DNA from: Micrococcaceae bacterium Sec5.1
Lineage (GTDB): Bacteria > Actinomycetota > Actinomycetes > Actinomycetales > Micrococcaceae
Reading direction: 5' to 3'
NCBI GenBank assembly: GCA_039636795.1
Contig: CP143430.1
Location: 1,116,001-1,180,000, forward strand
DNA: 64,000 bases
A program made the translations under genes and the position numbers. Positions 1 through 64,000 of this stretch are shown here, in pieces. The stretch's first letter is position 1, and the number at the start of each line of letters is the position of its first letter. The notes under the pieces were generated by a model. That model was given only the letters and a program-made list of their open reading frames with translations, was not told the origin of the DNA and ran no database searches.

Positions 1-128
1 CGGAAAACCTGATCGATGCCATCGAAGGGAAAACCGACTTGCAGCTGTTCGCCACCCACCCCACCGTTCTTCCATGCCCCATGGTTCTTCGCGATTCCGT
101 CGCTTCCCTCCCGAAAGACCTCCGATGA
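1..128 (+). CDS. LacI-family transcriptional regulator, C-terminal end (partial)
   Basis: Only the last 41 residues are in the window, read in the frame that starts at base 3 and ends at a TGA at 126-128. The peptide begins ENLIDAIEGK and contains the typical sugar-sensor tail with the pattern LFATHPTVLPCPMVLRDS. This is how LacI/GalR effector-binding domains commonly end. The stop overlaps the ATG of the following GH32 gene as ATGA (125-128), so the regulator is probably translationally coupled to, and likely controls, the fructosidase. The family call rests on a short tail and on context. Confidence 0.65.
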   Translation, partial: ENLIDAIEGKTDLQLFATHPTVLPCPMVLRDSVASLPKDLR

Positions 129-1657
129 CTGAAACAACAACGCACCGTGCTGTTCCTGGCGAAGACGCCGCCTCAACGATGCGCCCAATACTTCACTACA
201 CGGCCAAGAACACCTGGCTGAACGATCCCAACGGACTGGTTTGGTACAACGGCGTCTACCATCTCTTCTACCAAAACAACCCCTTCGACAACGTCTGGGG
301 CAACATGTCCTGGGGGCACGCCACCTCGACTGACCTCCTGCACTGGACTGAACACCCGGTTGCCATCGCCTGCGACGAGGAAGAAGACGTCTTTTCCGGC
401 AGCATCGTGGTGGACCACGGCAATACATCGGGATTCGGCACAGACGAAGAGCCGGCGTTGGTGGCCATCTACACGAGCGCCTTCAAGGAAGGCTCGGCGC
501 ATCAGGGGACACAGGCCCAGTCCCTCGCGTTCTCCACGGATGGCGGCATGTCGTGGAGCAAATATGCAGGCAACCCGGTGCTTGGCCGCGGCTCGGCCCA
601 TTTCCGGGATCCCAAGGTGTTCCGCTACGAGGGATCTGCCGGGTCCTGTTGGGTGATGGTGGCCGTGGAGGCCCAGCATCAGCAGGTTGTCATGTACCGC
701 TCGGAGAACCTGAAGGACTGGGAATACCTGAGTACTTTCGGCCCCGCGAACTCGGCGGAAGGCGAATGGGAATGCCCGGACCTCTTCCCGCTGCCCGTCG
801 ACGGCGACCCGGAGAACGTCAAGTGGGTCCTGGTGGTTAACGTCAATCCAGGTGCCGTGGCCGGTGGTTCCGGAGGACAGTACTTCGTGGGCCACTTCGA
901 TGGCTTGCAGTTCACTGCCGATCCTGATTCGCTCGTTTCACCCGGTGCCGACGGAACCATGGATCTCAGGCAATGCCTCTGGCTCGACTGGGGGCGTGAC
1001 TACTACGCCGCGGTCTCTTTCAGCAATGTCCCGGAGAACCGCCGCATCATGATCGGCTGGATGAACAACTGGGACTATGCCAACTCCTTGCCAACGGCCC
1101 CGTGGCGCTCCGGCATGTCGCTTGCCCGCGAGGTTGAACTTGCAACCGTAGAGGGTTTGCCACGCCTGGTGCAGCGGCCTGTGCTTCCCCTGGAATCTGG
1201 AAAACCTGCCAGCATGCTCAAGGATGCCGAACTTCACGAATCCAAGGTGCAACTGCCCGACGCCGTGCCGGGGGCAGCCCAGCTGATCGAGGCTGAGATC
1301 CTGCCCGGCTCATGCCGGACCATTTCCTTCAGGCTGCTCGGTGCCCCGGATGGGAGCGCCGCGACAGTTCTCAGCTTTGACGCCGAGACGAGCCAGCTCA
1401 CTCTGGACCGCCGCAACTCCGGAAACACCGGCTTCCACGAAAAGTTCGCGTCGGCAGAGTCTGCGCCAGTGAAGCTCGACGGCGGCGTGCTGAGGCTGCG
1501 TATTATCGTGGACCAATCAGTGGAGGTCTTCGCCCAAGACGGCAGAGTTGTCCTGAGCGATCTTGTTTTTCCCCTGCCCGGGAGCTTCGGCACCGAGCTG
1601 CGCGTGGAAGGCGGCACCGCCGTTGTGCGGAAACTGGTGGTCACCGATCTGAACTAA
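125..1657 (+). CDS. Glycoside hydrolase family 32 (beta-fructosidase / sucrose or fructan hydrolase)
   Basis: The 510-residue protein hydrolyses beta-fructofuranosidic bonds in sucrose, levan or inulin-type sugars. The GH32 catalytic triad is visible: nucleophile D34 in WLNDPNG, transition-state residue D162 in FRDPK, and acid/base E216 in WECPD. A five-bladed propeller is followed by the C-terminal beta-sandwich (roughly 370-510). No signal peptide is seen, so it is probably cytoplasmic. An in-frame ATG exists 51 bases upstream, but the ATG at 125 overlaps the preceding LacI stop (ATGA) and gives the normal GH32 N-terminus, so it is chosen. The closest role is sucrose/fructo-oligosaccharide use under the upstream LacI regulator. 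The exact substrate cannot be read from sequence. Confidence 0.93.
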   Translation: MTETTTHRAVPGEDAASTMRPILHYTAKNTWLNDPNGLVWYNGVYHLFYQNNPFDNVWGNMSWGHATSTDLLHWTEHPVAIACDEEEDVFSGSIVVDHGNTSGFGTDEEPALVAIYTSAFKEGSAHQGTQAQSLAFSTDGGMSWSKYAGNPVLGRGSAHFRDPKVFRYEGSAGSCWVMVAVEAQHQQVVMYRSENLKDWEYLSTFGPANSAEGEWECPDLFPLPVDGDPENVKWVLVVNVNPGAVAGGSGGQYFVGHFDGLQFTADPDSLVSPGADGTMDLRQCLWLDWGRDYYAAVSFSNVPENRRIMIGWMNNWDYANSLPTAPWRSGMSLAREVELATVEGLPRLVQRPVLPLESGKPASMLKDAELHESKVQLPDAVPGAAQLIEAEILPGSCRTISFRLLGAPDGSAATVLSFDAETSQLTLDRRNSGNTGFHEKFASAESAPVKLDGGVLRLRIIVDQSVEVFAQDGRVVLSDLVFPLPGSFGTELRVEGGTAVVRKLVVTDLN

Positions 1658-1739
1658 CGGCCACGTCCTAACAGACAGGGCTGGATCGGCTCTCCCCAGG
1701 GGGCTCTAGCGCTGGCCATCCGGTTCGAGGAGACTGTGG

Positions 1740-3713
1740 GTGTGGACGTTGAATTCCTCACGAACGGATCCTGACATGGCTGTCACCTCACCTTCCAACG
1801 TCACGGTCACCAGCATTTCCCTGACGATGGCCGATATTGGTCCCCTGAACCCCTTGCCGGTGGTGGCCGCGGAACTCGATCAGCCTTATACGGTGGGCGA
1901 GGGCGTGCCGGAAGAGCTCCAGGCGGCGGCCCGCTACGGAGTAGTGCCCAACGTGTTCCCGTACCTCATGCAGGACGGTTACAGCCGGGAGGCGGCACCC
2001 AAGGAGCTGCCCGCCGTCGTGCTTGAGAACAGCAAACTCAGGGCGACGGTCATACCGTCGTTGGGCGGCCGTATCTGGGAATTGTTCGACAAAATGACGG
2101 GAAAGCAGCTCCTCCACACGCACGACGCGCCCCAGCTGGCCAACATCGCGCTGCGAAAGGCGTGGTTCGCGGGCGGCCTGGAGTGGAACATTGGCACGCG
2201 CGGCCACTCACCTACCAGTTGCGATCCACTTCACACCGCGATCGTCCACACCTCGGACGGAAAGCACATCCTCCGCGTGTGGGAGTTCGAGCGGCTCCGG
2301 GAAGTGGTCTTCCAAGTGGACATATGGTTGCCTGCCGAATCTGCCGTGCTGTTCGCGGCCGTGCGTATCCGCAACCCGAATGACCACGACGTTCCCATGT
2401 ACTGGTGGAGCAACGCGGCCATTCCGGAGACGGACCGCACGCGCGTGATCGCCCCGGCCGACGAAGCATTTGGCAGCGACTACGCCACGGACATCACCCG
2501 TGTCCGGCCTACGGACCACAATGGCTACGACGGGACGTGGTTGGTCAACAGCCCGCACGCCGCCGATTTCTTCTTTGATATTGATCCTTCGGAACGTCGC
2601 TGGGTTGTGGCCGCGGACGACGACGGCGACGGGCTGGCGATGCTGTCCACCAGCCGGCTGAGGGGCAAGAAGCTCTTCGTCTGGGGACAAGGCCAAGGCG
2701 GCAAGCGGTGGCAACAGTGGTTGAGCCCCGGGGCCGGCCCTTACGCCGAGATCCAGGCCGGGTTGGCGAGAACCCAGTTTGAGCATTTGGCCATGCCTCC
2801 GCGTGCGGAATGGTCCTGGGTGGAGGCGTACGGCAATGGGCATCTGGACCCGGATACCGCCCACGGATCGAACTGGGATGCGGCCGTAGCCCATGCCGGC
2901 CGGCGGCTTGAGGAGCTCCTGGCACACGAGGACCTGGAAGCAATGCTGCCCGCCGCCATCAGCGATGCTGACGTCCCGCCGTCCACCATGGTGCTCCACG
3001 GCAGCGGTTGGGGCGTGGTGGAGCGGGCCCGCCGGCGTCGGGCGGGCAAGGGCTGGATTGACGAGAGCGGCACCCCGTTCGTCGATGAAAGCATCACAGC
3101 CGAGCAGGAACCATGGCTGGAACTGCTGAAGGGAAAAGCGTTCGACGGCGCGCCCAGCTTTGTTGCCGGAGCTGACTGGGAGGAGCTGCTGGAGGGACAG
3201 GAAACTCCTGAGGCGCGGTTCCATGTGGCCACGATGAGGCACGCCAGGCAAGATCTGGAGGGAGCCAAGGCAGCCTACCCCGAGGTGCTTGCTGCCGGCG
3301 GCGTTCGGCCAGGGACTTTGGCGCTCGCACATCGTGGATTGGGGCTGGCGTTACTGGCCGAGGGCGCGGATCGCGAGGGCCTGGATGAACTCAGAAGCGG
3401 TGCTCAAGCCGACTCCGCCAACACAGCGTTACTTACCGAGGCAGTGACACTCAGCATCCGCCATGATGATCCGGCCCAGGCGCTGGAACTGCTGGAGTCC
3501 GCACCCAGGGAGGGCACCGCCGTCGGGCGTTTGAGGTTCCTCAGGGCCCTGGCACTGGCCCGGGTGGGCAAGGCGGGCGAGGCAGCAGCCATCCTGCGCG
3601 AAGGGGTGGAGATACCGGACCTCCGCGAGGGAGAGGATGCCATCGCGGCGCTCTGGGAAGAAGTCTGTCCGGGCGAGGCTGTGCCGTTCAACTACCAATT
3701 TGGAATGCACTAG
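1740..3713 (+). CDS. DUF5107 domain protein with C-terminal TPR-like repeats
   Basis: The protein has 657 residues. The N-terminal ~380 residues match the DUF5107 pattern, an aldose-epimerase-like beta-sandwich; visible marks include SLGGRIWELFD, GGLEWN and a WGQG/WQQW stretch. From about residue 480 onward the sequence becomes helical and Ala/Leu-rich with TPR-like periodicity (LARVGKAGEAAAILREG). Such proteins often sit next to glycoside hydrolases and ABC sugar systems, and a carbohydrate-binding or mutarotase-like role is inferred. The GTG at 1740 has GAGGAG at 1727-1732, seven bases upstream. An internal ATG at 1776 is a second possible start. It lies 82 bases after the GH32 gene on the same strand and probably shares its transcript. 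Confidence 0.8.
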   Translation: MWTLNSSRTDPDMAVTSPSNVTVTSISLTMADIGPLNPLPVVAAELDQPYTVGEGVPEELQAAARYGVVPNVFPYLMQDGYSREAAPKELPAVVLENSKLRATVIPSLGGRIWELFDKMTGKQLLHTHDAPQLANIALRKAWFAGGLEWNIGTRGHSPTSCDPLHTAIVHTSDGKHILRVWEFERLREVVFQVDIWLPAESAVLFAAVRIRNPNDHDVPMYWWSNAAIPETDRTRVIAPADEAFGSDYATDITRVRPTDHNGYDGTWLVNSPHAADFFFDIDPSERRWVVAADDDGDGLAMLSTSRLRGKKLFVWGQGQGGKRWQQWLSPGAGPYAEIQAGLARTQFEHLAMPPRAEWSWVEAYGNGHLDPDTAHGSNWDAAVAHAGRRLEELLAHEDLEAMLPAAISDADVPPSTMVLHGSGWGVVERARRRRAGKGWIDESGTPFVDESITAEQEPWLELLKGKAFDGAPSFVAGADWEELLEGQETPEARFHVATMRHARQDLEGAKAAYPEVLAAGGVRPGTLALAHRGLGLALLAEGADREGLDELRSGAQADSANTALLTEAVTLSIRHDDPAQALELLESAPREGTAVGRLRFLRALALARVGKAGEAAAILREGVEIPDLREGEDAIAALWEEVCPGEAVPFNYQFGMH

Positions 3714-3751
3714 GGGGCTGGAACGGCAACGCATAGCAGGTTTTCGGCCCG

Positions 3752-4360
3752 TCAGGCCTCGGGCAGTAGGACCAGTTCGAAGAAGCCGCGCAGGGCTTTT
3801 GCTACATCTATGGCGTCAGGGGCCAACAGCCACTGGGTTTGAAGTCCGTCCCACAGGGCCACCAGGGACGTGGCTGCCCACGCTGGATCCACGCCGGGCC
3901 GGAGTTTGCCCTCCTGGGCCAAGGCCGAGAAAGAGCGCCTATAGCTTGCCCGTATGCGTTCGAAGCGTTCTGTGAAGTAATCACGGCCGGGATGGGCATT
4001 CGTGATCGATTCCGCGCACAGCACTGTGTAGAGCTCGATGACGCCGGGAATCTTCTCGTTATGGAGCGCCGTGCGAATCACGTCATCCACAAGCGACTCT
4101 TCCTCAGCGGAGGGATTCTCGCTTCCGGTCAGTTCGTCGCGCCACTCCAGGACGCCCATCAGAAGATCGCTTTTTGACGGGAAATAATGCAGGAGGCTGG
4201 TCTGGCTCATGCCCGCTTGGTTGGCAACGTCCTGCAGCGAGCCGCCCAAATACCCCTTCGCGGCAAACACGGCGTGGGCGGAGTCGAGAATCACTCGTCG
4301 CTTTTCCTTCGCCTTGGAATAGGGTCCCCGCTTGGCGCTCGCCGTGTCCTTTGTGGTCAT
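3752..4360 (-). CDS. TetR/AcrR-family transcriptional regulator
   Basis: The 202-residue protein has a Lys/Arg-rich N-terminus and a TetR helix-turn-helix at about residues 20-65 (ILDSAHAVFAAKGYLGGSLQDVANQAG, split by the usual turn, then LLHYFPSKSDLL). The C-terminal half is a helical ligand-binding domain with a TetR_C-like end (WDGLQTQWLL). It is divergent from the beta-galactosidase gene, with 113 bases between the starts, and an inverted repeat lies in that gap. It is therefore the probable repressor of lacZ and of itself. The effector is unknown. The gene is convergent with the DUF5107 gene, only 38 bases away. Confidence 0.9.
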   Translation of the reverse strand: MTTKDTASAKRGPYSKAKEKRRVILDSAHAVFAAKGYLGGSLQDVANQAGMSQTSLLHYFPSKSDLLMGVLEWRDELTGSENPSAEEESLVDDVIRTALHNEKIPGVIELYTVLCAESITNAHPGRDYFTERFERIRASYRRSFSALAQEGKLRPGVDPAWAATSLVALWDGLQTQWLLAPDAIDVAKALRGFFELVLLPEA

Positions 4361-4404
4361 GGCAAGCCAGTGTACAGCGGGCGGGGATTGGAATTCTGAA
4401 ATTA

Positions 4405-4416
4405 GAGTAACTACTC
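4405..4416. promoter_or_regulatory. Candidate TetR operator (inverted repeat GAGTA-AC-TACTC)
   Basis: A perfect 5-bp inverted repeat with a 2-base centre lies midway between the divergent TetR gene and the beta-galactosidase gene, inside an AT-rich patch where promoters for both directions would be expected. TetR proteins usually bind short palindromes in such gaps. The symmetry is seen directly; the binding role is inferred. Confidence 0.4.
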
Positions 4417-4464
4417 GAAATTTGTGTTAGCGTGGTCACACCCAACCCTGCAGTGGACGCTTGA

Positions 4465-7626
<3,162 letters not shown>

Positions 7627-7679
7627 CAGGAATGCTCCCGCTCAGCAGGAATGGTGGCGGCTAGTAAGAATATGTCTGG

Positions 7680-7713
7680 CCTTCCGTCTGCTTTCACGCG
7701 GGCAGACGGAAGG
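7680..7713. terminator. Bidirectional terminator-like hairpin between lacZ and the M23 lipoprotein gene
   Basis: CCTTCCGTCTGC at 7680-7691 pairs perfectly with GCAGACGGAAGG at 7702-7713 around a 10-base loop. It lies between the convergent ends of lacZ (7626) and the lipoprotein gene (7738), where a shared terminator is expected. There is no clear T-run, which is common in GC-rich actinobacteria. Confidence 0.7.
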
Positions 7714-7737
7714 TCGGACACGTCTTTGAGGACACGC

Positions 7738-9474
7738 TCAGGGCGTTGGAGTGGGCGTGGCCGTGATGGTTGGAGTCGGTGTGGGCCCGGTAGTCGGGGT
7801 CGTCGTGTTGGTTGGAGTCGGCGTTGGCCCTGTACTTGGGGTCGCCGTGATGGTTGCGGTGGGAGCGGCCGTGGCTGTCGGAGTGAGCGACGGCGTGGGT
7901 TCGGATGAGGGCGTTGGGGTAGCCGTGGGCGTCGCGGTAGGTTCACTGGTTGGAGTTGCCGTCGGCGCGGTCGTTGGGGTCGGCGTGGGCGAAGCGGTTG
8001 GAGTCGGCGTGGCCGTAGTGGTGGGGGTCGGGCTAGCCGTTGGGGTCGGCGTCGGCGTAGCAGTCGCAGTTGGTGTGGGCTCCGCCGTTGCAGTAGGCGT
8101 GGGCGTAACCGTTGGGGTCGTTGCAGGTTCGGGAGTCGACGGCGTGGCCGTCGCGGGGGCCGACGTCGCCTGCTCGCCAAGCGCGCCGCCGAGCGACCAC
8201 ACCGGAAGTTCGCCAACCGGCGTCGTTCCTGTTGCTGGTGAGTAGCTCGTGAGCCTGAGCAGATCCACGGACGACTCCCTATCCAACGGAATCAAGCTCC
8301 ACGATGATGGGTTCACCAGCACGCCATTCACAATTGTTTCAAAATGAAGGTGGCATCCAGTCGACGAACCAGTGGAGCCGACCAATCCGATGACGTCCCC
8401 GGCTTGGACTACCTGCCCTTTGCGCACGGCGCTCGCCTGCAGGTGGTTGTACGTGGTGATAAGCCCGTTGCCGTGATCGATCTCGATTCGGTTGCCCCCG
8501 CCCCAGGCATGCCAGCCCACCTCGCGGACGTAGCCGTCGTCGGCAGAATGAACCGGGGTTCCACAGGGCGCCGCGAAGTCCTGCCCGGTATGAAATTCAC
8601 CAGGGGCACCCGTGATGGGACTGGTGCGCAGCCCGAAGGGTGAGCTGGGGCGCAGATTCACCAGTGGGGACATTAAAGTGCCTGGTCCTGGCCGTACGTG
8701 AAGGGACTCAGCGCTGCCAACGGACGTTTGCCACGAGCCGCTGCCGCTGGAACAAGGGAATGTCAGCGGACCTTGGGAGCTCAGGAAACCCACGATCTTC
8801 TGGGCCAGCTCCCGGTACTTGGTGTAGTGGTCGGGATCCTGGTTGTGCTGTACCTGGTGGATGGCCAGGGTGGAAGGCAGAAGCTGCCAGTCCTTGATGC
8901 CCTTCAGAGCCAGGAAGAAACTGGTTGCGCTGATGAACGGATCCATGCGATCGGCATAAGAGCCCCATGCCCCGTTGGCCCGCTGTTGGAACAACCCGCG
9001 GGAGTCGGGGCCGGCGCTATCGCCGAAGTCCTTGTTTTCCAGGGAAGATTCGCCAAGCGCGGCCTGTACCCCAAGGATTTGGGCATCCGAGGGAAGGCCC
9101 AGTTTTTGGGCCGCCACCATGATGGCCGAAGCATTGTGGAGTTGGAGGTCCGAAGGAGCGGCGCTGGTGGACGCCACTCCAAATCCTGAGGTTGTTTGTT
9201 GACAGAGCGTCGTCCCGAGGGGTTTCGTAGGCGCAGGCTCAGACGTCCCCGATGAGTTGGCGCCCTGAACCGGTGTGTCATTCGTGGACCGGTTGGCTAC
9301 GGACGACGCGTCTGTCGATGAGTTTGCCCGGATCTGTTGGATGGCCGAGGGCACCGTGGTGGCTGCTCCAGATTGGAAGCAGCCGAGCAGCACCGCTGCC
9401 GCAATAAGCGCTAACGGAAACCGGGCGCGAATACGCAGCCGCGTTGGGCCTTTGTCAGGAGGTTTGCTGTTCAC
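7738..9474 (-). CDS. Lipoprotein with lysozyme-like domain, M23 peptidase domain and Pro-Thr-rich tail
   Basis: The 578-residue product is a likely cell-wall hydrolase tethered by lipid. Start choice: the GTG at 9474 has AGGAG eight bases upstream and leads straight into a basic n-region, a hydrophobic core and a VLLGC lipobox; upstream in-frame starts lack this spacing. A lysozyme-like/transglycosylase-like region follows (GESSLENKDFG, then GLFQQR). Next is a LytM/M23 endopeptidase with zinc ligands in FHTGQDFAAPCG and CHLHFET. The final ~130 residues are nearly pure Pro/Thr/Ala/Glu, reading TPTPTATP-like repeats, probably a wall-spanning or wall-anchored stalk. Both hydrolase types in one chain suggest cleavage of both glycan and peptide. 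It is convergent with lacZ. Confidence 0.85.
   Translation of the reverse strand: MNSKPPDKGPTRLRIRARFPLALIAAAVLLGCFQSGAATTVPSAIQQIRANSSTDASSVANRSTNDTPVQGANSSGTSEPAPTKPLGTTLCQQTTSGFGVASTSAAPSDLQLHNASAIMVAAQKLGLPSDAQILGVQAALGESSLENKDFGDSAGPDSRGLFQQRANGAWGSYADRMDPFISATSFFLALKGIKDWQLLPSTLAIHQVQHNQDPDHYTKYRELAQKIVGFLSSQGPLTFPCSSGSGSWQTSVGSAESLHVRPGPGTLMSPLVNLRPSSPFGLRTSPITGAPGEFHTGQDFAAPCGTPVHSADDGYVREVGWHAWGGGNRIEIDHGNGLITTYNHLQASAVRKGQVVQAGDVIGLVGSTGSSTGCHLHFETIVNGVLVNPSSWSLIPLDRESSVDLLRLTSYSPATGTTPVGELPVWSLGGALGEQATSAPATATPSTPEPATTPTVTPTPTATAEPTPTATATPTPTPTASPTPTTTATPTPTASPTPTPTTAPTATPTSEPTATPTATPTPSSEPTPSLTPTATAAPTATITATPSTGPTPTPTNTTTPTTGPTPTPTITATPTPTP
7741..8150. repeat. Imperfect short-period repeat encoding the Pro-Thr tail
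   Basis: On the plus strand the motif GTTGGAGTCGGCGTGGGC and close variants recur with 6-, 12- and 18-base spacing for about 400 bases. It encodes the Pro/Thr-rich C-terminus of the lipoprotein on the minus strand. The plus-strand frame is a Val/Gly shadow. Such tracts tend to vary in length between strains. Confidence 0.85.
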
Positions 9475-9662
9475 AAATCCCGCTCCTGACATGAGGCCCC
9501 GCCCGGCGAAAAGCGTTGGAGGTCCACACCATTGTCTGGATCCGATCACTGCATGTTACGGGTACTGCATGTCTATGGGAATGACAGGCCCACGTCAAGA
9601 CTTTGCGCCTTCGCAGTGCTCCAAATCCAGATGCTTGGCTAAGTCAAACAAGGTAAGTTGGC

Positions 9663-11897
9663 ATGGTGACCCCCTCCGTGAAGCCTGCCATTGACCGCGC
9701 CCCCGGAATCTCCAAGGAGATCGAGGACGCGGCCTGGTATGTGCTGGGCCCGGCCCTCCAAGGAAGACCGTCAGCGCTGGACGGACGCACGCTGACGTGG
9801 ACGGCAGACGCGGCCGGGGAGCTGCTTGAACGCCTTGAGCGCGGGGTGGAAGATTCCAAAGCCCCCATGATGACCAATCTCCGGCAAAACCTCGAAGGCG
9901 CGTCCCGCGAGGCCAAGCTGCTGGCAGTGGAGCTGCTCTTCCTTCAGTCCTTGCCGCTGGCCCACGAGGTCAAGTCCCTCAGGGTGAAGCGTGCCCGCGT
10001 GGCCGAAGCTGCCTCCTGGGTGGAACCGGCCATCGAGTTGCCGGAACAGCTCTACGAGGGCATGACGGACCACGGCGTGATCCGCGACCGTACCGCGGAG
10101 TTCAACTGGACCATTTGGGACCACCTGAAATGGCTGTGCCGCTTTGTTGCGCACGTGGACAGCCAGAGCACGGAAACCATCAACCAGTCCCTTGCCGATC
10201 CTTTGAAGTTCCATGAGCTTGCGGTCGGAACACCGGAGGACCAGCCGGCCCTGCGTCGCAGTATTGAGTATTTGGTGTGGCCCAGCTACTTCGAGCCCGT
10301 GGTGGCCGACGTGGAGCGCCGGGAGATTCGTGACGCTTTCGCTTCGCTCGTTGGTGGCGCCGGGGGCGATACCGAAGAGGACGTCACCGCGGACATCCAT
10401 CGGATCCGGCTGCACCTGGACGAACAAGCCGGCCAGCGCATCGATTGGTACGCACGCCAGCTGGTCAGCCAATGGCGCAAGGTGGGAGACCCCGGCCGCA
10501 GATCCTGGTTGCTGCGTACGCATCACGACAACGCTGATTTGCTGGCCGCGTGGGTTGCTGAAGAGAAAGCCACGCTGGATGTCGAGCACCTTCGCTCGCT
10601 CACTGCCGGAGTCACTGCGGGCGTGGTCCAGCATGCCGTGGACGAGGACTACAAACACCTGGGCTACGTAGAGCGCGAGGACACTAAAACCGCGGTCTTC
10701 GCCTTCCTCACGGTAATGAAACCCGGCGACCTTACGCTCTACCAGAACGCCGGACGCGTTCGGGTGGGAGTCGTTCTTGGCGAGCCCGAACACCATGAGG
10801 ACAACCGGCGTATCCGCCGCAAGGTCCGCTGGTTCGATGACAGCTACGCCATCACCGAACTTCCGCGCCATGCGCAGCGGCAATTGTCCACACCCGGCAT
10901 CATCGTGGATGTCACCCGGGTTATTCAGGCGCTGCAGGAACTCCTGCCGGTAGAAGCCGAAACCGACGGCGAGGACGAAGCGCCGCCCACCGCCGTCGTC
11001 GAGGTTGTCCAGCAAGGTTTCCGGCCGTTGACGGAAGAGTTCGCGTCGTCCCTCCACATGGACCTCGAGCCGCTGAAGGAGATCGCCGAACTGCTCGAAG
11101 AGAACCGCCAATTGGTTCTTTATGGTCCGCCAGGGACCGGCAAAACGTACCTGGCCAAGCACCTCGCTGCCGAGCTGGCAGGGGACAGCACCGATGAACG
11201 AGTGAAGCTGGTGCAGTTCCATCCGTCGTATGCGTACGAAGATTTCTTTGAGGGCTACCGGCCGGACAAGACCGACGACGGACAGGTCTCCTTCAAGCTT
11301 GTGGCCGGGCCGTTGCGTCGGCTCGCGGAGGAAGCTGCCAAGCCGGAGAACGCGCACAAGCCGTACTTTCTGATCATCGATGAGATGAACCGTGCCAACC
11401 TGGCCAAGGTCTTCGGCGAGCTGTACTTCCTGCTCGAGTACCGTGACGACCGCATTTACCTGCAGTACAGCCCCAACGAGCCCTTCAGCCTGCCGGACAA
11501 CCTGTACATCATCGGCACCATGAACACCGCTGACCGCTCCATCGCCATGATGGATGCCGCCATCCGTCGTCGTTTCGCCTTCATCGAACTCCATCCGAAG
11601 GTGGAACCGGTCAGGGGATCGCTGCGGCGCTTCCTTCAAGCGCGTGGTTTGGACACCCTCAACGCGGATCTCCTGGACGCTCTCAACGACGCCATCGACG
11701 ACTGGGACCGCGACCTGATGATCGGGCCGTCCTACTTCATGAAGAACGCTGCCCAAAACCCCACAGGTCTGCGCCGCATCTGGAAGTACGAGCTCATGCC
11801 GTTGCTGGAGGAGCACTATCACGGGCAACTGAACCGCGCGCAGCTAGAGGAACGCTTCGGCCTGGACCAATTGCTGGGACGACTTGCTGCCCGCTAA
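9663..11897 (+). CDS. mcrB: McrB-type AAA+ GTPase of a modification-dependent restriction system
   Basis: This 744-residue protein is the motor subunit of a McrBC-type (type IV) system that attacks modified foreign DNA. The AAA+ domain starts near residue 480: Walker A GPPGTGKTYL at ~488, Walker B with LIIDEMNRAN at ~569, and the McrB signature MNTADRS at ~618, followed by an RRRF sensor/arginine-finger area. The N-terminal ~450 residues are not the classical McrB DNA-binding domain. Residues ~340-415 (MKPGDLTLYQ, RVRVGVVLGE, RKVRWFDDSY, ELPRHAQRQLSTPG) resemble small EVE/PUA-like modified-base readers found in McrB relatives, which is inference. It overlaps mcrC by 14 bases. ATG at 9663 is a plausible start. 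Confidence 0.9.
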   Translation: MVTPSVKPAIDRAPGISKEIEDAAWYVLGPALQGRPSALDGRTLTWTADAAGELLERLERGVEDSKAPMMTNLRQNLEGASREAKLLAVELLFLQSLPLAHEVKSLRVKRARVAEAASWVEPAIELPEQLYEGMTDHGVIRDRTAEFNWTIWDHLKWLCRFVAHVDSQSTETINQSLADPLKFHELAVGTPEDQPALRRSIEYLVWPSYFEPVVADVERREIRDAFASLVGGAGGDTEEDVTADIHRIRLHLDEQAGQRIDWYARQLVSQWRKVGDPGRRSWLLRTHHDNADLLAAWVAEEKATLDVEHLRSLTAGVTAGVVQHAVDEDYKHLGYVEREDTKTAVFAFLTVMKPGDLTLYQNAGRVRVGVVLGEPEHHEDNRRIRRKVRWFDDSYAITELPRHAQRQLSTPGIIVDVTRVIQALQELLPVEAETDGEDEAPPTAVVEVVQQGFRPLTEEFASSLHMDLEPLKEIAELLEENRQLVLYGPPGTGKTYLAKHLAAELAGDSTDERVKLVQFHPSYAYEDFFEGYRPDKTDDGQVSFKLVAGPLRRLAEEAAKPENAHKPYFLIIDEMNRANLAKVFGELYFLLEYRDDRIYLQYSPNEPFSLPDNLYIIGTMNTADRSIAMMDAAIRRRFAFIELHPKVEPVRGSLRRFLQARGLDTLNADLLDALNDAIDDWDRDLMIGPSYFMKNAAQNPTGLRRIWKYELMPLLEEHYHGQLNRAQLEERFGLDQLLGRLAAR

Positions 11898-13185
11898 GGA
11901 CGTCCCGCCACGTCCGCGCCGGCCACCAGCAAGCGCCGGCAAGACGTCGGCGGCTGCCGGGACCCGGCACATCGTCATGGACGAGCTCTCACGCGGAGTC
12001 GTTGACAAACTCGACCCCCCAACGGCTGCGTTCATCAATGCCAGTGGGCTGGCCAAGGCCTCACCGATTGGCATGGGGCTCTACCGGATCGAACCCGTTG
12101 GCAAGGTCGGATCGGTAAGGACTTCCACTGTCCAGCTTGAGGTCCGCCCCAAAGACCGGCTTGGCCTGAGTCGTTTGCTTTTCCTCCTCAGCTACGCCGG
12201 TGATCAAGGGTTCCGCGACCACTCCGTGGAAGCCATTGAGCATCCAGATCTCTGGAGCGCCCTGGCCGAGTCGCTGGCCCAGCTGGCCGACCGCGCCCTG
12301 AGCCGCGGCGTCCTTCAGGGCTACCTCACCATCGATGAATCGCTCCGCACCGTCAAAGGCCGCATCCGCATCTCGGACCAGATCTCCCGCAGGCCCGGAA
12401 TGATGGTGCCTTTGGAAGTGTCCTACGACGAATTCACTGAGGACATCGCCGAAAACCGCATCCTCCGCGCCGCCTTGGAACGGATGGGAAAGGTGCCCGG
12501 TGTCCGGGCCGACGTCCTGAGCCGCTTGCGCCAGCTCAAGGGAAAGCTCGACGCCGTCACCCGCCTTCAGTCCGGAGCTCCACTGCCGCCGTGGCGGGCC
12601 AACCGAATGAACCTCAGGTACCACGCCGTTCTGCGGCTCTCGGAGGTCATCCTGCGCAATGCCTCGGCCGAGGCCGGAGAAGGGAAGCAGCAGACGGCGT
12701 CCTTCGTGGTGGATATGGCACAAGTTTTCGAGGAGTTCGTGGGCACGGCCTTGCGCCACGCGATGAGTGCCTACCCAGGGGAGATGCGCCTCCAATATGG
12801 AGCGATGCTCAATGAGGCTGTCCGGGACTCTGATCGCCTGACCGTTCGCCCCGACGCCGTCCATTTCCTGGGCGGCAGGCCGGTGGTGGTCTACGACTCC
12901 AAGTACACAGCGGCAGGCGACGCCGGCGCTTCACTGAACGCGGACCATTACCAATTGCTGGCGTACTGCACCGCACTAAGGGTCCCGACTGCGTGGCTTG
13001 TCTATGCCGGGCCTGGGGAGATGAAGCTGCGCAGGATCCTGAACACGGACATTGACATCGTGGAGTATCCCCTGGACCTGTCACTGCCGCCGTCGGAGAT
13101 CCTGGCCGCCGTGGCGGACCTTGCGGAACAATCCTGGGGCGAGGTTGTGCGTCAGGCTGTGGCGGGACGAACGGCGTCGGACTAG
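11884..13185 (+). CDS. mcrC: McrC-type nuclease subunit
   Basis: The 433-residue partner of McrB carries an N-terminal McrC-like bridging region (ELSRGVVDKLDPPTAAFINA) and a C-terminal PD-(D/E)xK nuclease. The nuclease motif is visible as D324 in RPDAVHF followed by D338-S-K340 in VVVYDSKYTA. It is expected to assemble with hexameric McrB and cut DNA containing modified cytosine or another base. A TTG start at 11884 is used because it keeps the beta-strand before ELSRG; an internal ATG at 11977 is an alternative. The 14-base overlap with mcrB implies translational coupling. Confidence 0.88.
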   Translation: MLPAKDVPPRPRRPPASAGKTSAAAGTRHIVMDELSRGVVDKLDPPTAAFINASGLAKASPIGMGLYRIEPVGKVGSVRTSTVQLEVRPKDRLGLSRLLFLLSYAGDQGFRDHSVEAIEHPDLWSALAESLAQLADRALSRGVLQGYLTIDESLRTVKGRIRISDQISRRPGMMVPLEVSYDEFTEDIAENRILRAALERMGKVPGVRADVLSRLRQLKGKLDAVTRLQSGAPLPPWRANRMNLRYHAVLRLSEVILRNASAEAGEGKQQTASFVVDMAQVFEEFVGTALRHAMSAYPGEMRLQYGAMLNEAVRDSDRLTVRPDAVHFLGGRPVVVYDSKYTAAGDAGASLNADHYQLLAYCTALRVPTAWLVYAGPGEMKLRRILNTDIDIVEYPLDLSLPPSEILAAVADLAEQSWGEVVRQAVAGRTASD

Positions 13186-13218
13186 CCTGATAACTAAATC
13201 TTCACGGATGGAGGCATC

Positions 13219-13473
13219 ATGGCTCGCAGGAAATCGTGGCGCGATATGAGCAAGGGCCAGCGGATCATGCTCATCGTCAGCGGAGCCATCAATATGGCCC
13301 TGCTCGGTGCGGCGCAGCGGAGCATCGGCAAGACCCCCGATTCCAGAATCAGGGGAAAGAAGGCGGTGTGGCGTGCTGTTTCGTTCATCAACTTCTTCGG
13401 ACCGGTGAGCTACTTCCTCTTCGGCCGCCGTCGTGATGCCGCCGTAGCGGGGAGCGCGGGCGCAGCGCGTTAA
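13219..13473 (+). CDS. Small membrane protein, PLDc_N-like
   Basis: This 84-residue protein has two probable membrane segments: one around IMLIVSGAINMALLGAA and one around AVSFINFFGPVSYFLFGRR. The second segment with its FGP-x4-FGRR ending resembles the short PLDc_N domain found alone or at the N-terminus of cardiolipin synthases. ATG at 13219 is preceded by GGATGGAGG-like sequence. It follows mcrC by 33 bases and could be co-transcribed, though a defence role is not implied. The function is unknown. Confidence 0.7.
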   Translation: MARRKSWRDMSKGQRIMLIVSGAINMALLGAAQRSIGKTPDSRIRGKKAVWRAVSFINFFGPVSYFLFGRRRDAAVAGSAGAAR

Positions 13474-13476
13474 CGC

Positions 13477-15147
13477 TTAGGCGGGCATCTTCACGAGGAA
13501 GGTTGTGCCCCGGCCGGGTTCGCTTTCCAGTGTGATGGTTCCGCCATGCGCTTCGACGATCGCTTTGCTGATGGGCAGTCCAAGCCCGACGCCGGGAATG
13601 GTGCTGTTGCGTACGCCGCCGGCACGGAAGAACTTGGTGAACGCCTCGGACTGCTCTTCTTGGGTCATGCCCATGCCGGTATCGGACACACGGCAGAACA
13701 CGAATTCCTGATCCTCCCACGCGGCTACTTCTACGTCTGCGCCCTGGGGGGAGTACTTGATGGCGTTTGATACCAGGTTGTCCAGGACCTGGGCTATGCG
13801 TGAGGAGTCCACATGGGCTTCCAAAGAGTCAGGGACATCCATGGACAACCGGATGCCCGCCTTGGCAGCGCGGGGACCGGCAGAACTCACACTTCCCCGC
13901 ACCAGCTCAGCCACGTCCACTGTGTGCGGCTGAATGATCATGTGGCCCGACCGCACTGCCAACAAATCGGACACCAGGGTAAGCAACCTTTCGGCGTTCC
14001 GCCGGACGATATCCAGCTGCCTGCGCGAGGAAGTATCGAGGGACCGGGGATCATCCAGCAGAAGCTCCACATAACCAAGGATGGACGTCAGCGGCGTTCG
14101 GAATTCGTGGGAGACGTTGGCCACGAAGTCGTCCTTGGCGGCCAGGGCATTTACCAGGTCCGTGACGTCGCTGAAGACGACGACCGAGCCGGCGAAGTTC
14201 CCGGCGTCGTCAACCATGGGGCGGGCACTTGTGGTGAAGGCACGCTGCTCTGCTCCGGAACCAAGCCACACGAGCTGGTCTGTGAACCTTTCGCCCAGAA
14301 CCGCGCGCCGGACTGGACGGCGGTCGACGGGCAACGGCGTGGTCCTGTCCTGGTCGAAGACGAGCAGCTGGGATTCGTTCGGATCGTCGTTGCCTGCAGG
14401 AGTTGCCAGGGAGTGCGTGTGTCTTTGGCGGCGGTTCATGAGGATGTCATGACCGTCGCCATCCACGGCCACCACACCCAGCGGCAGGGCTTCCATGACG
14501 GTGTTGAGCAGCCGTTCCTGTTTGGTTCTGATGTCCAGGGCTTTCTTTAGCTCCTCGTCCTTTTGCTCCAAGGCCCGCTGCTGGCGGACCATGCTTAGCG
14601 TCAGCACGCTCACGGACACGCCGATGCCAAGCATCAGGATGGGGAAGAGCAGGGGTTTAGTGAGGTCCCGCTCCGTTAGTGATCCATTGACGAACAAGGG
14701 GGCCCACACGATGCAAAGCGGACCCACGAATGACATGGCAATGGCCAGTCTTGGGTACAGGCCGGATGCACAGAGCCAAATGACGGGCAGGACCACCAGG
14801 ACGCTGAGTCCCGTGAGCGATTCCTGCCCTCCTTCCCTGCCGAAGGAAATCGAGACCATGTCCAGGATCGGTATCGCCAGGAAGCTGGGGAACGGGAGCC
14901 GGTGCCAAGGCACAATGACGCACACCGCTAACAGGAATGCCTGACTCAGCAGGAAGAGGAGAAACAGGGGATTCTCGAGGGTGGCCGGGAAAAAGAGCCA
15001 CACCAGAATCGCCGAAATGCAGACACAGACAGACAGCGGCAATTGGCTGAGAACCACCCTCATTCGCAGGGTGTGTTCGTGGAAAGAGCGCCGAAAAACC
15101 AGGAGTTTTTTCTTCTCCCCAAGATCCCAGGTGGTTGGGCGGGTCAC
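13477..15147 (-). CDS. Membrane sensor histidine kinase
   Basis: The 556-residue protein has five or six membrane helices in the first ~200 residues, a short coiled linker, a PAS-like domain (~225-335), a HisKA domain with the phosphorylated H347 in VSHEFRTPL, and a HATPase_c domain with the G1/G2 motifs DTGMGM and GVGLGLPISK. It phosphorylates the response regulator encoded divergently 100 bases away. The large, loop-poor membrane part (a MASE-like arrangement) suggests sensing within or at the membrane. The stimulus is unknown. Confidence 0.92.
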   Translation of the reverse strand: MTRPTTWDLGEKKKLLVFRRSFHEHTLRMRVVLSQLPLSVCVCISAILVWLFFPATLENPLFLLFLLSQAFLLAVCVIVPWHRLPFPSFLAIPILDMVSISFGREGGQESLTGLSVLVVLPVIWLCASGLYPRLAIAMSFVGPLCIVWAPLFVNGSLTERDLTKPLLFPILMLGIGVSVSVLTLSMVRQQRALEQKDEELKKALDIRTKQERLLNTVMEALPLGVVAVDGDGHDILMNRRQRHTHSLATPAGNDDPNESQLLVFDQDRTTPLPVDRRPVRRAVLGERFTDQLVWLGSGAEQRAFTTSARPMVDDAGNFAGSVVVFSDVTDLVNALAAKDDFVANVSHEFRTPLTSILGYVELLLDDPRSLDTSSRRQLDIVRRNAERLLTLVSDLLAVRSGHMIIQPHTVDVAELVRGSVSSAGPRAAKAGIRLSMDVPDSLEAHVDSSRIAQVLDNLVSNAIKYSPQGADVEVAAWEDQEFVFCRVSDTGMGMTQEEQSEAFTKFFRAGGVRNSTIPGVGLGLPISKAIVEAHGGTITLESEPGRGTTFLVKMPA

Positions 15148-15195
15148 GGCGCAACCACCGGGAATGCAGAAGAAAGTCGGTTCATGAGATCAGCC

Positions 15196-15210
15196 TAACC
15201 ATAATGGTTA
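15196..15210. promoter_or_regulatory. Perfect 15-bp palindrome in the kinase/regulator divergent promoter
   Basis: TAACCAT-A-ATGGTTA is a perfect 7-1-7 inverted repeat in the 100-base gap between the divergent histidine kinase and response regulator genes. It is AT-rich against a GC-rich background. A binding site for the adjacent response regulator or an overlapping -10 region is plausible. The symmetry is observed and the role inferred. Confidence 0.5.
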
Positions 15211-15247
15211 TACTTCGAAGGGTTATCGAAGGGGCTGAGGGGCAGCG

Positions 15248-15991
15248 ATGAGTGAAGTACGTGTGGGGCTGGTCATTGAAGATGACCAGGATATTCGCGA
15301 ATTGGTGCGTGTGGTCCTTTCGCAAGCGGGGTTTGACGTCCATGTTGCATCCACTGGATCCGCAGGCGTTACATCAGCGCGCGAACTGAATCCAGACGTC
15401 ATAACGCTGGATCTGGGCCTGCCCGATATTGATGGTTTCGAAGTGGCACGCCAGATCCGGAAATCCTCCGACGCCTACATCATCATGCTCACCGCCCGGG
15501 CGGAGGAACTGGACACCCTCATGGGCCTTGAGGCCGGCGGTGACGATTACCTCACCAAGCCGTTCCGGCCCCGCGAACTTCGCGCACGCGTCGAGGCCAT
15601 GATGCGAAGGCCCCGCGCGTCGTCGGAGTCCAAGGCAGCCGTGGAAGAAACTGACCCGGAAATGAGCCACAACGGCCTTGCCGTTTCGGCAGGTTCCCGG
15701 ACGGCAGTCCTGAACGGCAAGGAACTGAGGCTGACACGCACCGAATTCGACCTCCTGCTCGCCCTCCTTGAGACCGGCAGGATCGTGCGGACCAAGGCAG
15801 ATCTGGCGCGGCGACTCCGCAACGAACCCTACGACGTCGGCAGTTACGTCAGCGACGCCGACGAACGTGCCGTTGAGGTACATATGGGCAACTTGCGCAA
15901 GAAACTTGGTGACAGCATCCAGAACCCGCGCTGGCTCGAGACCGTGCGCGGCGTTGGGTACCGACTGGCGCCGCTGGCTCAGGGCAACTGA
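15248..15991 (+). CDS. OmpR/PhoB-family response regulator
   Basis: The 247-residue protein has a receiver domain with acidic pocket E11-D12-D13, phosphoacceptor D55 in TLDLGLPD and the conserved lysine in YLTKPFRP. A winged-helix DNA-binding domain follows (ELRLTRTEFDLLLALLE, then VEVHMGNLRKKLG and VRGVGYRL). A Ser/Ala/Glu-rich linker of about 25 residues separates the two. It is divergent from its probable kinase. ATG at 15248 is preceded by GAGGGGCAGCG. Confidence 0.93.
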   Translation: MSEVRVGLVIEDDQDIRELVRVVLSQAGFDVHVASTGSAGVTSARELNPDVITLDLGLPDIDGFEVARQIRKSSDAYIIMLTARAEELDTLMGLEAGGDDYLTKPFRPRELRARVEAMMRRPRASSESKAAVEETDPEMSHNGLAVSAGSRTAVLNGKELRLTRTEFDLLLALLETGRIVRTKADLARRLRNEPYDVGSYVSDADERAVEVHMGNLRKKLGDSIQNPRWLETVRGVGYRLAPLAQGN

Positions 15992-16007
15992 GCTGCGTCA
16001 CTGCGGA

Positions 16008-16025
16008 CGGCTGGGGTGCCAGCCG
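16008..16025. terminator. Hairpin between convergent response regulator and DUF4193 genes
   Basis: CGGCTGG (16008-16014) and CCAGCCG (16019-16025) form a 7-bp stem with a 4-base loop in the 90-base convergent gap. There is no T-run. It is a plausible GC-rich terminator. Confidence 0.45.
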
Positions 16026-16081
16026 CCTGGGCGCGATTCTGCGATGCTGTTCGGTTCGTGGTGGTACCTACGGCAATGGGT

Positions 16082-16384
16082 TTAGCCTTCGCACTCGATG
16101 CAGTATGAGTGGCCGTTGGCTTCGCGTGCCAATTGGGACCGGTGCCGGACCAAGAAGCAGGAGTAACAGGTGAATTCGTCCTCGGCCTGGGGAATGACCT
16201 GAACGATGAGTTCCTCGGAGACAATTTCACCGCCGGGCGTCAAGCCCTCATCGAACGCATCGGCCTCGTCCAATTCCGTGACGACGCTGCGGGCATCGGG
16301 TGCGTTGGCAGACTTAAGTGCCTCCAACGAGCGGTCCTGGGATTCCTTGACGTCGGAGCGGACTTCGTCGTAATCAGTTGCCAC
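16082..16384 (-). CDS. DUF4193 family protein
   Basis: This 100-residue acidic protein, typical of actinobacteria, has a C-terminal Cys4 zinc-ribbon-like end: CYSC followed by CIEC in the last ~30 residues. The LAREANGHSYCIECEG-type ending is diagnostic of DUF4193. The molecular function is not known; the cysteine pairs suggest metal binding. It stands alone, convergent with the response regulator gene. Confidence 0.9.
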   Translation of the reverse strand: MATDYDEVRSDVKESQDRSLEALKSANAPDARSVVTELDEADAFDEGLTPGGEIVSEELIVQVIPQAEDEFTCYSCFLVRHRSQLAREANGHSYCIECEG

Positions 16385-16721
16385 TTAGGTGATTCTCTTT
16401 CTGATGTTCGATTCTGACGACACTGCAACGCACACCATCGGGTTATTGTTCCCGGGGATAAAGATTCGCCGCGTCTTGACCGGATTCTCCCGCGCGGACC
16501 CAATTGCGCAACAAGCCGTTGCCCAATTGCCGGGGGGCATGTCGTCGTCCTTTTGGACAAGACAGACACTCGACGAAATGACGAATGTGCGCCGGAGCCC
16601 TGATTTGAGCCTTGCGGGAGGAGGGAAGAACCTCCTCCCGCAACATCGTTTGTTCGCTCTTCCGGCAGACCGCCGGACGTGGTGGCTCAGAACCGCCCGA
16701 GTCCAGCCGGGTGCTCGAAAC
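16385..16721. other. Intergenic region with no supported gene
   Basis: This 337-base stretch lies upstream of DUF4193 and downstream of the LacI gene. No reading frame in it has a convincing start, codon pattern or recognisable product. It contains the strong hairpin listed at 16612-16643 and must hold the DUF4193 promoter. Confidence 0.6.
16612..16643 (-). terminator. Strong hairpin downstream of the fructoside operon
   Basis: TTGCGGGAGGAGG at 16612-16624 pairs over all 13 bases with CCTCCTCCCGCAA at 16631-16643 around the 6-base loop GAAGAA. It lies about 80 bases beyond the end of the last gene of the leftward sugar operon. No T-run follows. A terminator is the simplest reading. Confidence 0.65.
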
Positions 16722-17843
16722 CTATACGGGCGAATGCGCAGCCACGGATGCGCGTTCAACGGTAGGGCACGCAATCTTCACTGCGGAGTCGTTGGGTGCT
16801 TCGTCCAAGCCCAGCAGCATGCGTACTCCTGCCGCCCCGAGTTCGTAGTGCGGCAGTGACACTGTAGACAGCGGCGGCCGAAGGTGGGCTGCGATGACTT
16901 CCTGGTTGTCGAATCCGACCACGGCGATGTCGTCAGGGATGGACAGCCCGTGTTCCCGCAGTCCGTCGTAGAGTCCCATGGCCATGCGGTCGTTGTAGCA
17001 GTACACGGCGGTGACGTTGCGTTTGAGCAGCTCTTCGGTGGCGCCGTATCCGCCTTCCTGGTCGGGGTAGGCTTCCATGACCAGGTCAGGGTCAAACCCA
17101 ATGCTCGCGGCAGCCAACGCGTCTTTGTAGCCCTGGAGCCGTCCGTCTTTTGCCGGTGCGGGGATCGTGGCATTGATGAAGGCGATGCGTCGGTGGCCGG
17201 CGTTGAGCAGGATCTGCGTCGCGGAGTGCCCGCCCTGTGCTTCGTCGGGGACGACAGCGCGGGCTGCCCCGGGCTCTGTAGCGAAGCAGTTGACGAGGAC
17301 GAAGTCCGCCTCACGCAGGGTTTCCGGTATGTCAGTGGGCCGGTGGAACCATGTCGAGTACAGGATGCCGCGTACCTTGTATTCCAGCATCATGGCGATC
17401 GCGTCCTTTTCCAGGTCGCGGTTGCCCTCGGTGTTGGCGATCAGCAGGGCGTACCCGTGTTTCCATGCTTCGTCCTGCGCCCCGTGGATGATCTGGCCGG
17501 CGAAGGGGGTTGTGGCGACGCCGTCTGCGACCAGCCCGATGAACCGTGAGGTGCCGCTGACCAAGGTCTTGGCCATTGCATTGGGGCGGTATCCAAGCTG
17601 CCGGATTGCGTCCTGGACGCGTTGACGAGTCTTATCTGCAATGCGGGCATTCTTCTTCTGGTTGATGACCAGGGAGACCGTGGCAGTGGACACGCCGGCC
17701 GCTTCAGCAACTTCGCGGAGGGTAACCGGATGCGCGCGGCCTATTTTGACAGGAACGTCGGGGGTGGCCGCGTTGCCCGAATTTTTCTTCTGCGAAATCA
17801 TTTGCCCTCCATCGGGAGTATATCCGGCTGTCATGGGCGTCAC
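16722..17843 (-). CDS. LacI-family transcriptional regulator of the fructoside operon
   Basis: The protein has up to 373 residues. An N-terminal LacI helix-turn-helix (VTLREVAEAAGVSTATVSLV) is followed by a hinge helix (GYRPNAMAKTL) and a periplasmic-binding-protein-like sensor domain. It is the last gene of a five-gene leftward operon, so it likely controls its own operon by binding the paired boxes at 22501-22563. The GTG at 17843 overlaps the permease stop as GTGA. ATGs at 17834 and 17801 (the latter with GGAGG close upstream) are alternative starts, so the first ~14 residues are uncertain. Confidence 0.9.
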   Translation of the reverse strand: MTPMTAGYTPDGGQMISQKKNSGNAATPDVPVKIGRAHPVTLREVAEAAGVSTATVSLVINQKKNARIADKTRQRVQDAIRQLGYRPNAMAKTLVSGTSRFIGLVADGVATTPFAGQIIHGAQDEAWKHGYALLIANTEGNRDLEKDAIAMMLEYKVRGILYSTWFHRPTDIPETLREADFVLVNCFATEPGAARAVVPDEAQGGHSATQILLNAGHRRIAFINATIPAPAKDGRLQGYKDALAAASIGFDPDLVMEAYPDQEGGYGATEELLKRNVTAVYCYNDRMAMGLYDGLREHGLSIPDDIAVVGFDNQEVIAAHLRPPLSTVSLPHYELGAAGVRMLLGLDEAPNDSAVKIACPTVERASVAAHSPV

Positions 17844-18748
17844 CCCTTCGTCGCCCCGCTCTCGAGGCCTTGGATCATCGCCTTGTTCAGCACGAGGAAC
17901 ACCAGCAGCAGGGGCGTGATCGTGACGCAGACCGCGGCAAAGGTGGCCGTCCAGTCGGTTTTTCCCATGGCTCCGATGTAGTTTTGCAGGCCCAGTGGGA
18001 TCGTCTTGAGTCCCTCAGAGAGGACGAACGTGTTGGCGAAGATGAAATCGTTCCAGATGAAGATGCTGTTGACCAGAACGACTGTGACCACAGTATTCAC
18101 GGAGAGCGGGAGGGTGATAAGCCCAAAGATCCGGTACGGGCCCGCGCCGTCCAGCGAGGCAGCCTCGTACGTCTCGCGAGGGATGTATTCAAAGAAGGAG
18201 GAGAAAAGGTAGATCGACATCGGAAGAGCGAATCCCGCCAGGGGAATGATCATCGATGGGTAGGTGTCGAGTAGGTTAACGGTCGAGTAGTCGATGAAAA
18301 GCGGTACCAGCGCGATCTGCACGGGCACGATGATGCCAATCAAAAACAAACTGCGGACGAACTTGCTGAACCGAAAGCCGAGGACCTGCAGGGCATAGGC
18401 CGCCATCATGCCCAGAAGCACGATCAGCAGGTTGGCGCCCATCGTGACAATGAAACTGTTGACGATGTTCATCCCGAGATTGCCGGTCTCAAACGCGCGG
18501 GCGTAGTTATCGAATGTGATCGCCTTGGGCAGGGCAAACGGGTCGCCCGTCGCGAAGTCATTTTCAGTGCGCAGACTGGTGATGAAAAGCCATGCGAGCG
18601 GGTAGACCTGCACGATGACGATGAGCGCGATGAGGACCTTTGACAGGGTGCCGTGCAGACTTCGTTTGCGCCTGCGCCACGCGGGCAGTGGTGGCCTGCT
18701 TTCTGATGTTGCAGGGGGCCTTGTGATCCGAGCTGCTTGCGCGGTCAT
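17840..18748 (-). CDS. Carbohydrate ABC transporter permease, MalG type
   Basis: The 302-residue inner-membrane protein has six predicted helices and the permease EAA-type loop (YEAASLDGAGPYRIFGLITLP, shown here only as its key residues E-A-A-x3-G). It forms the channel with the neighbouring MalF-type permease. The ATG at 18748 overlaps the stop of the upstream permease (ATGA), which decides the start over a longer frame opening 54 bases earlier. No ATPase gene is in the operon; a shared MsiK-like ATPase encoded elsewhere is the usual solution in actinobacteria. Confidence 0.93.
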   Translation of the reverse strand: MTAQAARITRPPATSESRPPLPAWRRRKRSLHGTLSKVLIALIVIVQVYPLAWLFITSLRTENDFATGDPFALPKAITFDNYARAFETGNLGMNIVNSFIVTMGANLLIVLLGMMAAYALQVLGFRFSKFVRSLFLIGIIVPVQIALVPLFIDYSTVNLLDTYPSMIIPLAGFALPMSIYLFSSFFEYIPRETYEAASLDGAGPYRIFGLITLPLSVNTVVTVVLVNSIFIWNDFIFANTFVLSEGLKTIPLGLQNYIGAMGKTDWTATFAAVCVTITPLLLVFLVLNKAMIQGLESGATKG

Positions 18749-19626
18749 GCGTCCGCCTTTCGTTTGAGCATGAGAAGGATGAGTCCGACGGCGACCAGGC
18801 ACTCGGCGACGATAAATACCGAGATGGTGCTGGCGTAGCCGAAGTCAGTGCTGGTGAAAGCTGTCTTGTACATGTAGGTGGTCAGCAGTTCCGAGGACTG
18901 TCCAGGGCCGCCGTTGGTCATCAGATAGGGGATGTCGAATCCGCGCAGGCCGTAAGTGGTCGCCATGATAGTGGTGGTGATCCAGACGGGCCGGATGTGC
19001 GGGAAGCGGATCTTGGTGAACAGTTGCCACCGTGACGCACCGTCGAGGCGGGCGGCTTCCTCAAGTTCCTGCGGAACGGATAGCAAGGCCGCGTAAATGA
19101 TGAGCATGTACAGGCCGGTGAAGCGCCAGCCTTCCGGTACCGATACTGCCGTGAGGACGGTGTTCACGTCTGAGAGCCATGCGTGTTCAAGGGTGCCGAG
19201 GCCGATCCACTGCAGCACCTGGTTGAGCAGACCCACCGGGTCGATCGAGTAGATCCGCACGAAGAGGAATGCGATAGCCACGGTGGAGATCACGGCCGGC
19301 AGCAGGTAAAGAGTCTTAATTAGTTCGCGGCCGCGGCGCAGAGAGGTGAGTAGGGTGGCGACAAGCAGCGCGCCGCCGAGCTGCAGGACCAGACAGATGA
19401 ACAGGTAGCCGAGTGCATTGAAGAAGGAGCGCCAGAAGACGTCATCGCCGGTGAACATCCGTAGGTAGTTGGCGAGGCCGACGAACTCCATGTCGCTGAT
19501 GCCGTTCCAGGAGAAGAAGCTGAGGAACAGGGACTGGAGGATGGGGAACAGTACGGCGGCGCCGTAGAGCAGCAGGGGTGGGAGCAGGAAAACCAGGACT
19601 GAGAGTCGGGACCTGTTGGGGAGCAT
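18745..19626 (-). CDS. Carbohydrate ABC transporter permease, MalF type
   Basis: The 293-residue membrane protein has six predicted helices, beginning with VLVFLLPPLLLYGAAVLFP, and the EAA loop (LEEAARLDGASRWQLF). It pairs with the downstream MalG-type permease. The ATG at 19626 has AAAGG at proper spacing; the longer frame to 19662 lacks one. The gene lies 45 bases after the binding-protein gene in the same operon. Confidence 0.92.
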   Translation of the reverse strand: MLPNRSRLSVLVFLLPPLLLYGAAVLFPILQSLFLSFFSWNGISDMEFVGLANYLRMFTGDDVFWRSFFNALGYLFICLVLQLGGALLVATLLTSLRRGRELIKTLYLLPAVISTVAIAFLFVRIYSIDPVGLLNQVLQWIGLGTLEHAWLSDVNTVLTAVSVPEGWRFTGLYMLIIYAALLSVPQELEEAARLDGASRWQLFTKIRFPHIRPVWITTTIMATTYGLRGFDIPYLMTNGGPGQSSELLTTYMYKTAFTSTDFGYASTISVFIVAECLVAVGLILLMLKRKADA

Positions 19627-19671
19627 GGTGGGGCCTTTCGGGTGGGGGCCCGAGGCCCCCACCGTTATCTG

Positions 19672-21006
19672 TTATTTGAAGAACTTCGGTGCGTTCTGCG
19701 CGATGGTGCTGTCCATCGTGCTGGTGAACTGTTCCGGCGTGATGTCGCCTTGGACGAGGAGCACGAGTTCTTGCTTGAGCCGTGAGTCGGTTGTCGGGTC
19801 CAGCTGGGTATCCCACGGCATGGCCTGCTGACCTCCCAGGTCGTTCGCCGTCTCGAGGGCCGTCTTGTACAGGGGAGTCGCATTGGCCGGGGTGGCGGTC
19901 TGCACGTTGGTCGTCGGTGAAAGAGCGCCGGTCGCCGCATACTCGGAAGGGTATTTCGTCAGGGCAAACTTGAGGAAGTCGCTGACGAGCGGGTCGTAGG
20001 TCTTGGCATTGACAGCCATGCCGATTCCGGACGGCGAGACGTATTCGTTGGCAGCGGTGACAGATCCTTCAGTCGTCGGGAGGGTGAGGAAATCAATATT
20101 GTCCCGAACTGCCGGGTTCAGCTTGTCAGTCGCCAGGCTTGGCAATTCCCACGTGCCGATGTTGTACATCGCTGCCTTCCCGGAGGTGAAAATGTTCTGG
20201 GCGTCGGAGTAGCCCTGGGACGAGAAGCCATCCTGGAAGCACTTGTTTTTGCCCAGGGCGGCCAGCCAGTCAACGGCCTTCTTCCCGGCAGCGTCAGAGA
20301 ACTTCGCGTTGCCCTTCTTCAGCTTCTGGAGGAAGTCGGGACCCGCCGTCCTGAACGGCTGGTAGGCCATGTAGCGTTCCAGGGGCCACTGGTCCTGCCC
20401 GTCGATGGCGATCGGGGTGATTCCGGCGTTGCGCAGTGCGGTGCACATCGCGGGGATGTCGTCGAGCGACTTCGGTACCGGGACGCCAGCCTGCTGCAGT
20501 AGGGCCTTGTTGTACCAAATGAACTCCAGTTCGAATTGGAACGGGATCATGTACAGCGATCCGTCGTCGAATCGCTGGTAGTTCAGGGCGTTGGGCCGGT
20601 AGTTGTCATACACGCCCAGGTCTTTGAGCAGCTTTTCCGCGTCCACCATCTTGCCCTGCTTGGCGAGCTGTTGAGCGAACGGTGTAGCATCCGTGTCGAA
20701 AAGCTCGGGAAGCTTGTTCGCGGCGGCGAGGGTCTCGAGTTTCTGGATATATGAGGGGCGGTCGGGGGTGGTGATGAGGTTCAGCGAGAAGCCCGGGTGG
20801 TCCTTGGCATAGTCGTCCGCGACCTTCTTCATGATGTTGATTACTGCCCCGTCTGCGGGGCGGGAGAGCAGCCATGAGATTTCCCTCGGTTTGATCTCGC
20901 CGGTGGGCCTCACATTGGCGGGGCCGCCGGCCCCTCCGCCGGCGCAGGCGGCCAGGGACAGCGCAGCTATGGCTGCGACCGCAGCCGTGCGAATCAGTTT
21001 CTTCAT
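19672..21006 (-). CDS. Extracellular sugar-binding lipoprotein of the ABC transporter
   Basis: The 444-residue family 1 solute-binding protein has a lipoprotein signal peptide (MKKLIRTAAVAAIAALSLAAC with the lipobox LAAC). The mature protein is membrane-anchored outside the cell and delivers substrate to the two permeases. ATG at 21006 is preceded by AAAGGAG. Its place directly after the GH32 gene (39 bases) suggests a fructose-containing oligosaccharide as the ligand; that is inference. Confidence 0.93.
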   Translation of the reverse strand: MKKLIRTAAVAAIAALSLAACAGGGAGGPANVRPTGEIKPREISWLLSRPADGAVINIMKKVADDYAKDHPGFSLNLITTPDRPSYIQKLETLAAANKLPELFDTDATPFAQQLAKQGKMVDAEKLLKDLGVYDNYRPNALNYQRFDDGSLYMIPFQFELEFIWYNKALLQQAGVPVPKSLDDIPAMCTALRNAGITPIAIDGQDQWPLERYMAYQPFRTAGPDFLQKLKKGNAKFSDAAGKKAVDWLAALGKNKCFQDGFSSQGYSDAQNIFTSGKAAMYNIGTWELPSLATDKLNPAVRDNIDFLTLPTTEGSVTAANEYVSPSGIGMAVNAKTYDPLVSDFLKFALTKYPSEYAATGALSPTTNVQTATPANATPLYKTALETANDLGGQQAMPWDTQLDPTTDSRLKQELVLLVQGDITPEQFTSTMDSTIAQNAPKFFK

Positions 21007-21045
21007 GGAACAATCTCCTTTGATTTGAGCCGAAAGTGGTGGTGT

Positions 21046-22482
21046 TTAGTTGTCTGTGCGTTTACGTATCTGAAGTTCGGTAAGAGCAGTGGAGCCCTCC
21101 CCGGTGAAGATGCCGATCCGCCCCGCGGGCAAGTCGTAGATCCGGGTGCTGAGGGCGACCTGCCGATCAACAACGGCAACGCACAGGTCCCCGTCGACGA
21201 TGACTTCCAGCGTGTGTTCGCCGGGAGGCAGGTGGCAGGGGCGTTCCAATTCGATGTCGAACGGGATGTCCCCGGAGACATGCCACTGCGCGTCGCCGGT
21301 GATCTTCCTTGGCCACCGGTCGAAAACCATGCGCCCGCGCTTCGGTTCCAGGCGCAGGACGTAGGACTGATCCCCGTCCGGGCTTGATCGGAGCAACAGC
21401 CCGCATTCGGTGGTGTTGGGGTCAATGTCCAGTACTGCCTTGGCGTAAAACTGGCTGGGCAGTTCTTCTTCGGACACGATGGCGGTGTACCCGTCCGGTA
21501 TGTCCAGTCGTGTGGGCAGTTCGGTTGGCAGGGTTACCGGGACGTCTTCCCAGAAGCTGTCTACGAGTTCGTCGGCGAAGGAGAATCCCAGTGTTCCGTC
21601 GGGGTTCTGGCGTGCTTCCAGGACGGACATCGTGCCGGCCCACTGCCAGGGACCGTCGTCGGTGTTGCCTTCCTTGCTTGCGATCCATCCAAAGAAGAAG
21701 CGGCGACCATCGCGCTCTGCGGACTTGGATGCGTAGAAGGCGCGGCCGTCGACGCTGTCAAGATTGGGTACGGTCCACGGGCCGTCGGGACTCTTGGCCA
21801 TTCGGTAGCGGGTTGTGAACGATTCGGAAAACTCGGAGTACACCATGTACCACCAGTCGCCCCAGGAGAAGACGTCGGGGCACTCATGGGTGATGTAGCG
21901 GCGCGGGTCCCAGAATGGTTCGGTGTGCTGCCACGTCATGAGATCAGTGGACACGCACTGTGCGATGACGCCTCGGCGCCGTTCCGGTCCGGCGGAGTGG
22001 CGTGCCGCCAGCAGCATCCTCCACTGGCCTTTGCTTTCATCGCGAAACACGAAGGGATCCCGCCAGTCACCGGACTCGTAGCCGTCCGGGGCGCCGAACG
22101 TGAGTTCCGGATGCTTTACCCAGCTCCGCATGTCATCCGTGCTCGTGGCATGCATGACCAGCTGCAGGGGCGCGCCGTCGGGGCCGAGGTTGCGGGGGTT
22201 CTGGCCGGTATAGAACAAGTGGTGGACGCCCGTGTCGTCGACGACAATGCTGCCTGTGTAGGCGTTGAAATCCACGTCGGATTCGCTGCCGTGATGCAGG
22301 GAAACGCCGTGGTTCTCAAACTCCGTGAGGTCCTTGGTGGTGACCAGATTCCAGGAAGTGCCGGGTTTCGGGTCCTTACGGTCTTCATGAAGGTAGAAGA
22401 GCCAGAACTCGCCGTCCTTTTCGAAGGGGATGAGGTCCCCAACCCATCCATTGGCGGGTTGGAAGAAGACTGAGCGTTTCAT
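21046..22482 (-). CDS. GH32-family glycoside hydrolase (fructan/fructoside hydrolase, GWVGD variant)
   Basis: The 478-residue intracellular enzyme has no signal peptide. The GH32 fold is supported by the nucleophile region GWVGDLIPF (D16), the RDPF motif (D142) and the acid/base E200 in HECPD. The first motif departs from the classical WMNDPNG, so this belongs to a divergent GH32 subgroup that acts on imported fructosides or fructose dianhydride-like sugars; the exact substrate is open. A C-terminal beta-sandwich follows from about residue 340. It is the first gene of a leftward operon with binding protein, two permeases and LacI. ATG at 22482 starts just inside two operator-like boxes. Confidence 0.88.
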   Translation of the reverse strand: MKRSVFFQPANGWVGDLIPFEKDGEFWLFYLHEDRKDPKPGTSWNLVTTKDLTEFENHGVSLHHGSESDVDFNAYTGSIVVDDTGVHHLFYTGQNPRNLGPDGAPLQLVMHATSTDDMRSWVKHPELTFGAPDGYESGDWRDPFVFRDESKGQWRMLLAARHSAGPERRRGVIAQCVSTDLMTWQHTEPFWDPRRYITHECPDVFSWGDWWYMVYSEFSESFTTRYRMAKSPDGPWTVPNLDSVDGRAFYASKSAERDGRRFFFGWIASKEGNTDDGPWQWAGTMSVLEARQNPDGTLGFSFADELVDSFWEDVPVTLPTELPTRLDIPDGYTAIVSEEELPSQFYAKAVLDIDPNTTECGLLLRSSPDGDQSYVLRLEPKRGRMVFDRWPRKITGDAQWHVSGDIPFDIELERPCHLPPGEHTLEVIVDGDLCVAVVDRQVALSTRIYDLPAGRIGIFTGEGSTALTELQIRKRTDN

Positions 22483-22500
22483 CTGCGCTGATGTCCATTC

Positions 22501-22518
22501 TGCTAAAGCGTTTGATCA
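22501..22518. promoter_or_regulatory. LacI-type operator box 1 (TGCTAAAGCGTTTGATCA)
   Basis: An 18-base pseudo-palindrome centred on CG lies 18 bases upstream of the GH32 start. It matches box 2 at 22546-22563 in 15 of 18 positions when that box is read on the opposite strand. A central CG flanked by A/T runs is typical for LacI-family sites. Binding by the operon's own LacI protein is inferred. Confidence 0.7.
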
Positions 22519-22545
22519 CTAGTAAGCTAGCGTTAATCCTTGGGG

Positions 22546-22563
22546 TGGTCAAGCGTTTTAGCA
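22546..22563. promoter_or_regulatory. LacI-type operator box 2 (TGCTAAAACGCTTGACCA on the minus strand)
   Basis: This is the second copy of the pseudo-palindrome, in inverted orientation, with its centre 45 bases from the centre of box 1. The promoter of the leftward operon should lie between or across the two boxes, so a looped or two-dimer repression complex is possible. Confidence 0.7.
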
Positions 22564-22633
22564 AAAGTTGTTTCGTGCCTTCTATGGTCTACTTTCGGGG
22601 CGGCGCATGGACCCCGATTCCACCAACGCCTGC

Positions 22634-22919
22634 GATGTGGCGGCAGTTCAGCACGGGTGGTCACGCAATGTGCTGCTGAACAAGATCATGAATAGAGCTG
22701 TGGAACGCACCGGGAATGCCACTTCGACCTTTGCGCGGCAACTTGCTGTGCAATCATCCGAGCTGGCCCAACAGCTTGCCAAGATCCCCACAACTTCGAA
22801 TTCCTCGGCCTCTCCGGGGAAGTCGTCCAACGTGACCTGGAAAACGCTCTGACCACCAGCCGGATCACCGAAACTCTCCGGGAAGTCGGACCGGGGTTCT
22901 CCTTCGTCGGCGGGGCCTC
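22634..22919 (+). pseudogene. DUF1016 (YhcG-type PD-(D/E)xK nuclease) remnant with frameshift
   Basis: Two adjacent frames together give a clear DUF1016 stretch. The first reads DVAAVQHGWSRNVLLNK and continues to QQLAK. After a single-base loss near 22781-22784 the next frame reads DPHNFEFLGLSGEV, then LENALTT and ETLREVGPGFSFVG. Functional family members go on for another ~130 residues with the nuclease core. Here the sequence stops at the RES toxin gene, and the N-terminal part is also missing. It is a dead fragment cut at both ends. DUF1016 proteins are common in defence-rich regions. Confidence 0.8.
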
Positions 22920-22922
22920 CTG

Positions 22923-23558
22923 TTACCTCGCGAGAACGTCGACTTTGAGGGGCGCACAGGTATTCACGAGCCAGCTGAAGCCGTCAGCCGCGGCGAAGGC
23001 GAGTCCGCTTCCCGGGACTACTTCAAGGTGGTCCTCCTGAAACCTGTCACCAAATAGCATGAAGGCTCTGGCACTGTTGTCGCGTTTAGACATCCAACCG
23101 ATGCCGTCAAACCCTGCGGAGTGAGCTGCCTGTGCCCATTTGCGCGTCTGTGGGTAGTTATCCATCGGGGTGTCTGTAAGTTGGGTGGCTTCGATTCCGA
23201 GCGCACGAAGGCCCAGTCCGAAAAATTCTGCGATCCGAACCTGCCGCTTCAATTCCAGTCCCGCCAAGACACTGTTGGCGTAAATGCTGCGGGGAAGCGT
23301 CGCCGGGGCACCAACAGGGATATCGTGCAACAGGGTCTCAGCCAAGGCAGCTTCCCGGGTTTCGGCCAGGTACAGGGCCGGGACCAGGGGGTCGCCGAAG
23401 AAGTGGAACCGGCCGGCGCCCTGGGGCCCGGGGTTGAACTGGTTGGGCCGGAATCGGTTGGAGTGGATACGGTGGAGGATGGTCCCAAGTGCCAAGATTC
23501 CAATGCGTGGCTCGAAGGGGTCGGGTGGCTCCGGGGTCGTGGGCCAGACGACCGTCAC
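22923..23558 (-). CDS. RES-domain toxin (NAD+-degrading family)
   Basis: The 211-residue RES-domain protein carries LHRIHSNRF near the N-terminus, then FHFFGDPLVPALYLAET, and a later Ser/Trp-containing part. RES toxins degrade NAD+ by phosphorolysis or hydrolysis in known cases (MbcT, Res of Photorhabdus and Pseudomonas). The GTG start overlaps the stop of the upstream antitoxin gene as GTGA, the standard order in which the antitoxin comes first. It borders the DUF1016 remnant. Activity is inferred from family and context. Confidence 0.85.
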   Translation of the reverse strand: MTVVWPTTPEPPDPFEPRIGILALGTILHRIHSNRFRPNQFNPGPQGAGRFHFFGDPLVPALYLAETREAALAETLLHDIPVGAPATLPRSIYANSVLAGLELKRQVRIAEFFGLGLRALGIEATQLTDTPMDNYPQTRKWAQAAHSAGFDGIGWMSKRDNSARAFMLFGDRFQEDHLEVVPGSGLAFAAADGFSWLVNTCAPLKVDVLAR

Positions 23559-24184
23559 CAGATGGCCCCGAAGTGGGCCTCGGCCGCGGCGAGCAGTTGT
23601 TCCCGGTCGTTGAGATGGTCCACTGGCCGGCGCTGATCAGCGAATGCCGATGAAGGGGTTGCCATCCATAGGACCAGGTCTTCGTCCGGGACGTCGAGAC
23701 CGCGGGTGAGCGCCACTAGCTCTGGAATGACAGGAAGGACGGTACCGCGCTGCAGATCGAATTGGAACTTCGGGTAGCGGATGGCGTGGCGACGGGGATA
23801 CCCGATCAGCCTGCCGGCGGATCGCTGCGACGACGCGAAGTTCCGGTTGGTCGCCTTGGCGCCAAGGAGAGCTGCCGTCTCAGTGCTGCTTATCGACGGC
23901 AGTTCATTCTCGATCCGCCGCCACCAGTTCTCCTCCGCCTGCAGGCTGCGGACAAGTTCAGGAGAGGGCGTATCCGGATTGGACGCAATCGCGGCTCCCA
24001 GGGCGGAGATGCTGTTCGCTTCACTGAGAGCCCGTTTCAGGATCCATGCATCGACGCCGACGACCTCGGAGAATTCGTTGACGGTAGGCGGTGAGGATTT
24101 GGTGGCGAAAGAGCCGCCTGCATCACGCCGACTAGCGGCTATCGCCTTCTTTTTCAGGATCACGTCCCGCCGTGAGGTCACCAT
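23555..24184 (-). CDS. Antitoxin partner of the RES toxin (Xre/MbcA/ParS-like)
   Basis: The 209-residue protein is coupled to the RES toxin by a 4-base overlap. The ATG at 24184 has AGGAGGAG five bases upstream, which decides the start. The middle part (SSTETAALLGAKATNRNFASSQRSAGRL) looks like a helix-turn-helix, and the C-terminus (DEDLVLWMATPSSAF, then EQLLAAAEAHFGAIW) fits the toxin-binding MbcA/ParS type. It is longer than usual for this family because of an N-terminal helical extension. It should neutralise the toxin and repress the operon. Confidence 0.75.
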   Translation of the reverse strand: MVTSRRDVILKKKAIAASRRDAGGSFATKSSPPTVNEFSEVVGVDAWILKRALSEANSISALGAAIASNPDTPSPELVRSLQAEENWWRRIENELPSISSTETAALLGAKATNRNFASSQRSAGRLIGYPRRHAIRYPKFQFDLQRGTVLPVIPELVALTRGLDVPDEDLVLWMATPSSAFADQRRPVDHLNDREQLLAAAEAHFGAIW

Positions 24185-24302
24185 TTCTCCTCCTGACAAT
24201 GACGATTGTTACAGATGACTCTAGCGTGTGTAGTGTCATCTGTGAAGAACCATAAGGTCAGTTACGGCGGCGGAAGCAACCCCATTCAATATTGGTGTTG
24301 GT

Positions 24303-24935
24303 TCACCGGGAGGCTGTGTTTTCGGGGGTCCATGGCTTGTGCTGGTGCGAGAGCCAAACCATTTCAGGGTTCAGGGAACGCACCAGCAGTTGGCCCTCAG
24401 TGCGGGGGTTATCGAGTTCCTCGAACCAAACTGCCGTGTCTCCAGCGATGACAGTAGGGCCTTCTTCTCCATCGATGACAACGATTTGTGAGCCCCTGGT
24501 GTGGCCTGGCGCCAAAAGGAGTCGTAGTCCGGGAAGCAGTTCCAACTCGCCGTCGACCGGAACGTAGTGCACCCCTGGTGGGTCCACCCATTCAGGGATG
24601 GTGTAGTCATTCTGATTGCGGGCGTCGTCGAGTTCCTGGCGCTGGACGTAGATGGGCTTGCCTGCGAAGAGGTGATTGCCCCCGCAGTGGTCGAAGTGCA
24701 GGTGCGTGTTGACGACGATGTCGATGCTGCTGATATCAAAGTCCTGCTCGTTCAGTGGGTAAACACGAGGGTCCATGTCGGCGACCGCGGGGTGAAGCTG
24801 AGTCATGCCGGTATCCACCAGCACGCGCCCGTCGGGGTGGTCAATGACGTGCACATAGACCGGCATGGGTTCGCCTTCGGGAACCAGCTCGGCCACTCGA
24901 ATGGCCGTAACAGGGATTGCAGCGGCAGAATTCAC
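24303..24935 (-). CDS. Metallo-beta-lactamase fold hydrolase, AHL-lactonase-like
   Basis: The 210-residue protein has the zinc-binding signature HLHFDHCGGN preceded by VNT, a later APGHTRGS, and the GDTAVWFEEL segment. This pattern matches N-acyl-homoserine lactonases of the AiiA/AttM type, which open the lactone ring and quench quorum sensing. Lactone hydrolysis for catabolism is equally possible given the Baeyer-Villiger genes nearby. GTG at 24935 is preceded by GAGGTAACGAA. A 53-base piece of a second copy survives at 50941-50993. Confidence 0.85.
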   Translation of the reverse strand: MNSAAAIPVTAIRVAELVPEGEPMPVYVHVIDHPDGRVLVDTGMTQLHPAVADMDPRVYPLNEQDFDISSIDIVVNTHLHFDHCGGNHLFAGKPIYVQRQELDDARNQNDYTIPEWVDPPGVHYVPVDGELELLPGLRLLLAPGHTRGSQIVVIDGEEGPTVIAGDTAVWFEELDNPRTEGQLLVRSLNPEMVWLSHQHKPWTPENTASR

Positions 24936-24991
24936 TTCGTTACCTCAGTTCCAAAACTATGGCCATGACATGCTCGGGTCCAGACTCCCAG

Positions 24992-25736
24992 CCGATTAGC
25001 CGCCGTCGTTGTCGCTTTGATGAGCCCTGGCGACAAAGTGCTCAACCCGGCGGTCCGGGACCAGCCAGATCAGGGCCACAACGGTGAACATGGCGATCCC
25101 GAACAGGGGCTGGACCAGGGTGGCTGCGATGCCGGCCATGTAGATCACGGGGGACGCTTTGCCTTTCCAGTCCCGGCCGACAGCCCGGGCCAGGGCCCCG
25201 TCCTTGCCTTGGGCGGCGATCAGGCGACGTTCCAGGATGTAGTACGCGATCGCTGCACACAGCAGGTTGATTCCATACAACAGGACGGGCACCTGTGTGA
25301 AGCCGGACTCATCCATCCACCGTGTGGTGAAGGGGAAGAGCGACAGCCAGAACAGCAGGTGCAAATTGGCCCAGAGAATCCCGCCGTTCACTCGACTGGC
25401 CAGGTGGATCATGTGGTGGTGGTTGTTCCAGTAGATCCCGACATACACGAAGCTCAGAAGATAGCTGAAAAGGGTCGGCAGAACTGCGGCCACGCCCTGC
25501 CATGTTGGCGTTTCCGGGGTGTGCAGCTCCAGGACCATGATGGTGATGATGATGGCCAGCACGCCGTCACTGAACGCCTCGAGCCGGTTCTTGTTCACAG
25601 GACCCGGTCCCGTCGCACGTTGCACTGCGTTCGGCTCACCCTGTCATCAGCCATAGTCGGCTCCTCTGAAGGTCTGCAATGTAGGGCGACACGCACCCCG
25701 GTGGATAGAGTACACCCGGGCGGTGCAGTGGCCCGC
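24992..25736. repeat. Direct repeat, left copy (TMEM175 gene plus upstream region)
   Basis: This 745-base block recurs in the same orientation at 53097-53840 with a few scattered substitutions and one single-base gap. It includes the full TMEM175-like gene and about 110 bases of upstream DNA, in which a run of over 40 bases (GTCATCAGCC to CGACACGCAC) is unchanged. The two copies lie 28.1 kb apart. Confidence 0.9.
24996..25625 (-). CDS. TMEM175-like potassium channel (DUF1211), copy 1
   Basis: The 209-residue membrane protein has the family signature FSDGVLAIIITIMVLEL in the first helix and about six membrane segments (others: LFSYLLSFVYVGIYW, LFWLSLFPFTTRW, VYMAGIAATLVQPLFG-like). Bacterial TMEM175 proteins conduct K+ through a pore of two or four subunits, with this helix lining the pore. 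The GTG at 25625 is the likely start. A paralogue of the same length, differing at about ten residues, is at 53101-53730. Its role in this setting is unknown. Confidence 0.88.
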   Translation of the reverse strand: MQRATGPGPVNKNRLEAFSDGVLAIIITIMVLELHTPETPTWQGVAAVLPTLFSYLLSFVYVGIYWNNHHHMIHLASRVNGGILWANLHLLFWLSLFPFTTRWMDESGFTQVPVLLYGINLLCAAIAYYILERRLIAAQGKDGALARAVGRDWKGKASPVIYMAGIAATLVQPLFGIAMFTVVALIWLVPDRRVEHFVARAHQSDNDGG

Positions 25737-25808
25737 CCGGTGTCCAAAAACCTTGGTGTCTGCCGGTGCAACGGGCACGCCCAGCTGAAGCGAACAAGAG
25801 GACCATTA

Positions 25809-26300
25809 GTGACAGAGCGTAAACGAGTCGTAACCTGGAACGATCCGGCCATTGGCGCGGCAGCCATGCCCGGCATGAGCGGCTTGGAATACCTGCACGC
25901 AATGATGGGCAAGAAACTGCCACCCCCACCGATGGGCGAACTACTGAACATGACCCTGGTGCATGCGGCACCGGGCACTGCCACCTTTACCTGTCACCCC
26001 GACGAGTCCCATTACAACCCAATCGGTTCGGTTCACGGCGGGCTCCTATGCACCCTGCTCGATTCAGCCCTTGGCTGCGCCGTGCAGACAACCCTTCCCA
26101 AAGGCCAGGGTTACACCTCCATAGAGATTAAGGTGAACTACCTTCGCTCGGTGCAGGCTGACAGCGGCCCACTGACCTGTGTAGGCGTTGTATCAAAGCC
26201 CGGCAATCGCGTTGCCTTCGCGGACGGCACTGTCACCGACGCTAGCGGCAAGCTCGTAGCTACTGCCACAGGCTCCCTACTCGTCTTCGCAATCGACTGA
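25809..26300 (+). CDS. PaaI-family hotdog thioesterase
   Basis: The 163-residue protein has the hotdog-fold signature NPIGSVHGGLLCTLLDSALG and the strand TSIEIKVNYLRSV. Such enzymes cleave acyl-CoA or aryl-CoA thioesters in the cytoplasm. The GTG at 25809 is chosen because AAGAGGA lies just upstream; the same frame is open far to the left but that part is antisense to the TMEM175 gene. It may salvage CoA from stalled intermediates of nearby acyl-CoA pathways, which is inference. Confidence 0.88.
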   Translation: MTERKRVVTWNDPAIGAAAMPGMSGLEYLHAMMGKKLPPPPMGELLNMTLVHAAPGTATFTCHPDESHYNPIGSVHGGLLCTLLDSALGCAVQTTLPKGQGYTSIEIKVNYLRSVQADSGPLTCVGVVSKPGNRVAFADGTVTDASGKLVATATGSLLVFAID

Positions 26301-26370
26301 TGTCAGATGAACATCTCACGCCCGGCGGGACTGTCCATGTGCCTTCGGTGCGCATCCTGCACGGCATAGC

Positions 26371-26637
26371 TCACGCAAGGCCCAGTTTCGCCTTGACTTC
26401 CTCCCAAGGCGCCGGGGCTTCGCCGGTGTCGGCCATTTCGGTCCGCGCCCCGTTTGCCGCCCGGATGTCTTCCAGGTCCTCGGCGGCTTCAATCAGCGTG
26501 GTGAGGTCTTCGGCGTCGATCATTGTCGCGACGCCGTGTCCACGGCGCAGCAGGTACCCCGCTTCATCGCTCACCCAGGCGGTATCGACTGCCTCCGAGA
26601 GGCCGCTTCGGGCGTCCGTCACTCTCATCTCACTCAT
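26371..26637 (-). CDS. Phd/YefM-type antitoxin, no adjacent toxin
   Basis: The 88-residue protein begins with the Phd-like DNA-binding pattern RVTDARSGLSEAVDTA and continues with VATMIDAEDLTTLIEAAEDLEDI, the usual antitoxin strand-helix order. The C-terminal tail would wrap a toxin, but no toxin frame overlaps or follows it: downstream on this strand lies the antisense of the thioesterase gene. It is either an orphan antitoxin or a transcription factor. Confidence 0.75.
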   Translation of the reverse strand: MSEMRVTDARSGLSEAVDTAWVSDEAGYLLRRGHGVATMIDAEDLTTLIEAAEDLEDIRAANGARTEMADTGEAPAPWEEVKAKLGLA

Positions 26638-26756
26638 GTCCTAACTCTAGGCATAATGAAATGTTCATAAGCGCCAAAAGCGCAAAACGTTGCTAAAGGA
26701 TGTTCCGTAGCCGTGTCTCCGCTGGGCACTACCTGAGCGCCGGCAGCTTGAACACT

Positions 26757-26771
26757 CCAATCATGGATTGG
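26757..26771. promoter_or_regulatory. Inverted repeat CCAATC-ATG-GATTGG upstream of the molybdopterin oxidoreductase
   Basis: A perfect 6-3-6 inverted repeat lies in the 251-base gap between the divergent orphan antitoxin and oxidoreductase genes. It could be an operator. The Phd-type protein encoded next door is one candidate binder, but nothing in the sequence proves it. Confidence 0.3.
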
Positions 26772-26828
26772 TTATTCCTGGACATAGTGGCTCAGCCTTG
26801 TCCATCCCTAGACCCCGCGCATAGCTTG

Positions 26829-26883
26829 CCCTATGGTTGGGGCATCAACGGTCGTTGGCCGGGCGAAGCTCCGCTGCGGAGGT
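26829..26883. repeat. Promoter-proximal segment repeated at 51111-51164
   Basis: This 55-base stretch, from CCCTATGGTTGGGGCATCAA to CTGCGGAGGT, sits just upstream of the molybdopterin oxidoreductase start and includes its ribosome-binding site. It recurs at 51111-51164 with two substitutions and one missing base. Its survival beside an internally deleted copy of the gene set shows the right-hand copy derived from the same arrangement. Confidence 0.8.
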
Positions 26884-26888
26884 AAAAC

Positions 26889-27479
26889 ATGGGTATCATT
26901 TCTTCCGGTTTCCGTGGACGACGGTCCGAGAATGCTGCGTTGCCTCCGGGCCAGCATGAAACGCAGGACTTTCCCGTCCTGACCGCTGGACCTGCTCCGC
27001 TCATTCCCGCCGATGAATGGGAGTTCTTCATTACTGCGGAGGATGGCCAGCGGCTCTCGTGGTCCTGGGATGAGTTCATGGCCTTGCCGCAGGAGGAAAT
27101 CACCCAAGACATTCATTGCGTGACCAGCTGGTCAAAACTGGGAACAACGTGGCGTGGAGTCTCGGTGGACACTCTTTTCGAAAATGTGGAGACCACGCGC
27201 GACTTCGCCACCGCCCATTCTTTTGGTGGTTACACAACAAATGTTCCGCTGTGGGATCTCCTGGGCGGTAAGGCGTGGGTGGCTTGGGAGTTCGATCACG
27301 AACCTCTTGAACGGGCGCATGGCGGTCCGGCGCGGCTGTTGGTGCCGCATTTGTATTTCTGGAAAAGCGCCAAGTGGGTTCATGGTTTGGAGCTGACCGA
27401 CGAAGACATTCCCGGTTTCTGGGAGTCGAATGGATATCATCTTCACGGCAATCCGTGGCGTGAGGAGCGGTATTCGTGA
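26889..27479 (+). CDS. Sulfite-oxidase-type molybdopterin oxidoreductase (short form)
   Basis: The 196-residue cytoplasmic protein lacks a signal peptide. It contains the molybdopterin-binding core of the sulfite oxidase/YedY family: IHCVTSWSKLGTTWRGV holds the metal-ligand Cys, followed by GGYTTNVPL and GGPARLLVPHLYFWKSAKW. It lacks the dimerisation domain of true sulfite oxidases. GGAGG lies seven bases before the ATG. The next gene, a flavin reductase, starts 11 bases after its stop, so the two likely form an electron-transfer pair (NAD(P)H to FAD to Mo). The substrate is unknown. Confidence 0.88.
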   Translation: MGIISSGFRGRRSENAALPPGQHETQDFPVLTAGPAPLIPADEWEFFITAEDGQRLSWSWDEFMALPQEEITQDIHCVTSWSKLGTTWRGVSVDTLFENVETTRDFATAHSFGGYTTNVPLWDLLGGKAWVAWEFDHEPLERAHGGPARLLVPHLYFWKSAKWVHGLELTDEDIPGFWESNGYHLHGNPWREERYS

Positions 27480-27489
27480 GGCTTTTGCC

Positions 27490-28227
27490 GTGAGTTCTGT
27501 TTGGCGGGTCGCTGAGGTGGTGGGTGGGGAACTGGAAAACGCCACAGCCCGGACCATTAGGCTGCGCGTGGATGGTTTGATGGGATATCTGGCCGGGCAA
27601 CATATTGATATCCGCCTCACCGCAGAGGACGGATACACAGCCATCCGGTCTTACTCGGTGGCATCCGCAAGTGCGGACGAGCATCTGGAAATCACCGTTG
27701 ATGAACTGCCCGACGGCGAAGTGTCGCCTTACCTTGTCCGGGATCTGGCCGTGGGGGACCAGCTGGAAATCCGGGGACCAGTGGGCGGCTGGTTTGTCTG
27801 GCGGCCAGCCGATGCGAACCCGGTGCAGCTGATTGGGGGAGGGTCAGGTGTGGTGCCGCTGATGTCGATGATCCGTGCGCGTCAGGCGTCCAATAGCGCA
27901 GCCCCGTTCAGGTTGCTCTATTCCCTCAAGTCTCCGGATTCTTCGCTTTACCGCGACGAGCTGCACCGACTGGACCAGGAATCAGCCAAGCTGATGGTCG
28001 ATTACGTCTACACGCGTTCGACGCCGGAGGGCTGGCCTGCAGCGCCAGGTCGCCTTACCTCCGAGAGCCTTTTGGGCAAGATCTTCCCAACAGAGGAGAA
28101 ACCCGATGTTTTTGTTTGCGGCCAGACCGTCTTTGTGGAGACCGTTTCGGATTGGCTGGTAATGGCCGGATATCCGCCGGAGTCGATAAAGACCGAGCGG
28201 TTTGGCGGGACGGGAGGCATCCAGTGA
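27490..28227 (+). CDS. FAD/NAD(P)-binding ferredoxin-reductase-type protein
   Basis: The 245-residue oxidoreductase has an FAD-binding barrel with RSYSVAS (R-x-Y-S motif), the loop ISPYL-like GEVSPYLVRD, and an NAD-binding half with IGGGSGVVPLMSM and the C-terminal FVCGQTVFVETV. The conserved final aromatic tail (TERFGGTGG) is also present. There is no 2Fe-2S domain, so the partner must be the Mo enzyme upstream or the zinc-ribbon-like protein downstream. The GTG at 27490 with GAGG eight bases upstream is chosen over a start inside the preceding gene. Confidence 0.87.
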   Translation: MSSVWRVAEVVGGELENATARTIRLRVDGLMGYLAGQHIDIRLTAEDGYTAIRSYSVASASADEHLEITVDELPDGEVSPYLVRDLAVGDQLEIRGPVGGWFVWRPADANPVQLIGGGSGVVPLMSMIRARQASNSAAPFRLLYSLKSPDSSLYRDELHRLDQESAKLMVDYVYTRSTPEGWPAAPGRLTSESLLGKIFPTEEKPDVFVCGQTVFVETVSDWLVMAGYPPESIKTERFGGTGGIQ

Positions 28228-28556
28228 CCAGCACCGACGACTTTGCTGTTCCTGAGTCCGAAGACCAGGACATAGCAGCAGAACCCCATGACCCGATTCC
28301 ATATGTGGACGGGAACGCCGCAGCCGGCGCCCTGTCCGAAGTGTTCCGTATCGACATCATCGCGGCGCTGGGACGCTGCAGGCATTGCGGTTCAGTCAGG
28401 GCTTTTGGCGAGACCATGGTCTTCACCGACGCGCCCGGAATTGTGGTCCGGTGCCGCGATTGCCAGGGCGTGCTGCTGCGATTGGTCCAAACACCAACCA
28501 AATACTGGCTGGATTTGAGCGGGCTCAGCTACTTGGAGATCGACCGCGAAGAGTAG
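28224..28556 (+). CDS. DUF6510-like zinc-ribbon protein
   Basis: The 110-residue protein has a 35-residue variable acidic N-terminus and a Cys4 module: CRHCG, then CRDCQG about 30 residues later, which could bind zinc or iron. Its GTG overlaps the flavin reductase stop as GTGA, so it is translationally coupled in a three-gene operon with the molybdopterin oxidoreductase. The family is small and uncharacterised as far as I can tell. A C-terminal copy, 247 bases long, is found at 51176-51422. Confidence 0.8.
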   Translation: MTSTDDFAVPESEDQDIAAEPHDPIPYVDGNAAAGALSEVFRIDIIAALGRCRHCGSVRAFGETMVFTDAPGIVVRCRDCQGVLLRLVQTPTKYWLDLSGLSYLEIDREE

Positions 28557-28585
28557 ACGCCAATCGCGCTGGCACCGCGAAGGGC
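28339..28585. repeat. Segment repeated at 51176-51422 (3' part of the zinc-ribbon gene)
   Basis: These 247 bases recur with the same length and only a handful of substitutions in the right-hand patchwork. The shared part begins at AAGTGTTCCG and ends at CCGCGAAGGGC, 29 bases after the zinc-ribbon stop codon. Confidence 0.9.
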
Positions 28586-28872
28586 GCCGCCTGACTGCCC
28601 AATTCTCCAAGACCTGAACTTGAGTCTATTTGTGAGGAGTGACGGTTGCGGCAACAGTCGCTTCAGGATCCTGGTTGTCTTGATCACGAGGATAACGAGT
28701 TCGAGCGGCAATGCCGTCGTCGGCGCATTCGTACGCCGCGGTCTGGCATCTCGCCTTCCTTCCGAACGCCTCAACCAGGCAGCGACAATGCCTTCGTGCC
28801 GAAAGCCGACAATCACGTCACACAGTTTGGCCCCTAACCCCCTAATGTGGTGAAGGACGTGCTCCATCTCAG
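28557..28872. other. Intergenic region with no supported gene
   Basis: This 316-base gap separates the rightward zinc-ribbon gene from the end of the leftward esterase gene. Short frames of 60-110 residues exist on both strands but none shows a recognisable motif, a ribosome-binding site or actinobacterial third-position bias. The first 29 bases belong to the repeated segment. Confidence 0.5.
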
Positions 28873-29826
28873 TCAGATTGTGCGGTTCCTGATGAAGGCC
28901 GCCACTTGGTCCACTGTTTGTTCTCCGCGGGGAATGCGTCCCGCTGAGGTGAGAAGCCCGTGGGCGTATCCGGGAAGGTGCTGGAAAAGGACTTCCGTGC
29001 CGGCCCGGGCCAGTGCGGCGGCGTAGTTTGCGCCTTCATCAACCAGAGGGTCGTTGTCCACAGTGATCACATACGTTGGTGGCAGTCCTGCAGGGAGCTG
29101 GGCCATGGCGGGGCTGATATCCGGTGCCGAGCGGTCTGCACCATCCGGAAGATAGTGGTCCGCGAACCAGGCGATGGTGTCGGCAACCAGGGGAAACCCG
29201 TCGGTGACGCGGTTGTAGGACGGAGAGGACATGGTCAGATCCACCATGGGATACATGAGGACCTGGCACACGATGGGCAGAGGATCCGTCGTGATGGCGT
29301 TCTCGTTGGCCAGGACTGCGGCCAATTGCCCTCCCGCGCTGTCACCGACGAGCACAGCCTCGGTCACGTTCAGCCCGTGCTCGTTGCCGGTATCAAATAG
29401 CCAACGCATAGCGCTGCGGCTGTCCTCAATCGCCGCCGGGTAGGGGTGCTCCGGGGCAAGCCGGTAGTCCACTGCAACAACGGGCAGGTTGGTCAGGGAG
29501 GCCAATCGACGGCACAACCCATCATGAGTTGAGAGGCTCCCCATGACCCATCCCCCGCCGTGGAAAAACAGGACGGCGGGGGTGGGTCCTCCGGTGTGGC
29601 GGGGGTCATAGACCCGAACCTGGAATTCATTCACGTTGAAATCTGCGACCGACGACAGTGGGTCAGCGCTTAGTCCGTAGGCAGCACAGCTGCTCTCGTA
29701 GAGTTCGCGCACCTGCTGCACATTGTAGGAGTGAAACGGGCGCCCGCCGGAGGCGCGGAATTTTTGCAGAACCTCTGCAGCGTCCGGCGCTACAGGCCTG
29801 TCGCTGAACCGATCGATGCGTGTCAC
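28873..29826 (-). CDS. Alpha/beta-hydrolase of the hormone-sensitive-lipase family (esterase)
   Basis: The 317-residue carboxylesterase has an oxyanion-hole motif HGGGW, nucleophile serine in VGDSAGGQLA, an Asp in VDNDPLVDEG and the catalytic His in LPGYAHGL. The GTG at 29826 overlaps the monooxygenase stop as GTGA, so the long N-terminal extension of the open frame is rejected. Because it is coupled to a Baeyer-Villiger monooxygenase, it probably hydrolyses the ester or lactone that enzyme makes. Confidence 0.88.
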   Translation of the reverse strand: MTRIDRFSDRPVAPDAAEVLQKFRASGGRPFHSYNVQQVRELYESSCAAYGLSADPLSSVADFNVNEFQVRVYDPRHTGGPTPAVLFFHGGGWVMGSLSTHDGLCRRLASLTNLPVVAVDYRLAPEHPYPAAIEDSRSAMRWLFDTGNEHGLNVTEAVLVGDSAGGQLAAVLANENAITTDPLPIVCQVLMYPMVDLTMSSPSYNRVTDGFPLVADTIAWFADHYLPDGADRSAPDISPAMAQLPAGLPPTYVITVDNDPLVDEGANYAAALARAGTEVLFQHLPGYAHGLLTSAGRIPRGEQTVDQVAAFIRNRTI

Positions 29827-31310
29827 TTTCCCGGCCCGGATTCGGCCAGTTGCAGGTAGTCGTCGAGCCGGAGGTCGTGGGTGTGGGCGCGGTACTCTTC
29901 GACGGTTCCGGACCAGTTGTTGATAACCCGGCCGTCCTCGTTTTTGTACCAGGAGGAGCATTCGGAGGAGAAAGCAGACGTTTGGAGTTCTTCCTGAACG
30001 TATGCGTTGAACTTCTCCACTACTGCCCCGTCCACTTCCAGGAAGCGTGATTCATCGGCCGCGATGTACTGGACAGCCTGGGCGATGTAGCGGTGCTGGG
30101 CCTCCAGCATTGAAACTACCGAGTTGTGGTTGAGATTGGTGTTGGGGCCGTAAACCAGGAAGAGGTTGGGGAAGTTGTCCACTGTGATGCCCAGGTAGGC
30201 CTCCGGAGCGTTGCCCCACCGCTCGTCGAGGCCGATACCGTCGCGCCCTGAAACGCGCATGGATCCCATGAACGCGTGGCTCTTGAACCCGGTGGCGTAG
30301 ATAATGACATCAAATTCGTGCTCGACGCCGTCGGCAGTGCGCAGGCCACGGGGAGTGAATTCCGTGATTTCCTCTGTCACGAGCTCTACGTTCTCGCGGG
30401 TCAGTGCGGGGTAGAAATCGTCGCTCCGCAGGATGCGCTTGCAACCGAAGTCGTAGTCGGGCGTGAGTTTGGCCCGCAGTTCCGGGTCGGAGACCTGGGT
30501 CTCGAGGTGCTGGCGGGCCAGTCCGACACCTTCCTCGGAAGCTGCGGTGTGGCGGCGGGTACGCTCGAATCCGGCTTCGCGGAATTCGTGGATTTCCTGA
30601 CGCAGCTGGCGGTAGGTGTCCGGGTTTTCCTGGAAGCGGGCGCTCTCTTCCTCGGTGAAGATGTACTGGTCGCGGGGGAGGATGTAGTTTGCGGAGCGCT
30701 GGAAGACGGTCAGGTTCGATGCGATCTTGGCAACTTCGGGCACGTACTGAACGGCAGTAGCAGCGGAGCCGACGGAAGCGACGCGTTTGCCGGTCAGGTC
30801 AAGGTCGTGCCGCCACTTCGAGGAGTGGAAGGCCACCCCCTCAAAGGTTTCGGTGCCGGGGAAGTTGGGGATGTTTGGTTCGTTCAACTGGCCCCAGGCA
30901 GCCACCACCGAACGGGTCAGGAACTCCGAACCGTCGGCCGTGTGCACGGTCCAAAGACGGCGGTCCTGGTCCCATTCAGTCGCGGTGATGTTCTGGCCGA
31001 AGTGGATGTGCTTGCCGAGCCCGAATTCCTCAACCATGGAACGCAGGTAGCCTTGGAGTTCCTCCTGGCCGGCGAACATCCGAGTTACCTTGAGGTTCAG
31101 GAAGTAGCTGTAGCAATAGACAAGGGCCTGCGTGTCGCATGCGGCACCGGGATAGGTGTTCTCGCGCCATACGCCTCCCACATCGTTGCCGCGCTCGAGG
31201 ATCAGGAAGTCCTCGATGCCGTCCTGGACGAACTGGGCTCCCTGGCCCAGGCCGCCGAAACCGGCACCGATGATGATTGCGCTGTAGATGTGGTCATTTG
31301 TGGAGGTCAT
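29823..31310 (-). CDS. Baeyer-Villiger flavin monooxygenase
   Basis: The 495-residue enzyme has an N-terminal FAD site (IIIGAGFGGLGQGAQF), a second Rossmann motif for NADPH (VGSAATAVQ) and the Baeyer-Villiger fingerprint FxGxxxHxxxW at F156-G158-H162-W166. It inserts oxygen next to a ketone or aldehyde carbonyl. It sits between a zinc alcohol dehydrogenase (upstream on this strand) and an esterase (overlapping), which gives the classical order alcohol to ketone to ester/lactone to hydroxyacid plus alcohol. The true substrate could be cyclic or linear. Confidence 0.9.
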   Translation of the reverse strand: MTSTNDHIYSAIIIGAGFGGLGQGAQFVQDGIEDFLILERGNDVGGVWRENTYPGAACDTQALVYCYSYFLNLKVTRMFAGQEELQGYLRSMVEEFGLGKHIHFGQNITATEWDQDRRLWTVHTADGSEFLTRSVVAAWGQLNEPNIPNFPGTETFEGVAFHSSKWRHDLDLTGKRVASVGSAATAVQYVPEVAKIASNLTVFQRSANYILPRDQYIFTEEESARFQENPDTYRQLRQEIHEFREAGFERTRRHTAASEEGVGLARQHLETQVSDPELRAKLTPDYDFGCKRILRSDDFYPALTRENVELVTEEITEFTPRGLRTADGVEHEFDVIIYATGFKSHAFMGSMRVSGRDGIGLDERWGNAPEAYLGITVDNFPNLFLVYGPNTNLNHNSVVSMLEAQHRYIAQAVQYIAADESRFLEVDGAVVEKFNAYVQEELQTSAFSSECSSWYKNEDGRVINNWSGTVEEYRAHTHDLRLDDYLQLAESGPGK

Positions 31311-31342
31311 GGTGTTCTCTCTTCGAAGCTGGAATGTGGGTG

Positions 31343-32497
31343 TCAGGAAAAGGTGATGATCTGGCGCAGTGCGTGGCCGCCGTCGAGCGTGTCCATGGCG
31401 CGGTTGATTTCTTCGAGCGGGATAGTGTCTGAGACCAGGCCTTCAACGGCCAGCTGGCCTGATCGCCAGAGCTGTTCGTAGATCGGGATGTCGTGTTCAG
31501 GGACTGCCGAGCCGAGGTAGCTGCCCACGATCGACCGGGCCTCTGCCGTCAAGGTAAGGGGGTCGATGGAGACCGACTGGCCCGGCGCCGGCAATCCCAC
31601 GGTGACAGTGATGCCGCCGGGCTTTGTCAGTTCGATAGCAGCTTCCAGAGCACGCGGGTGTCCGGCAGCTTCAATGACGGCGTCAAACTTTTCGCCGCGT
31701 TCCAGGGCATCAGCTGAGGTCATCGCATCCGAAGCACCAAGATTCCGGGCGGCTTCCAGTTTGGCCGGCAACGTATCGACTCCAACGACGTGTTCAACTC
31801 CGGTGGCAATGGCCGTAATGAGTGCCGCCATGCCTACGCCGCCAAGACCGACGACGGCCACCCGGGCTGTCGGCGCTGGCTTGGCTACATTGAGGATGGC
31901 TCCTCCACCGGTGAGAAGCGCACATCCGAGCAAAGCAGCGATGTGCGCCGGGACGTCGGACCCGACCGGCACAACCGAGCGGCGGGAGACCACGGCGTGG
32001 GTGGCAAATGCCGAGACTCCAAGGTGGTGCTGGACTTCGCGGCCCCCACGGGAGAGTCTGCGGTTCCCGCCCAGCAGCGTCCCTTGCGTATTGGATGCAG
32101 TGCCCTGCTCGCACGGCGTTTTGCCGTTGGAGTTGCATCCCGAGCATTCACCGCACCGGGGGAGGAAGGTCATAACGACGCGCTGGCCCAAAGAGATGTC
32201 ATTGACACCCTCGCCCAGTTCCTCAACGATGCCGGCCGCCTCATGCCCGAGCAGCATCGGCACCGGTCGAGGCCGGTTCCCGTTGACGACGGAGAGGTCA
32301 GAGTGGCACACGCCGGCCGCCTCGATGCGGACCAGGATCTCGCCCCTGCCAGGACCTTCGAGTTCAAGGTCTTGCACATGGATGGGACGGGTGTCCGCGT
32401 AAGGCTGGTTTGACCCAATGGATTCAAGTACGGCCCCGCGTATCGTCCTGGTGGCCGTGGCCGTGCTCGCGGATGACTTCGTATCTTCGATCGTCAC
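31343..32497 (-). CDS. Zinc-dependent alcohol dehydrogenase
   Basis: The 384-residue medium-chain dehydrogenase has catalytic zinc ligands in GVCHSDLS and GHEAAG, four structural-zinc cysteines in CGECSGCNSNGKTPC, and a NAD-binding VVGLGGVGMAA. The GTG at 32497 with AGAGG upstream is preferred over a start 42 bases earlier. It is the first gene of the leftward three-gene set with the monooxygenase and esterase and probably oxidises the secondary alcohol that feeds the monooxygenase. Confidence 0.88.
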   Translation of the reverse strand: MTIEDTKSSASTATATRTIRGAVLESIGSNQPYADTRPIHVQDLELEGPGRGEILVRIEAAGVCHSDLSVVNGNRPRPVPMLLGHEAAGIVEELGEGVNDISLGQRVVMTFLPRCGECSGCNSNGKTPCEQGTASNTQGTLLGGNRRLSRGGREVQHHLGVSAFATHAVVSRRSVVPVGSDVPAHIAALLGCALLTGGGAILNVAKPAPTARVAVVGLGGVGMAALITAIATGVEHVVGVDTLPAKLEAARNLGASDAMTSADALERGEKFDAVIEAAGHPRALEAAIELTKPGGITVTVGLPAPGQSVSIDPLTLTAEARSIVGSYLGSAVPEHDIPIYEQLWRSGQLAVEGLVSDTIPLEEINRAMDTLDGGHALRQIITFS

Positions 32498-32743
32498 GAT
32501 TGTCCTCTCAGTGGTGCAGTAAAGCTGTGCACTTTCCATTGAGACTAGGCAGTCGGGAGGGCTGCGTCACGGTGCAGAAAGTCGATTTAGGCGCTTTCCT
32601 TTGTACGAAACGTCAAATGTGTGGAGGAGCCGGTGTATAGCCGCGATTAGGGGAGGCCCCTATGTATGCGGGATAGGCAGCTTCGTCAGGGGTCGCTTCA
32701 TGCCGTCGCTAGTAGTTTCCGGCCTCTGGATCAGGCGGTGCCT

Positions 32744-34183
32744 TTAGTCGTTCCGGGTTGTCTGGGAGCGCCCTCTAAGGGCGAGCCATAGCTGGGCGGA
32801 TACATCGGGATCATCCAGGTCAACCCCCAGTAGTTCCTTGGCCTGTGCGATTCGGTAACGGACCGAGTTCCGGTGCACTCCCAGTTCGCGCCCGGCAGCC
32901 TCAAATTGCCCACGGTGGGCTAGGTAGGAGCGGACCGTTTCAAGTAGCTGGCCGGTGTGGGAAGCCAATGCGTCCACCCATTCATCGGCCGGCAGGTCGA
33001 GGCCGTGACCAACGCGTATCAGCTGACCGGCGGGCGCAGAGGCAGCAACCTGGGCCAACTGCGCTCCGATTTCGTGAAGGCGCCGTAGCGGCATCGGACC
33101 ACCCCAGGCACCGCGGACACCTTTCGGCAGCGTCGGATACGGGCTCGATGCTGCCTGAAGCACAAACACGACTCCTGAACGTTCGAGTACCAGCCCGGGC
33201 AGAGTCTGCTGGGCCGCCAGCTGTTCACTATCGGGCAAGACGGCGACGAAGGCTGTTTCCGGTAGCGGGTCAGAGTCCATCTGCTTTGCAAGGAACCGCG
33301 CCGCATCGTCATGTCCCTCCAGGACCAAGGCCGCGAGCATACCCTCAGCGCGTCGGCGCTCAGCCTCGGCCTTGCGCTGTCCGGCTGCTCTGGCAGCCAA
33401 GAGCGTGGATGCGGTGAGGAACAAGTGTCGCTCGGCAGCGGCCAGTTGCCCGCTTCTGCCTAACGCCAGATAGCCAGAGGCGGTCGGACCGTCCGATACC
33501 GGGTACAGGGAAGCCACACCTGACGCCAGCTGTATGTTCCCTGTGGCACCTCGACGCGCGTTCCGCAAGATGGCAGATTCCCGGGTGAGTTCGGCCAGCA
33601 GTCCCGGCGGGAGTTCAGCTCCGTTAGCGGCCGACGAAGGGAGCCTGTCGCCTTCGGGCAGGTATGCAACCCAGGTCCTTAGAGCGCGGGACAATTCCCT
33701 GACGATCTCCGGTTCCGCGTCATCCTGTGCAGAGGCACGCGTCAGTGCAACCTGAAGCCCTAGCAGAGCCGTGAGTTCGGCTTCGCCGCCCTGCCTGACA
33801 AGCTCCCAGTATGCCCGCGACACGGCAAGGAAGGGAGACTCGCGGGGAATAGTCAGGAGAGGAAGGCCAGCCTCAACGCAGGCCGCCCGCAGTTCGTCCG
33901 GCACCATGGCATGTCCTGAGCCCAGACCGAGACCCAGAGCGGCCACGCCGCCTTCCACCAGACGTTGCACATAGTTTTTGGACGCCTCTTGGCGCGCGTC
34001 TCCATCCAGGCCGGTGAGCTGCAGTCCGACAGTGAGGAGAAGTTCGCCGCCGTAGAGGAACATCGTGGGATCCTCCAGCTCCGAGACGTGCACTCCCGTT
34101 AGTTCAACCCGGGGAAGCGGAATGGGCCAGTAGGGCGCCAAGTCGCGCTTTGCAGCCTCAACAAGCCTTGCGAGGGTGATCAT
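32744..34183 (-). CDS. PucR-family transcriptional regulator 1
   Basis: The 479-residue protein has an N-terminal PucR domain (~1-125, with ELEDPTMFLYGGELLLTVG), a middle GGDEF-like region, and the C-terminal helix-turn-helix FEAAGRELGVHRNSVRYRI. PucR regulators control purine, amine and other nitrogen-catabolism genes. It is divergent from the aminotransferase gene, so it likely activates the aminotransferase/CoA-transferase/dehydrogenase operon. A weak CTGTTC-N13-GAACAG repeat lies in the 124-base gap at 34221-34245. Confidence 0.9.
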   Translation of the reverse strand: MITLARLVEAAKRDLAPYWPIPLPRVELTGVHVSELEDPTMFLYGGELLLTVGLQLTGLDGDARQEASKNYVQRLVEGGVAALGLGLGSGHAMVPDELRAACVEAGLPLLTIPRESPFLAVSRAYWELVRQGGEAELTALLGLQVALTRASAQDDAEPEIVRELSRALRTWVAYLPEGDRLPSSAANGAELPPGLLAELTRESAILRNARRGATGNIQLASGVASLYPVSDGPTASGYLALGRSGQLAAAERHLFLTASTLLAARAAGQRKAEAERRRAEGMLAALVLEGHDDAARFLAKQMDSDPLPETAFVAVLPDSEQLAAQQTLPGLVLERSGVVFVLQAASSPYPTLPKGVRGAWGGPMPLRRLHEIGAQLAQVAASAPAGQLIRVGHGLDLPADEWVDALASHTGQLLETVRSYLAHRGQFEAAGRELGVHRNSVRYRIAQAKELLGVDLDDPDVSAQLWLALRGRSQTTRND

Positions 34184-34307
34184 GGGTAAAGCATAGGCGA
34201 CAGCCTTTTGTACGTTGAGACTGTTCCTTGATCATTTTTGAACAGATTATCCAACGACATCGCAACGGACTATCCCTATGGTGGAAAACACCACACGAGG
34301 AGAATCT

Positions 34308-35666
34308 ATGACTGTCACATCAGAACTCGCCGCCAACCTGGCCAAAGATCCGGCCTCCGTTAAGGCCGCAGCACGCCGCTTGCTCACCGAGCTTCCGGGC
34401 CCGCGTTCCCGCGAGCTGGAAGCCGAACGCCGCCAGCACGTCACCAACGCATTTGGTATCACCCTGCCCGTGTTCATTGACCACGCCCAGGGCGCGCTGC
34501 TCGTAGACGTGGACGGGAACCATCTCATTGATTTCGCCTCAGGCATTGCCGTGACCAGCGTTGGCGCTGCAAACCCCAAGGTGGCCAAGCGCGCCGCCGC
34601 CCAGCTTGAGCGCTTCACCCACACCTGCTTCATGGTGACCGAATACGAGTCCTTCGTTGAAGTCTGCCGGTGGCTCAACGAGCACACCCCCGGCGACTTC
34701 GAGAAGCGGACCGCACTGTTCACCACCGGTGCGGAGGCTGTAGAAAACGCCATTAAGGTCGCCCGGGCAGCCACTCGCCGCCCCAACATTCTCGTCTTCG
34801 ACGAGGCATACCACGGCCGCACCCAGCTCACAATGGCGATGACGGCCAAGGAGAACCCGTACCGGCTCAACTTCGGACCGCTGCCGGGCTCAGTCTTCCG
34901 CGGACCGACGGCGCCTGCCCACACTTCTCCTGACGGACCGGGGAAGGCACTGGAACAGATCGAGGCGCTTCTGGCAGAACACGGCGCGGAAACATTCGCC
35001 GCTATGGTCATCGAACCCATTCAGGGCGAGGGCGGCTTCATTGTCCAGGCCCCCGGGTTCCTGGAAGGCATTCGTGAAATCGCGACCCGCCACGGCATCG
35101 TACTGGTTATCGATGAGATCCAAGCGGGCATGGGCCGGACCGGCAAACTGTTCGCGTCCGAGCATGAAGGTATTGCCGGCGACATCACGCTGACCGCGAA
35201 AGCTCTTGGCGGTGGATTACCGCTTTCAGCCGCTACCGGCCGCGCCGAACTGATGAACGCTGTCCACACAGGTGGTCTCGGCGGGACCTACGCGGGCAAC
35301 CCCGTAGCTTGTGAAGCCGCTTTGGCTGTCTTCGAACTCCTCGAAGACGGCAAGCTCCTGAAGAACGCCACAGCCATCGAAACCGCAGTCAGGCGCCGCC
35401 TGGAGCCGCTCGTCGAACTCGACGGCGTCGCAGACGTTCGCGGCAGGGGTGCAATGATGGCGATCGAATTCCGCGATTCCTCAGGGCCCCGTGGAGACCT
35501 TGCCACTGCGGCCGCGAAGGCAGCCAACGCTTATGGTGTCCTGACTCTTACGTGCGGGACCAACGGAAACATCATCCGGCTGCTGCCTCCGCTCGGGATC
35601 GAAGCGGACGTCCTCGACGAAGGCCTTGCAGTGTTGGAGGCATCCGTTCGGTCGGTATTGTCATGA
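34308..35666 (+). CDS. gabT: Class III omega-aminotransferase (GABA / 5-aminovalerate type)
   Basis: The 452-residue PLP enzyme has the aminotransferase marks TTGAEAVENAIK, the PLP-contacting DEIQAGMGRTG and the Schiff-base lysine K298 in TAKALGGG. It moves the terminal amino group of an omega-amino acid to 2-oxoglutarate, giving a semialdehyde. ATG at 34308 has AGGAG five bases upstream. The next two genes, a CaiB-type CoA-transferase and a glutaryl-CoA-dehydrogenase-like enzyme, favour 5-aminovalerate over 4-aminobutyrate as the natural substrate, which is inference from context. Confidence 0.9.
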   Translation: MTVTSELAANLAKDPASVKAAARRLLTELPGPRSRELEAERRQHVTNAFGITLPVFIDHAQGALLVDVDGNHLIDFASGIAVTSVGAANPKVAKRAAAQLERFTHTCFMVTEYESFVEVCRWLNEHTPGDFEKRTALFTTGAEAVENAIKVARAATRRPNILVFDEAYHGRTQLTMAMTAKENPYRLNFGPLPGSVFRGPTAPAHTSPDGPGKALEQIEALLAEHGAETFAAMVIEPIQGEGGFIVQAPGFLEGIREIATRHGIVLVIDEIQAGMGRTGKLFASEHEGIAGDITLTAKALGGGLPLSAATGRAELMNAVHTGGLGGTYAGNPVACEAALAVFELLEDGKLLKNATAIETAVRRRLEPLVELDGVADVRGRGAMMAIEFRDSSGPRGDLATAAAKAANAYGVLTLTCGTNGNIIRLLPPLGIEADVLDEGLAVLEASVRSVLS

Positions 35667-35694
35667 TTTTCCGGGGAAGGCGGCGGGGGCGGCG

Positions 35695-36951
35695 ATGAGG
35701 TCGCGGGCGGGCTCTGGCGCACCACTGGCGGGGATCGTCGTCGCTGATTTCTCCCGCGTGCTCGCCGGTCCGCTCGCGACAATGACCCTGGCCGATCTCG
35801 GTGCCCGGGTCATCAAGGTTGAGCGCCCCGGAACCGGGGATGACACACGGCAGTGGGCGCCACCTTCCTCAGTGACAGGTGCGACGTACTTCGAAAGCGT
35901 CAATCGGAATAAGGAATCAGTCACCCTTGACCTGACCAACCCCGAGGACCTGGAGCTTGCCCGGGAACTGGCACGCCGCGCCGACGTCCTGGTGGAGAAC
36001 TTCAAACCCGGAGGGCTCGCCAAGCTGGGCCTCGGATATGAGTCACTGGCTGAGGAGAACCCAGGCCTGGTGTACGCATCAATTTCGGGTTTTGGCTCGG
36101 AAGGCGGCCGTGATCTGCCCGGATACGACTTCATAGTGCAGGCCGTCGGCGGATTGATGAGTATTACCGGTGACCCGCGGGGCGACGCCTATAAAGTGGG
36201 CGTCGCCCTCGTTGATGTATTGACGGCGAAAGATGCCACGATCGGTATCCTCGCAGCCCTTTCCGAGCGAAATTCCACGGGTCGGGGCAGGCGGATCGAA
36301 GTCAATCTTCTATCGAGCCTCCAGGGCGCCCTTGCCAACCAGGGTCAGGCGTACCTCGGCGCCGGTGTTACTCCTGCGCGACTGGGCAATGACCACCCTT
36401 CCATCGTCCCTTATCAACTTCTTGCCACAGGTGATGACCCACTGGCCGTTGCCGTTGGTAACGACTCGCAGTTCGCCAAGCTCTGCCGCGCCATCGGCAA
36501 TCCGGAGCTTGCCGCTGACCCCCGGTTTGTCACAAACTCTGCGCGGGTCCGCCATCGGCGGGAGCTTGTCAAACTGTTGGAAGCCGGGCTCGCAGGCGCT
36601 GGAGCGAAGGAATGGCAGGACCGGCTGGTATCTGTGGGAGTACCGGCCGGCCGCGTGGCCGGGATAGATGAAGGAATCGCATACGCCGAATCCTTGGGCC
36701 TGGAGCCGACCATTCATGTCCATGACGCCCGCGGGAACGTTACCGGCCGCCAGATCCGCCATCCGATCACCTGGACGCCGGCACTGCCGCCCCGGGCTCA
36801 GGCCCCACCAGCGCTCGGTGAGCACACCGTTGACGTGCTGGACTGGCTGCGGCAGGCCCAGACCAAGGCGTTCATCTCTACCCCTCAAAATTCCAGGCTT
36901 TCAGAAGTCGTTCATTCCCAGGAGGGACCACATCATGACTCTCGCCCCTAG
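35695..36951 (+). CDS. Family III CoA-transferase (CaiB/BaiF), possible glutarate CoA-transferase
   Basis: The 418-residue protein begins with the usual FSRVLAGPLATMTLADLGARVIKVE pattern (shown by its key residues G-P-x2-T-M-x-L-A-D-L-G-A) and has the catalytic Asp in VALVDVLTAKDA. It moves CoA between carboxylic acids. A family III transferase next to glutaryl-CoA dehydrogenase is the arrangement known for glutarate activation in pseudomonads and mitochondria (GcdG/SUGCT), so glutarate is the favoured acceptor. The gene ends inside the start of the following acyl-CoA dehydrogenase gene (17-base overlap). Confidence 0.88.
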   Translation: MRSRAGSGAPLAGIVVADFSRVLAGPLATMTLADLGARVIKVERPGTGDDTRQWAPPSSVTGATYFESVNRNKESVTLDLTNPEDLELARELARRADVLVENFKPGGLAKLGLGYESLAEENPGLVYASISGFGSEGGRDLPGYDFIVQAVGGLMSITGDPRGDAYKVGVALVDVLTAKDATIGILAALSERNSTGRGRRIEVNLLSSLQGALANQGQAYLGAGVTPARLGNDHPSIVPYQLLATGDDPLAVAVGNDSQFAKLCRAIGNPELAADPRFVTNSARVRHRRELVKLLEAGLAGAGAKEWQDRLVSVGVPAGRVAGIDEGIAYAESLGLEPTIHVHDARGNVTGRQIRHPITWTPALPPRAQAPPALGEHTVDVLDWLRQAQTKAFISTPQNSRLSEVVHSQEGPHHDSRP

Positions 36952-38137
36952 TTCCGCCGAGATCGAGGCTGTTACCGCATTCGAGCCCTCCGACCTGATC
37001 TCCTTCGATACGCTCCTCACGGAGGAGGAAATCGCCTTGCGCGACCGGGTCCGGAATTATGTTCGGGAGGAAATCAAACCGAACATCGCCACCTGGTATG
37101 AAGAAGCGCGATTCCCGCTGGAAATCGTCCCTGATCTCGCCAAACTCGGCCTGCTCGGAATGCATTTGAAAGGCTACGGCTGCGCCGGGGGAAGCGCAGT
37201 GGACTACGGGTTGGCCGCAGCCGAACTCGAGGCCGGCGATTCGGGCATCCGCACTTTCGTTTCCGTCCAGGGTTCTCTGGCCATGTCAGCAATCTCGAAG
37301 CACGGTTCTGAAGAACAGAAAGAGGAATGGCTTCCCCAAATGGCGGCTGGCACCGCCATCGGATGCTTTGGCCTTACGGAACCCACCGCCGGTTCAGACC
37401 CCTCTGCCATGGCCACTTTTGCCCGCCGCGACGGCGAGGATTGGATATTGACCGGCTCCAAGCGGTGGATCGGACTCGCCAACGTGGCCCAGGTGGCAGT
37501 CATATGGGCTCAGACAGACCATGGCATACGCGGATTCATGGTGCCAACCCAGACTCGTGGCTTTACCGCCACCCCAATTCAGCCGAAGCTGTCAATGCGC
37601 GCTTCTGTCCAATGTGAAATCACCCTGGATGACGTACGGCTGCCTGGCGACGCGGTCTTGCCGAATGTCACTGGCCTCCGCGGCCCATTTACCTGCCTCA
37701 ACGAGGCACGATACGGCATCGCCTGGGGCACCATGGGCGCCGCGCGCGACGCCTTCGAAATTGCCCTGGACTACTCCAAGAATCGGCTCCAGTTCGAACG
37801 GCCCTTGGCCGGTTACCAATTGACCCAGCAGAAACTCGTGAACATGGCGCTGGAGATCAACAAGGGCTTCCTTCTCGCTCTGCACCTCGGACGGCTAAAA
37901 GACGCAGGCAAACTGCAGAATCATCAGATCAGCGTGGGCAAGCTCAACAACTGCCGAGAAGCTATCGAAATTTGTCGTGAAGCACGCACAATCCTGGGCG
38001 GAAACGGTATAACCCTCGAACACTCGCCCCTTCGCCACGCGAACAACCTTGAATCCGTACGTACGTACGAAGGCACTGACGAGGTCCACACCCTCATCCT
38101 CGGCCAGAAGCTGACAGGCATTGGAGCGTTTCGGTAA
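36935..38137 (+). CDS. gcdH: Acyl-CoA dehydrogenase, glutaryl-CoA dehydrogenase-like
   Basis: The 400-residue flavoenzyme has catalytic E379 in TYEGTDEVH. R106 in GIRTFVSVQGSL matches the arginine that holds the free carboxylate in decarboxylating glutaryl-CoA dehydrogenases (GYRS in the human enzyme), while the following Ser is Thr here. FGLTEPTAGSDP and the C-terminal LGGNGI are also typical. It would turn glutaryl-CoA into crotonyl-CoA plus CO2. ATG at 36935 has AGGAGGG at good spacing. It is the last gene of the three-gene rightward operon. Confidence 0.85.
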   Translation: MTLAPSSAEIEAVTAFEPSDLISFDTLLTEEEIALRDRVRNYVREEIKPNIATWYEEARFPLEIVPDLAKLGLLGMHLKGYGCAGGSAVDYGLAAAELEAGDSGIRTFVSVQGSLAMSAISKHGSEEQKEEWLPQMAAGTAIGCFGLTEPTAGSDPSAMATFARRDGEDWILTGSKRWIGLANVAQVAVIWAQTDHGIRGFMVPTQTRGFTATPIQPKLSMRASVQCEITLDDVRLPGDAVLPNVTGLRGPFTCLNEARYGIAWGTMGAARDAFEIALDYSKNRLQFERPLAGYQLTQQKLVNMALEINKGFLLALHLGRLKDAGKLQNHQISVGKLNNCREAIEICREARTILGGNGITLEHSPLRHANNLESVRTYEGTDEVHTLILGQKLTGIGAFR

Positions 38138-38376
38138 CTGCCGGCGTTTCTACGGCGAACCCGGCAGCGCGGCCCGGGTGCAACGGGGACCATGCAGCTG
38201 GGGCTCCTCATCGATGCAGACTGTGTGCCAGGCAACGGCAACTACCCTTGTCACCCCGTTTAATTTGCCGATTGGCATGCTCGTCTTGCCACCACCGTGT
38301 GGTCCAGACACACAGTCAAGCTGTTTCACCGAGGTCTCAATCGTTCTTGTTTTTGACCACTCCGTTTTGAAAGTTG
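38138..38376. other. Intergenic region, no clear gene
   Basis: This region follows the glutaryl-CoA-dehydrogenase-like gene. An 84-residue minus-strand frame covers much of it, but I recognise no family and it may be the decayed downstream part of the remnant at 38377-38712. No strong hairpin was found. Confidence 0.4.
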
Positions 38377-38712
38377 TCACCCTCCAACGTAAACGCCGGG
38401 CCACCGCGCGTCCGAGACGGCACCAGAGGTCACGAAGCTGCTGGCGCCATCAGCGGACAAGTCCGCGACCCCGGTGATGCGGGACGTATAAAAAGGAGGA
38501 TCGGGCTCATAGTCAATCTTTCGGTGCGCTTCATCGAAAGAGACGCCGGCTTCCAGGTCGGCCCAGACATCTGAGACGTGCGTGCCGTTCCCAAGGACGA
38601 CCAGTCGAGGTATCCCCAGACATGGCTCAATAGTTGCACGGTCTAGCGTTGCGCCAGCCGCAGATGAACCTGGGCGACTATGTCTTTGGAACCACGGGTC
38701 GAACTCCACCAC
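38377..38712 (-). pseudogene. Possible IMP-cyclohydrolase-like remnant
   Basis: A 111-codon frame contains RLVVLGNGTHVSDVWADL, then EAHRKIDYEPDPPFYTSRITGV. This resembles the middle of PurO-like IMP cyclohydrolases (a pattern such as LVVGNGxxxD, EPDxPxxTPRI). The N-terminal part with the first catalytic segment and the C-terminal part are missing, and the only start codons lie inside a hairpin. It is most likely decayed. The similarity is from memory of the pattern and could be wrong. Confidence 0.35.
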
Positions 38713-38736
38713 GCCAGGTTGGCGCGGTGGAGTTCG
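38700..38736 (-). terminator. Long hairpin downstream of the hyuA-hyuB-permease operon
   Basis: CGAACTCCACC (38700-38710) pairs with GGTGGAGTTCG (38726-38736), and inside it CGCCA pairs with TGGCG around GGT, with one A/C mismatch between the two stems. This gives 16 base pairs. It lies 37 bases after the end of the permease gene on the minus strand and is the probable operon terminator. Confidence 0.75.
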
Positions 38737-38772
38737 GATGCCGTGGGAACAAGAGTGCCGCCAAAAGGTCTA

Positions 38773-40119
38773 CTACCTAATGGCCGGATCCAGATCTTCC
38801 TCGACTGGATCGATGGTCTCCCCTGAACTGGTCATTTGTGGCGGGGAGAGCCTGTACGCGCCGTAGTAGAAGCCTGCTGCCAACGCCATGGTAATTACGG
38901 GTGCGAGTTGGGCCGCGAGTGGCCATATCGTTTGCTCCGTAAGGGCAATTCCGGCTGCTGATGCAAGGACCCACGCGCCCGCTCCAGGGCTGACTGCCTT
39001 GAGGTTGGCCGGCCGGATGTCGGGGACGAGGGCCTGCTTTTTCCAGTTAAGGCCAATGAATACCAGTGCTATGGCAACCCAAGCTGTTACGAACACGCCT
39101 TGCCAGGCCAGTGCTTTGAGGAGGTAGCTCAGGACGTCGGTGAGCATCAGCAGGAAGGCCAGCGCCCCGCACACGATGACCCAGACAGAGCGTGGCAGGT
39201 TGAGCCTGAACACGCGGCTGGCGAAGGCTGACAGATTTTCTGAGGCCAGAAAGTAGTTTGCGGTGTTTATGCGGGTCTGTGAAATGAGGATAACGAGCAG
39301 CCCGGCAAACCCCAGTGAAGAAATGAACGCCTGGACCACTCCTGTTTCCGAGGCGTCCAGCTTCCAGGCGCTCATGATGTAAATTCCCACCAGCCCGTTG
39401 AGACCGAAGGTGAAGGCGTAGAAGACCCAGCCGAACGCCACTGTTCCTAGGAATTTCTCGTCGCGGTGACGTCCTAGTCTGGCGTAGTCGAAGGTGTACA
39501 TCATCATGATGTAAACGCCCATGTAGATAAGGTATGAGGTCAGCCAGCCGGGTAGTGCCGAGGAAGAAGCCGCAGCACCGATCCAATCGGTGGGGGCGCC
39601 CTGAATCATGGTGGAGGCCACGACGACGGCGATCAGGCCTGCGAGGTAGAGCGGCAGGAGCAAACCATTGAGCTTGTCGAGCCAGTTCTGCACACCCCCC
39701 AGCGCCAGAGGAACAGCGTAGATGACCACGACCGCATACCAGATGACCATGCTGCCGCCGAAGTACTGCTGGAACGCGACGGCGATAATGGAGCCTTCAA
39801 AGACGGCGTAGTAGATGGCCGTGGCCGCAAAGATCAGCGACGCCAGCGCAGAGCCCACCAGACCAAAGAGGCTCCGTGAGAAAAGACTGACGGTCAGTCC
39901 GGTGCGGGCTGCGAAGCGTGAGAGCACCAAATTGATGGCACCGTACGTGACGATGGTCAGCACCATGCCGATGATGGTGTCGACCACCCCCACTGCCCCG
40001 GCGGAGGCTACTGCGACGTAGATCCAGAACATGGCGGAGAACACTGCCCACCAGGCCATCGTCAACGACCATTTGCCGGCCCGTTCAGTGGCAGGTAGAA
40101 CGTAGTTTGAATAAGACAA
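38773..40119 (-). CDS. NCS1-family permease (cytosine/purine/hydantoin type)
   Basis: The 448-residue transporter has about 12 membrane helices. The N-terminal ~20 residues are hydrophilic, followed by WWAVFSAMFWIYVAVASAG, and a conserved GVQNWLDKLNG loop sits mid-protein. NCS1 carriers such as Mhp1 and CodB import cytosine, allantoin, hydantoins and similar cyclic amides with Na+ or H+. The start is TTG at 40119, supported by AAAGG seven bases upstream. It lies directly downstream of the hydantoinase/oxoprolinase pair and probably imports their ring substrate. Confidence 0.88.
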   Translation of the reverse strand: MSYSNYVLPATERAGKWSLTMAWWAVFSAMFWIYVAVASAGAVGVVDTIIGMVLTIVTYGAINLVLSRFAARTGLTVSLFSRSLFGLVGSALASLIFAATAIYYAVFEGSIIAVAFQQYFGGSMVIWYAVVVIYAVPLALGGVQNWLDKLNGLLLPLYLAGLIAVVVASTMIQGAPTDWIGAAASSSALPGWLTSYLIYMGVYIMMMYTFDYARLGRHRDEKFLGTVAFGWVFYAFTFGLNGLVGIYIMSAWKLDASETGVVQAFISSLGFAGLLVILISQTRINTANYFLASENLSAFASRVFRLNLPRSVWVIVCGALAFLLMLTDVLSYLLKALAWQGVFVTAWVAIALVFIGLNWKKQALVPDIRPANLKAVSPGAGAWVLASAAGIALTEQTIWPLAAQLAPVITMALAAGFYYGAYRLSPPQMTSSGETIDPVEEDLDPAIR

Positions 40120-40212
40120 TTTCGTGCCTTTCAGATCTGTTCATGGAATGTGGATACAGCCGGGCCCGCGGACGCGATCAGCGCCGCGGGCCCAGTGTTG
40201 GTTGGATGGCGC

Positions 40213-42219
40213 TTAGTGCCAGTGGGACGCGGAACGCTTTTCCATGCTCTTGCGGAACTCTGACGTGGTCTCGGGAAACAGCTCTCCGGTTCCCCAGTCC
40301 AGGATGACGCCGTGGCGGCGGATCACGTCGAGCATGTCCACCTCTCCCGCCCGGTACTTCTGTGCCACGACGTCCGGGTCCGCCATCAACCATCCCGTGC
40401 GGTCAGCGCGGATCAGCTGGCGCAGCTCGGTGCTGGCTGGTTGATCGATCTCGAACTGGTCCAGTTCGCGGTCAATTTCGCGGATGACAACGCCGTAGTC
40501 TTTCGCGGCCCGCTCGATGGAAACGTACTCATCAATGACGTCTTCGAGGACTTCGGAGTAGGGGCGTTCCAGTGGATCGCCAAAGCCGCCCCCACCAGCG
40601 GATGGGCGTGTGAATGAGTCCCCGGAGTGCAGCGGAACCGCGGAGAAGTTGGAACCGAGGAACTTTTCCTGATCGGTGCCCTTGTTCATCCAGACACCGT
40701 GGGGGATCGATGGCAAGCCGCCTTCGATGCCCCAAGTGATGGAGCGTGCGCGGTCACAGCAGTAGCTCACTACGGTCTGCGTCGCGTCGACGAGGGTCCC
40801 GCCCTTTTCAATTCCGAGCCCACCGCGGAACCTGCCCGGGCCACCGGAGTCGGTTCCGATCTGGTGCACAGTGGTCAGGACCGGCGACAACCGCTCCTGA
40901 CCTTCGATGGGTTGGACCGCCAAGCCGGGGCCGAAGACCGGGGCGGTGGCGCTGGCACCGTCCTTGGAGGCTCGGCCGCCCCAGCCGCCGGCCATCCAGT
41001 CGTACCACATGAAGTAGGGGCTATCGTCAGTGCGGCCGTCACGGCCGCCCACTAGGAGGTACTCGAGGTTGAACGCACATGCCATGGCCCGCTCGGGCAT
41101 GATCTGGGACCATAGCTCGAATATGCCGTTCATGAGTTTTTCGTAAGGGCCGGAGCAGAAACCGGTGACGGCGTACGGCCAACCGGCGTTGACCACGGTG
41201 CCTTCCGGCCCAATTTCTGCTTCGACAGCCGCGTAGAAGCCGGAGTTCAGCGGTACGTCTGGGAAGAACGTCTTGGTGCCGGCGTAGATTGCCGAGTGAG
41301 TGGTGCCGTAGCCGGAGTTGAGGAAGGTTTCGACGGCGGGCGCGGAACCGGTCAGGTCGTAGTGGATGCCCTTGCCGTCCAGCGTCAGCTTGATCTTGAT
41401 GGGCACCAGGCCTTCGCCCTTGCCAGGGTCGAAGTCGATGTAGTCTGTGGTCTCCCACACTCCCTGGGGCAGGGATTCCAGGCGGCGCAGGACGATCCGT
41501 TCAACGTAGTCCTGGGTTTCCTGCATTGCTGCCACAACTGTCGACTTCGAGTACTTGTCCACGAGCCGGAGGACTTCCCGTTCGCAAACGGCGGTGGCTT
41601 CTGACTGGGCGTGGAGGTCACCCATCGCCTGGCGGGGTGCACGGGTGTTGGAGACCAGGAGCTGGGCGACGTCGTGAAGGAAAACACCCTTGCTCCAGAT
41701 CCGGACCGGGGTGATGCGCAGGCCTTCGCCGAAGTGTTCTTTGGCATTGACGTCGAATGAACCGGGAACGTTGCCACCGATGTCGGCCCAGTGGCCCTTG
41801 TTCTGTGCGAAGGCGATTACCTCCCCCTCGGAGAAGATCGGCCGGATGAAGCTGACGTCGTTGAAGTGCGTGCCGCCGCGGTAGGGGTCGTTGATGGCGA
41901 AAACGTCGCCAGGATGGATATCGTCCGTGAATTCGTCGATGACGGCCTTGCACTGGAAGTGCAGGGTACCGACATGGACGGCGATGTCGCCGCTGCCCTG
42001 CATGACGGTGTTTCCGTTCGCGTCGCAGAGTGCCGAGGAGAAGTCACGGGAGTAAATAACGAAGGAGTAGCAAGTCCTCAAGATCTGCTCGCTCATCAGG
42101 TCCACGCTGGTGACGAAGGCGTTTTTCAGCACCTCGAACGTCACAGGGTCAAGGCCCGATGCGTGCCGTGCACCTGCGTGCGCGACATGGAGATCTGGCG
42201 TTGTGATCACGTCGGTCAT
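40213..42219 (-). CDS. hyuB: Hydantoinase/oxoprolinase B subunit (HyuB type)
   Basis: The 668-residue subunit has family marks DPVTFEVLKNAFVTSVDLM, SRDFSSALCDANGN, DIHPGDVFAINDPYRGGTH and the Gly-rich GGGGFGDPLERP near the C-terminus. It works with the A subunit to hydrolyse a cyclic amide with ATP: 5-oxoproline, N-methylhydantoin or a lactam such as caprolactam in characterised members. The ATG follows the HyuA stop by two bases with AGGAAG upstream. The specific ring cannot be assigned from sequence alone. Confidence 0.9.
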   Translation of the reverse strand: MTDVITTPDLHVAHAGARHASGLDPVTFEVLKNAFVTSVDLMSEQILRTCYSFVIYSRDFSSALCDANGNTVMQGSGDIAVHVGTLHFQCKAVIDEFTDDIHPGDVFAINDPYRGGTHFNDVSFIRPIFSEGEVIAFAQNKGHWADIGGNVPGSFDVNAKEHFGEGLRITPVRIWSKGVFLHDVAQLLVSNTRAPRQAMGDLHAQSEATAVCEREVLRLVDKYSKSTVVAAMQETQDYVERIVLRRLESLPQGVWETTDYIDFDPGKGEGLVPIKIKLTLDGKGIHYDLTGSAPAVETFLNSGYGTTHSAIYAGTKTFFPDVPLNSGFYAAVEAEIGPEGTVVNAGWPYAVTGFCSGPYEKLMNGIFELWSQIMPERAMACAFNLEYLLVGGRDGRTDDSPYFMWYDWMAGGWGGRASKDGASATAPVFGPGLAVQPIEGQERLSPVLTTVHQIGTDSGGPGRFRGGLGIEKGGTLVDATQTVVSYCCDRARSITWGIEGGLPSIPHGVWMNKGTDQEKFLGSNFSAVPLHSGDSFTRPSAGGGGFGDPLERPYSEVLEDVIDEYVSIERAAKDYGVVIREIDRELDQFEIDQPASTELRQLIRADRTGWLMADPDVVAQKYRAGEVDMLDVIRRHGVILDWGTGELFPETTSEFRKSMEKRSASHWH

Positions 42220-42221
42220 GA

Positions 42222-44276
42222 TTAGGCTTCCTGCTCGTCTTTGAACTCTGTGAGGTAGATCCGGATATTAAGCCATTCATCGATCTCCGCGGTGGTGCGC
42301 GGAGGCACGACCGTTGTGGAGTCAAGTTGGTCGATGATGGCGGGACCGTCGAATGTCGTCCCGGCGCCAAGCTTGGTGCGGTCATAGACTGGCGTGTTGA
42401 CCCATCCGTCCTCACCGAAGTACACCGGCCGGATTGAATCTGGCTTGCCCGGCCTGGCAACCCGCTTCGTCGCCGGAGCGAAGGAGGGCTTGGGCGTCTT
42501 GCCCACAGCGGAAAGCTGCAGCTGGTATATCTCCACGGGCTGGTCATCCTGTCGAAACGCAAATTCGCGCTCGTGCTGCTGGTGGAAGCTCTGGATCGCC
42601 TCTTCAAGGGCACCATCGCCAGTGCCCATGTTCACGGCCAAAGAACGCCACTGGCCCTGGTAGCGCATGGAGATGATCCGCTGCAAGATGGAATTCTCGG
42701 GGGCTACACCTTCATGGCGGAGCCGGGCCGTGGCCTCCGTCTCGAGCGTCCTGTACTGGCTCTCCAGATCCTCCGGATCAGCCTCAGCTGCGAGGGCCGT
42801 GTACATCGCGGACAAGTCGTGCCTGATGTCGACCAGGAGGCAGCCCAGCGCGGACGTGACGCCGGGGTTGGGCGGTACGACGACGGTAGGAATGTTCAGT
42901 TCCCTGGCCACCTCCACGCCGTGCAGGGCTCCGGCTCCGCCGAACGCGAGTAGCGCGAAGTCACGTGGATCGTAGCCGCGGCGGATGGAAATCAGCCGAA
43001 CGGCGTCGGCCATGTTGGCGTTCGCGACCTGGAGGATGGCATGGGCCGCCTCCGCCTCGCTCATGTCCAGGGGCTCTGCGATGGCGCGCTTGATCGCAGC
43101 CTGTGAGAGGCCCCTGTCCAATGTCTTCGCACCGCCGGCCAGGGTAGATCCGAGCCTGTTCAGGACCACGTTGGCGTCGCAGTTGGTCGGCTCTTCACCA
43201 CCCATGTTGTAGCAGGCCGGTCCGGGGTCAGCACCCGCGGACTGCGGGCCGTTGCGAAGCGAACCTGCAATGTCAATGTGCGCAATCGAGCCGCCGCCGG
43301 CGCCGATAGTGAGAACCTCGATGCTGGGGAAGACGATGGGGTGGCCATATTCGACCTGCCATTCCTTAGTGATGCGTAGCTCGCCGTCGGACACCAACGC
43401 GATATCGGTAGACGTGCCGCCCATATCCAGGCTCACCGCGTTTTCGAAACCGCATTGCTGGGCGATGTGTTTCGCCGCGATGGCACCGGCAGCGATTCCT
43501 GATGCTGCCAGGCGCACCGGATAGCGCTTGACCATGCGCGGGGTCATGGAACCGCCGCCGGAATGCAGGAGCAGCAGGTCACCCTCGTATCCGCCGGTTT
43601 TGAGCTCATCGGCCAGACGGCTGACATAGCCGGATACCAGGGGCCCGAGCACGGCATTGGAGACGGCTGTATTAAAGCGGTCGTGCTCGAATATTTCGGG
43701 GAGAATCTCGGCCGAAGTGGAGACAGTGGCGTCAGGAAGCTCCTCTTCCAGAATCTTCCGCATCCGAATTTCGTGCTCGGCATTCGCATAGGAGTTAATG
43801 AAACAGACTGCCACGGTCGTGACACCTCGCTTACGAAGCACCGAGGCCAGACGGCGGGCTTCTTCTTCGTCGAGGGGAGCGACTATGTTGCCAGCGTAGT
43901 CAATACGCTCGGTCACCTCGAACCTGTCGCGACGGCGGATGTAGGGTCCGGTTACGTCGTTGTACGCGTCCCAAAGGTCATCTTTCGTACCGTCCCGGAT
44001 CTCGATGACGTCCCTAAAGCCCTTCGTGGTTACCATGGCAGCTGGCGGAAAATTCCGGGTAATCAACGCGTTTGTTGCTACCGTGGTGCCGTGCGAGAAC
44101 AGCGACACGTCCGCCAGGTTGACCTCGGCACGTTCCACCCCGCTCAGAATGGCCAGCATGGGGTCCGCCGGTGTCGACGGAACTTTGGTGACACGCATGC
44201 GTTGTGTTTCTTCGTCGAAAATGCAGACGTCGGTAAATGTTCCCCCGACGTCAACGGCGACTCTGAGATTTGACAT
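42222..44276 (-). CDS. hyuA: Hydantoinase/oxoprolinase A subunit (HyuA type)
   Basis: The 684-residue subunit has an acetate-kinase-like ATPase fold starting with VAVDVGGTFTDVCIFDEET and including FSHGTTVATNALI, GGSMTPRMV and SLDMGGTSTDIALV. The C-terminal domain runs from ~520. It phosphorylates the amide ring substrate so that HyuB can open it. The ATG has GGAGG seven bases upstream. It is divergent from the second PucR gene, with 156 bases between starts, so PucR 2 is the probable regulator of hyuA-hyuB-permease. Confidence 0.92.
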   Translation of the reverse strand: MSNLRVAVDVGGTFTDVCIFDEETQRMRVTKVPSTPADPMLAILSGVERAEVNLADVSLFSHGTTVATNALITRNFPPAAMVTTKGFRDVIEIRDGTKDDLWDAYNDVTGPYIRRRDRFEVTERIDYAGNIVAPLDEEEARRLASVLRKRGVTTVAVCFINSYANAEHEIRMRKILEEELPDATVSTSAEILPEIFEHDRFNTAVSNAVLGPLVSGYVSRLADELKTGGYEGDLLLLHSGGGSMTPRMVKRYPVRLAASGIAAGAIAAKHIAQQCGFENAVSLDMGGTSTDIALVSDGELRITKEWQVEYGHPIVFPSIEVLTIGAGGGSIAHIDIAGSLRNGPQSAGADPGPACYNMGGEEPTNCDANVVLNRLGSTLAGGAKTLDRGLSQAAIKRAIAEPLDMSEAEAAHAILQVANANMADAVRLISIRRGYDPRDFALLAFGGAGALHGVEVARELNIPTVVVPPNPGVTSALGCLLVDIRHDLSAMYTALAAEADPEDLESQYRTLETEATARLRHEGVAPENSILQRIISMRYQGQWRSLAVNMGTGDGALEEAIQSFHQQHEREFAFRQDDQPVEIYQLQLSAVGKTPKPSFAPATKRVARPGKPDSIRPVYFGEDGWVNTPVYDRTKLGAGTTFDGPAIIDQLDSTTVVPPRTTAEIDEWLNIRIYLTEFKDEQEA

Positions 44277-44432
44277 CTATGTTCCTCCAGGGTGCTGATT
44301 GGGTACCAACAACCATCCGCTGCGACGTGACCCCTGTCACTGGCGAAACTAAAATTAAGGAGCAGACACCTTTGTCAGAATTACAATCAGTATTCAGCCC
44401 GGCGCTCCGTCACGTTGACGTTAGGAGTCAAG

Positions 44433-46031
44433 ATGCCCTCCGAGTCTCCCGTGACACTTTATGACGTGGTGTCAGAAGCTCCACTGGGCTTAACTCCTTT
44501 GATCCCGGGCAACCCGGTCGCTGTCATAACAGGAGCCCACACAAGCGACATCGAGGATCCGGCAGGCTGGCTGGAGCCGAACACGGTCCTGCTCACCACG
44601 GGATTGCCTTTCATAAACGCCGATAGGGACGGGCGGCTAGCCCTGAAACTTGTGGAAAATCTCGCGAAAGCCCGCGTAGCGGCCCTCTTTTTCGGCGTCG
44701 GGGTTTACTTTGATCAAGTGCCTGCCGTGCTGGTCACAGCATGCAAACAAGCCAATTTCCCCTTATACACGGTGGCGCTCGACGTTCCCTTCTACCGCAT
44801 CGAAAACTTCATCAACCAGTCCCAAGCGTCTCCTGACGCCTACCTCCAAAAGCGGGCACTGTGGCTAAGTAATGATCTGCTGCAAAGCATCTCTGCTGAG
44901 AACCCCGTTCACGCTCTCATCGTCAGACTGGCCATGGCATGCCGGGGCGCGGCGGTGCTTTACGAGGACTCCGGACGAATCGTCGAATCCTCCGGGGACG
45001 GGCCCACCCACTTGATCTGGAAAGAGCTGCGTAACGGCACTAATGCGTCTGAGGTCTTTGTTATAGGGCAATGGGGAGTGATGTCCCGGCCACTGGTGCT
45101 TCGAGGCGACGGCTTTGTTGTTGCTGTGGCCAGCAGGAATCACCGCGTACTGAAGGATCTCGGAGAGCTACTGCTGGAAACGACGCAGCGACTTCTTGCG
45201 GCAGTGAATGGAATCGCTCAGTTCTCAGATTCGAGACAACGGCACGAAAACACGCAATTGCTGACCATGCTGCAAGACGGCGTGCCAGTGGCCCGCGAGT
45301 TCAGGCACTGGGAGCGGATGCGGGCATTCAGATTCACACCCTATGAGCCGCTACGAGCGGTTGTTGCTGCAAATCTCGAACAGCAGCCCATTAGCCCTTC
45401 CTTTACGGCACAACTATTGCGGGGAGCCGAAGCCAGCGGGCTCGGGCTTCTGCTGGCTGAGAATGGCAGGACCCCCGAGAGCCCACCAGGCTTTCATGCG
45501 GTGGTCTCCAACTCATCAGCCCTGGACGCCTGGCTGGAGTTGACGGGCAGGTCTGTTTTCGTCGGCCTGTCTGAGCCATACTCCGATCTTGCCAGGACGC
45601 CCGAGTCTTTCCGGGAAGCAGAAGCAGCAGCTGGAATTGCCCGCCGGCAAATCCAGGCAGCAACGACCAGCGCCTCCGGTGCTAACCGAGGAATCGTCCG
45701 GCTGGATGAAGTGGACCCGGCCACGTGGCTCCTTGCACGTCGGCTGTCTCCACAGGATAAAGCCAAGCTGAACAGGTTTGTTGAAGCTCTCAATCTCGAC
45801 AGCGAACTGAAACAAACGGCCATCTGCTACCTGGTGAACGATCTGGACGTTGCCAAGGTGGCCGCCGTGCTGTTCGTCCACCCCAACACCGTTCGGTACC
45901 GATTGAAGAAGGTCGAAACTTTGGTGGGCGGGTCGCTCTCGAGTTCACGAACGATTGCAAACCTATACCTCGCCTTTCACGACGACATAGATGCCTGGAG
46001 CCACGCCAGTCATGAATTGCGCGATAGGTAG
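44433..46031 (+). CDS. PucR-family transcriptional regulator 2
   Basis: The 532-residue protein has an N-terminal PucR domain (DIEDPAGWLEPNTVLLTTG), a long middle region, and the C-terminal helix-turn-helix LDVAKVAAVLFVHPNTVRYRL. ATG at 44433 has AGGAG five bases upstream; a TTG 18 bases earlier is rejected. It is divergent from hyuA. It resembles PucR 1 only in family architecture. Confidence 0.9.
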   Translation: MPSESPVTLYDVVSEAPLGLTPLIPGNPVAVITGAHTSDIEDPAGWLEPNTVLLTTGLPFINADRDGRLALKLVENLAKARVAALFFGVGVYFDQVPAVLVTACKQANFPLYTVALDVPFYRIENFINQSQASPDAYLQKRALWLSNDLLQSISAENPVHALIVRLAMACRGAAVLYEDSGRIVESSGDGPTHLIWKELRNGTNASEVFVIGQWGVMSRPLVLRGDGFVVAVASRNHRVLKDLGELLLETTQRLLAAVNGIAQFSDSRQRHENTQLLTMLQDGVPVAREFRHWERMRAFRFTPYEPLRAVVAANLEQQPISPSFTAQLLRGAEASGLGLLLAENGRTPESPPGFHAVVSNSSALDAWLELTGRSVFVGLSEPYSDLARTPESFREAEAAAGIARRQIQAATTSASGANRGIVRLDEVDPATWLLARRLSPQDKAKLNRFVEALNLDSELKQTAICYLVNDLDVAKVAAVLFVHPNTVRYRLKKVETLVGGSLSSSRTIANLYLAFHDDIDAWSHASHELRDR

Positions 46032-46128
46032 ATGGACGGCCTCACGGAGCATCCGCATCCCAAGCTCACATCAGGTGTTACACAAAGCCCCGTCGTGGCG
46101 GATACAGTGACGGTATGGATGATAGTTC

Positions 46129-46965
46129 ATGTTCCTCTGCGAAAACGCCGGCAAGTCGGGCCATCAGGTTGTGACTTCAGGGATGGACTCGTCCCCCTCC
46201 AGAGGAGCCAGGACGGCGATTTTTGCACAATTGTCCGGCGTCGGGCGTTCAGAGCAGGTTGCCCAACGGCTCACTGATGCGATCCTGCTGGGTGTTCTCG
46301 CTCCCGGGGACCGGCTGCCCAGTGAAGCCGAACTAGCACAACGATTCGGAGTGGCCCTGGTAACGGCGCGCGAGGCATTAAGCGCTATGCGCAATGCCGG
46401 CGTCGTGGAGACCCGACGCGGACGCGAAGGTGGAAGTTTCGTTCTGCCTGCGTTGCAGGCCCCGGAGGCATTGCGTTGGGCACGCCTGCGCAATCTGGCT
46501 CGTATTGACATCCAGGACAGTGCCACTTACTTCGCAGTTCTCAGCGCAGGCTGTTCCGAACGTGCCGCCGAGTTAGCATCGGACGAGGAATCCGAGCGCC
46601 TTAGGCTCTGGGTTGAAAATGCAGACTTCACTGCCAAGACCAGCGCTGCTCTTAATGCCGGCGGTTTCTACCTTGAAATCGCCGTAATGAGCCAGTCTCC
46701 GCGCCTTGTGCGGGAACAGATTCGCATGCAGTCCGAATTCGGTTCCCTTCTTTGGCTCGGCCTTGCCGACGAGGACCTGCGCCGGAACCTCGTCCACCAG
46801 AACGTACAGATTGCCGAAGCCATTTCGGCTCACGATCCTGAGCAGTCCCGTGCCCTGGTGCGCCGCCAACTGGGGGAACTGTCCGGTTGGTTGTTGGCCG
46901 CAAAAGAGAAAATTGAGCAACAGGAGGAGAGCGATGGCCATGAGGAACAACAGGCCACCGGCTGA
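46129..46965 (+). CDS. GntR-family (FadR subgroup) transcriptional regulator
   Basis: The protein has up to 278 residues. The winged helix includes LGVLAPGDRLPSEAELAQRFGV and VTAREALSAMRNAGVVETRRGREGGSFV, each a hallmark of GntR proteins; a C-terminal helical FCD domain follows from about residue 125. FadR-type proteins respond to carboxylic acids or amines. The start is uncertain: ATG at 46129, GTG at 46171 and ATG at 46183 all lack a clear ribosome-binding site. Its end overlaps the Cache protein gene by 32 bases, so it is co-transcribed with the aldehyde dehydrogenase and APC permease genes. Confidence 0.85.
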   Translation: MFLCENAGKSGHQVVTSGMDSSPSRGARTAIFAQLSGVGRSEQVAQRLTDAILLGVLAPGDRLPSEAELAQRFGVALVTAREALSAMRNAGVVETRRGREGGSFVLPALQAPEALRWARLRNLARIDIQDSATYFAVLSAGCSERAAELASDEESERLRLWVENADFTAKTSAALNAGGFYLEIAVMSQSPRLVREQIRMQSEFGSLLWLGLADEDLRRNLVHQNVQIAEAISAHDPEQSRALVRRQLGELSGWLLAAKEKIEQQEESDGHEEQQATG

Positions 46966-47674
46966 ACGCGGGAGCGAGTGCTCCGCTGGTATTGGCGCCC
47001 TCTTCGCAAACGTTTTCTCCCTGCTTGGAGCCTGGCGAACGTCTATCGAACAAGCAGGGAACGGCGAGTCAAATGTTCAAATCGACTCGCTGGTTTATTC
47101 CCTGGTGGAACCCGAGTTGACCGCTGAGAACCCTCTGTTGATCGGAGCTGGTTTTATTTCGGCTCCGAAAACGGGATTGGGGCAGGCTCTCCACTTTGCC
47201 TGGTGGTTGGGACCACTGCAGGAGAATCCCCTGCTAGGCACAACCACAACCCCCAGCAGGCTGGACCTGGCTTCGCGCGAGTACACGGAGTACCTGCGAG
47301 ACTTCAGAGCTTTCGAGTGGTACCGCATTCCTGCAGCCACTAGATCTGGCCACATCACGGGCCCTTACGTGGACCATTTATGCACGTGTGACTACATACT
47401 AACCATCACTGTTCCTGTAGGAAGCTCGGAATCGGTGCAAGGTGTGGTCGGGGTAGACATCCTCGTCAGGCGGTTGGAGCAGGAGCTGATGCCGCTGCTT
47501 CGTAGGGCGGAAACGGCCGTGGCGCTCGTCAGTAGCAATGGCCGCGTCATTCTATCGGTTTCTCCTGCGCTGCGTGTCGGCTCCATGGTTTCAAGTACCA
47601 GCGCCGACGAGCACGGCTGGAAGGCCTTGGCGTGCCCAGGGACAGAGTTTTCGCTCCTGATGCAGAAAGAATAA
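46934..47674 (+). CDS. Cache-type sensor-domain protein without membrane segments
   Basis: The 246-residue product starts at ATG 46934 with AGGAGG six bases upstream, inside the end of the GntR gene. The middle looks like a PDC/Cache sensor: FEWYRIPAATRSGHITGPYVDHLCTCDYILTITVPV, read in the usual strand order with the -GxxxGPYxD- core, then VQGVVGVDILVRRLE. There is no signal peptide, membrane helix or output domain. A soluble, freestanding Cache protein coupled to a GntR regulator is unusual; it may present a ligand to the regulator. That role is inference. Confidence 0.75.
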   Translation: MAMRNNRPPAERGSECSAGIGALFANVFSLLGAWRTSIEQAGNGESNVQIDSLVYSLVEPELTAENPLLIGAGFISAPKTGLGQALHFAWWLGPLQENPLLGTTTTPSRLDLASREYTEYLRDFRAFEWYRIPAATRSGHITGPYVDHLCTCDYILTITVPVGSSESVQGVVGVDILVRRLEQELMPLLRRAETAVALVSSNGRVILSVSPALRVGSMVSSTSADEHGWKALACPGTEFSLLMQKE

Positions 47675-47789
47675 ATTGGTTTAACATCCCATTCCAGATG
47701 ATTTAGGTGTAGTCTCACTTTACGCTGTGAAGTGCGTCACTGGCGCCAGAACGCGGCCCTCCTAAATTTCGACTCCTGGAAAGAAACAC

Positions 47790-49238
47790 ATGAGCGTGCG
47801 TGAGCTAAAAAACTTTGTCAACGGCAACTATGTGGAGTCTTCGGCGACCGAAAAGCTGGACATCATCAATCCAGCCACAGAGGAAGTCATCTCCCGAACC
47901 CCTATTTCCAACGAAAAGGACGTCGCTGCCGCCTATGCCGCAGCCTCGGCTGCCTTTGAAGCATGGGGAGAAACTACCCCCAGCGAGCGGCAACGAGCCC
48001 TGCTGCGCATTGCAGACGCCGTTGAGTCCCGCGCCGAGGAGTTCGCAGAGTTGGAATGTGCGGACACCGGCAAGCCCCGAGCCGGAATCATCTCTGATGA
48101 GATCGATGTCTTGATAGACCAGATCCGGTTCTTCGCTGGCGCCGCCCGGACATTGGAGGGACGTGCAGCGGCCGAGTATCTCGCGGACCACAGTTCCTAT
48201 ATCCGGCGTGAGCCAATAGGTGTCATCGGCCAGGTGGCGCCTTGGAACTATCCGCTGATGATGGCTACCTGGAAGGTCATCCCGGCCCTTGCCGCCGGGA
48301 ACACGGTAGTCCTTAAGCCTTCGGATTCCACCCCGGGCTCCACCCTCCTGTTCGCCGAGCTAGCCAGCGAGTTCCTTCCGGCCGGGGCCTTCAACGTAGT
48401 TCTCGGCGACCGGAGCACCGGCCGTGCCTTGGTGGCGGCAAAAATTCCCGGGATGATCTCCATCACCGGCTCGGTTCGGGCAGGCATGGAAGTCGCTGGA
48501 GCTGCAGCCGCGGACGTCAAGCGTGTTCACTTGGAGCTCGGAGGAAAAGCGCCTGTCATCGTTTTCGAGGACGCGGATATTCCGGCAGCAGTGGAAGGAA
48601 TTGTTCCGGCTGCGTTTTATAACGCAGGCCAGGATTGCACGGCGGCCACACGCCTGCTGGTGCACGAAAGCGTCCATGACGAGTTCGTGGCCGCATTCAC
48701 CGCTGAAGTGGAGGAAAACGCCAAGACCGGCGGTCCGTTGGAGGAGGACATTTTATTCGGCCCGCTCAGCAGTGCCGAACACCTCAAGCGAGTTGCCGGC
48801 TTCATCAAGCGCCTGCCCGAACATGCTGTAATCGAAACAGGGGGCAATCGCCAAGGAACCGTGGGGTTCTTCCATGAGGCCACAGTAGTGTCCGGCTTAA
48901 GGCAGGACGACGAACTGGTGCAGGAAGAAGTTTTCGGGCCCATCGTGACTGTGCAGAAGTTCTCGACAGATTCCGAAGCCCTGAAGTTGGCCAACGACGT
49001 AGACTACGGCCTGGCATCGTCAGTCTGGACCCAGAACCACACACGGGCAATGCAGTTCGCAAAGAAGCTGGACTTCGGGTGCGTTTGGATCAACACCCAT
49101 ATCCCGCTCGTCGCCGAAATGCCTCACGGCGGCTTCAAGCAATCCGGCTATGGTAAAGACCTCTCAGTGTACGGTCTGGAAGAGTACACGCGAATCAAGC
49201 ACGTCATGAGCTACATCGGAACCGATCACCGTGGGTAA
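47790..49238 (+). CDS. Aldehyde dehydrogenase (aminobutyraldehyde/betaine-aldehyde type)
   Basis: The 482-residue NAD(P)-dependent enzyme has general base E249 in LELGGKAP and nucleophile C283 in NAGQDCTAATR. The N-terminal pattern (INPATEEVI, then QVAPWNYPLMMATWK) fits amino-aldehyde and semialdehyde oxidisers such as 4-aminobutyraldehyde dehydrogenase. In this island it is the best candidate to oxidise the semialdehyde made by the omega-aminotransferase. Its end overlaps the start of the APC permease. ATG at 47790 has GGAAAG upstream. Confidence 0.9.
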   Translation: MSVRELKNFVNGNYVESSATEKLDIINPATEEVISRTPISNEKDVAAAYAAASAAFEAWGETTPSERQRALLRIADAVESRAEEFAELECADTGKPRAGIISDEIDVLIDQIRFFAGAARTLEGRAAAEYLADHSSYIRREPIGVIGQVAPWNYPLMMATWKVIPALAAGNTVVLKPSDSTPGSTLLFAELASEFLPAGAFNVVLGDRSTGRALVAAKIPGMISITGSVRAGMEVAGAAAADVKRVHLELGGKAPVIVFEDADIPAAVEGIVPAAFYNAGQDCTAATRLLVHESVHDEFVAAFTAEVEENAKTGGPLEEDILFGPLSSAEHLKRVAGFIKRLPEHAVIETGGNRQGTVGFFHEATVVSGLRQDDELVQEEVFGPIVTVQKFSTDSEALKLANDVDYGLASSVWTQNHTRAMQFAKKLDFGCVWINTHIPLVAEMPHGGFKQSGYGKDLSVYGLEEYTRIKHVMSYIGTDHRG

Positions 49239-50781
49239 CGGGCAGGAGGCGCCCCAGGCGACGCCCAGTGGCATGGGTGATGGTGAGCATCTCGCAGTTT
49301 TGGGATACCAGGACACCTTCGAGCGGTCGATGTCCTTGTGGGCAAACTTCGCGCTCGGATTCACCTACCTTTCACCATTGGTTGGCGTCTACTCACTGTT
49401 CGCCATCGCCATGTCTACCGGCGGTCCGCCGTCGGTATTCTGGATCCTGATCGTCGGAGGAGGCCAGCTGCTGGTGGCTCTGGTGTTCGGTGAGGTGGTC
49501 TCGCAGTACCCCATCCACGGTGGTATTTATCCGTGGACCCGTCGGCTGTGGGGCCGACGGTATGCTTGGATGTCGGCCTGGATCTACATCTGGGCCATGA
49601 TTGTCACCATCACCTCCGTAGCGCAGTTCGGCAGCGGGTTCCTGGCAAGCCTCTTTGACCTCGAATTGACTCGGGAGGCCACGCTGTGGCTATCGATCCT
49701 CCTGCTGGGCGTGGCGCTGGCCTTGAACTTCACCGGTACCAAGACCCTGGGCCGGGTGGCACGGATCGGCCTGGTCGCGGAATTGGTTGGAGTCATTGCC
49801 GTGGGTCTTTACCTCCTGATCTTCCAGCGTAAGCAGGAATTCGGTGTTTTCTTTGACTCCATGGGCGTCCAGGGGAATGAGAGCTACGCGACTGCTTTCG
49901 TGGGCGCCGCCCTGGCCGGGCTTTTCCTGTTCTACGGGTTCGAGGCCTGCGGTGATGTGGCCGAGGAAGTAAGCGATGCTGCGCGTCGTATCCCACGGGC
50001 GATGGTCATGACCATCTTCGTGGGTGGCATATCTGCACTATTCTCTTTTTGCGGCTACGTGCTCGCAGCACCGAACCTGCAGGAGATCGTGAACGGGGAG
50101 GACGCCGACCCGATCCCGGCCATCCTGGAGGCAGCACTGGGCCCCATCGGCGCCAAGGTGTTCCTGGTCATCGCCATTACCGCGTTCCTGTCGTGCGTCC
50201 TCAGCCTCCAGGCTGCGGCCAGCCGGCTTATTTTTTCCTTCGCCCGTGATGGAATGATGCCCGGACACAGGTGGCTGTCCAAGGTCTCCGGGACCGCCAA
50301 AGTGCCCACCAATGCGCTGATCGTGGCCTGCAGCATCCCGCTGCTGCTGTGCATCATCATCTATCTTGGCTCTGACGGCCTTCTGACACAGGTTACGTCC
50401 TTTGCGGTTCTCGGCATCTACGTAGCGTTCCAGTCCGTGGTGCTCGCATCCCTCCGGCAGAGGATCAAGGGCTGGCGTCCGGCTGGGCCGTTCAGCCTCG
50501 GGGCCGCCGGATTCGTCATCAATGTCGCCGCCCTCGCATACGGCGTGTTCGCCATGGTGCTGTTAGCTTTGCCCGGCAGCACGGGTGATTTCCTGTCCGA
50601 TTGGACGGTCCTTACGGGATTGGCGATCGTCAGCGGAACCGGCCTTCTGTATCTGCTTGTGGCCCGTCCGGATGCAAAGTCCACGGCCCCCAGCGGTGAC
50701 GCCCTCAGGGTCGCGGCACTGTTGCGTCAACACCAGGACAGAAAATTGGCCGATCACGTCGAATCCCCACTCGAAAAGTGA
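49231..50781 (+). CDS. APC-superfamily amino acid/amine permease
   Basis: The protein has up to 516 residues and twelve predicted membrane helices; conserved marks include FSLGFTYLSP-like ANFALGFTYLSPLVGVYS, YPIHGGIYPWTRRLWG and GFEACGDVAEEV. It fits GABA, putrescine or other amine importers. The GTG at 49231 overlaps the aldehyde dehydrogenase stop; ATG at 49273 is an alternative start. It is the last gene of the rightward GntR-Cache-dehydrogenase-permease operon and is followed by a strong hairpin. Confidence 0.88.
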   Translation: MGNGQEAPQATPSGMGDGEHLAVLGYQDTFERSMSLWANFALGFTYLSPLVGVYSLFAIAMSTGGPPSVFWILIVGGGQLLVALVFGEVVSQYPIHGGIYPWTRRLWGRRYAWMSAWIYIWAMIVTITSVAQFGSGFLASLFDLELTREATLWLSILLLGVALALNFTGTKTLGRVARIGLVAELVGVIAVGLYLLIFQRKQEFGVFFDSMGVQGNESYATAFVGAALAGLFLFYGFEACGDVAEEVSDAARRIPRAMVMTIFVGGISALFSFCGYVLAAPNLQEIVNGEDADPIPAILEAALGPIGAKVFLVIAITAFLSCVLSLQAAASRLIFSFARDGMMPGHRWLSKVSGTAKVPTNALIVACSIPLLLCIIIYLGSDGLLTQVTSFAVLGIYVAFQSVVLASLRQRIKGWRPAGPFSLGAAGFVINVAALAYGVFAMVLLALPGSTGDFLSDWTVLTGLAIVSGTGLLYLLVARPDAKSTAPSGDALRVAALLRQHQDRKLADHVESPLEK

Positions 50782-50852
50782 AATCCATGCCACAAAAGCC
50801 CTTTGACGTTCCATGTGAGGAAACGGCGTAGCCAGACGGAAGCCCGTCCAGT

Positions 50853-50884
50853 GCTGGACGGCGGACTTAGGTCCGCCGTCCAGC
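50853..50884 (+). terminator. Perfect 14-bp hairpin after the APC permease gene
   Basis: GCTGGACGGCGGAC (50853-50866) pairs completely with GTCCGCCGTCCAGC (50871-50884) around the loop TTAG. It lies 72 bases after the permease stop. There is no T-run, but the stem is long and GC-rich. Confidence 0.75.
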
Positions 50885-50940
50885 CTGCCGTCCACCAGCC
50901 CGTTGACGGTGAGTTCCGTGATGTTGGCCGATCCACTGGC

Positions 50941-50993
50941 CCAGGGTGTGACCTGGTGCCAGGAGGAGTCGTAGTCCGGGAAGCAGTTCCAAC
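50941..50993 (-). pseudogene. Fragment of an AHL-lactonase-like gene
   Basis: On the minus strand this piece encodes ELLPGLRLLLAPGHT, identical to that stretch of the gene at 24303-24935. The DNA matches 24493-24546 with a few substitutions. Outside this block the similarity stops on both sides. It is the left-most piece of the scrambled second copy. Confidence 0.8.
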
Positions 50994-51110
50994 CAAACGA
51001 AGGCCATGACCAGCACCACTGGAGCGACGACAGCTTGCTCACCTCAAATCAGGGATTCTTGTAAGTGACCCAGGCACTGGCTCAGTCTCGTCAACCCTAG
51101 ACCAGAGGTT

Positions 51111-51164
51111 CCCTATGGTTGGGGCATCAACGGTCGTTGGCCGGGGAAGCTGCGCTGCGGAGGT
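51111..51164. repeat. Second copy of the molybdopterin-oxidoreductase leader
   Basis: These 54 bases match 26829-26883 including the GGAGGT ribosome-binding site. In this copy the oxidoreductase and flavin reductase genes that should follow are absent, and only 11 bases separate this leader from the tail of the zinc-ribbon gene. Confidence 0.8.
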
Positions 51165-51177
51165 GCATCACGGGTAA

Positions 51178-51393
51178 GTGTTCCGCATCGACATCATCGC
51201 GGCGCTCGGACGCTGCACGCACTGTGGGTCAGTCAGGGCTTTTGGCGAGACCATGGTCTTCACCGACGCGCCCGGAATTGTGGTCCGGTGCCGCGATTGC
51301 CAGGGCGTGCTGCTGCGATTGGTCCAAACACCAACCAAATACTGGCTGGATTTGAGCGGGCTCAGCTACTTGGAGATCGACCGCGAAGAGTAG
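51178..51393 (+). pseudogene. Truncated second copy of the zinc-ribbon (DUF6510-like) gene
   Basis: The frame gives 71 residues with both Cys pairs (CTHCG and CRDCQG), identical to the C-terminal two-thirds of the protein at 28224-28556 except for one residue. Repeat DNA spans 51176-51422. The only start is a GTG 14 bases after GGAGG, too far for efficient initiation, so it may be silent; the unbroken frame leaves open a working mini-protein. Confidence 0.75.
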
Positions 51394-51590
51394 ACGCCAA
51401 TCGCGCTGGCACCGCGAAGGGCTGGCTACGTCTCTATTGATGACTTCTGCTGCTCGGCCATGATGCTCCCCAAATGGATCGAAAATTCGCAGGTGTTCCT
51501 GTCCAACCTAATGTGTACGGAGCCAGTTTTGTGCGTTCACGGCCCAGGGGTCCGTGGTCCGACCCCTGGGCAGCCGCTTCTGTCTTTGCG

Positions 51591-52790
51591 TCACTTTGCT
51601 GCCGTGGGCGCATTCTCGGCGAGCCGCTTGTTGAGCCGGTCGACCTCATCCAAGACTTCCGTTGCAGCCCAGGCCCGGTGGCGCTGGGATGTCCCGACCA
51701 AGCTGATGACTCCGGCCTCGGTGAGCCGTTCCAGAGCGCCGTACACCGACTTCTCAGCAACGCCGGCAGCGTAGGCGGCGCTGTGGGCCACAAACACGGG
51801 CCGCTCGAGCAGCCAGGGGATGATCTTCTCGTCGGCAGACCCCTTTCGGGGTTTCGCCATCTCCACCCACTGTGCAGGCAGGGCATCCAAGGCTGATACG
51901 GATTCACGTGCCGCATCCGAAGCGTGGAGAGCTGATTGAGCCAGATACAGGACGAAAGGGTCAACATCGCCGGTCCGGTAGTTGTTGATCAGGCTGAAGT
52001 ACATGTCGACGTTGGCGACCATCGCCGAGGCAATGGGTGTGACGGTGTTCTTGGTGAGTCCGCGACGACGGGAGATCGCTCCGATTAGAGCACGCCCGAT
52101 GCGTCCGTTGCCGTCTGTGAAGGGGTGAATGGACTCAAACTGGGCGTGAGCGATGGCGGCCTGAGCCATGATCGGGATGTCCTTGCGGTTGCAAAAGACC
52201 ATTAGGTCTGCCATCAGGTCGGGAACGAGCTCCGGCGGGGGTGGGACGTGTAAAGCTCCGCGAGGCGAGTAATCGCTGCCACCGATCCAGTTCTGAACAT
52301 CCCGCACCTTCCCGGCGTTTGGGCCGTCCACCGGATCGTCCTTCATGAGGGTGTGATGAGCCGCGAGCAGGTCCTTCAGCAGGATCTCGCCGGTGTGGCC
52401 CGCGGCGTTGATCATCGCCTGCACCGCGTCTGCAGCAGCAACCATGGATCGCGCGTTGTCACTGGCTTTTAGCCCGACCATGGCGCGCGCATAGTCCTCG
52501 CGGTTGGCGTTGACGTGCTCGATCTTGGAAGACGATACTGCTTCACTGCGCAGCAGGAAGCCGCTGATAGCGGCCATACGGGTGCTCGCTGTGACATCCA
52601 GGGAGGCAACCGCTACGGCCGCCTCTTCAAGGGCAACTATGGTTTCGCGGCTGGGGGAGTACCAGAGGTCGGAGATCCGGGGCGGCAGGGAGGCGACCAC
52701 TTCCGTGAATTCGCGGTCCTCACGGGGTGGGCGGCCCGAGGATTTCCATAGCATGGTCTTGCTTCCATGCGCTGGCCAGGAATCGGTCAT
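51591..52790 (-). CDS. Fic-family protein (AMP-transferase type) with winged-helix end
   Basis: The 399-residue protein has a Fic core with motif HPFTDGNGRIGR (catalytic H222). Residues ~85-95 carry SSSKIEH, aligned with the inhibitory (S/T)xxxE(G/N) helix of class II Fic proteins but with His in place of Gly/Asn. The C-terminal ~80 residues form a winged helix (ALERLTEAGVISLVGTSQRHRAW). Such proteins transfer AMP to target proteins and may autoregulate. ATG at 52790 has AGGAGA upstream. No antitoxin gene is adjacent. It lies inside the repeat patchwork. Confidence 0.9.
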   Translation of the reverse strand: MTDSWPAHGSKTMLWKSSGRPPREDREFTEVVASLPPRISDLWYSPSRETIVALEEAAVAVASLDVTASTRMAAISGFLLRSEAVSSSKIEHVNANREDYARAMVGLKASDNARSMVAAADAVQAMINAAGHTGEILLKDLLAAHHTLMKDDPVDGPNAGKVRDVQNWIGGSDYSPRGALHVPPPPELVPDLMADLMVFCNRKDIPIMAQAAIAHAQFESIHPFTDGNGRIGRALIGAISRRRGLTKNTVTPIASAMVANVDMYFSLINNYRTGDVDPFVLYLAQSALHASDAARESVSALDALPAQWVEMAKPRKGSADEKIIPWLLERPVFVAHSAAYAAGVAEKSVYGALERLTEAGVISLVGTSQRHRAWAATEVLDEVDRLNKRLAENAPTAAK

Positions 52791-53096
52791 CGATTCTCCT
52801 AAGTCTGAACAAGACTGAGCTTATTCCGATTTTCGGGTCAAAGTACGAATAACGGCGTCATTGGTCATGGTTTGTGATCCAGTGGCGAGCAGCGCCAGGG
52901 GTACCGCCGACACGCTCCGGCGATTCTCGTCGTCGTCACGGTGGTGCTCGTGCTCGTTCTGGTGATGATGGTGGCGGCGGCGGTGAGGGTCGCGGCGGTG
53001 AAGACCTAAGTCACCTGCAGATAGAGGCCGCGGTTTCCTGACTCGGCGGGTAGGGCTGCTAAATCGTCGCGTGTTTAAGGTGCGTTAGCCGCCTAG
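52791..53096. other. Intergenic region with a possible membrane-protein remnant
   Basis: The 306 bases hold no complete gene. From 52878 to 53009 an open frame without a start encodes a very hydrophobic stretch (AILVVVTVVLVLVLVMMVAAAV) ending at TAA, perhaps the last helix of a lost membrane protein. The Fic promoter must also lie here. Confidence 0.35.
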
Positions 53097-53840
53097 CCGA
53101 CTAGCCGGCGTCGTTATCGTTTTGATGAGCCCTGGCGACAAAGTGCTCAACCCGGCGGTCCGGGACCAGCCAGATCAGCGCCACAACCGTGAACATGGCG
53201 ATCCCGAACAGGGGCTGGACCAGGGTGGCTGCGATGCCGGCCATATAGATCACGGGGGACGCTTTGCCTTTCCAGTCCCGGCCGACAGCCCGGGCCAGGG
53301 CCCCGTCCCTGCCTTGGGCGGCGATCAGGCGACGTTCCAGGATGTAGTACGCGATCGCTGCACACAGCAGGTTGATTCCATACAACAGGACGGGGACCTG
53401 CACGAAACCAGACTCATCCATCCACCGTGTGGTGAAGGGGATGAGCGACAGCCAGAACAGCAGGTGCAAATTGGCCCAGAGGATCCCGCCGTTCACTCGC
53501 CCGGCCAGGTGGATCATGTGGTGGTGGTTATTCCAGTAGATCCCGACATACACGAAGCTCAGAAGGTAGCTGAAGAGGGTCGGCAGAACTGCGGCCACGC
53601 CCTCCCACGTTGGCGCTTCCGGGGTGTGCAGCTCCAGGACCATGATGGTGATGATGATGGCCAGCACGCCGTCACTGAACGCCTCGAGCCGGTTCTTGTT
53701 CACAGGACTCGGTCCCGTCGCACGTGGCACTGCTTTCCGTTCGCCCTGTCATCAGCCATAGTCGGCTCCTCTGAAGGTCTGCAATGTAGGGCGACACGCA
53801 CCCGGTGGATAGAGTACACCCGGTCGGGGGAGTGGCCCGC
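53097..53840. repeat. Direct repeat, right copy (TMEM175 gene plus upstream region)
   Basis: This 744-base block matches 24992-25736 in the same orientation. It covers the whole TMEM175-like gene and about 110 upstream bases. The edges are sharp on both sides: the flanking DNA is unrelated. Confidence 0.9.
53101..53730 (-). CDS. TMEM175-like potassium channel (DUF1211), copy 2
   Basis: The 209-residue protein has the same signature FSDGVLAIIITIMVLEL and the same length as copy 1 at 24996-25625. About ten residues differ, mostly mild changes (Thr to Ala, Ser to Gly, Phe to Ile, Lys to Arg, Ser to Asn). Both copies keep an intact frame, so both may be functional. GTG at 53730 has GGAAAG just upstream. 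Confidence 0.88.
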   Translation of the reverse strand: MPRATGPSPVNKNRLEAFSDGVLAIIITIMVLELHTPEAPTWEGVAAVLPTLFSYLLSFVYVGIYWNNHHHMIHLAGRVNGGILWANLHLLFWLSLIPFTTRWMDESGFVQVPVLLYGINLLCAAIAYYILERRLIAAQGRDGALARAVGRDWKGKASPVIYMAGIAATLVQPLFGIAMFTVVALIWLVPDRRVEHFVARAHQNDNDAG

Positions 53841-53935
53841 AAACCTAAGATGCCAGCACCAGGGTAGGCCGTCGAGGTGAAAACAGGGCGGGGCTACGAT
53901 CTCGGATGACGCCTTCGCCGCTTTAGGTCCTGTCC

Positions 53936-54853
53936 CTACGGACGCACCTGGATGATGGTCTTCCCATTCCGGCGTGCGGAAGGGTTAAGGGCATTGAGCG
54001 CATCGTCTAATTCGCCGACGTTTCCGATGTTTGTCCGCAGTCGTCCGTCTCGGATTCGCTGGACGATTTCACTCAGCTGCGCGCCATCCGATTCGACAAC
54101 GAAATCCACTGCCAGACCATCCGTAGGGCGGGCTTCAACCGGCCCGGTGATGCTCACCAGCGTTCCGCCGGGCCGGACCAGGGCCGCTGACTGCTTCTGG
54201 ATGTCACCCCCGATCACATCGAATACCAGGTCAACCCCGCTGACGTCTTCCAAGGTGTCATTGGCGAGATCCACGAACTCGTGCGCTCCGAAATCAAGTG
54301 CCTTCTGTCGATCGGCAGTGCGTCCTGTGCCGATGACGTAGGCGCCGGCTTCACGTGCCAGCTGAGTCACCATCGTTCCGACTGCCCCGGCCGCGCCGTG
54401 CACCAGAAGGCTCTGCCCCGACTGGATGCGGCCATGGATAAACAACCCTTGCCATGCGGTCAGGCCAGAGATGGGCAGGCTCGCGCCAACTGTGAAGGCG
54501 ACGTCCCCGGGCAGCGGCGCAAGGTTACGTGCCTCCATCGCCACATACTCCGCCAAGGTCCCATCTCGGTGCCAGTCCGCAAGGCCAAACACTCGTTGAC
54601 CCACGGTCAGCCCTGTGGTGCCATAGCCGAGCGAGGTTACGACGCCGGCCACCTCGTGCCCAATGATGGAGGGTGTCCGATCCCGGCCGGCTCGATCAGC
54701 CCAGGTCGAGGGCCACCCAACCTCAGTCGGGACGAATCCCGCGGCATGAATCTCAACAATGACATCGTTTATCGATGCCGACGGCTGGGGCCGTTCCGCC
54801 ATCCTCAGCCCGGCGATTCCGACGGACTGATCTGTCACAACAATGGCTTTCAT
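53936..54853 (-). CDS. NADP-dependent quinone-oxidoreductase-type MDR protein
   Basis: The 305-residue medium-chain reductase lacks zinc ligands. It has GHEVAGVV, the nucleotide-binding VHGAAGAVGTMVTQLA and a C-terminal RRNGKTIIQVRP. It probably reduces quinones or enones with NADPH. ATG at 54853 with GAGGGAG upstream is preferred to a TTG one codon earlier. It stands alone between the TMEM175 copy and the large operon. Confidence 0.87.
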   Translation of the reverse strand: MKAIVVTDQSVGIAGLRMAERPQPSASINDVIVEIHAAGFVPTEVGWPSTWADRAGRDRTPSIIGHEVAGVVTSLGYGTTGLTVGQRVFGLADWHRDGTLAEYVAMEARNLAPLPGDVAFTVGASLPISGLTAWQGLFIHGRIQSGQSLLVHGAAGAVGTMVTQLAREAGAYVIGTGRTADRQKALDFGAHEFVDLANDTLEDVSGVDLVFDVIGGDIQKQSAALVRPGGTLVSITGPVEARPTDGLAVDFVVESDGAQLSEIVQRIRDGRLRTNIGNVGELDDALNALNPSARRNGKTIIQVRP

Positions 54854-55036
54854 CAAAAGCTCCCTCTACTCGATCCTGGCCTACACGGCGGTTTTACTTT
54901 TGTAGCTTTAGCAGCATCAATTTGTGGTACCAGAACGCGATCGCTGGGGAGACACGCTACGGCCAGCTACTGCAGGGTTTGCCTGCCTTGCGATAGTCCT
55001 ACGTCACGGAGGCGTCGGTCAACGGGTCAGCGCCGC

Positions 55037-55354
55037 CTAACTGCCCACCCGCAAAGGCTCCGCCACCACCACAGGATGATCGCGGCCCGCGTCCTGGAAG
55101 AACTCATCCCCGAAGAAATCGTCCTCGAAGAACTCAGCGTTCGCCCTGATGTAATCTGCCCATTCGTCAGGGACATCGTCCGCATAGTAGATCGCCTCCA
55201 CGGGGCACACGGGATCGCATGCCCCGCAGTCAACGCACTCGGACGGGTGGATGTAGAGCGAGCGTTCGCCCTCGTAGATGCAATCCACCGGGCACTCGTC
55301 AATGCACGCCTTGTCCTTCACATCCACGCAGGGCTGTGCGATCACGTAGCTCAT
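55037..55354 (-). CDS. fdxA: Ferredoxin with two iron-sulfur clusters (7Fe type)
   Basis: The 105-residue protein has CVDVKDKACIDECPVDCIY near the N-terminus (C-x7-C-x3-C spacing for a 3Fe-4S or 4Fe-4S site) and a second C-x2-C-x2-C-x3-CP motif in CVDCGACDPVCPVEAI. The long acidic C-terminal tail is typical of actinobacterial FdxA. It carries electrons in the cytoplasm. It is the last gene of the leftward operon, six bases after the aldehyde dehydrogenase; whether it serves an enzyme of that operon is open. Confidence 0.92.
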   Translation of the reverse strand: MSYVIAQPCVDVKDKACIDECPVDCIYEGERSLYIHPSECVDCGACDPVCPVEAIYYADDVPDEWADYIRANAEFFEDDFFGDEFFQDAGRDHPVVVAEPLRVGS

Positions 55355-55360
55355 GGCGCA

Positions 55361-56839
55361 CTAAACACCGGTGTAGACGGTCTTGCCCCAGGTGTAGAAG
55401 TCCAGGGCGGACCTGCCTTGCTCGCGGAAGGTGTTGGTGGAGGAATCCTTCACACCGCCGAAGGGGACGTTCAGGTCCAGCCCGGCAGTTGGTCGGTTGA
55501 TCTTCACCACGCCGGCCTGCGCGCGGGCAGCGAAGTCCGTGGCGAGGGCTAATGAGTCCGTGCAGATGCCCGCGGTGAGCCCGTAGCGTGAATCGTTGAT
55601 TGCGGCGAGGCCAGCTTCATAGTCGGGCACCTCAAGAACGGCCACCACTGGACCGAAGATCTCTTCCGTCACGGCTGCGTCATCGAACGGCAGTCCGGTG
55701 AGAATCGCCGCCGGGAAGAACAGCGCGCCGCTGGGGTCGCCGTCGTACTGTCCGTGCAGGAGTGTGGCCCCGCGTTCGACGGCGGTACGCACCGCTGCCT
55801 GGTCCTGCTCGAATTGCTGCCTGCTTACCACAGCGCCCATCCGGGCGGCGCCATCAAGTCCGTCGCCGGTAGTGTAGGCGGCGGCCTCCTGAACCAAGGC
55901 CTCGAGGAAGGCGGAGCGGATGCCGGGCGTCACGTAGACGCGGGACGTCGCTGTGCACGCCTGGCCGGTCAGGCCGAATGCGCCAGCCGCTACTACCTGC
56001 GCAGCTTTGCGGGGGTCGGCGTCATCCAGCACGAGCACACCGTTCTTGCCGCCCATTTCGAGTTGGACCCGGGCGCGGCGGGCATTGAGGATCTCCTGCA
56101 GCCCAAGCCCAACATTGGTGGAACCCGTGAACGACAAGCCGGCGATGCGGGGATCGCGGGCCAGCGCATCACCCACCACGCGGCCCTTGCCGTGCACCAC
56201 GTTGAACACGCCGGCGGGTAGTCCAGCGTCCTGCAGGGCGCGCGCCACGTGGTTGGTGGACAACGGAGTGAGCTCGGCCGGTTTGATCACCACGGCGTTA
56301 CCGCTGATCAGGGCGGGCGCGGTTTTCCACGCCGGAATCGCGATGGGGAAGTTCCACGGGGTAATGAGTCCCACCACGCCCAACGGTTCCCGACGCGTCG
56401 TGACGGTGGTGTCCGGCAGGCCGCTGGGCAGGACTTCGCCGGTTGCTGCCCAGCCGAGTGAGCCGAAGAAGCGCAGCACGTCCGAGGCCCGCTTGACCTC
56501 ACCCTTTGCCTCCGCGAGTGTCTTTCCTTCCTCACGGACCAGGTCCTCGGCGATGGCGTGTTGGCGCTCGTTGAGCAGGTTTCCGGCCGCGATGAGGATC
56601 GCGCCCCGAGCTGGTGCTGGAAGGGCCGCCCACGACGGCTGGGCTGCGGCGGCCGCACTGATGGCGGCGTCCACGTCCTGGACGGTGCCGCTGGGTGAGA
56701 GCGCCGCGACTTCGCCTGGCCGGGCCGGATTCATTCGCTGGGTGTCCGCGTCTCCGAGCCATTGGCCATTGATGAGGTGCTGGGCGGTGATCGTCTGCGG
56801 GTCGGTGATCGTCTGGGGGTCAACTGCTGTGGAAGTCAT
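55361..56839 (-). CDS. Aldehyde dehydrogenase, 2-oxoglutarate-semialdehyde type
   Basis: The 492-residue NAD(P)-dependent enzyme has catalytic C295 in TGQACTATSR and the general base in LEMGGKNG. The C-terminal FGGVKDSSTNTFREQG motif is common in 2,5-dioxovalerate (2-oxoglutarate semialdehyde) dehydrogenases, which act at the end of oxidative sugar-acid and hydroxyproline pathways. ATG at 56839 with AGGA upstream is used; the frame is open further left without a start signal. It follows the SDR gene by 28 bases. Confidence 0.9.
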   Translation of the reverse strand: MTSTAVDPQTITDPQTITAQHLINGQWLGDADTQRMNPARPGEVAALSPSGTVQDVDAAISAAAAAQPSWAALPAPARGAILIAAGNLLNERQHAIAEDLVREEGKTLAEAKGEVKRASDVLRFFGSLGWAATGEVLPSGLPDTTVTTRREPLGVVGLITPWNFPIAIPAWKTAPALISGNAVVIKPAELTPLSTNHVARALQDAGLPAGVFNVVHGKGRVVGDALARDPRIAGLSFTGSTNVGLGLQEILNARRARVQLEMGGKNGVLVLDDADPRKAAQVVAAGAFGLTGQACTATSRVYVTPGIRSAFLEALVQEAAAYTTGDGLDGAARMGAVVSRQQFEQDQAAVRTAVERGATLLHGQYDGDPSGALFFPAAILTGLPFDDAAVTEEIFGPVVAVLEVPDYEAGLAAINDSRYGLTAGICTDSLALATDFAARAQAGVVKINRPTAGLDLNVPFGGVKDSSTNTFREQGRSALDFYTWGKTVYTGV

Positions 56840-56867
56840 GATGTTCCTATCGGATTTAAGGGGGAGG

Positions 56868-57686
56868 CTAGAGGCTACGGATGAGACCGCCGTCGCACCT
56901 GAGTGCGACGCCGGTGATGTACGACGCCGGCGCGCTGCACAGGAAGGCGGCAGCGGCACCGAACTCGGCAGGTTCTCCATAACGTCGGGCGGGGATGGTC
57001 TTGCGGGATTCGAGCTGGATGTCTTCCAGCGTGGTGCCGCGGCGCTTGGCGGCGGCCTGGTCAAGTTGGGTGACCCGGTCGGTGGCGATGCGGCCTGGCA
57101 AGAGCAGGTTCACTGTGACATCGTCCAAGGCCACTTCGGCAGCGAGGGTCTTGAGGTAACCGGCCAGGGCAGCCCGTCCGGTGTTGGAGACGGCGAGGTT
57201 GGGGAGCGGGGCTGTCACACCGCTGGATCCGATAGCCAGGATCCGGCCCCATCGCCGTTCCCGCATTCCGGGAAGCACGTGAGAAACCAAGGCGTGCTGA
57301 GGTTTGACCAACAGATCAAACGCCGCTGCGATGTCATCGGAGCTCAGTGTGGCTGCGGCGCCGGGTTTGGGTCCTGGGCCGTTGAGGACCAGTATGTCGA
57401 TGGGTCCCAAGTCCGCTACAGTCTGTTCGACTGCCGATTCGATGCCCTCGGGCGTGGTCAGGTCTGCCTCGATCGCCACGGCGTCGAAGCCCTTGGTGGA
57501 GATGCCCGCAGTACCAGTCCCGTACGCGGCCTGCAGTTCAGCGACGATCTCCTTTGCGCGGTCCCGACGACGGCCCACGATCGCCACGCGCACGCCTTCG
57601 GCAGCCAAAGCACGGGCAACGGCCAGTCCCAGACCGCCAGTGGATGCAGCCACTAAGGCTGTCTTGCCGGCAATTCCCAAATCCAT
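56868..57686 (-). CDS. Short-chain dehydrogenase/reductase-like protein with altered active site
   Basis: The 272-residue protein has a cofactor motif ASTGGLGLAVARAL and the C-terminal SDR end YITGVALRCDGGL. At the active site the usual YxxxK is replaced: in SGVTAPLPNLAVSNTGRAAL the Tyr position reads Ser and the Lys position reads Arg, with the catalytic-Ser region intact. This occurs in some SDR subgroups and suggests a different reaction or loss of redox activity. Its start overlaps the stop of the DapA-like gene by one base. Confidence 0.85.
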   Translation of the reverse strand: MDLGIAGKTALVAASTGGLGLAVARALAAEGVRVAIVGRRRDRAKEIVAELQAAYGTGTAGISTKGFDAVAIEADLTTPEGIESAVEQTVADLGPIDILVLNGPGPKPGAAATLSSDDIAAAFDLLVKPQHALVSHVLPGMRERRWGRILAIGSSGVTAPLPNLAVSNTGRAALAGYLKTLAAEVALDDVTVNLLLPGRIATDRVTQLDQAAAKRRGTTLEDIQLESRKTIPARRYGEPAEFGAAAAFLCSAPASYITGVALRCDGGLIRSL

Positions 57687-58666
57687 CAGAAGCTCCTTAC
57701 CGGTGCGGCGGCATTTTCGAGTGCGGCAGCTGCCTCACGAAGGTGCGTGCCCATACTCCCGCGCAGGGCTTCGGGAAAGCCCACTGCAGGGGCGCGAACA
57801 CCGGAGTCCTTGATGAGGCCCCGTTCGTGCAGGCATTCCTTGCGAATAGCCAGCGCCACTTTCGCCTGCTGCTCAAAGTTGATCAGCGGCAGATACGGGA
57901 GCAGTTCGCGTTGGGCTGCTTCATAGCCATCCTGCTGCCATGCCCGCACACAGGCTATGAGGGCTTCGGGGTACGAGAAACCGGTCATGGCACCTGCTGC
58001 GCCGGCCATCAGTTCATCCAGCAGTCCCTGCCCGCCGAGGCCACCAAAGACCGAAACCCCGACGGCGGCACTCAGCTCCGCGATCGCGACGCTGGTGGGG
58101 GGTGCTTCGGCCTTGACGGCAATGACGAAGCCGCAGGCGGTTACTACGGAGATCAGGGCAGGCGTGGAGATACTGACGCCGCTCGCCAACGGGTAATCCT
58201 GAAGGACAACCTTGGCGCCAGTAGCCCGGTGGATGGCATCCAAATGCGCAATCAGCGTTTCAGGCTTGGCCGAGTTAGCCTGCACCATCACAGCTGCCAG
58301 GCGTTCTCCTGCAACGTCCTGGGCTGCCCGGACTTCCTCAATGGCGGGCCGGGTGGCCAGAGCGGTCACGCCCACAACCAACGGCAGCGCGGTGCATTCG
58401 ACGGCGGTTTCCAGCACTTGCCGGCGTTCCTCAGCAGTCAGTGCGGCTGCTTCGCCGAAGACTCCCAACACGGTGAGTCCCGTGGCGCCGATGGCCTCGT
58501 AATGCTCCACGAGCTCGGACAAACTGTCCAGGTCCACGTCCAGCGTGCTGCCTTGGAAAGGTGTGGCAACAACGCCCCACACTCCCGGAGCCAAAGATTT
58601 ACGGTGCTGCACTTCTCTGTCTAGGGATTCGGGTTTTAGGGATTCGGGCGCGACTGATGGCGGCAT
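57686..58666 (-). CDS. DapA-family (dihydrodipicolinate synthase-like) lyase/aldolase
   Basis: The 326-residue TIM-barrel protein has the Schiff-base lysine in FVIAVKAEAPP and a Tyr in VLQDYPLASGV. The N-terminal GVVATPF and the GVFGEAAALT segment (in place of the usual GTTGE) complete the family pattern. Relatives include 2-keto-3-deoxy sugar-acid dehydratases and aldolases. ATG at 58666 is preceded by AGAGGAG. The next genes, an SDR and a 2-oxoglutarate-semialdehyde-type dehydrogenase, hint at a sugar-acid or keto-acid route. Confidence 0.88.
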   Translation of the reverse strand: MPPSVAPESLKPESLDREVQHRKSLAPGVWGVVATPFQGSTLDVDLDSLSELVEHYEAIGATGLTVLGVFGEAAALTAEERRQVLETAVECTALPLVVGVTALATRPAIEEVRAAQDVAGERLAAVMVQANSAKPETLIAHLDAIHRATGAKVVLQDYPLASGVSISTPALISVVTACGFVIAVKAEAPPTSVAIAELSAAVGVSVFGGLGGQGLLDELMAGAAGAMTGFSYPEALIACVRAWQQDGYEAAQRELLPYLPLINFEQQAKVALAIRKECLHERGLIKDSGVRAPAVGFPEALRGSMGTHLREAAAALENAAAPVRSF

Positions 58667-58759
58667 CGGTATCTCCTCTACTTCGTTCTAAATGGTTTTT
58701 GTTGGCGAGGCGGGTCAGTGGCAGGTCAAGTCACTGGTCGTGCCGGATCACTCAGCCGA

Positions 58760-59581
58760 TCAACGCCCCGGCCAGATCGGCGCGCGCTTTTCCTGGAAAG
58801 CACGCACTCCTTCAGCGGAGTCTTCACTGTCCAGCGCCGCCATAAGAGCCGGCAGTCGCAGGCCGCGCGCTTCCTTGGCCGTCAGGTGGGAAGTCTGAGT
58901 GACCATCTGCTTCACGGCGCGGACCGAGGTGGGTGCGCACGCAAGGACCTGGTCCACCCAACGCTGCACAGCGGCGTCGAGCTCTTCAACAGGAACTACC
59001 TCGTTGACAAGACCCATGGATTGCATCTCGGCGGCGTCTGCCTTGCGGCCTGTCAGGAGCATCCCCATGGCCTGCGTATAGGGGATCCGCCGCACCAACT
59101 GGTGGATGCCGCCGTCGAGCGCTAATCGCCCAACGCGAGGTTCCGTCAAGCCGAACCTCGCGGTGTCGGCTGCCACCACGATGTCGGCACCCAGTACAAT
59201 TTCCATCCCGCCACCCAGGGCGTAGCCATTGACCTTTGCGATGACCGGGATGTCCAAGCTGGTGCGTAGGCTGAGGCCACCGAATCCGTTGGGGTCCAGG
59301 CCGGCCCAATACTCCAGGCCGGTCTTGTCCACGGCCGACGCCGACATGTCGGCACCAACGCAGAAGGCACGGGACCCAGCACCGGTGATGACAACCGCAC
59401 GCACGGACGGGTCCTGCTCAAGCTGGACCCAGATCTCGTTGAGCCGTGCATGGGTGGTGGCATCCACTGCATTGAGGACGTGTTGACGATCGATGACCAC
59501 CGTTGCCACGTGGTTCTCGATGGTCAGAGTGACGGCATCAACCGGCGCCTCAACTGGTGCTTGAACTGCTGTCGCCGTCAT
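58760..59581 (-). CDS. Enoyl-CoA hydratase/isomerase family protein
   Basis: The 273-residue crotonase-fold protein has the CoA oxyanion segments AFCVGADMSA and NGYALGGGMEIVLGAD, then EPRVGRLALDGGIHQL with an acidic residue in the second catalytic area. It hydrates, isomerises or cleaves an acyl-CoA. Its ATG overlaps the stop of the CoA-transferase gene as ATGA, so the CoA-ester made by that transferase is the likely substrate. Confidence 0.9.
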   Translation of the reverse strand: MTATAVQAPVEAPVDAVTLTIENHVATVVIDRQHVLNAVDATTHARLNEIWVQLEQDPSVRAVVITGAGSRAFCVGADMSASAVDKTGLEYWAGLDPNGFGGLSLRTSLDIPVIAKVNGYALGGGMEIVLGADIVVAADTARFGLTEPRVGRLALDGGIHQLVRRIPYTQAMGMLLTGRKADAAEMQSMGLVNEVVPVEELDAAVQRWVDQVLACAPTSVRAVKQMVTQTSHLTAKEARGLRLPALMAALDSEDSAEGVRAFQEKRAPIWPGR

Positions 59582-60828
59582 CGCAACACACCCAGCTGCT
59601 GCAGGCGCTCGATCGCCTCTTGGTCGAAGCCGTTCTCCAGCAGGACCTCCACATTGTGCTCACCAAGTCGCGGTGCCGCCCGGCGGATGGTGGGCGGAGT
59701 AGCGGAGAGCCGGATGGGAGCGTTCAGCATACGGACAGTGCCGACGCCGGGGTGCTCTGCCTCCACGATCATCCCGTTGGCCTCTGTTTGCGCATCCGCC
59801 AGTGCCTGTTCCAGAGTGTGGACGGGAGCGTTGAGCAGCCCCTGCTCCTCAAGCTGGTGGGTCCAATACTCGGTGGTATTGGTGGCGATGCGCTCGCGGA
59901 AGATGGCCTGCAGCGCGGGCTTGTTCTTGAACTGCTGCTCCAGGTTGGCGAACTCGGGACGCTGGGTGAGGTCCTCGTCCAGGCCAAGCGCTTCAGAAAT
60001 CCTGGCCAAGGGATCGGGCGTGAAACCACCCACCATGCACACGGCGCCGTCGGTGGTTTCGAAGACCCCGCTCAGCGGCATCGCTCCCCAGTTGACCTCG
60101 TAGCCACGGTTGAGCTGCATGCACGCTTCCTGCATCTGCAAGTGCAGCATGGAGTCGTACATGGTCACCTCCACCTTCTGGCCCACCCCTGATGCCTCGC
60201 GTGTGCGCAGCGCCAGAAGGATGCCCTGCATGAGGTGCATGCCGGTGATGTAGTCGCACAGGGTGGTGGGGTAGATGGAGGGCTTGGTGTCATCGGATTC
60301 CCGTCGCCACATCACCCCGGAATACGCTTGCGCGATCGCGTCCTGGCCACCTTTATGGGCGTAAGGCCCTTCCGGGCCAAAGCCCGTGCCAGAGGCCCAG
60401 ATGATTCCCGGGTTCGCAGCTTTCAGGTCCTCGTAGCCGAAGCCCATCCGTTCCATGACTCCGGAGCGGAAGTTGCTGACCACTACGTCCGCATCAGCCA
60501 TGAGCCGGTGCAGCACCTCGCGCCCTTCGTCCGTACGGGTGTCCACCGAAACGCTGCGCTTGTTCCGGTTGATGGACAGGAAAATCGGGTTATCCTGGCC
60601 GTCCTGGTCCGGGAAGGAATTGCGTGAAATGTCGCCGGCGCCGGGACGTTCCACCTTGATGATGTCTGCACCGTAGTCGCCAAGCAGCTGTGTGCAGGAC
60701 GGACCCATGAACACTTGCGTGAAGTCCACGATCTTGATGCCGTCCAGCGGCAGCGGGGTAACTGCCGGAGCCGCGTTCGTGAGTGCCGACGTCGTGCTTT
60801 CAGTCTGGTCGAGGAGAACGGTGCTCAT
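59578..60828 (-). CDS. Family III CoA-transferase (CaiB/BaiF) 2
   Basis: The 416-residue protein begins with the family pattern (VDFTQVFMGPSCTQLLGDYG, then IKVERPGAGDISR) and has the catalytic Asp area in TTLCDYITGMH. It moves CoA from a donor acyl-CoA to the substrate acid. It overlaps both neighbours by ATGA (FAD oxidoreductase before it, enoyl-CoA hydratase after it), which ties the three steps together. Confidence 0.9.
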   Translation of the reverse strand: MSTVLLDQTESTTSALTNAAPAVTPLPLDGIKIVDFTQVFMGPSCTQLLGDYGADIIKVERPGAGDISRNSFPDQDGQDNPIFLSINRNKRSVSVDTRTDEGREVLHRLMADADVVVSNFRSGVMERMGFGYEDLKAANPGIIWASGTGFGPEGPYAHKGGQDAIAQAYSGVMWRRESDDTKPSIYPTTLCDYITGMHLMQGILLALRTREASGVGQKVEVTMYDSMLHLQMQEACMQLNRGYEVNWGAMPLSGVFETTDGAVCMVGGFTPDPLARISEALGLDEDLTQRPEFANLEQQFKNKPALQAIFRERIATNTTEYWTHQLEEQGLLNAPVHTLEQALADAQTEANGMIVEAEHPGVGTVRMLNAPIRLSATPPTIRRAAPRLGEHNVEVLLENGFDQEAIERLQQLGVLR

Positions 60829-62189
60829 GCCGGCACCGCCTCGTTGGAGTCCACGGTAGCGTTCGACGACGGGACGTCGCCTGGGTCGGCACCATGCCGG
60901 CGCATGCCCTGCTGGATATCCAGCGCGGAGACATCGCGGACCAACATGTTGTTTTCCACGGCGAGGGCCGCTGCAACGCCGACGGCCTGTCCCATTGCCA
61001 TGCAGGGCGGGATCTCGCGCGACATCTTCTGTGCCTCGGGGGTGGCGGAGTAGTGGCGGCCAGCGACCACGAGCTGGTCCACTTCCTTGGGGAGCAGCGA
61101 GCGGTACGGGTAGTAGTAGTCACGGCCGCGGGCAACGGTGTCCGCGAAGTGGCGGCGCTGGGTGACGTCGTCCTTGGTCATGACGTACTCGCCCTGCAGG
61201 AGGCGGGTCTGGCGGACGCCCATCTGGGAGGCGACGTCCAGCATGTAGCAGTTTTCGAAGCCGGGCAGGTTCGCGCGGACGTACTCCACGGCCTCGGAGA
61301 TGCGGTCACGGGCTGCGAACTCCGCTGCAGTCATATCAGCCGGGTCAACGCCGTCGAAGCCGCTCATGTGCGGGGCGTTGCACCAGACGACGCCGTCGAT
61401 GGGAGTCTTGAGCCACCAGAGTTCCCACGCGCCGCCGAGGAGACGCTTGATCTTGCGGTTGATGGCCCGCGCTTCCTTGGGGTTGGCCTGTTCGAAGGCT
61501 TCGGCGGCATTGGTGTCCACATTGCCAAGCCGGAAGACCAGCGTGGTGATGTAGTTGTCCTTGGCATAGCTGGCACCGGCGCGGGAGGCGACGTCGATGT
61601 CACCGGTGGTATCGATCACGACGTCGGCCATGAACGCTTGCGGGCCCAGTTTCGTTTCGCAGATGACTCCCTTGATCACGCCGCTGTCCACGATGGGACG
61701 GGAGAACCAGGAGTGCAGGCGGAGGTCCAAGCCGGCCTCGCGAACGAGGTCGTTGGAGACGCGCTTCCAGCCATCGGGATCGAAAGCCGCGGCGTAGCAG
61801 ATGGGCTTGGGGTTGGTGTGCGAGTGGAAATCGAAGGTGCCGTAGCGGCCCCACTTGTTCCAGAGTTCTTCCGAGGTCTTGCGGTCATCGGCGGGCGGGA
61901 CGATTGCCAGGCCCAGCTTCTGCAAGCGCTCCACGTACTCGGAGACGATGCCCGTGACGGTAATTTCCTGGCCGTTGATCATGTCATCGAGAACCAGGAC
62001 CATACCGCCGGAAGCCAGGCCGCCCAGGGATGAGTACCGTTCCAGGAGGGTGACTTTGGCTCCTGAGCGGGCAGCGGTAACCGCCGCGGCGACGCCTGCG
62101 GGACCACCGCCAACTACCAGGACGTCGGATCGTGAGATGACAGGGGCGGTGAGGTCCGCCGTCGTAGTGCTGAGTTCAAGCGAGTTCAT
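60825..62189 (-). CDS. FAD-dependent oxidoreductase (PF12831-like)
   Basis: The 454-residue flavoprotein has an N-terminal FAD motif VLVVGGGPAGVAAAVTAAR followed by ERYSSLGGLASGG, and a mid-protein DVVIDTTGDIDVASRAGA. The C-terminus has GRDYYYPYRSLLP and AMGQAVGVAAALAV. The family oxidises or dehydrates poorly known substrates. It is the first enzyme gene after the transporter (9-base gap) and overlaps the CoA-transferase start. It likely acts on the imported compound before CoA activation; the reaction is unknown. Confidence 0.88.
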   Translation of the reverse strand: MNSLELSTTTADLTAPVISRSDVLVVGGGPAGVAAAVTAARSGAKVTLLERYSSLGGLASGGMVLVLDDMINGQEITVTGIVSEYVERLQKLGLAIVPPADDRKTSEELWNKWGRYGTFDFHSHTNPKPICYAAAFDPDGWKRVSNDLVREAGLDLRLHSWFSRPIVDSGVIKGVICETKLGPQAFMADVVIDTTGDIDVASRAGASYAKDNYITTLVFRLGNVDTNAAEAFEQANPKEARAINRKIKRLLGGAWELWWLKTPIDGVVWCNAPHMSGFDGVDPADMTAAEFAARDRISEAVEYVRANLPGFENCYMLDVASQMGVRQTRLLQGEYVMTKDDVTQRRHFADTVARGRDYYYPYRSLLPKEVDQLVVAGRHYSATPEAQKMSREIPPCMAMGQAVGVAAALAVENNMLVRDVSALDIQQGMRRHGADPGDVPSSNATVDSNEAVPA

Positions 62190-62198
62190 GGTGAGTCC

Positions 62199-63530
62199 TT
62201 ACTTTCCGACGAAGATGCCGTTGGAGCGGCGCGCGGCGAGGTAGAAAACGATGCTGAGGATGGAGAGGACGGCCACGTAGACCGGGAAGATCCAAGTGAG
62301 GTTCAGGGACTGGAACCAAACCAGAAGGTAGGAGGCGGTGCCACCGAAAAGTGCCACTCCGATGCCGTAGCCCAGGGCGACGCCGGTGCCGCGGATGTTC
62401 TTGGGCATCAGTGAGGAGCTGACCACGTTGTAGAGGGTCATGTTCAGGACCAGGACGATCGAGCCGCCCAGGAGGACTGCTGCGAATCCGCCAATGCCCG
62501 GCTGGACGTACATCAGCATGAGGAACACGGACGGGATGGCGAGGATGCGGGTCACCAGGAACCAGCGGGACATTGCTTTGCCGTCGGCCAGCTTGCCGAT
62601 GATCCAACTGCCTACTACGAGGATGATGGCCAGGATGGTGGTGAGGGCGAAGACCGCGGTGGGATCTTCCTTGAAACCGCTGCGGGCTGCGGTGGGAAGG
62701 CCAACGTTCCAGGCGTAGTTGTAGGCCTGTGCTGCACCCACCACGAAGATGATGGCAAGGACGGAGAGCCAGTGCTTACGGACTCCGGACCACACGGCAC
62801 GCGGCGTGTTCGTGGCCATTTCCTCGGCCTTGAGGGTTTCCGGTAGGGAGCGGCGGAGGTAGAGAACCACAAAACCGAAAGCAGCGCCGATAATGAACGG
62901 TACGCGCCAGCCCCAGTCGGCCATGGCTGCGCCGCCGAGGACAAGACTGCAGAGGAAACTCACCAGCGAGGCCAGCAGGATGCCGATGTTCACGTAGAAG
63001 GACATAATGCCGGCCACGTAGCCTTCGCGGCCTTCCGGGGCGAGCTCAACGGCGTGGGAGGTGGAGAGTGGGGCTTCGATTCCTGTGGAGATACCCTGCA
63101 GAACGCGGCACACCAGAAGGATGATGCCGGCCCAGGCGCCAATGGTGGCGTAGTTGGGCGTGATGGCAATGATCAGCGTGGTGCCGGCCATGAGCATGAT
63201 GGACAAGAGCATGACCCGACGTCGGCCGATTCGGTCTGCGAGCGTCCCGAGCAGTATGCCGCCCAAGGGCCGGAAGGCGAACCCGACGGCGAACACGGCC
63301 AGTGCGTTCAGTGTGGCGGAGAGTGGCTCTGTGTTGGGGAAGAAGTTCGGTCCAATGAAGGCTGACAGCAGGCCGAAGACCATCCAGTCGTACCATTCAA
63401 GGGCGTTGCCGAGGCCCAGGCCCAACAGGCCTTTGCGGACCTGGGGAGTGAACTTTGGGTTCTTTGTGGGGGAGGAGTGGCTGGTGCTTGGTGACGGGAC
63501 GGCGTTGTCTGTCGTTTGGGTGTTGAGCAT
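62199..63530 (-). CDS. MFS transporter of the metabolite:H+ symporter group
   Basis: The 443-residue transporter has 12 predicted helices. Family marks are LGNALEWYDWMVFGLLS in helix 1, GGILLGTLADRIGRRRVM in the loop after helix 2 and the EAPLSTSHAVELAP loop after helix 4. Proton symporters of this group import organic acids such as shikimate, 4-methylmuconolactone, proline betaine or benzoate derivatives. ATG at 63530 has AAGGA upstream; the 36-residue longer frame is rejected. It is the first gene of the leftward operon. Confidence 0.9.
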   Translation of the reverse strand: MLNTQTTDNAVPSPSTSHSSPTKNPKFTPQVRKGLLGLGLGNALEWYDWMVFGLLSAFIGPNFFPNTEPLSATLNALAVFAVGFAFRPLGGILLGTLADRIGRRRVMLLSIMLMAGTTLIIAITPNYATIGAWAGIILLVCRVLQGISTGIEAPLSTSHAVELAPEGREGYVAGIMSFYVNIGILLASLVSFLCSLVLGGAAMADWGWRVPFIIGAAFGFVVLYLRRSLPETLKAEEMATNTPRAVWSGVRKHWLSVLAIIFVVGAAQAYNYAWNVGLPTAARSGFKEDPTAVFALTTILAIILVVGSWIIGKLADGKAMSRWFLVTRILAIPSVFLMLMYVQPGIGGFAAVLLGGSIVLVLNMTLYNVVSSSLMPKNIRGTGVALGYGIGVALFGGTASYLLVWFQSLNLTWIFPVYVAVLSILSIVFYLAARRSNGIFVGK

Positions 63531-63693
63531 GGAAGTGTCCTTACGCTGACGCCCCGGAGGGCGTGGGAGGGTATGACGCAGGAACGCCTGTTGGAAGAGG
63601 CGCGTTGTGCGAAAGTGGCAAGGATTGTCTGCGGCCACGGTTCGTGTCCGGACAGTTAAGGGAAAACGCTGGCGCCGTTGATGGGCGGCCGTG

Positions 63694-64000
63694 TTACCAC
63701 GCGTGTGGTGCGTTGACCCAGATGGCTACGCATACCTCTTCGTAGCTGTTTTTGTACCAGTGGGGGATCTCTGAGGAGTAGGTGATCGAGTCCCCCTCTT
63801 CAAGGCTGTAGCAGACGCCGTCCAGGTAGACGTCCTTACGGCCGGAGATGATGTAGCAGAACTCTTCACCGCTGTGGGTAAAAGGGGTTGCGCTGGTGTC
63901 GTGCCCTGGGGGCGTGCTGATCCACTGCGCTTCGATGCTTCCGTCGCGGTTGGGAGTCAGCAGTTCGTGTACGGCTTCGCCCACGGATTCGCGGGTGACG
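63694..64000 (-). CDS. Cupin-domain protein, C-terminal part (probable XRE-cupin regulator)
   Basis: The frame is open to the right edge of the window, so the N-terminus is missing. The visible ~100 residues form a small cupin barrel: HSGEEFCYIISGRKDVYLDG, then LEEGDSITYSSEIPHWYKN. Such ends are typical of XRE-type regulators with an N-terminal helix-turn-helix. It lies 163 bases upstream of the MFS gene on the same strand and could control the catabolic operon. Confidence 0.75.
   Translation of the reverse strand, partial: VTRESVGEAVHELLTPNRDGSIEAQWISTPPGHDTSATPFTHSGEEFCYIISGRKDVYLDGVCYSLEEGDSITYSSEIPHWYKNSYEEVCVAIWVNAPHAW

Follow-up and report, generated by a model that had tools for sequence, protein, structure and literature searches.

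Simple gamma- and delta-lactams, the monomers of nylon-4 and nylon-5, are chemically very stable. In the available part of PMC11033972, the authors knew of no mild enzymatic cleavage of such lactams before OplAB of Pseudomonas putida KT2440, an ATP-dependent lactam hydrolase of the HyuAB superfamily with strong activity on delta-valerolactam and trace activity on gamma-butyrolactam. OplAB is 80-86% identical to CapAB (excerpt of PMC8453981), which belongs to the caprolactam cluster of Pseudomonas jessenii GO3 together with PjAT, 6-oxohexanoate dehydrogenase, a CaiB-type transferase, an acyl-CoA dehydrogenase (ACAD), a 3-hydroxyacyl-CoA dehydrogenase (HAD), and a thiolase (excerpts of PMC6061476 and PMC8453981). 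The N-methylhydantoinase 7hk5 is a fused chain of 1288 residues carrying SGP. In Alicycliphilus, the NMP catabolic genes nmpABCDEF reportedly encode a similar HyuAB-type lactam opening and then lead to succinate semialdehyde, a C4 end product. Cyclopentanol and cyclohexanol pathways use a dehydrogenase, a Baeyer-Villiger monooxygenase (BVMO), and a lactone hydrolase. The last type includes ChnC, mentioned in the available part of PMC9477822.

We analyzed a stretch of 64,000 nt from Micrococcaceae bacterium Sec5.1 (GCA_039636795.1, CP143430.1:1,116,001-1,180,000), hereafter the window, in whose positions all coordinates are given. It holds a ~22 kb island in this soil actinobacterium that is rather likely to be a catabolic island for the ATP-dependent opening of small cyclic amides (lactams), with products passing via glutaryl-CoA. 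The chemical step order and enzyme families are those of the GO3 cluster. However, the window HyuA is only 35% identical to CapA and has SGI instead of SGP, the exit enzyme is of the glutaryl-CoA dehydrogenase (GCDH) type, the regulators are PucR and GntR proteins, a permease is linked to HyuAB, and neither CsiD nor LhgO is among the annotated island genes. If this reading is true, the ATP-dependent lactam hydrolases include a second clade, a large one, that in soil actinobacteria is connected with an exit pathway; this would explain lactam use by these organisms and offer directly testable enzymes.

Island organization

A 247-bp direct repeat, of which two copies were found in the genome, brackets the island (Table 1). 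All genes named in a preliminary description of this DNA were present, but its aldehyde dehydrogenase type and its NCS1 label were not upheld. Its calls of HyuA and HyuB, an omega-aminotransferase (AT), a CaiB-type CoA-transferase, two PucR proteins, and one GntR protein all stood, and its R106 and E379 in ACAD are exactly right, counting from the ATG at 36935. Absent from that description were the BVMO, alcohol dehydrogenase (ADH), and alpha/beta hydrolase, the Cache/PDC protein, a semialdehyde dehydrogenase (ALDHsa) relic, and the bracketing repeats.

Table 1 Features of the island in window coordinates
Feature	Position	Strand	Evidence
Direct repeat, left copy, 247 bp	28339..28585	.	97.6% identical to 51176-51422
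Alpha/beta hydrolase (Abhydrolase_3), overlapping BVMO stop	28873..29826	-	PF07859 217 bits
Baeyer-Villiger-type flavin monooxygenase (BVMO)	29823..31310	-	PDB 7v8o/5m0z; motifs GGVWRENTYPGAACD, FEGVAFHSSKW
Zinc-type alcohol dehydrogenase (ADH)	31343..32539	-	PF08240, PF00107; TIGR03989 251 bits, below cut-off 440
PucR-type regulator 1 (PucR1), divergent from AT	32744..34183	-	NF045769 (PmfR) 55.6 bits, cut-off 800
Class III omega-aminotransferase (AT), distinct from housekeeping GabT	34308..35666	+	PF00202; PRK06058 569 bits, cut-off 639
Class III CoA-transferase (CaiB)	35695..36951	+	PF02515; NF052585 347 bits, cut-off 750; PDB 10uh, 9br7
Glutaryl-CoA dehydrogenase family ACAD	36935..38137	+	E99, R106, Y378, E379; PDB 3sf6, 3swo (536, 524 bits)
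ALDHsa relic (in relatives, ALDHsa follows ACAD)	38138..38240	+	63%/27 residues; blastn 81-84%
Membrane permease, NCS1-like (weak)	38773..40119	-	NCBI names homologs as purine-cytosine permease family proteins
HyuB, predicted lactam-hydrolase beta subunit	40213..42219	-	PF02538; NF050157 (CapB) 338 bits, cut-off 1000; metal ligands
HyuA, ATP-binding alpha subunit, SGI variant (I261)	42222..44276	-	PF05378, PF01968, PF19278; NF050156 (CapA) 521 bits, cut-off 1000
Inverted repeat TTGTN7ACAA, HyuA-PucR2 gap, candidate PucR2 operator	44372..44386	-	Upstream-region counts
PucR-type regulator 2 (PucR2), divergent from HyuA	44415..46031	+	PF07905, PF17853, PF13556
GntR/FCD regulator	46129..46965	+	PF00392, PF07729
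Stand-alone Cache/PDC sensor-domain protein, overlapping GntR	46934..47674	+	PF22673 35.2 bits, cut-off 27
Gamma-aminobutyraldehyde-type dehydrogenase (ALDHam)	47790..49238	+	PRK13473 682, cut-off 615; PDB 1wnb, 4dal, 6c43
APC-type permease	49231..50781	+	TIGR03428 211 bits, TIGR00907 191 bits, both below cut-offs
Direct repeat, right copy, 247 bp	51176..51422	.	Partner of 28339-28585

Putative lactam hydrolase

HyuA kept both DxGGT phosphate motifs (D9, D284), and the HyuB metal site D59, H118, D121, H143 aligned with D41, H99, D102, H124 of CapB. The ATP- and metal-binding residues of CapAB, and with them the DxGGT and Asp-His-Asp-His signature of the ATP-dependent lactamase (CapAB/OplAB) family, are therefore retained, while both subunits missed the CapA/CapB equivalog cut-offs. 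Among solved structures the closest HyuA relative was N-methylhydantoinase 7hk5 (496 bits, 41% identity, against 379 bits for CapA); HyuB was slightly nearer CapB (277 vs 267 bits). Unlike the fused N-methylhydantoinase, the window HyuA and HyuB are separate subunits linked to an aminotransferase. Apart from CapA itself, which is labeled 5-oxoprolinase there, no PDB match of HyuA was named as an OPLAH.

The preliminary description had called for a tree with characterized subunits. In our 12-row HyuA tree, rooted for drawing only, CapA fell outside a nine-row group (91/92) containing the window HyuA, which stood beside N-methylhydantoinase with weak support (81/82). The SGP next to the phosphate site is replaced by SGI in 47 of 48 HyuA rows, these being the distinct sequences out of 78 whose match covers at least 85% of HyuA. 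Judged by sequence, the window HyuA is a member of a separate clade, apparently uncharacterized, that may span Actinomycetota to Alpha- and Gammaproteobacteria, and it lies outside the CapA clade to which OplAB presumably belongs. The same clade probably includes HyuAB of Gulosibacter molinativorax, as sequence P0110, probably its HyuA, is 77% identical to ours.

Aminotransferase operon

AT scored below both GabT cut-offs (PRK06058 568.6/639, TIGR00700 460.7/506.65). Another copy in the genome passed both models (792.4 and 591.4) and is a separate GabT for GABA. For CaiB, the succinate-glutarate CoA-transferase model NF052585 was the best of seven, below its cut-off. Of the first ten sequences in the PDB ranking of ACAD, nine were labeled GCDH (536 to 334 bits) and the remaining one acyl-CoA dehydrogenase. 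R106 aligned with the Arg in SGYR of 1sir and E379 with the Glu in TYEGT; in GCDH these are presumably the Arg for the substrate carboxylate and the catalytic Glu. A second GCDH elsewhere in the genome is 74% identical to ACAD.

In relatives the operon also carries ALDHsa, HAD, and a thiolase, all missing here except for the relic of the first (63% over 27 residues at G000:C1:1154165-1154245). Blastn of the relic region gave 81-84% matches into four related loci (L075-L078) that extended beyond the ACAD end, so ALDHsa appears to have been deleted in this genome, leaving ~100 bp. Since ALDHsa, HAD, and thiolase are missing from the operon, this copy of the island may be decaying. In another genome (G061, locus L007), ACAD lacks its middle (~residues 98-260). 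The operon thiolases of L078, L076, and L174 scored best as acetyl-CoA C-acetyltransferase (409, 408, and 360 bits); their scores as 3-oxoadipyl-CoA thiolase were lower (273, 271, and 259 bits).

Permease, ALDHam and BVMO unit

The permease beside HyuAB had been described as an NCS1 carrier for cyclic amides. It reached 18 bits against the NCS1 profile TIGR00800 (cut-off 353), none of its 16 aligned orthologs matched any Pfam model at E <= 0.1, and its profile found no PDB chain at E <= 0.1. The NCS1 label, resting on profiles and NCBI homolog names, is accordingly weak, and only the latter speak for it.

ALDHam passed the aminobutyraldehyde dehydrogenase model PRK13473 and missed the equivalog TIGR03374 (544 vs 909). 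Its best PDB chains were 1wnb, named putative betaine aldehyde dehydrogenase and which we take to be E. coli YdcW, and 4dal and 6c43 (gamma-aminobutyraldehyde dehydrogenase). The model pass and PDB matches rule out the semialdehyde dehydrogenase proposed earlier for this gene.

The ADH-BVMO-hydrolase unit (28.9-32.5 kb) is part of the island and has the enzyme types of cyclopentanol/cyclohexanol pathways in one run. The best PDB chains for BVMO were cyclohexanone monooxygenase 7v8o/5m0z, with phenylacetone monooxygenases next. We take GGxWxxxxYPGxxxD and FxGxxxHxxxW(P/D) as the type I Baeyer-Villiger consensus; the first fingerprint is present, and the second is followed by Arg instead of Pro/Asp. 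The hydrolase differs from those pathways in that a relative with an 89% match (L075:1936-2889) is closest to LipP1-type esterases (NF058653, 277 bits, cut-off 350).

Linkage across genomes

Among 345 genomes, HyuA occurred in 30 and AT in 57, and 22 of the 30 held both (p 3e-13, a value that, like all here, counts genomes and not independent events and is weakened by phylogenetic non-independence). Only matches better than 1e-250 (HyuA) and 1e-160 (AT) were counted, weaker relatives being left uncounted; at E <= 1e-160, eight of the 30 HyuA genomes were without AT. The two genes lay no more than 30 kb apart in 11 of the 22 genomes holding both; these 11 represent six genera and differ in gene order. 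In the other 11 they were not within 30 kb on one contig. Because non-independence weakens the p-values, the rearranged gene orders are the better argument for linkage.

Nine of the ten co-located genomes beside the window's own were covered (all but G273), dropping matches that covered <35% of the query. AT stood with CaiB, ACAD, and ALDHsa in seven of the nine; the other two (G105, G242) had AT and BVMO, but CaiB and ACAD were both missing from the stretch covered. G202 (L164/L165) carried PucR1, AT-CaiB-ACAD-ALDHsa, PucR2, HyuA-HyuB, and the permease. In G369 (L174, on a contig shared with L034), the run HyuA-HyuB-permease-CaiB adjoined AT-ACAD-ALDHsa-HAD-thiolase, and in L024 PucR2-HyuAB was adjoined by AT and a PF00171 aldehyde dehydrogenase. 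Locus and genome sets overlap (for instance, L034 = G369, L033 = G105, L025 = G242, L006 = G085), so their counts are not additive. Six HyuA plasmid records were examined, of 12 listed and 1001 matched. One, from Rhodococcus gordoniae, joined AT (50%), ALDHsa (62%), a CaiB-like stretch (55%) with an in-frame stop one third of the way in, two PucR genes, and HyuAB (67%, 72%), with no ACAD match in that stretch.

In a genus sample (n = 101; only matches better than 1e-220, 1e-220, and 1e-160 counted), AT occurred in 10 genomes. It was also present in 6/6 HyuA carriers, 6/6 ALDHam carriers, and 8/9 BVMO carriers, and HyuA, ALDHam, and BVMO each lay within 25 kb of AT in such carriers.

Proposed pathway and alternatives

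From the observed gene content, families, active-site residues, and recurrent linkage, we infer all substrates and the direction of flow in the island. The permease would import a lactam, which HyuAB would open with ATP to an omega-amino acid; AT would yield the semialdehyde, which an aldehyde dehydrogenase (in relatives, ALDHsa) would turn into the dicarboxylate; CaiB would convert this to its CoA ester, and the GCDH-type enzyme would form crotonyl-CoA by oxidation and decarboxylation. The core of the route claimed previously, lactam to omega-amino acid to glutaryl-CoA, is supported by the rearranged co-location in six genera, but its aldehyde dehydrogenase step was misassigned. With the fitting enzyme deleted here, the route from the window alone is incomplete, and the lost ALDHsa is presumably replaced by another aldehyde dehydrogenase of the genome.

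A C5 chain most likely fits the exit enzymes best, running from delta-valerolactam through 5-aminovalerate, glutarate semialdehyde, glutarate, and glutaryl-CoA to crotonyl-CoA. We favor it because ACAD is GCDH-like (R106/E379), because the operon thiolase of three relatives is of the acetoacetyl-CoA type, and because GABA has its own GabT in this genome, scoring above cut-off. OplAB, a distant relative, also speaks for C5 through its strong activity on delta-valerolactam. C4 and C6 rings both retain some support. The published work that we found on piperidine and glutarate in Arthrobacter, on BVMO and cyclopentanone, on 5-aminovalerate and valerolactam, on PucR, NCS1, and lactams, and on NMP was not decisive.

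More tentatively, three separately regulated entries for C5 rings may share the exit formed by AT, CaiB, and GCDH: lactams through HyuAB and the permease under PucR2, amines through GntR-Cache, ALDHam, and APC, and ketones and lactones through ADH, BVMO, and hydrolase. The simplest reading of the second is that an imported amine would be converted via the aminoaldehyde to the common omega-amino acid; in the third, a cyclic ketone would pass via a lactone to the common semialdehyde. The whole would be a mobile unit within the 247-bp repeats, with HyuAB as a new SGI lactamase subfamily of its own specificity.

Alternatively, the lactam might have a five-membered ring (2-pyrrolidone or its N-alkyl forms) and be opened to GABA or N-alkyl-GABA, which would be converted via succinate semialdehyde to succinate, CaiB-GCDH being a neighboring 5-aminovalerate/glutarate module sharing only the aminotransferase. 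On a Halomonas plasmid, a HyuAB relative (72%, 75%) has a cytosine permease on one side and an HTH protein on the other; a succinate-semialdehyde dehydrogenase and an aminotransferase come next, in a stretch without a CaiB or ACAD match. An SSADH-like gene adjoins the BVMO unit in relatives, and the best model for the PucR proteins, far below cut-off, is PmfR. HyuAB is also paired with PxpA, biotin carboxylase, PxpB, and PxpC in five Cryobacterium loci and one Methylobacterium plasmid; PxpABC is a 5-oxoprolinase (excerpt of PMC8453981). We nevertheless consider this C4 route unlikely, given that AT, CaiB, ACAD, and ALDHsa are grouped with HyuAB in relatives, succinate formation has no need of GCDH, and GabT is already encoded.

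Epsilon-caprolactam, degraded via 6-aminohexanoate, adipate, and adipyl-CoA to beta-oxidation as in P. jessenii GO3, is a distinctly improbable substrate. P. jessenii induces an equivalent set (HyuAB, aminotransferase, aldehyde dehydrogenase, CaiB-type transferase, ACAD, HAD, thiolase) on caprolactam (excerpt of PMC6061476), and a caprolactam-degrading Paenarthrobacter exists, its genes not named in the available part of PMC11465857. Across HyuAB from its AT operon, L034 also encodes a HAD and a second thiolase whose best match (517 bits, cut-off 605) is 3-oxoadipyl-CoA thiolase, the type a C6 route needs. The caprolactam reading conflicts with the GCDH type of ACAD and the acetoacetyl-CoA-type thiolases of three relatives, as well as with the G. 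molinativorax HyuAB, which gave no caprolactam degradation in E. coli cells (excerpt of PMC9477822).

That the ring opened by HyuAB is a cyclic ureide of the hydantoin type, with the omega-amino acid genes merely as neighbors, is very improbable: the PDB ranking and tree position of HyuA, the NCBI names of the permease homologs, and an M20-family amidohydrolase (TIGR01891 194 bits, above cut-off) in 5/72 loci, all close relatives (L005, L006, L075, L076, L078), lean that way, M20 enzymes including N-carbamoyl amino acid hydrolases, but the M20 protein matches no hydantoinase or carbamoylase model among its four NCBIfam matches at E <= 1e-10, no gene for it lies between ACAD and the permease in the window, HyuB leans toward CapB, and the linkage is with aminotransferase and dicarboxylate-CoA genes.

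Candidate operator

TTGTN7ACAA was found upstream of AT in 0/23 regions, and a shared operator or common regulon for HyuA and AT is therefore not supported. Upstream of HyuA, the element was present in 24 of 47 distinct regions (~0.3% in shuffled ones); the 12 upstream regions displayed for comparison were those with HyuA at 86% or more.

Genome setting

The 5.43-Mb genome is a single contig that contains the window at bases 1116001–1180000. All genes named in the preliminary description were found in the window, and on sequence grounds they very probably make up a lactam catabolic island that is real and recurs across relatives. Pseudarthrobacter and Arthrobacter copies of HyuA were 94–96% identical to the window HyuA, so the host probably belongs with these genera. 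In actinobacteria the island would correspond to the cap/opl pathways of Pseudomonas, with a different HyuAB clade and a glutaryl-CoA dehydrogenase (GCDH) exit. We found no description of it in a search of mainly open-access literature. In the proposed route, HyuAB would open the lactam to an omega-amino acid, which the class III aminotransferase (AT) would convert to a semialdehyde en route to a dicarboxylate and an acyl-CoA.

HyuAB clade

HyuA shared 41% identity with N-methylhydantoinase, 35% with the caprolactamase CapA, 33% with acetophenone carboxylase, and 38–40% with two fetched paralogs of its own genome. In a 12-row tree the HyuA clade had 100/100 support and grouped weakly (81/82) with N-methylhydantoinase, not CapA. 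The catalytic residues of HyuAB were retained. Pro272 of CapA, termed conserved and placed near the gamma-phosphate site in the CapA report (PMC8453981), sits in an SGP motif; 47 of 48 distinct HyuA rows had SGI instead, the exception being the distant locus L035. SGI also occurred in cluster proteins P0005, P0064, P0091, and P0110 and in 6/6 fetched plasmid homologs (59–72% identity; Halomonas, Rhodococcus, Methylobacterium, Sulfitobacter, Paracoccus, and Ensifer). The motif was SGP or GGP in each of the four solved anchors and in both paralogs from the window's own genome. SGI is a mark of the HyuA clade. A HyuB paralog at loci L003/L004 (genome 2391544–2393099) matched as two pieces, with a TGA within the second.

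Linkage of HyuAB with the aminotransferase module

Among 345 genomes of the family, HyuA orthologs (E ≤ 1e-250) occurred in 30 and AT orthologs (E ≤ 1e-160) in 57, with both in 22 (Fisher p 2.8e-13). The two genes lay ≤30 kb apart in half of these (11/22; 5e-15, taking a 60-kb target per 4 Mb), spanning genera g1, g6, g7, g8, g24, and g31, and gene order varied among them. The tightest arrangement, in genome G202 (L164/L165), ran PucR1, AT, CaiB, acyl-CoA dehydrogenase (ACAD), semialdehyde dehydrogenase (ALDHsa), PucR2, HyuA, HyuB, permease, and G369 (L034/L174) had HyuA-HyuB-permease followed by CaiB in a single run. AT was accompanied by CaiB, ACAD, and ALDHsa in 7/9 fetched co-located genomes; the remaining two, G105 and G242, had AT with a BVMO unit, and CaiB and ACAD were absent from the fetched stretch. 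On a Rhodococcus plasmid, HyuAB and two PucR genes were accompanied by AT, ALDHsa, and a CaiB-like stretch that contains an in-frame stop; nothing in this region matched ACAD. At L024, PucR2-HyuAB was adjoined by AT and by a PF00171 aldehyde dehydrogenase (182 bits) that had no NCBIfam match at 1e-40 and only 37% identity to ALDHsa over 163 residues. Across 33 loci with HyuA relatives, 30 had a PucR2-like match and 27 a permease relative within the stretch fetched.

In Arthrobacter wenxiniae AETb3-4 (L014:7888–10751, L162) an inserted ORF splits the CaiB copy, and L162 has a complete second CaiB match 5 kb beyond it.

Proposed glutaryl-CoA exit and semialdehyde step

The ACAD was GCDH-like as judged by solved relatives, as had been proposed, and the numbering of its R106 and E379 is exact given the ATG at 36935. 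Because a GCDH match at E ≤ 1e-100 was nearly universal in the genus (95/101 genomes), copies ≥86% identical to the ACAD occurred in only 7/101, and the genome has a second GCDH at 4.13 Mb (74% identical), the island ACAD is an extra GCDH copy. In Pseudarthrobacter oxydans CC185 (L007:16873–17544, G061), the ACAD adjoining CaiB and AT lacks its middle.

The aldehyde dehydrogenase that the preliminary description had used for the semialdehyde step is a different, aminobutyraldehyde-type enzyme (ALDHam); its substrate would be an aminoaldehyde, earlier in the route. Four relatives (G075, G085, G051, and G077; L075–L078) had ACAD followed in the operon by ALDHsa, 3-hydroxyacyl-CoA dehydrogenase (HAD), and thiolase. 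Arthrobacter humicola strain 53 (L006/L076) is one relative in which the set is complete. The window retained a short ALDHsa remnant, and the next-best ALDHsa match in the genome was 41% identical, at window 55.4 kb. At L007, L009, L079, and L080 similarity stopped at the ACAD end. An SSADH-like gene adjoined the hydrolase at L075, L076, L078, L079, and L080 and had no window match at the corresponding place.

Three proposed entry units

AT (E ≤ 1e-160) was present in 10/101 genus genomes, including 6/6 HyuA carriers (8–20 kb away), 6/6 ALDHam carriers (4.5–25 kb), and 8/9 BVMO carriers (4.3–4.6 kb; G016 lacked it). ALDHam and APC also adjoined the AT module in G050 and G083, where no HyuA passed 1e-250; the ALDHam unit therefore travels with the exit, not with HyuAB. 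Kocuria L033 (G105) had HyuA, HyuB, ADH, BVMO, and hydrolase consecutively on the same strand, with PucR1-like matches and AT next. Of plasmid-borne BVMO relatives, the best (63%, from Rhodococcus rhodochrous) neighbored ADH, an alpha/beta hydrolase, ACAD, and a CaiB-type transferase.

The GntR regulator of the window and a stand-alone Cache/PDC sensor-domain protein overlap. Near HyuAB at L011, L012, and L015, a GntR (32–37% identical) was followed by a c25-cluster protein (Cache by Pfam in L012). The pair is possibly a two-gene ligand-sensing switch.

Ring size

A C5 ring is indicated by the GCDH in the island, the AT-operon thiolase of L078, L076, and L174, best scored as acetyl-CoA C-acetyltransferase, and the presence elsewhere in the genome of a GabT that passes its cut-off. 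A C4 substrate has some support from SSADH and an aminotransferase on the Halomonas plasmid and from PxpABC and biotin carboxylase, which adjoin HyuAB in Methylobacterium and at five loci of Cryobacterium. In these Cryobacterium loci (L020, L021, L022, L030, and L037), HyuAB and permease were joined with PxpA, biotin carboxylase, PxpB, and PxpC, which puts lactam-opening systems of two unrelated kinds next to each other.

For C6, L034 had a second thiolase of the 3-oxoadipyl-CoA type (L034:689–1897, 517 bits) beside HAD, beyond HyuAB, ~6 kb from PucR2 and separate from the AT operon's own thiolase. However, according to the portion of PMC9477822 available, Gulosibacter HyuAB in E. coli cells did not remove caprolactam, HyuAB expression there possibly lacking, whereas a ChnC-type hydrolase did. 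The same portion reports Gulosibacter hyuA up in molinate-grown cells (log2 3.59; 2.85-fold by RT-qPCR). From species and identity (77%), we infer that the tested HyuA is probably P0110.

Flanking repeats and neighboring genes

The 247-bp repeat pair encloses the hydrolase-to-APC block, leaving margins of 288 and 394 bp, and recombination between its copies would remove the block. The 750-bp pair covers ORFs for the same protein on either side of the island. A second catabolic cluster also lies in the window.

Coordinates of features in the window
Feature	Position	Remarks
McrB-like ATPase	9663–11897	PRK11331 149 bits, below cut-off
750-bp direct repeat	24987–25736 and 53092–53840	95.3% identical
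247-bp direct repeat	28339–28585 and 51176–51422	97.6% identical; two copies found in genome
ALDHsa remnant	38138–38240	~100 bp
GntR regulator and Cache/PDC protein	46129–47674	
ALDHam	47790–49238	
Fic-family protein	51591–52790	NF046030 52.8 bits, below cut-off
Second catabolic cluster	53936–63638	2,5-dioxovalerate-type aldehyde dehydrogenase, SDR, FdxA, enoyl-CoA hydratase, CaiB-type transferase, 454-aa protein, MFS transporter
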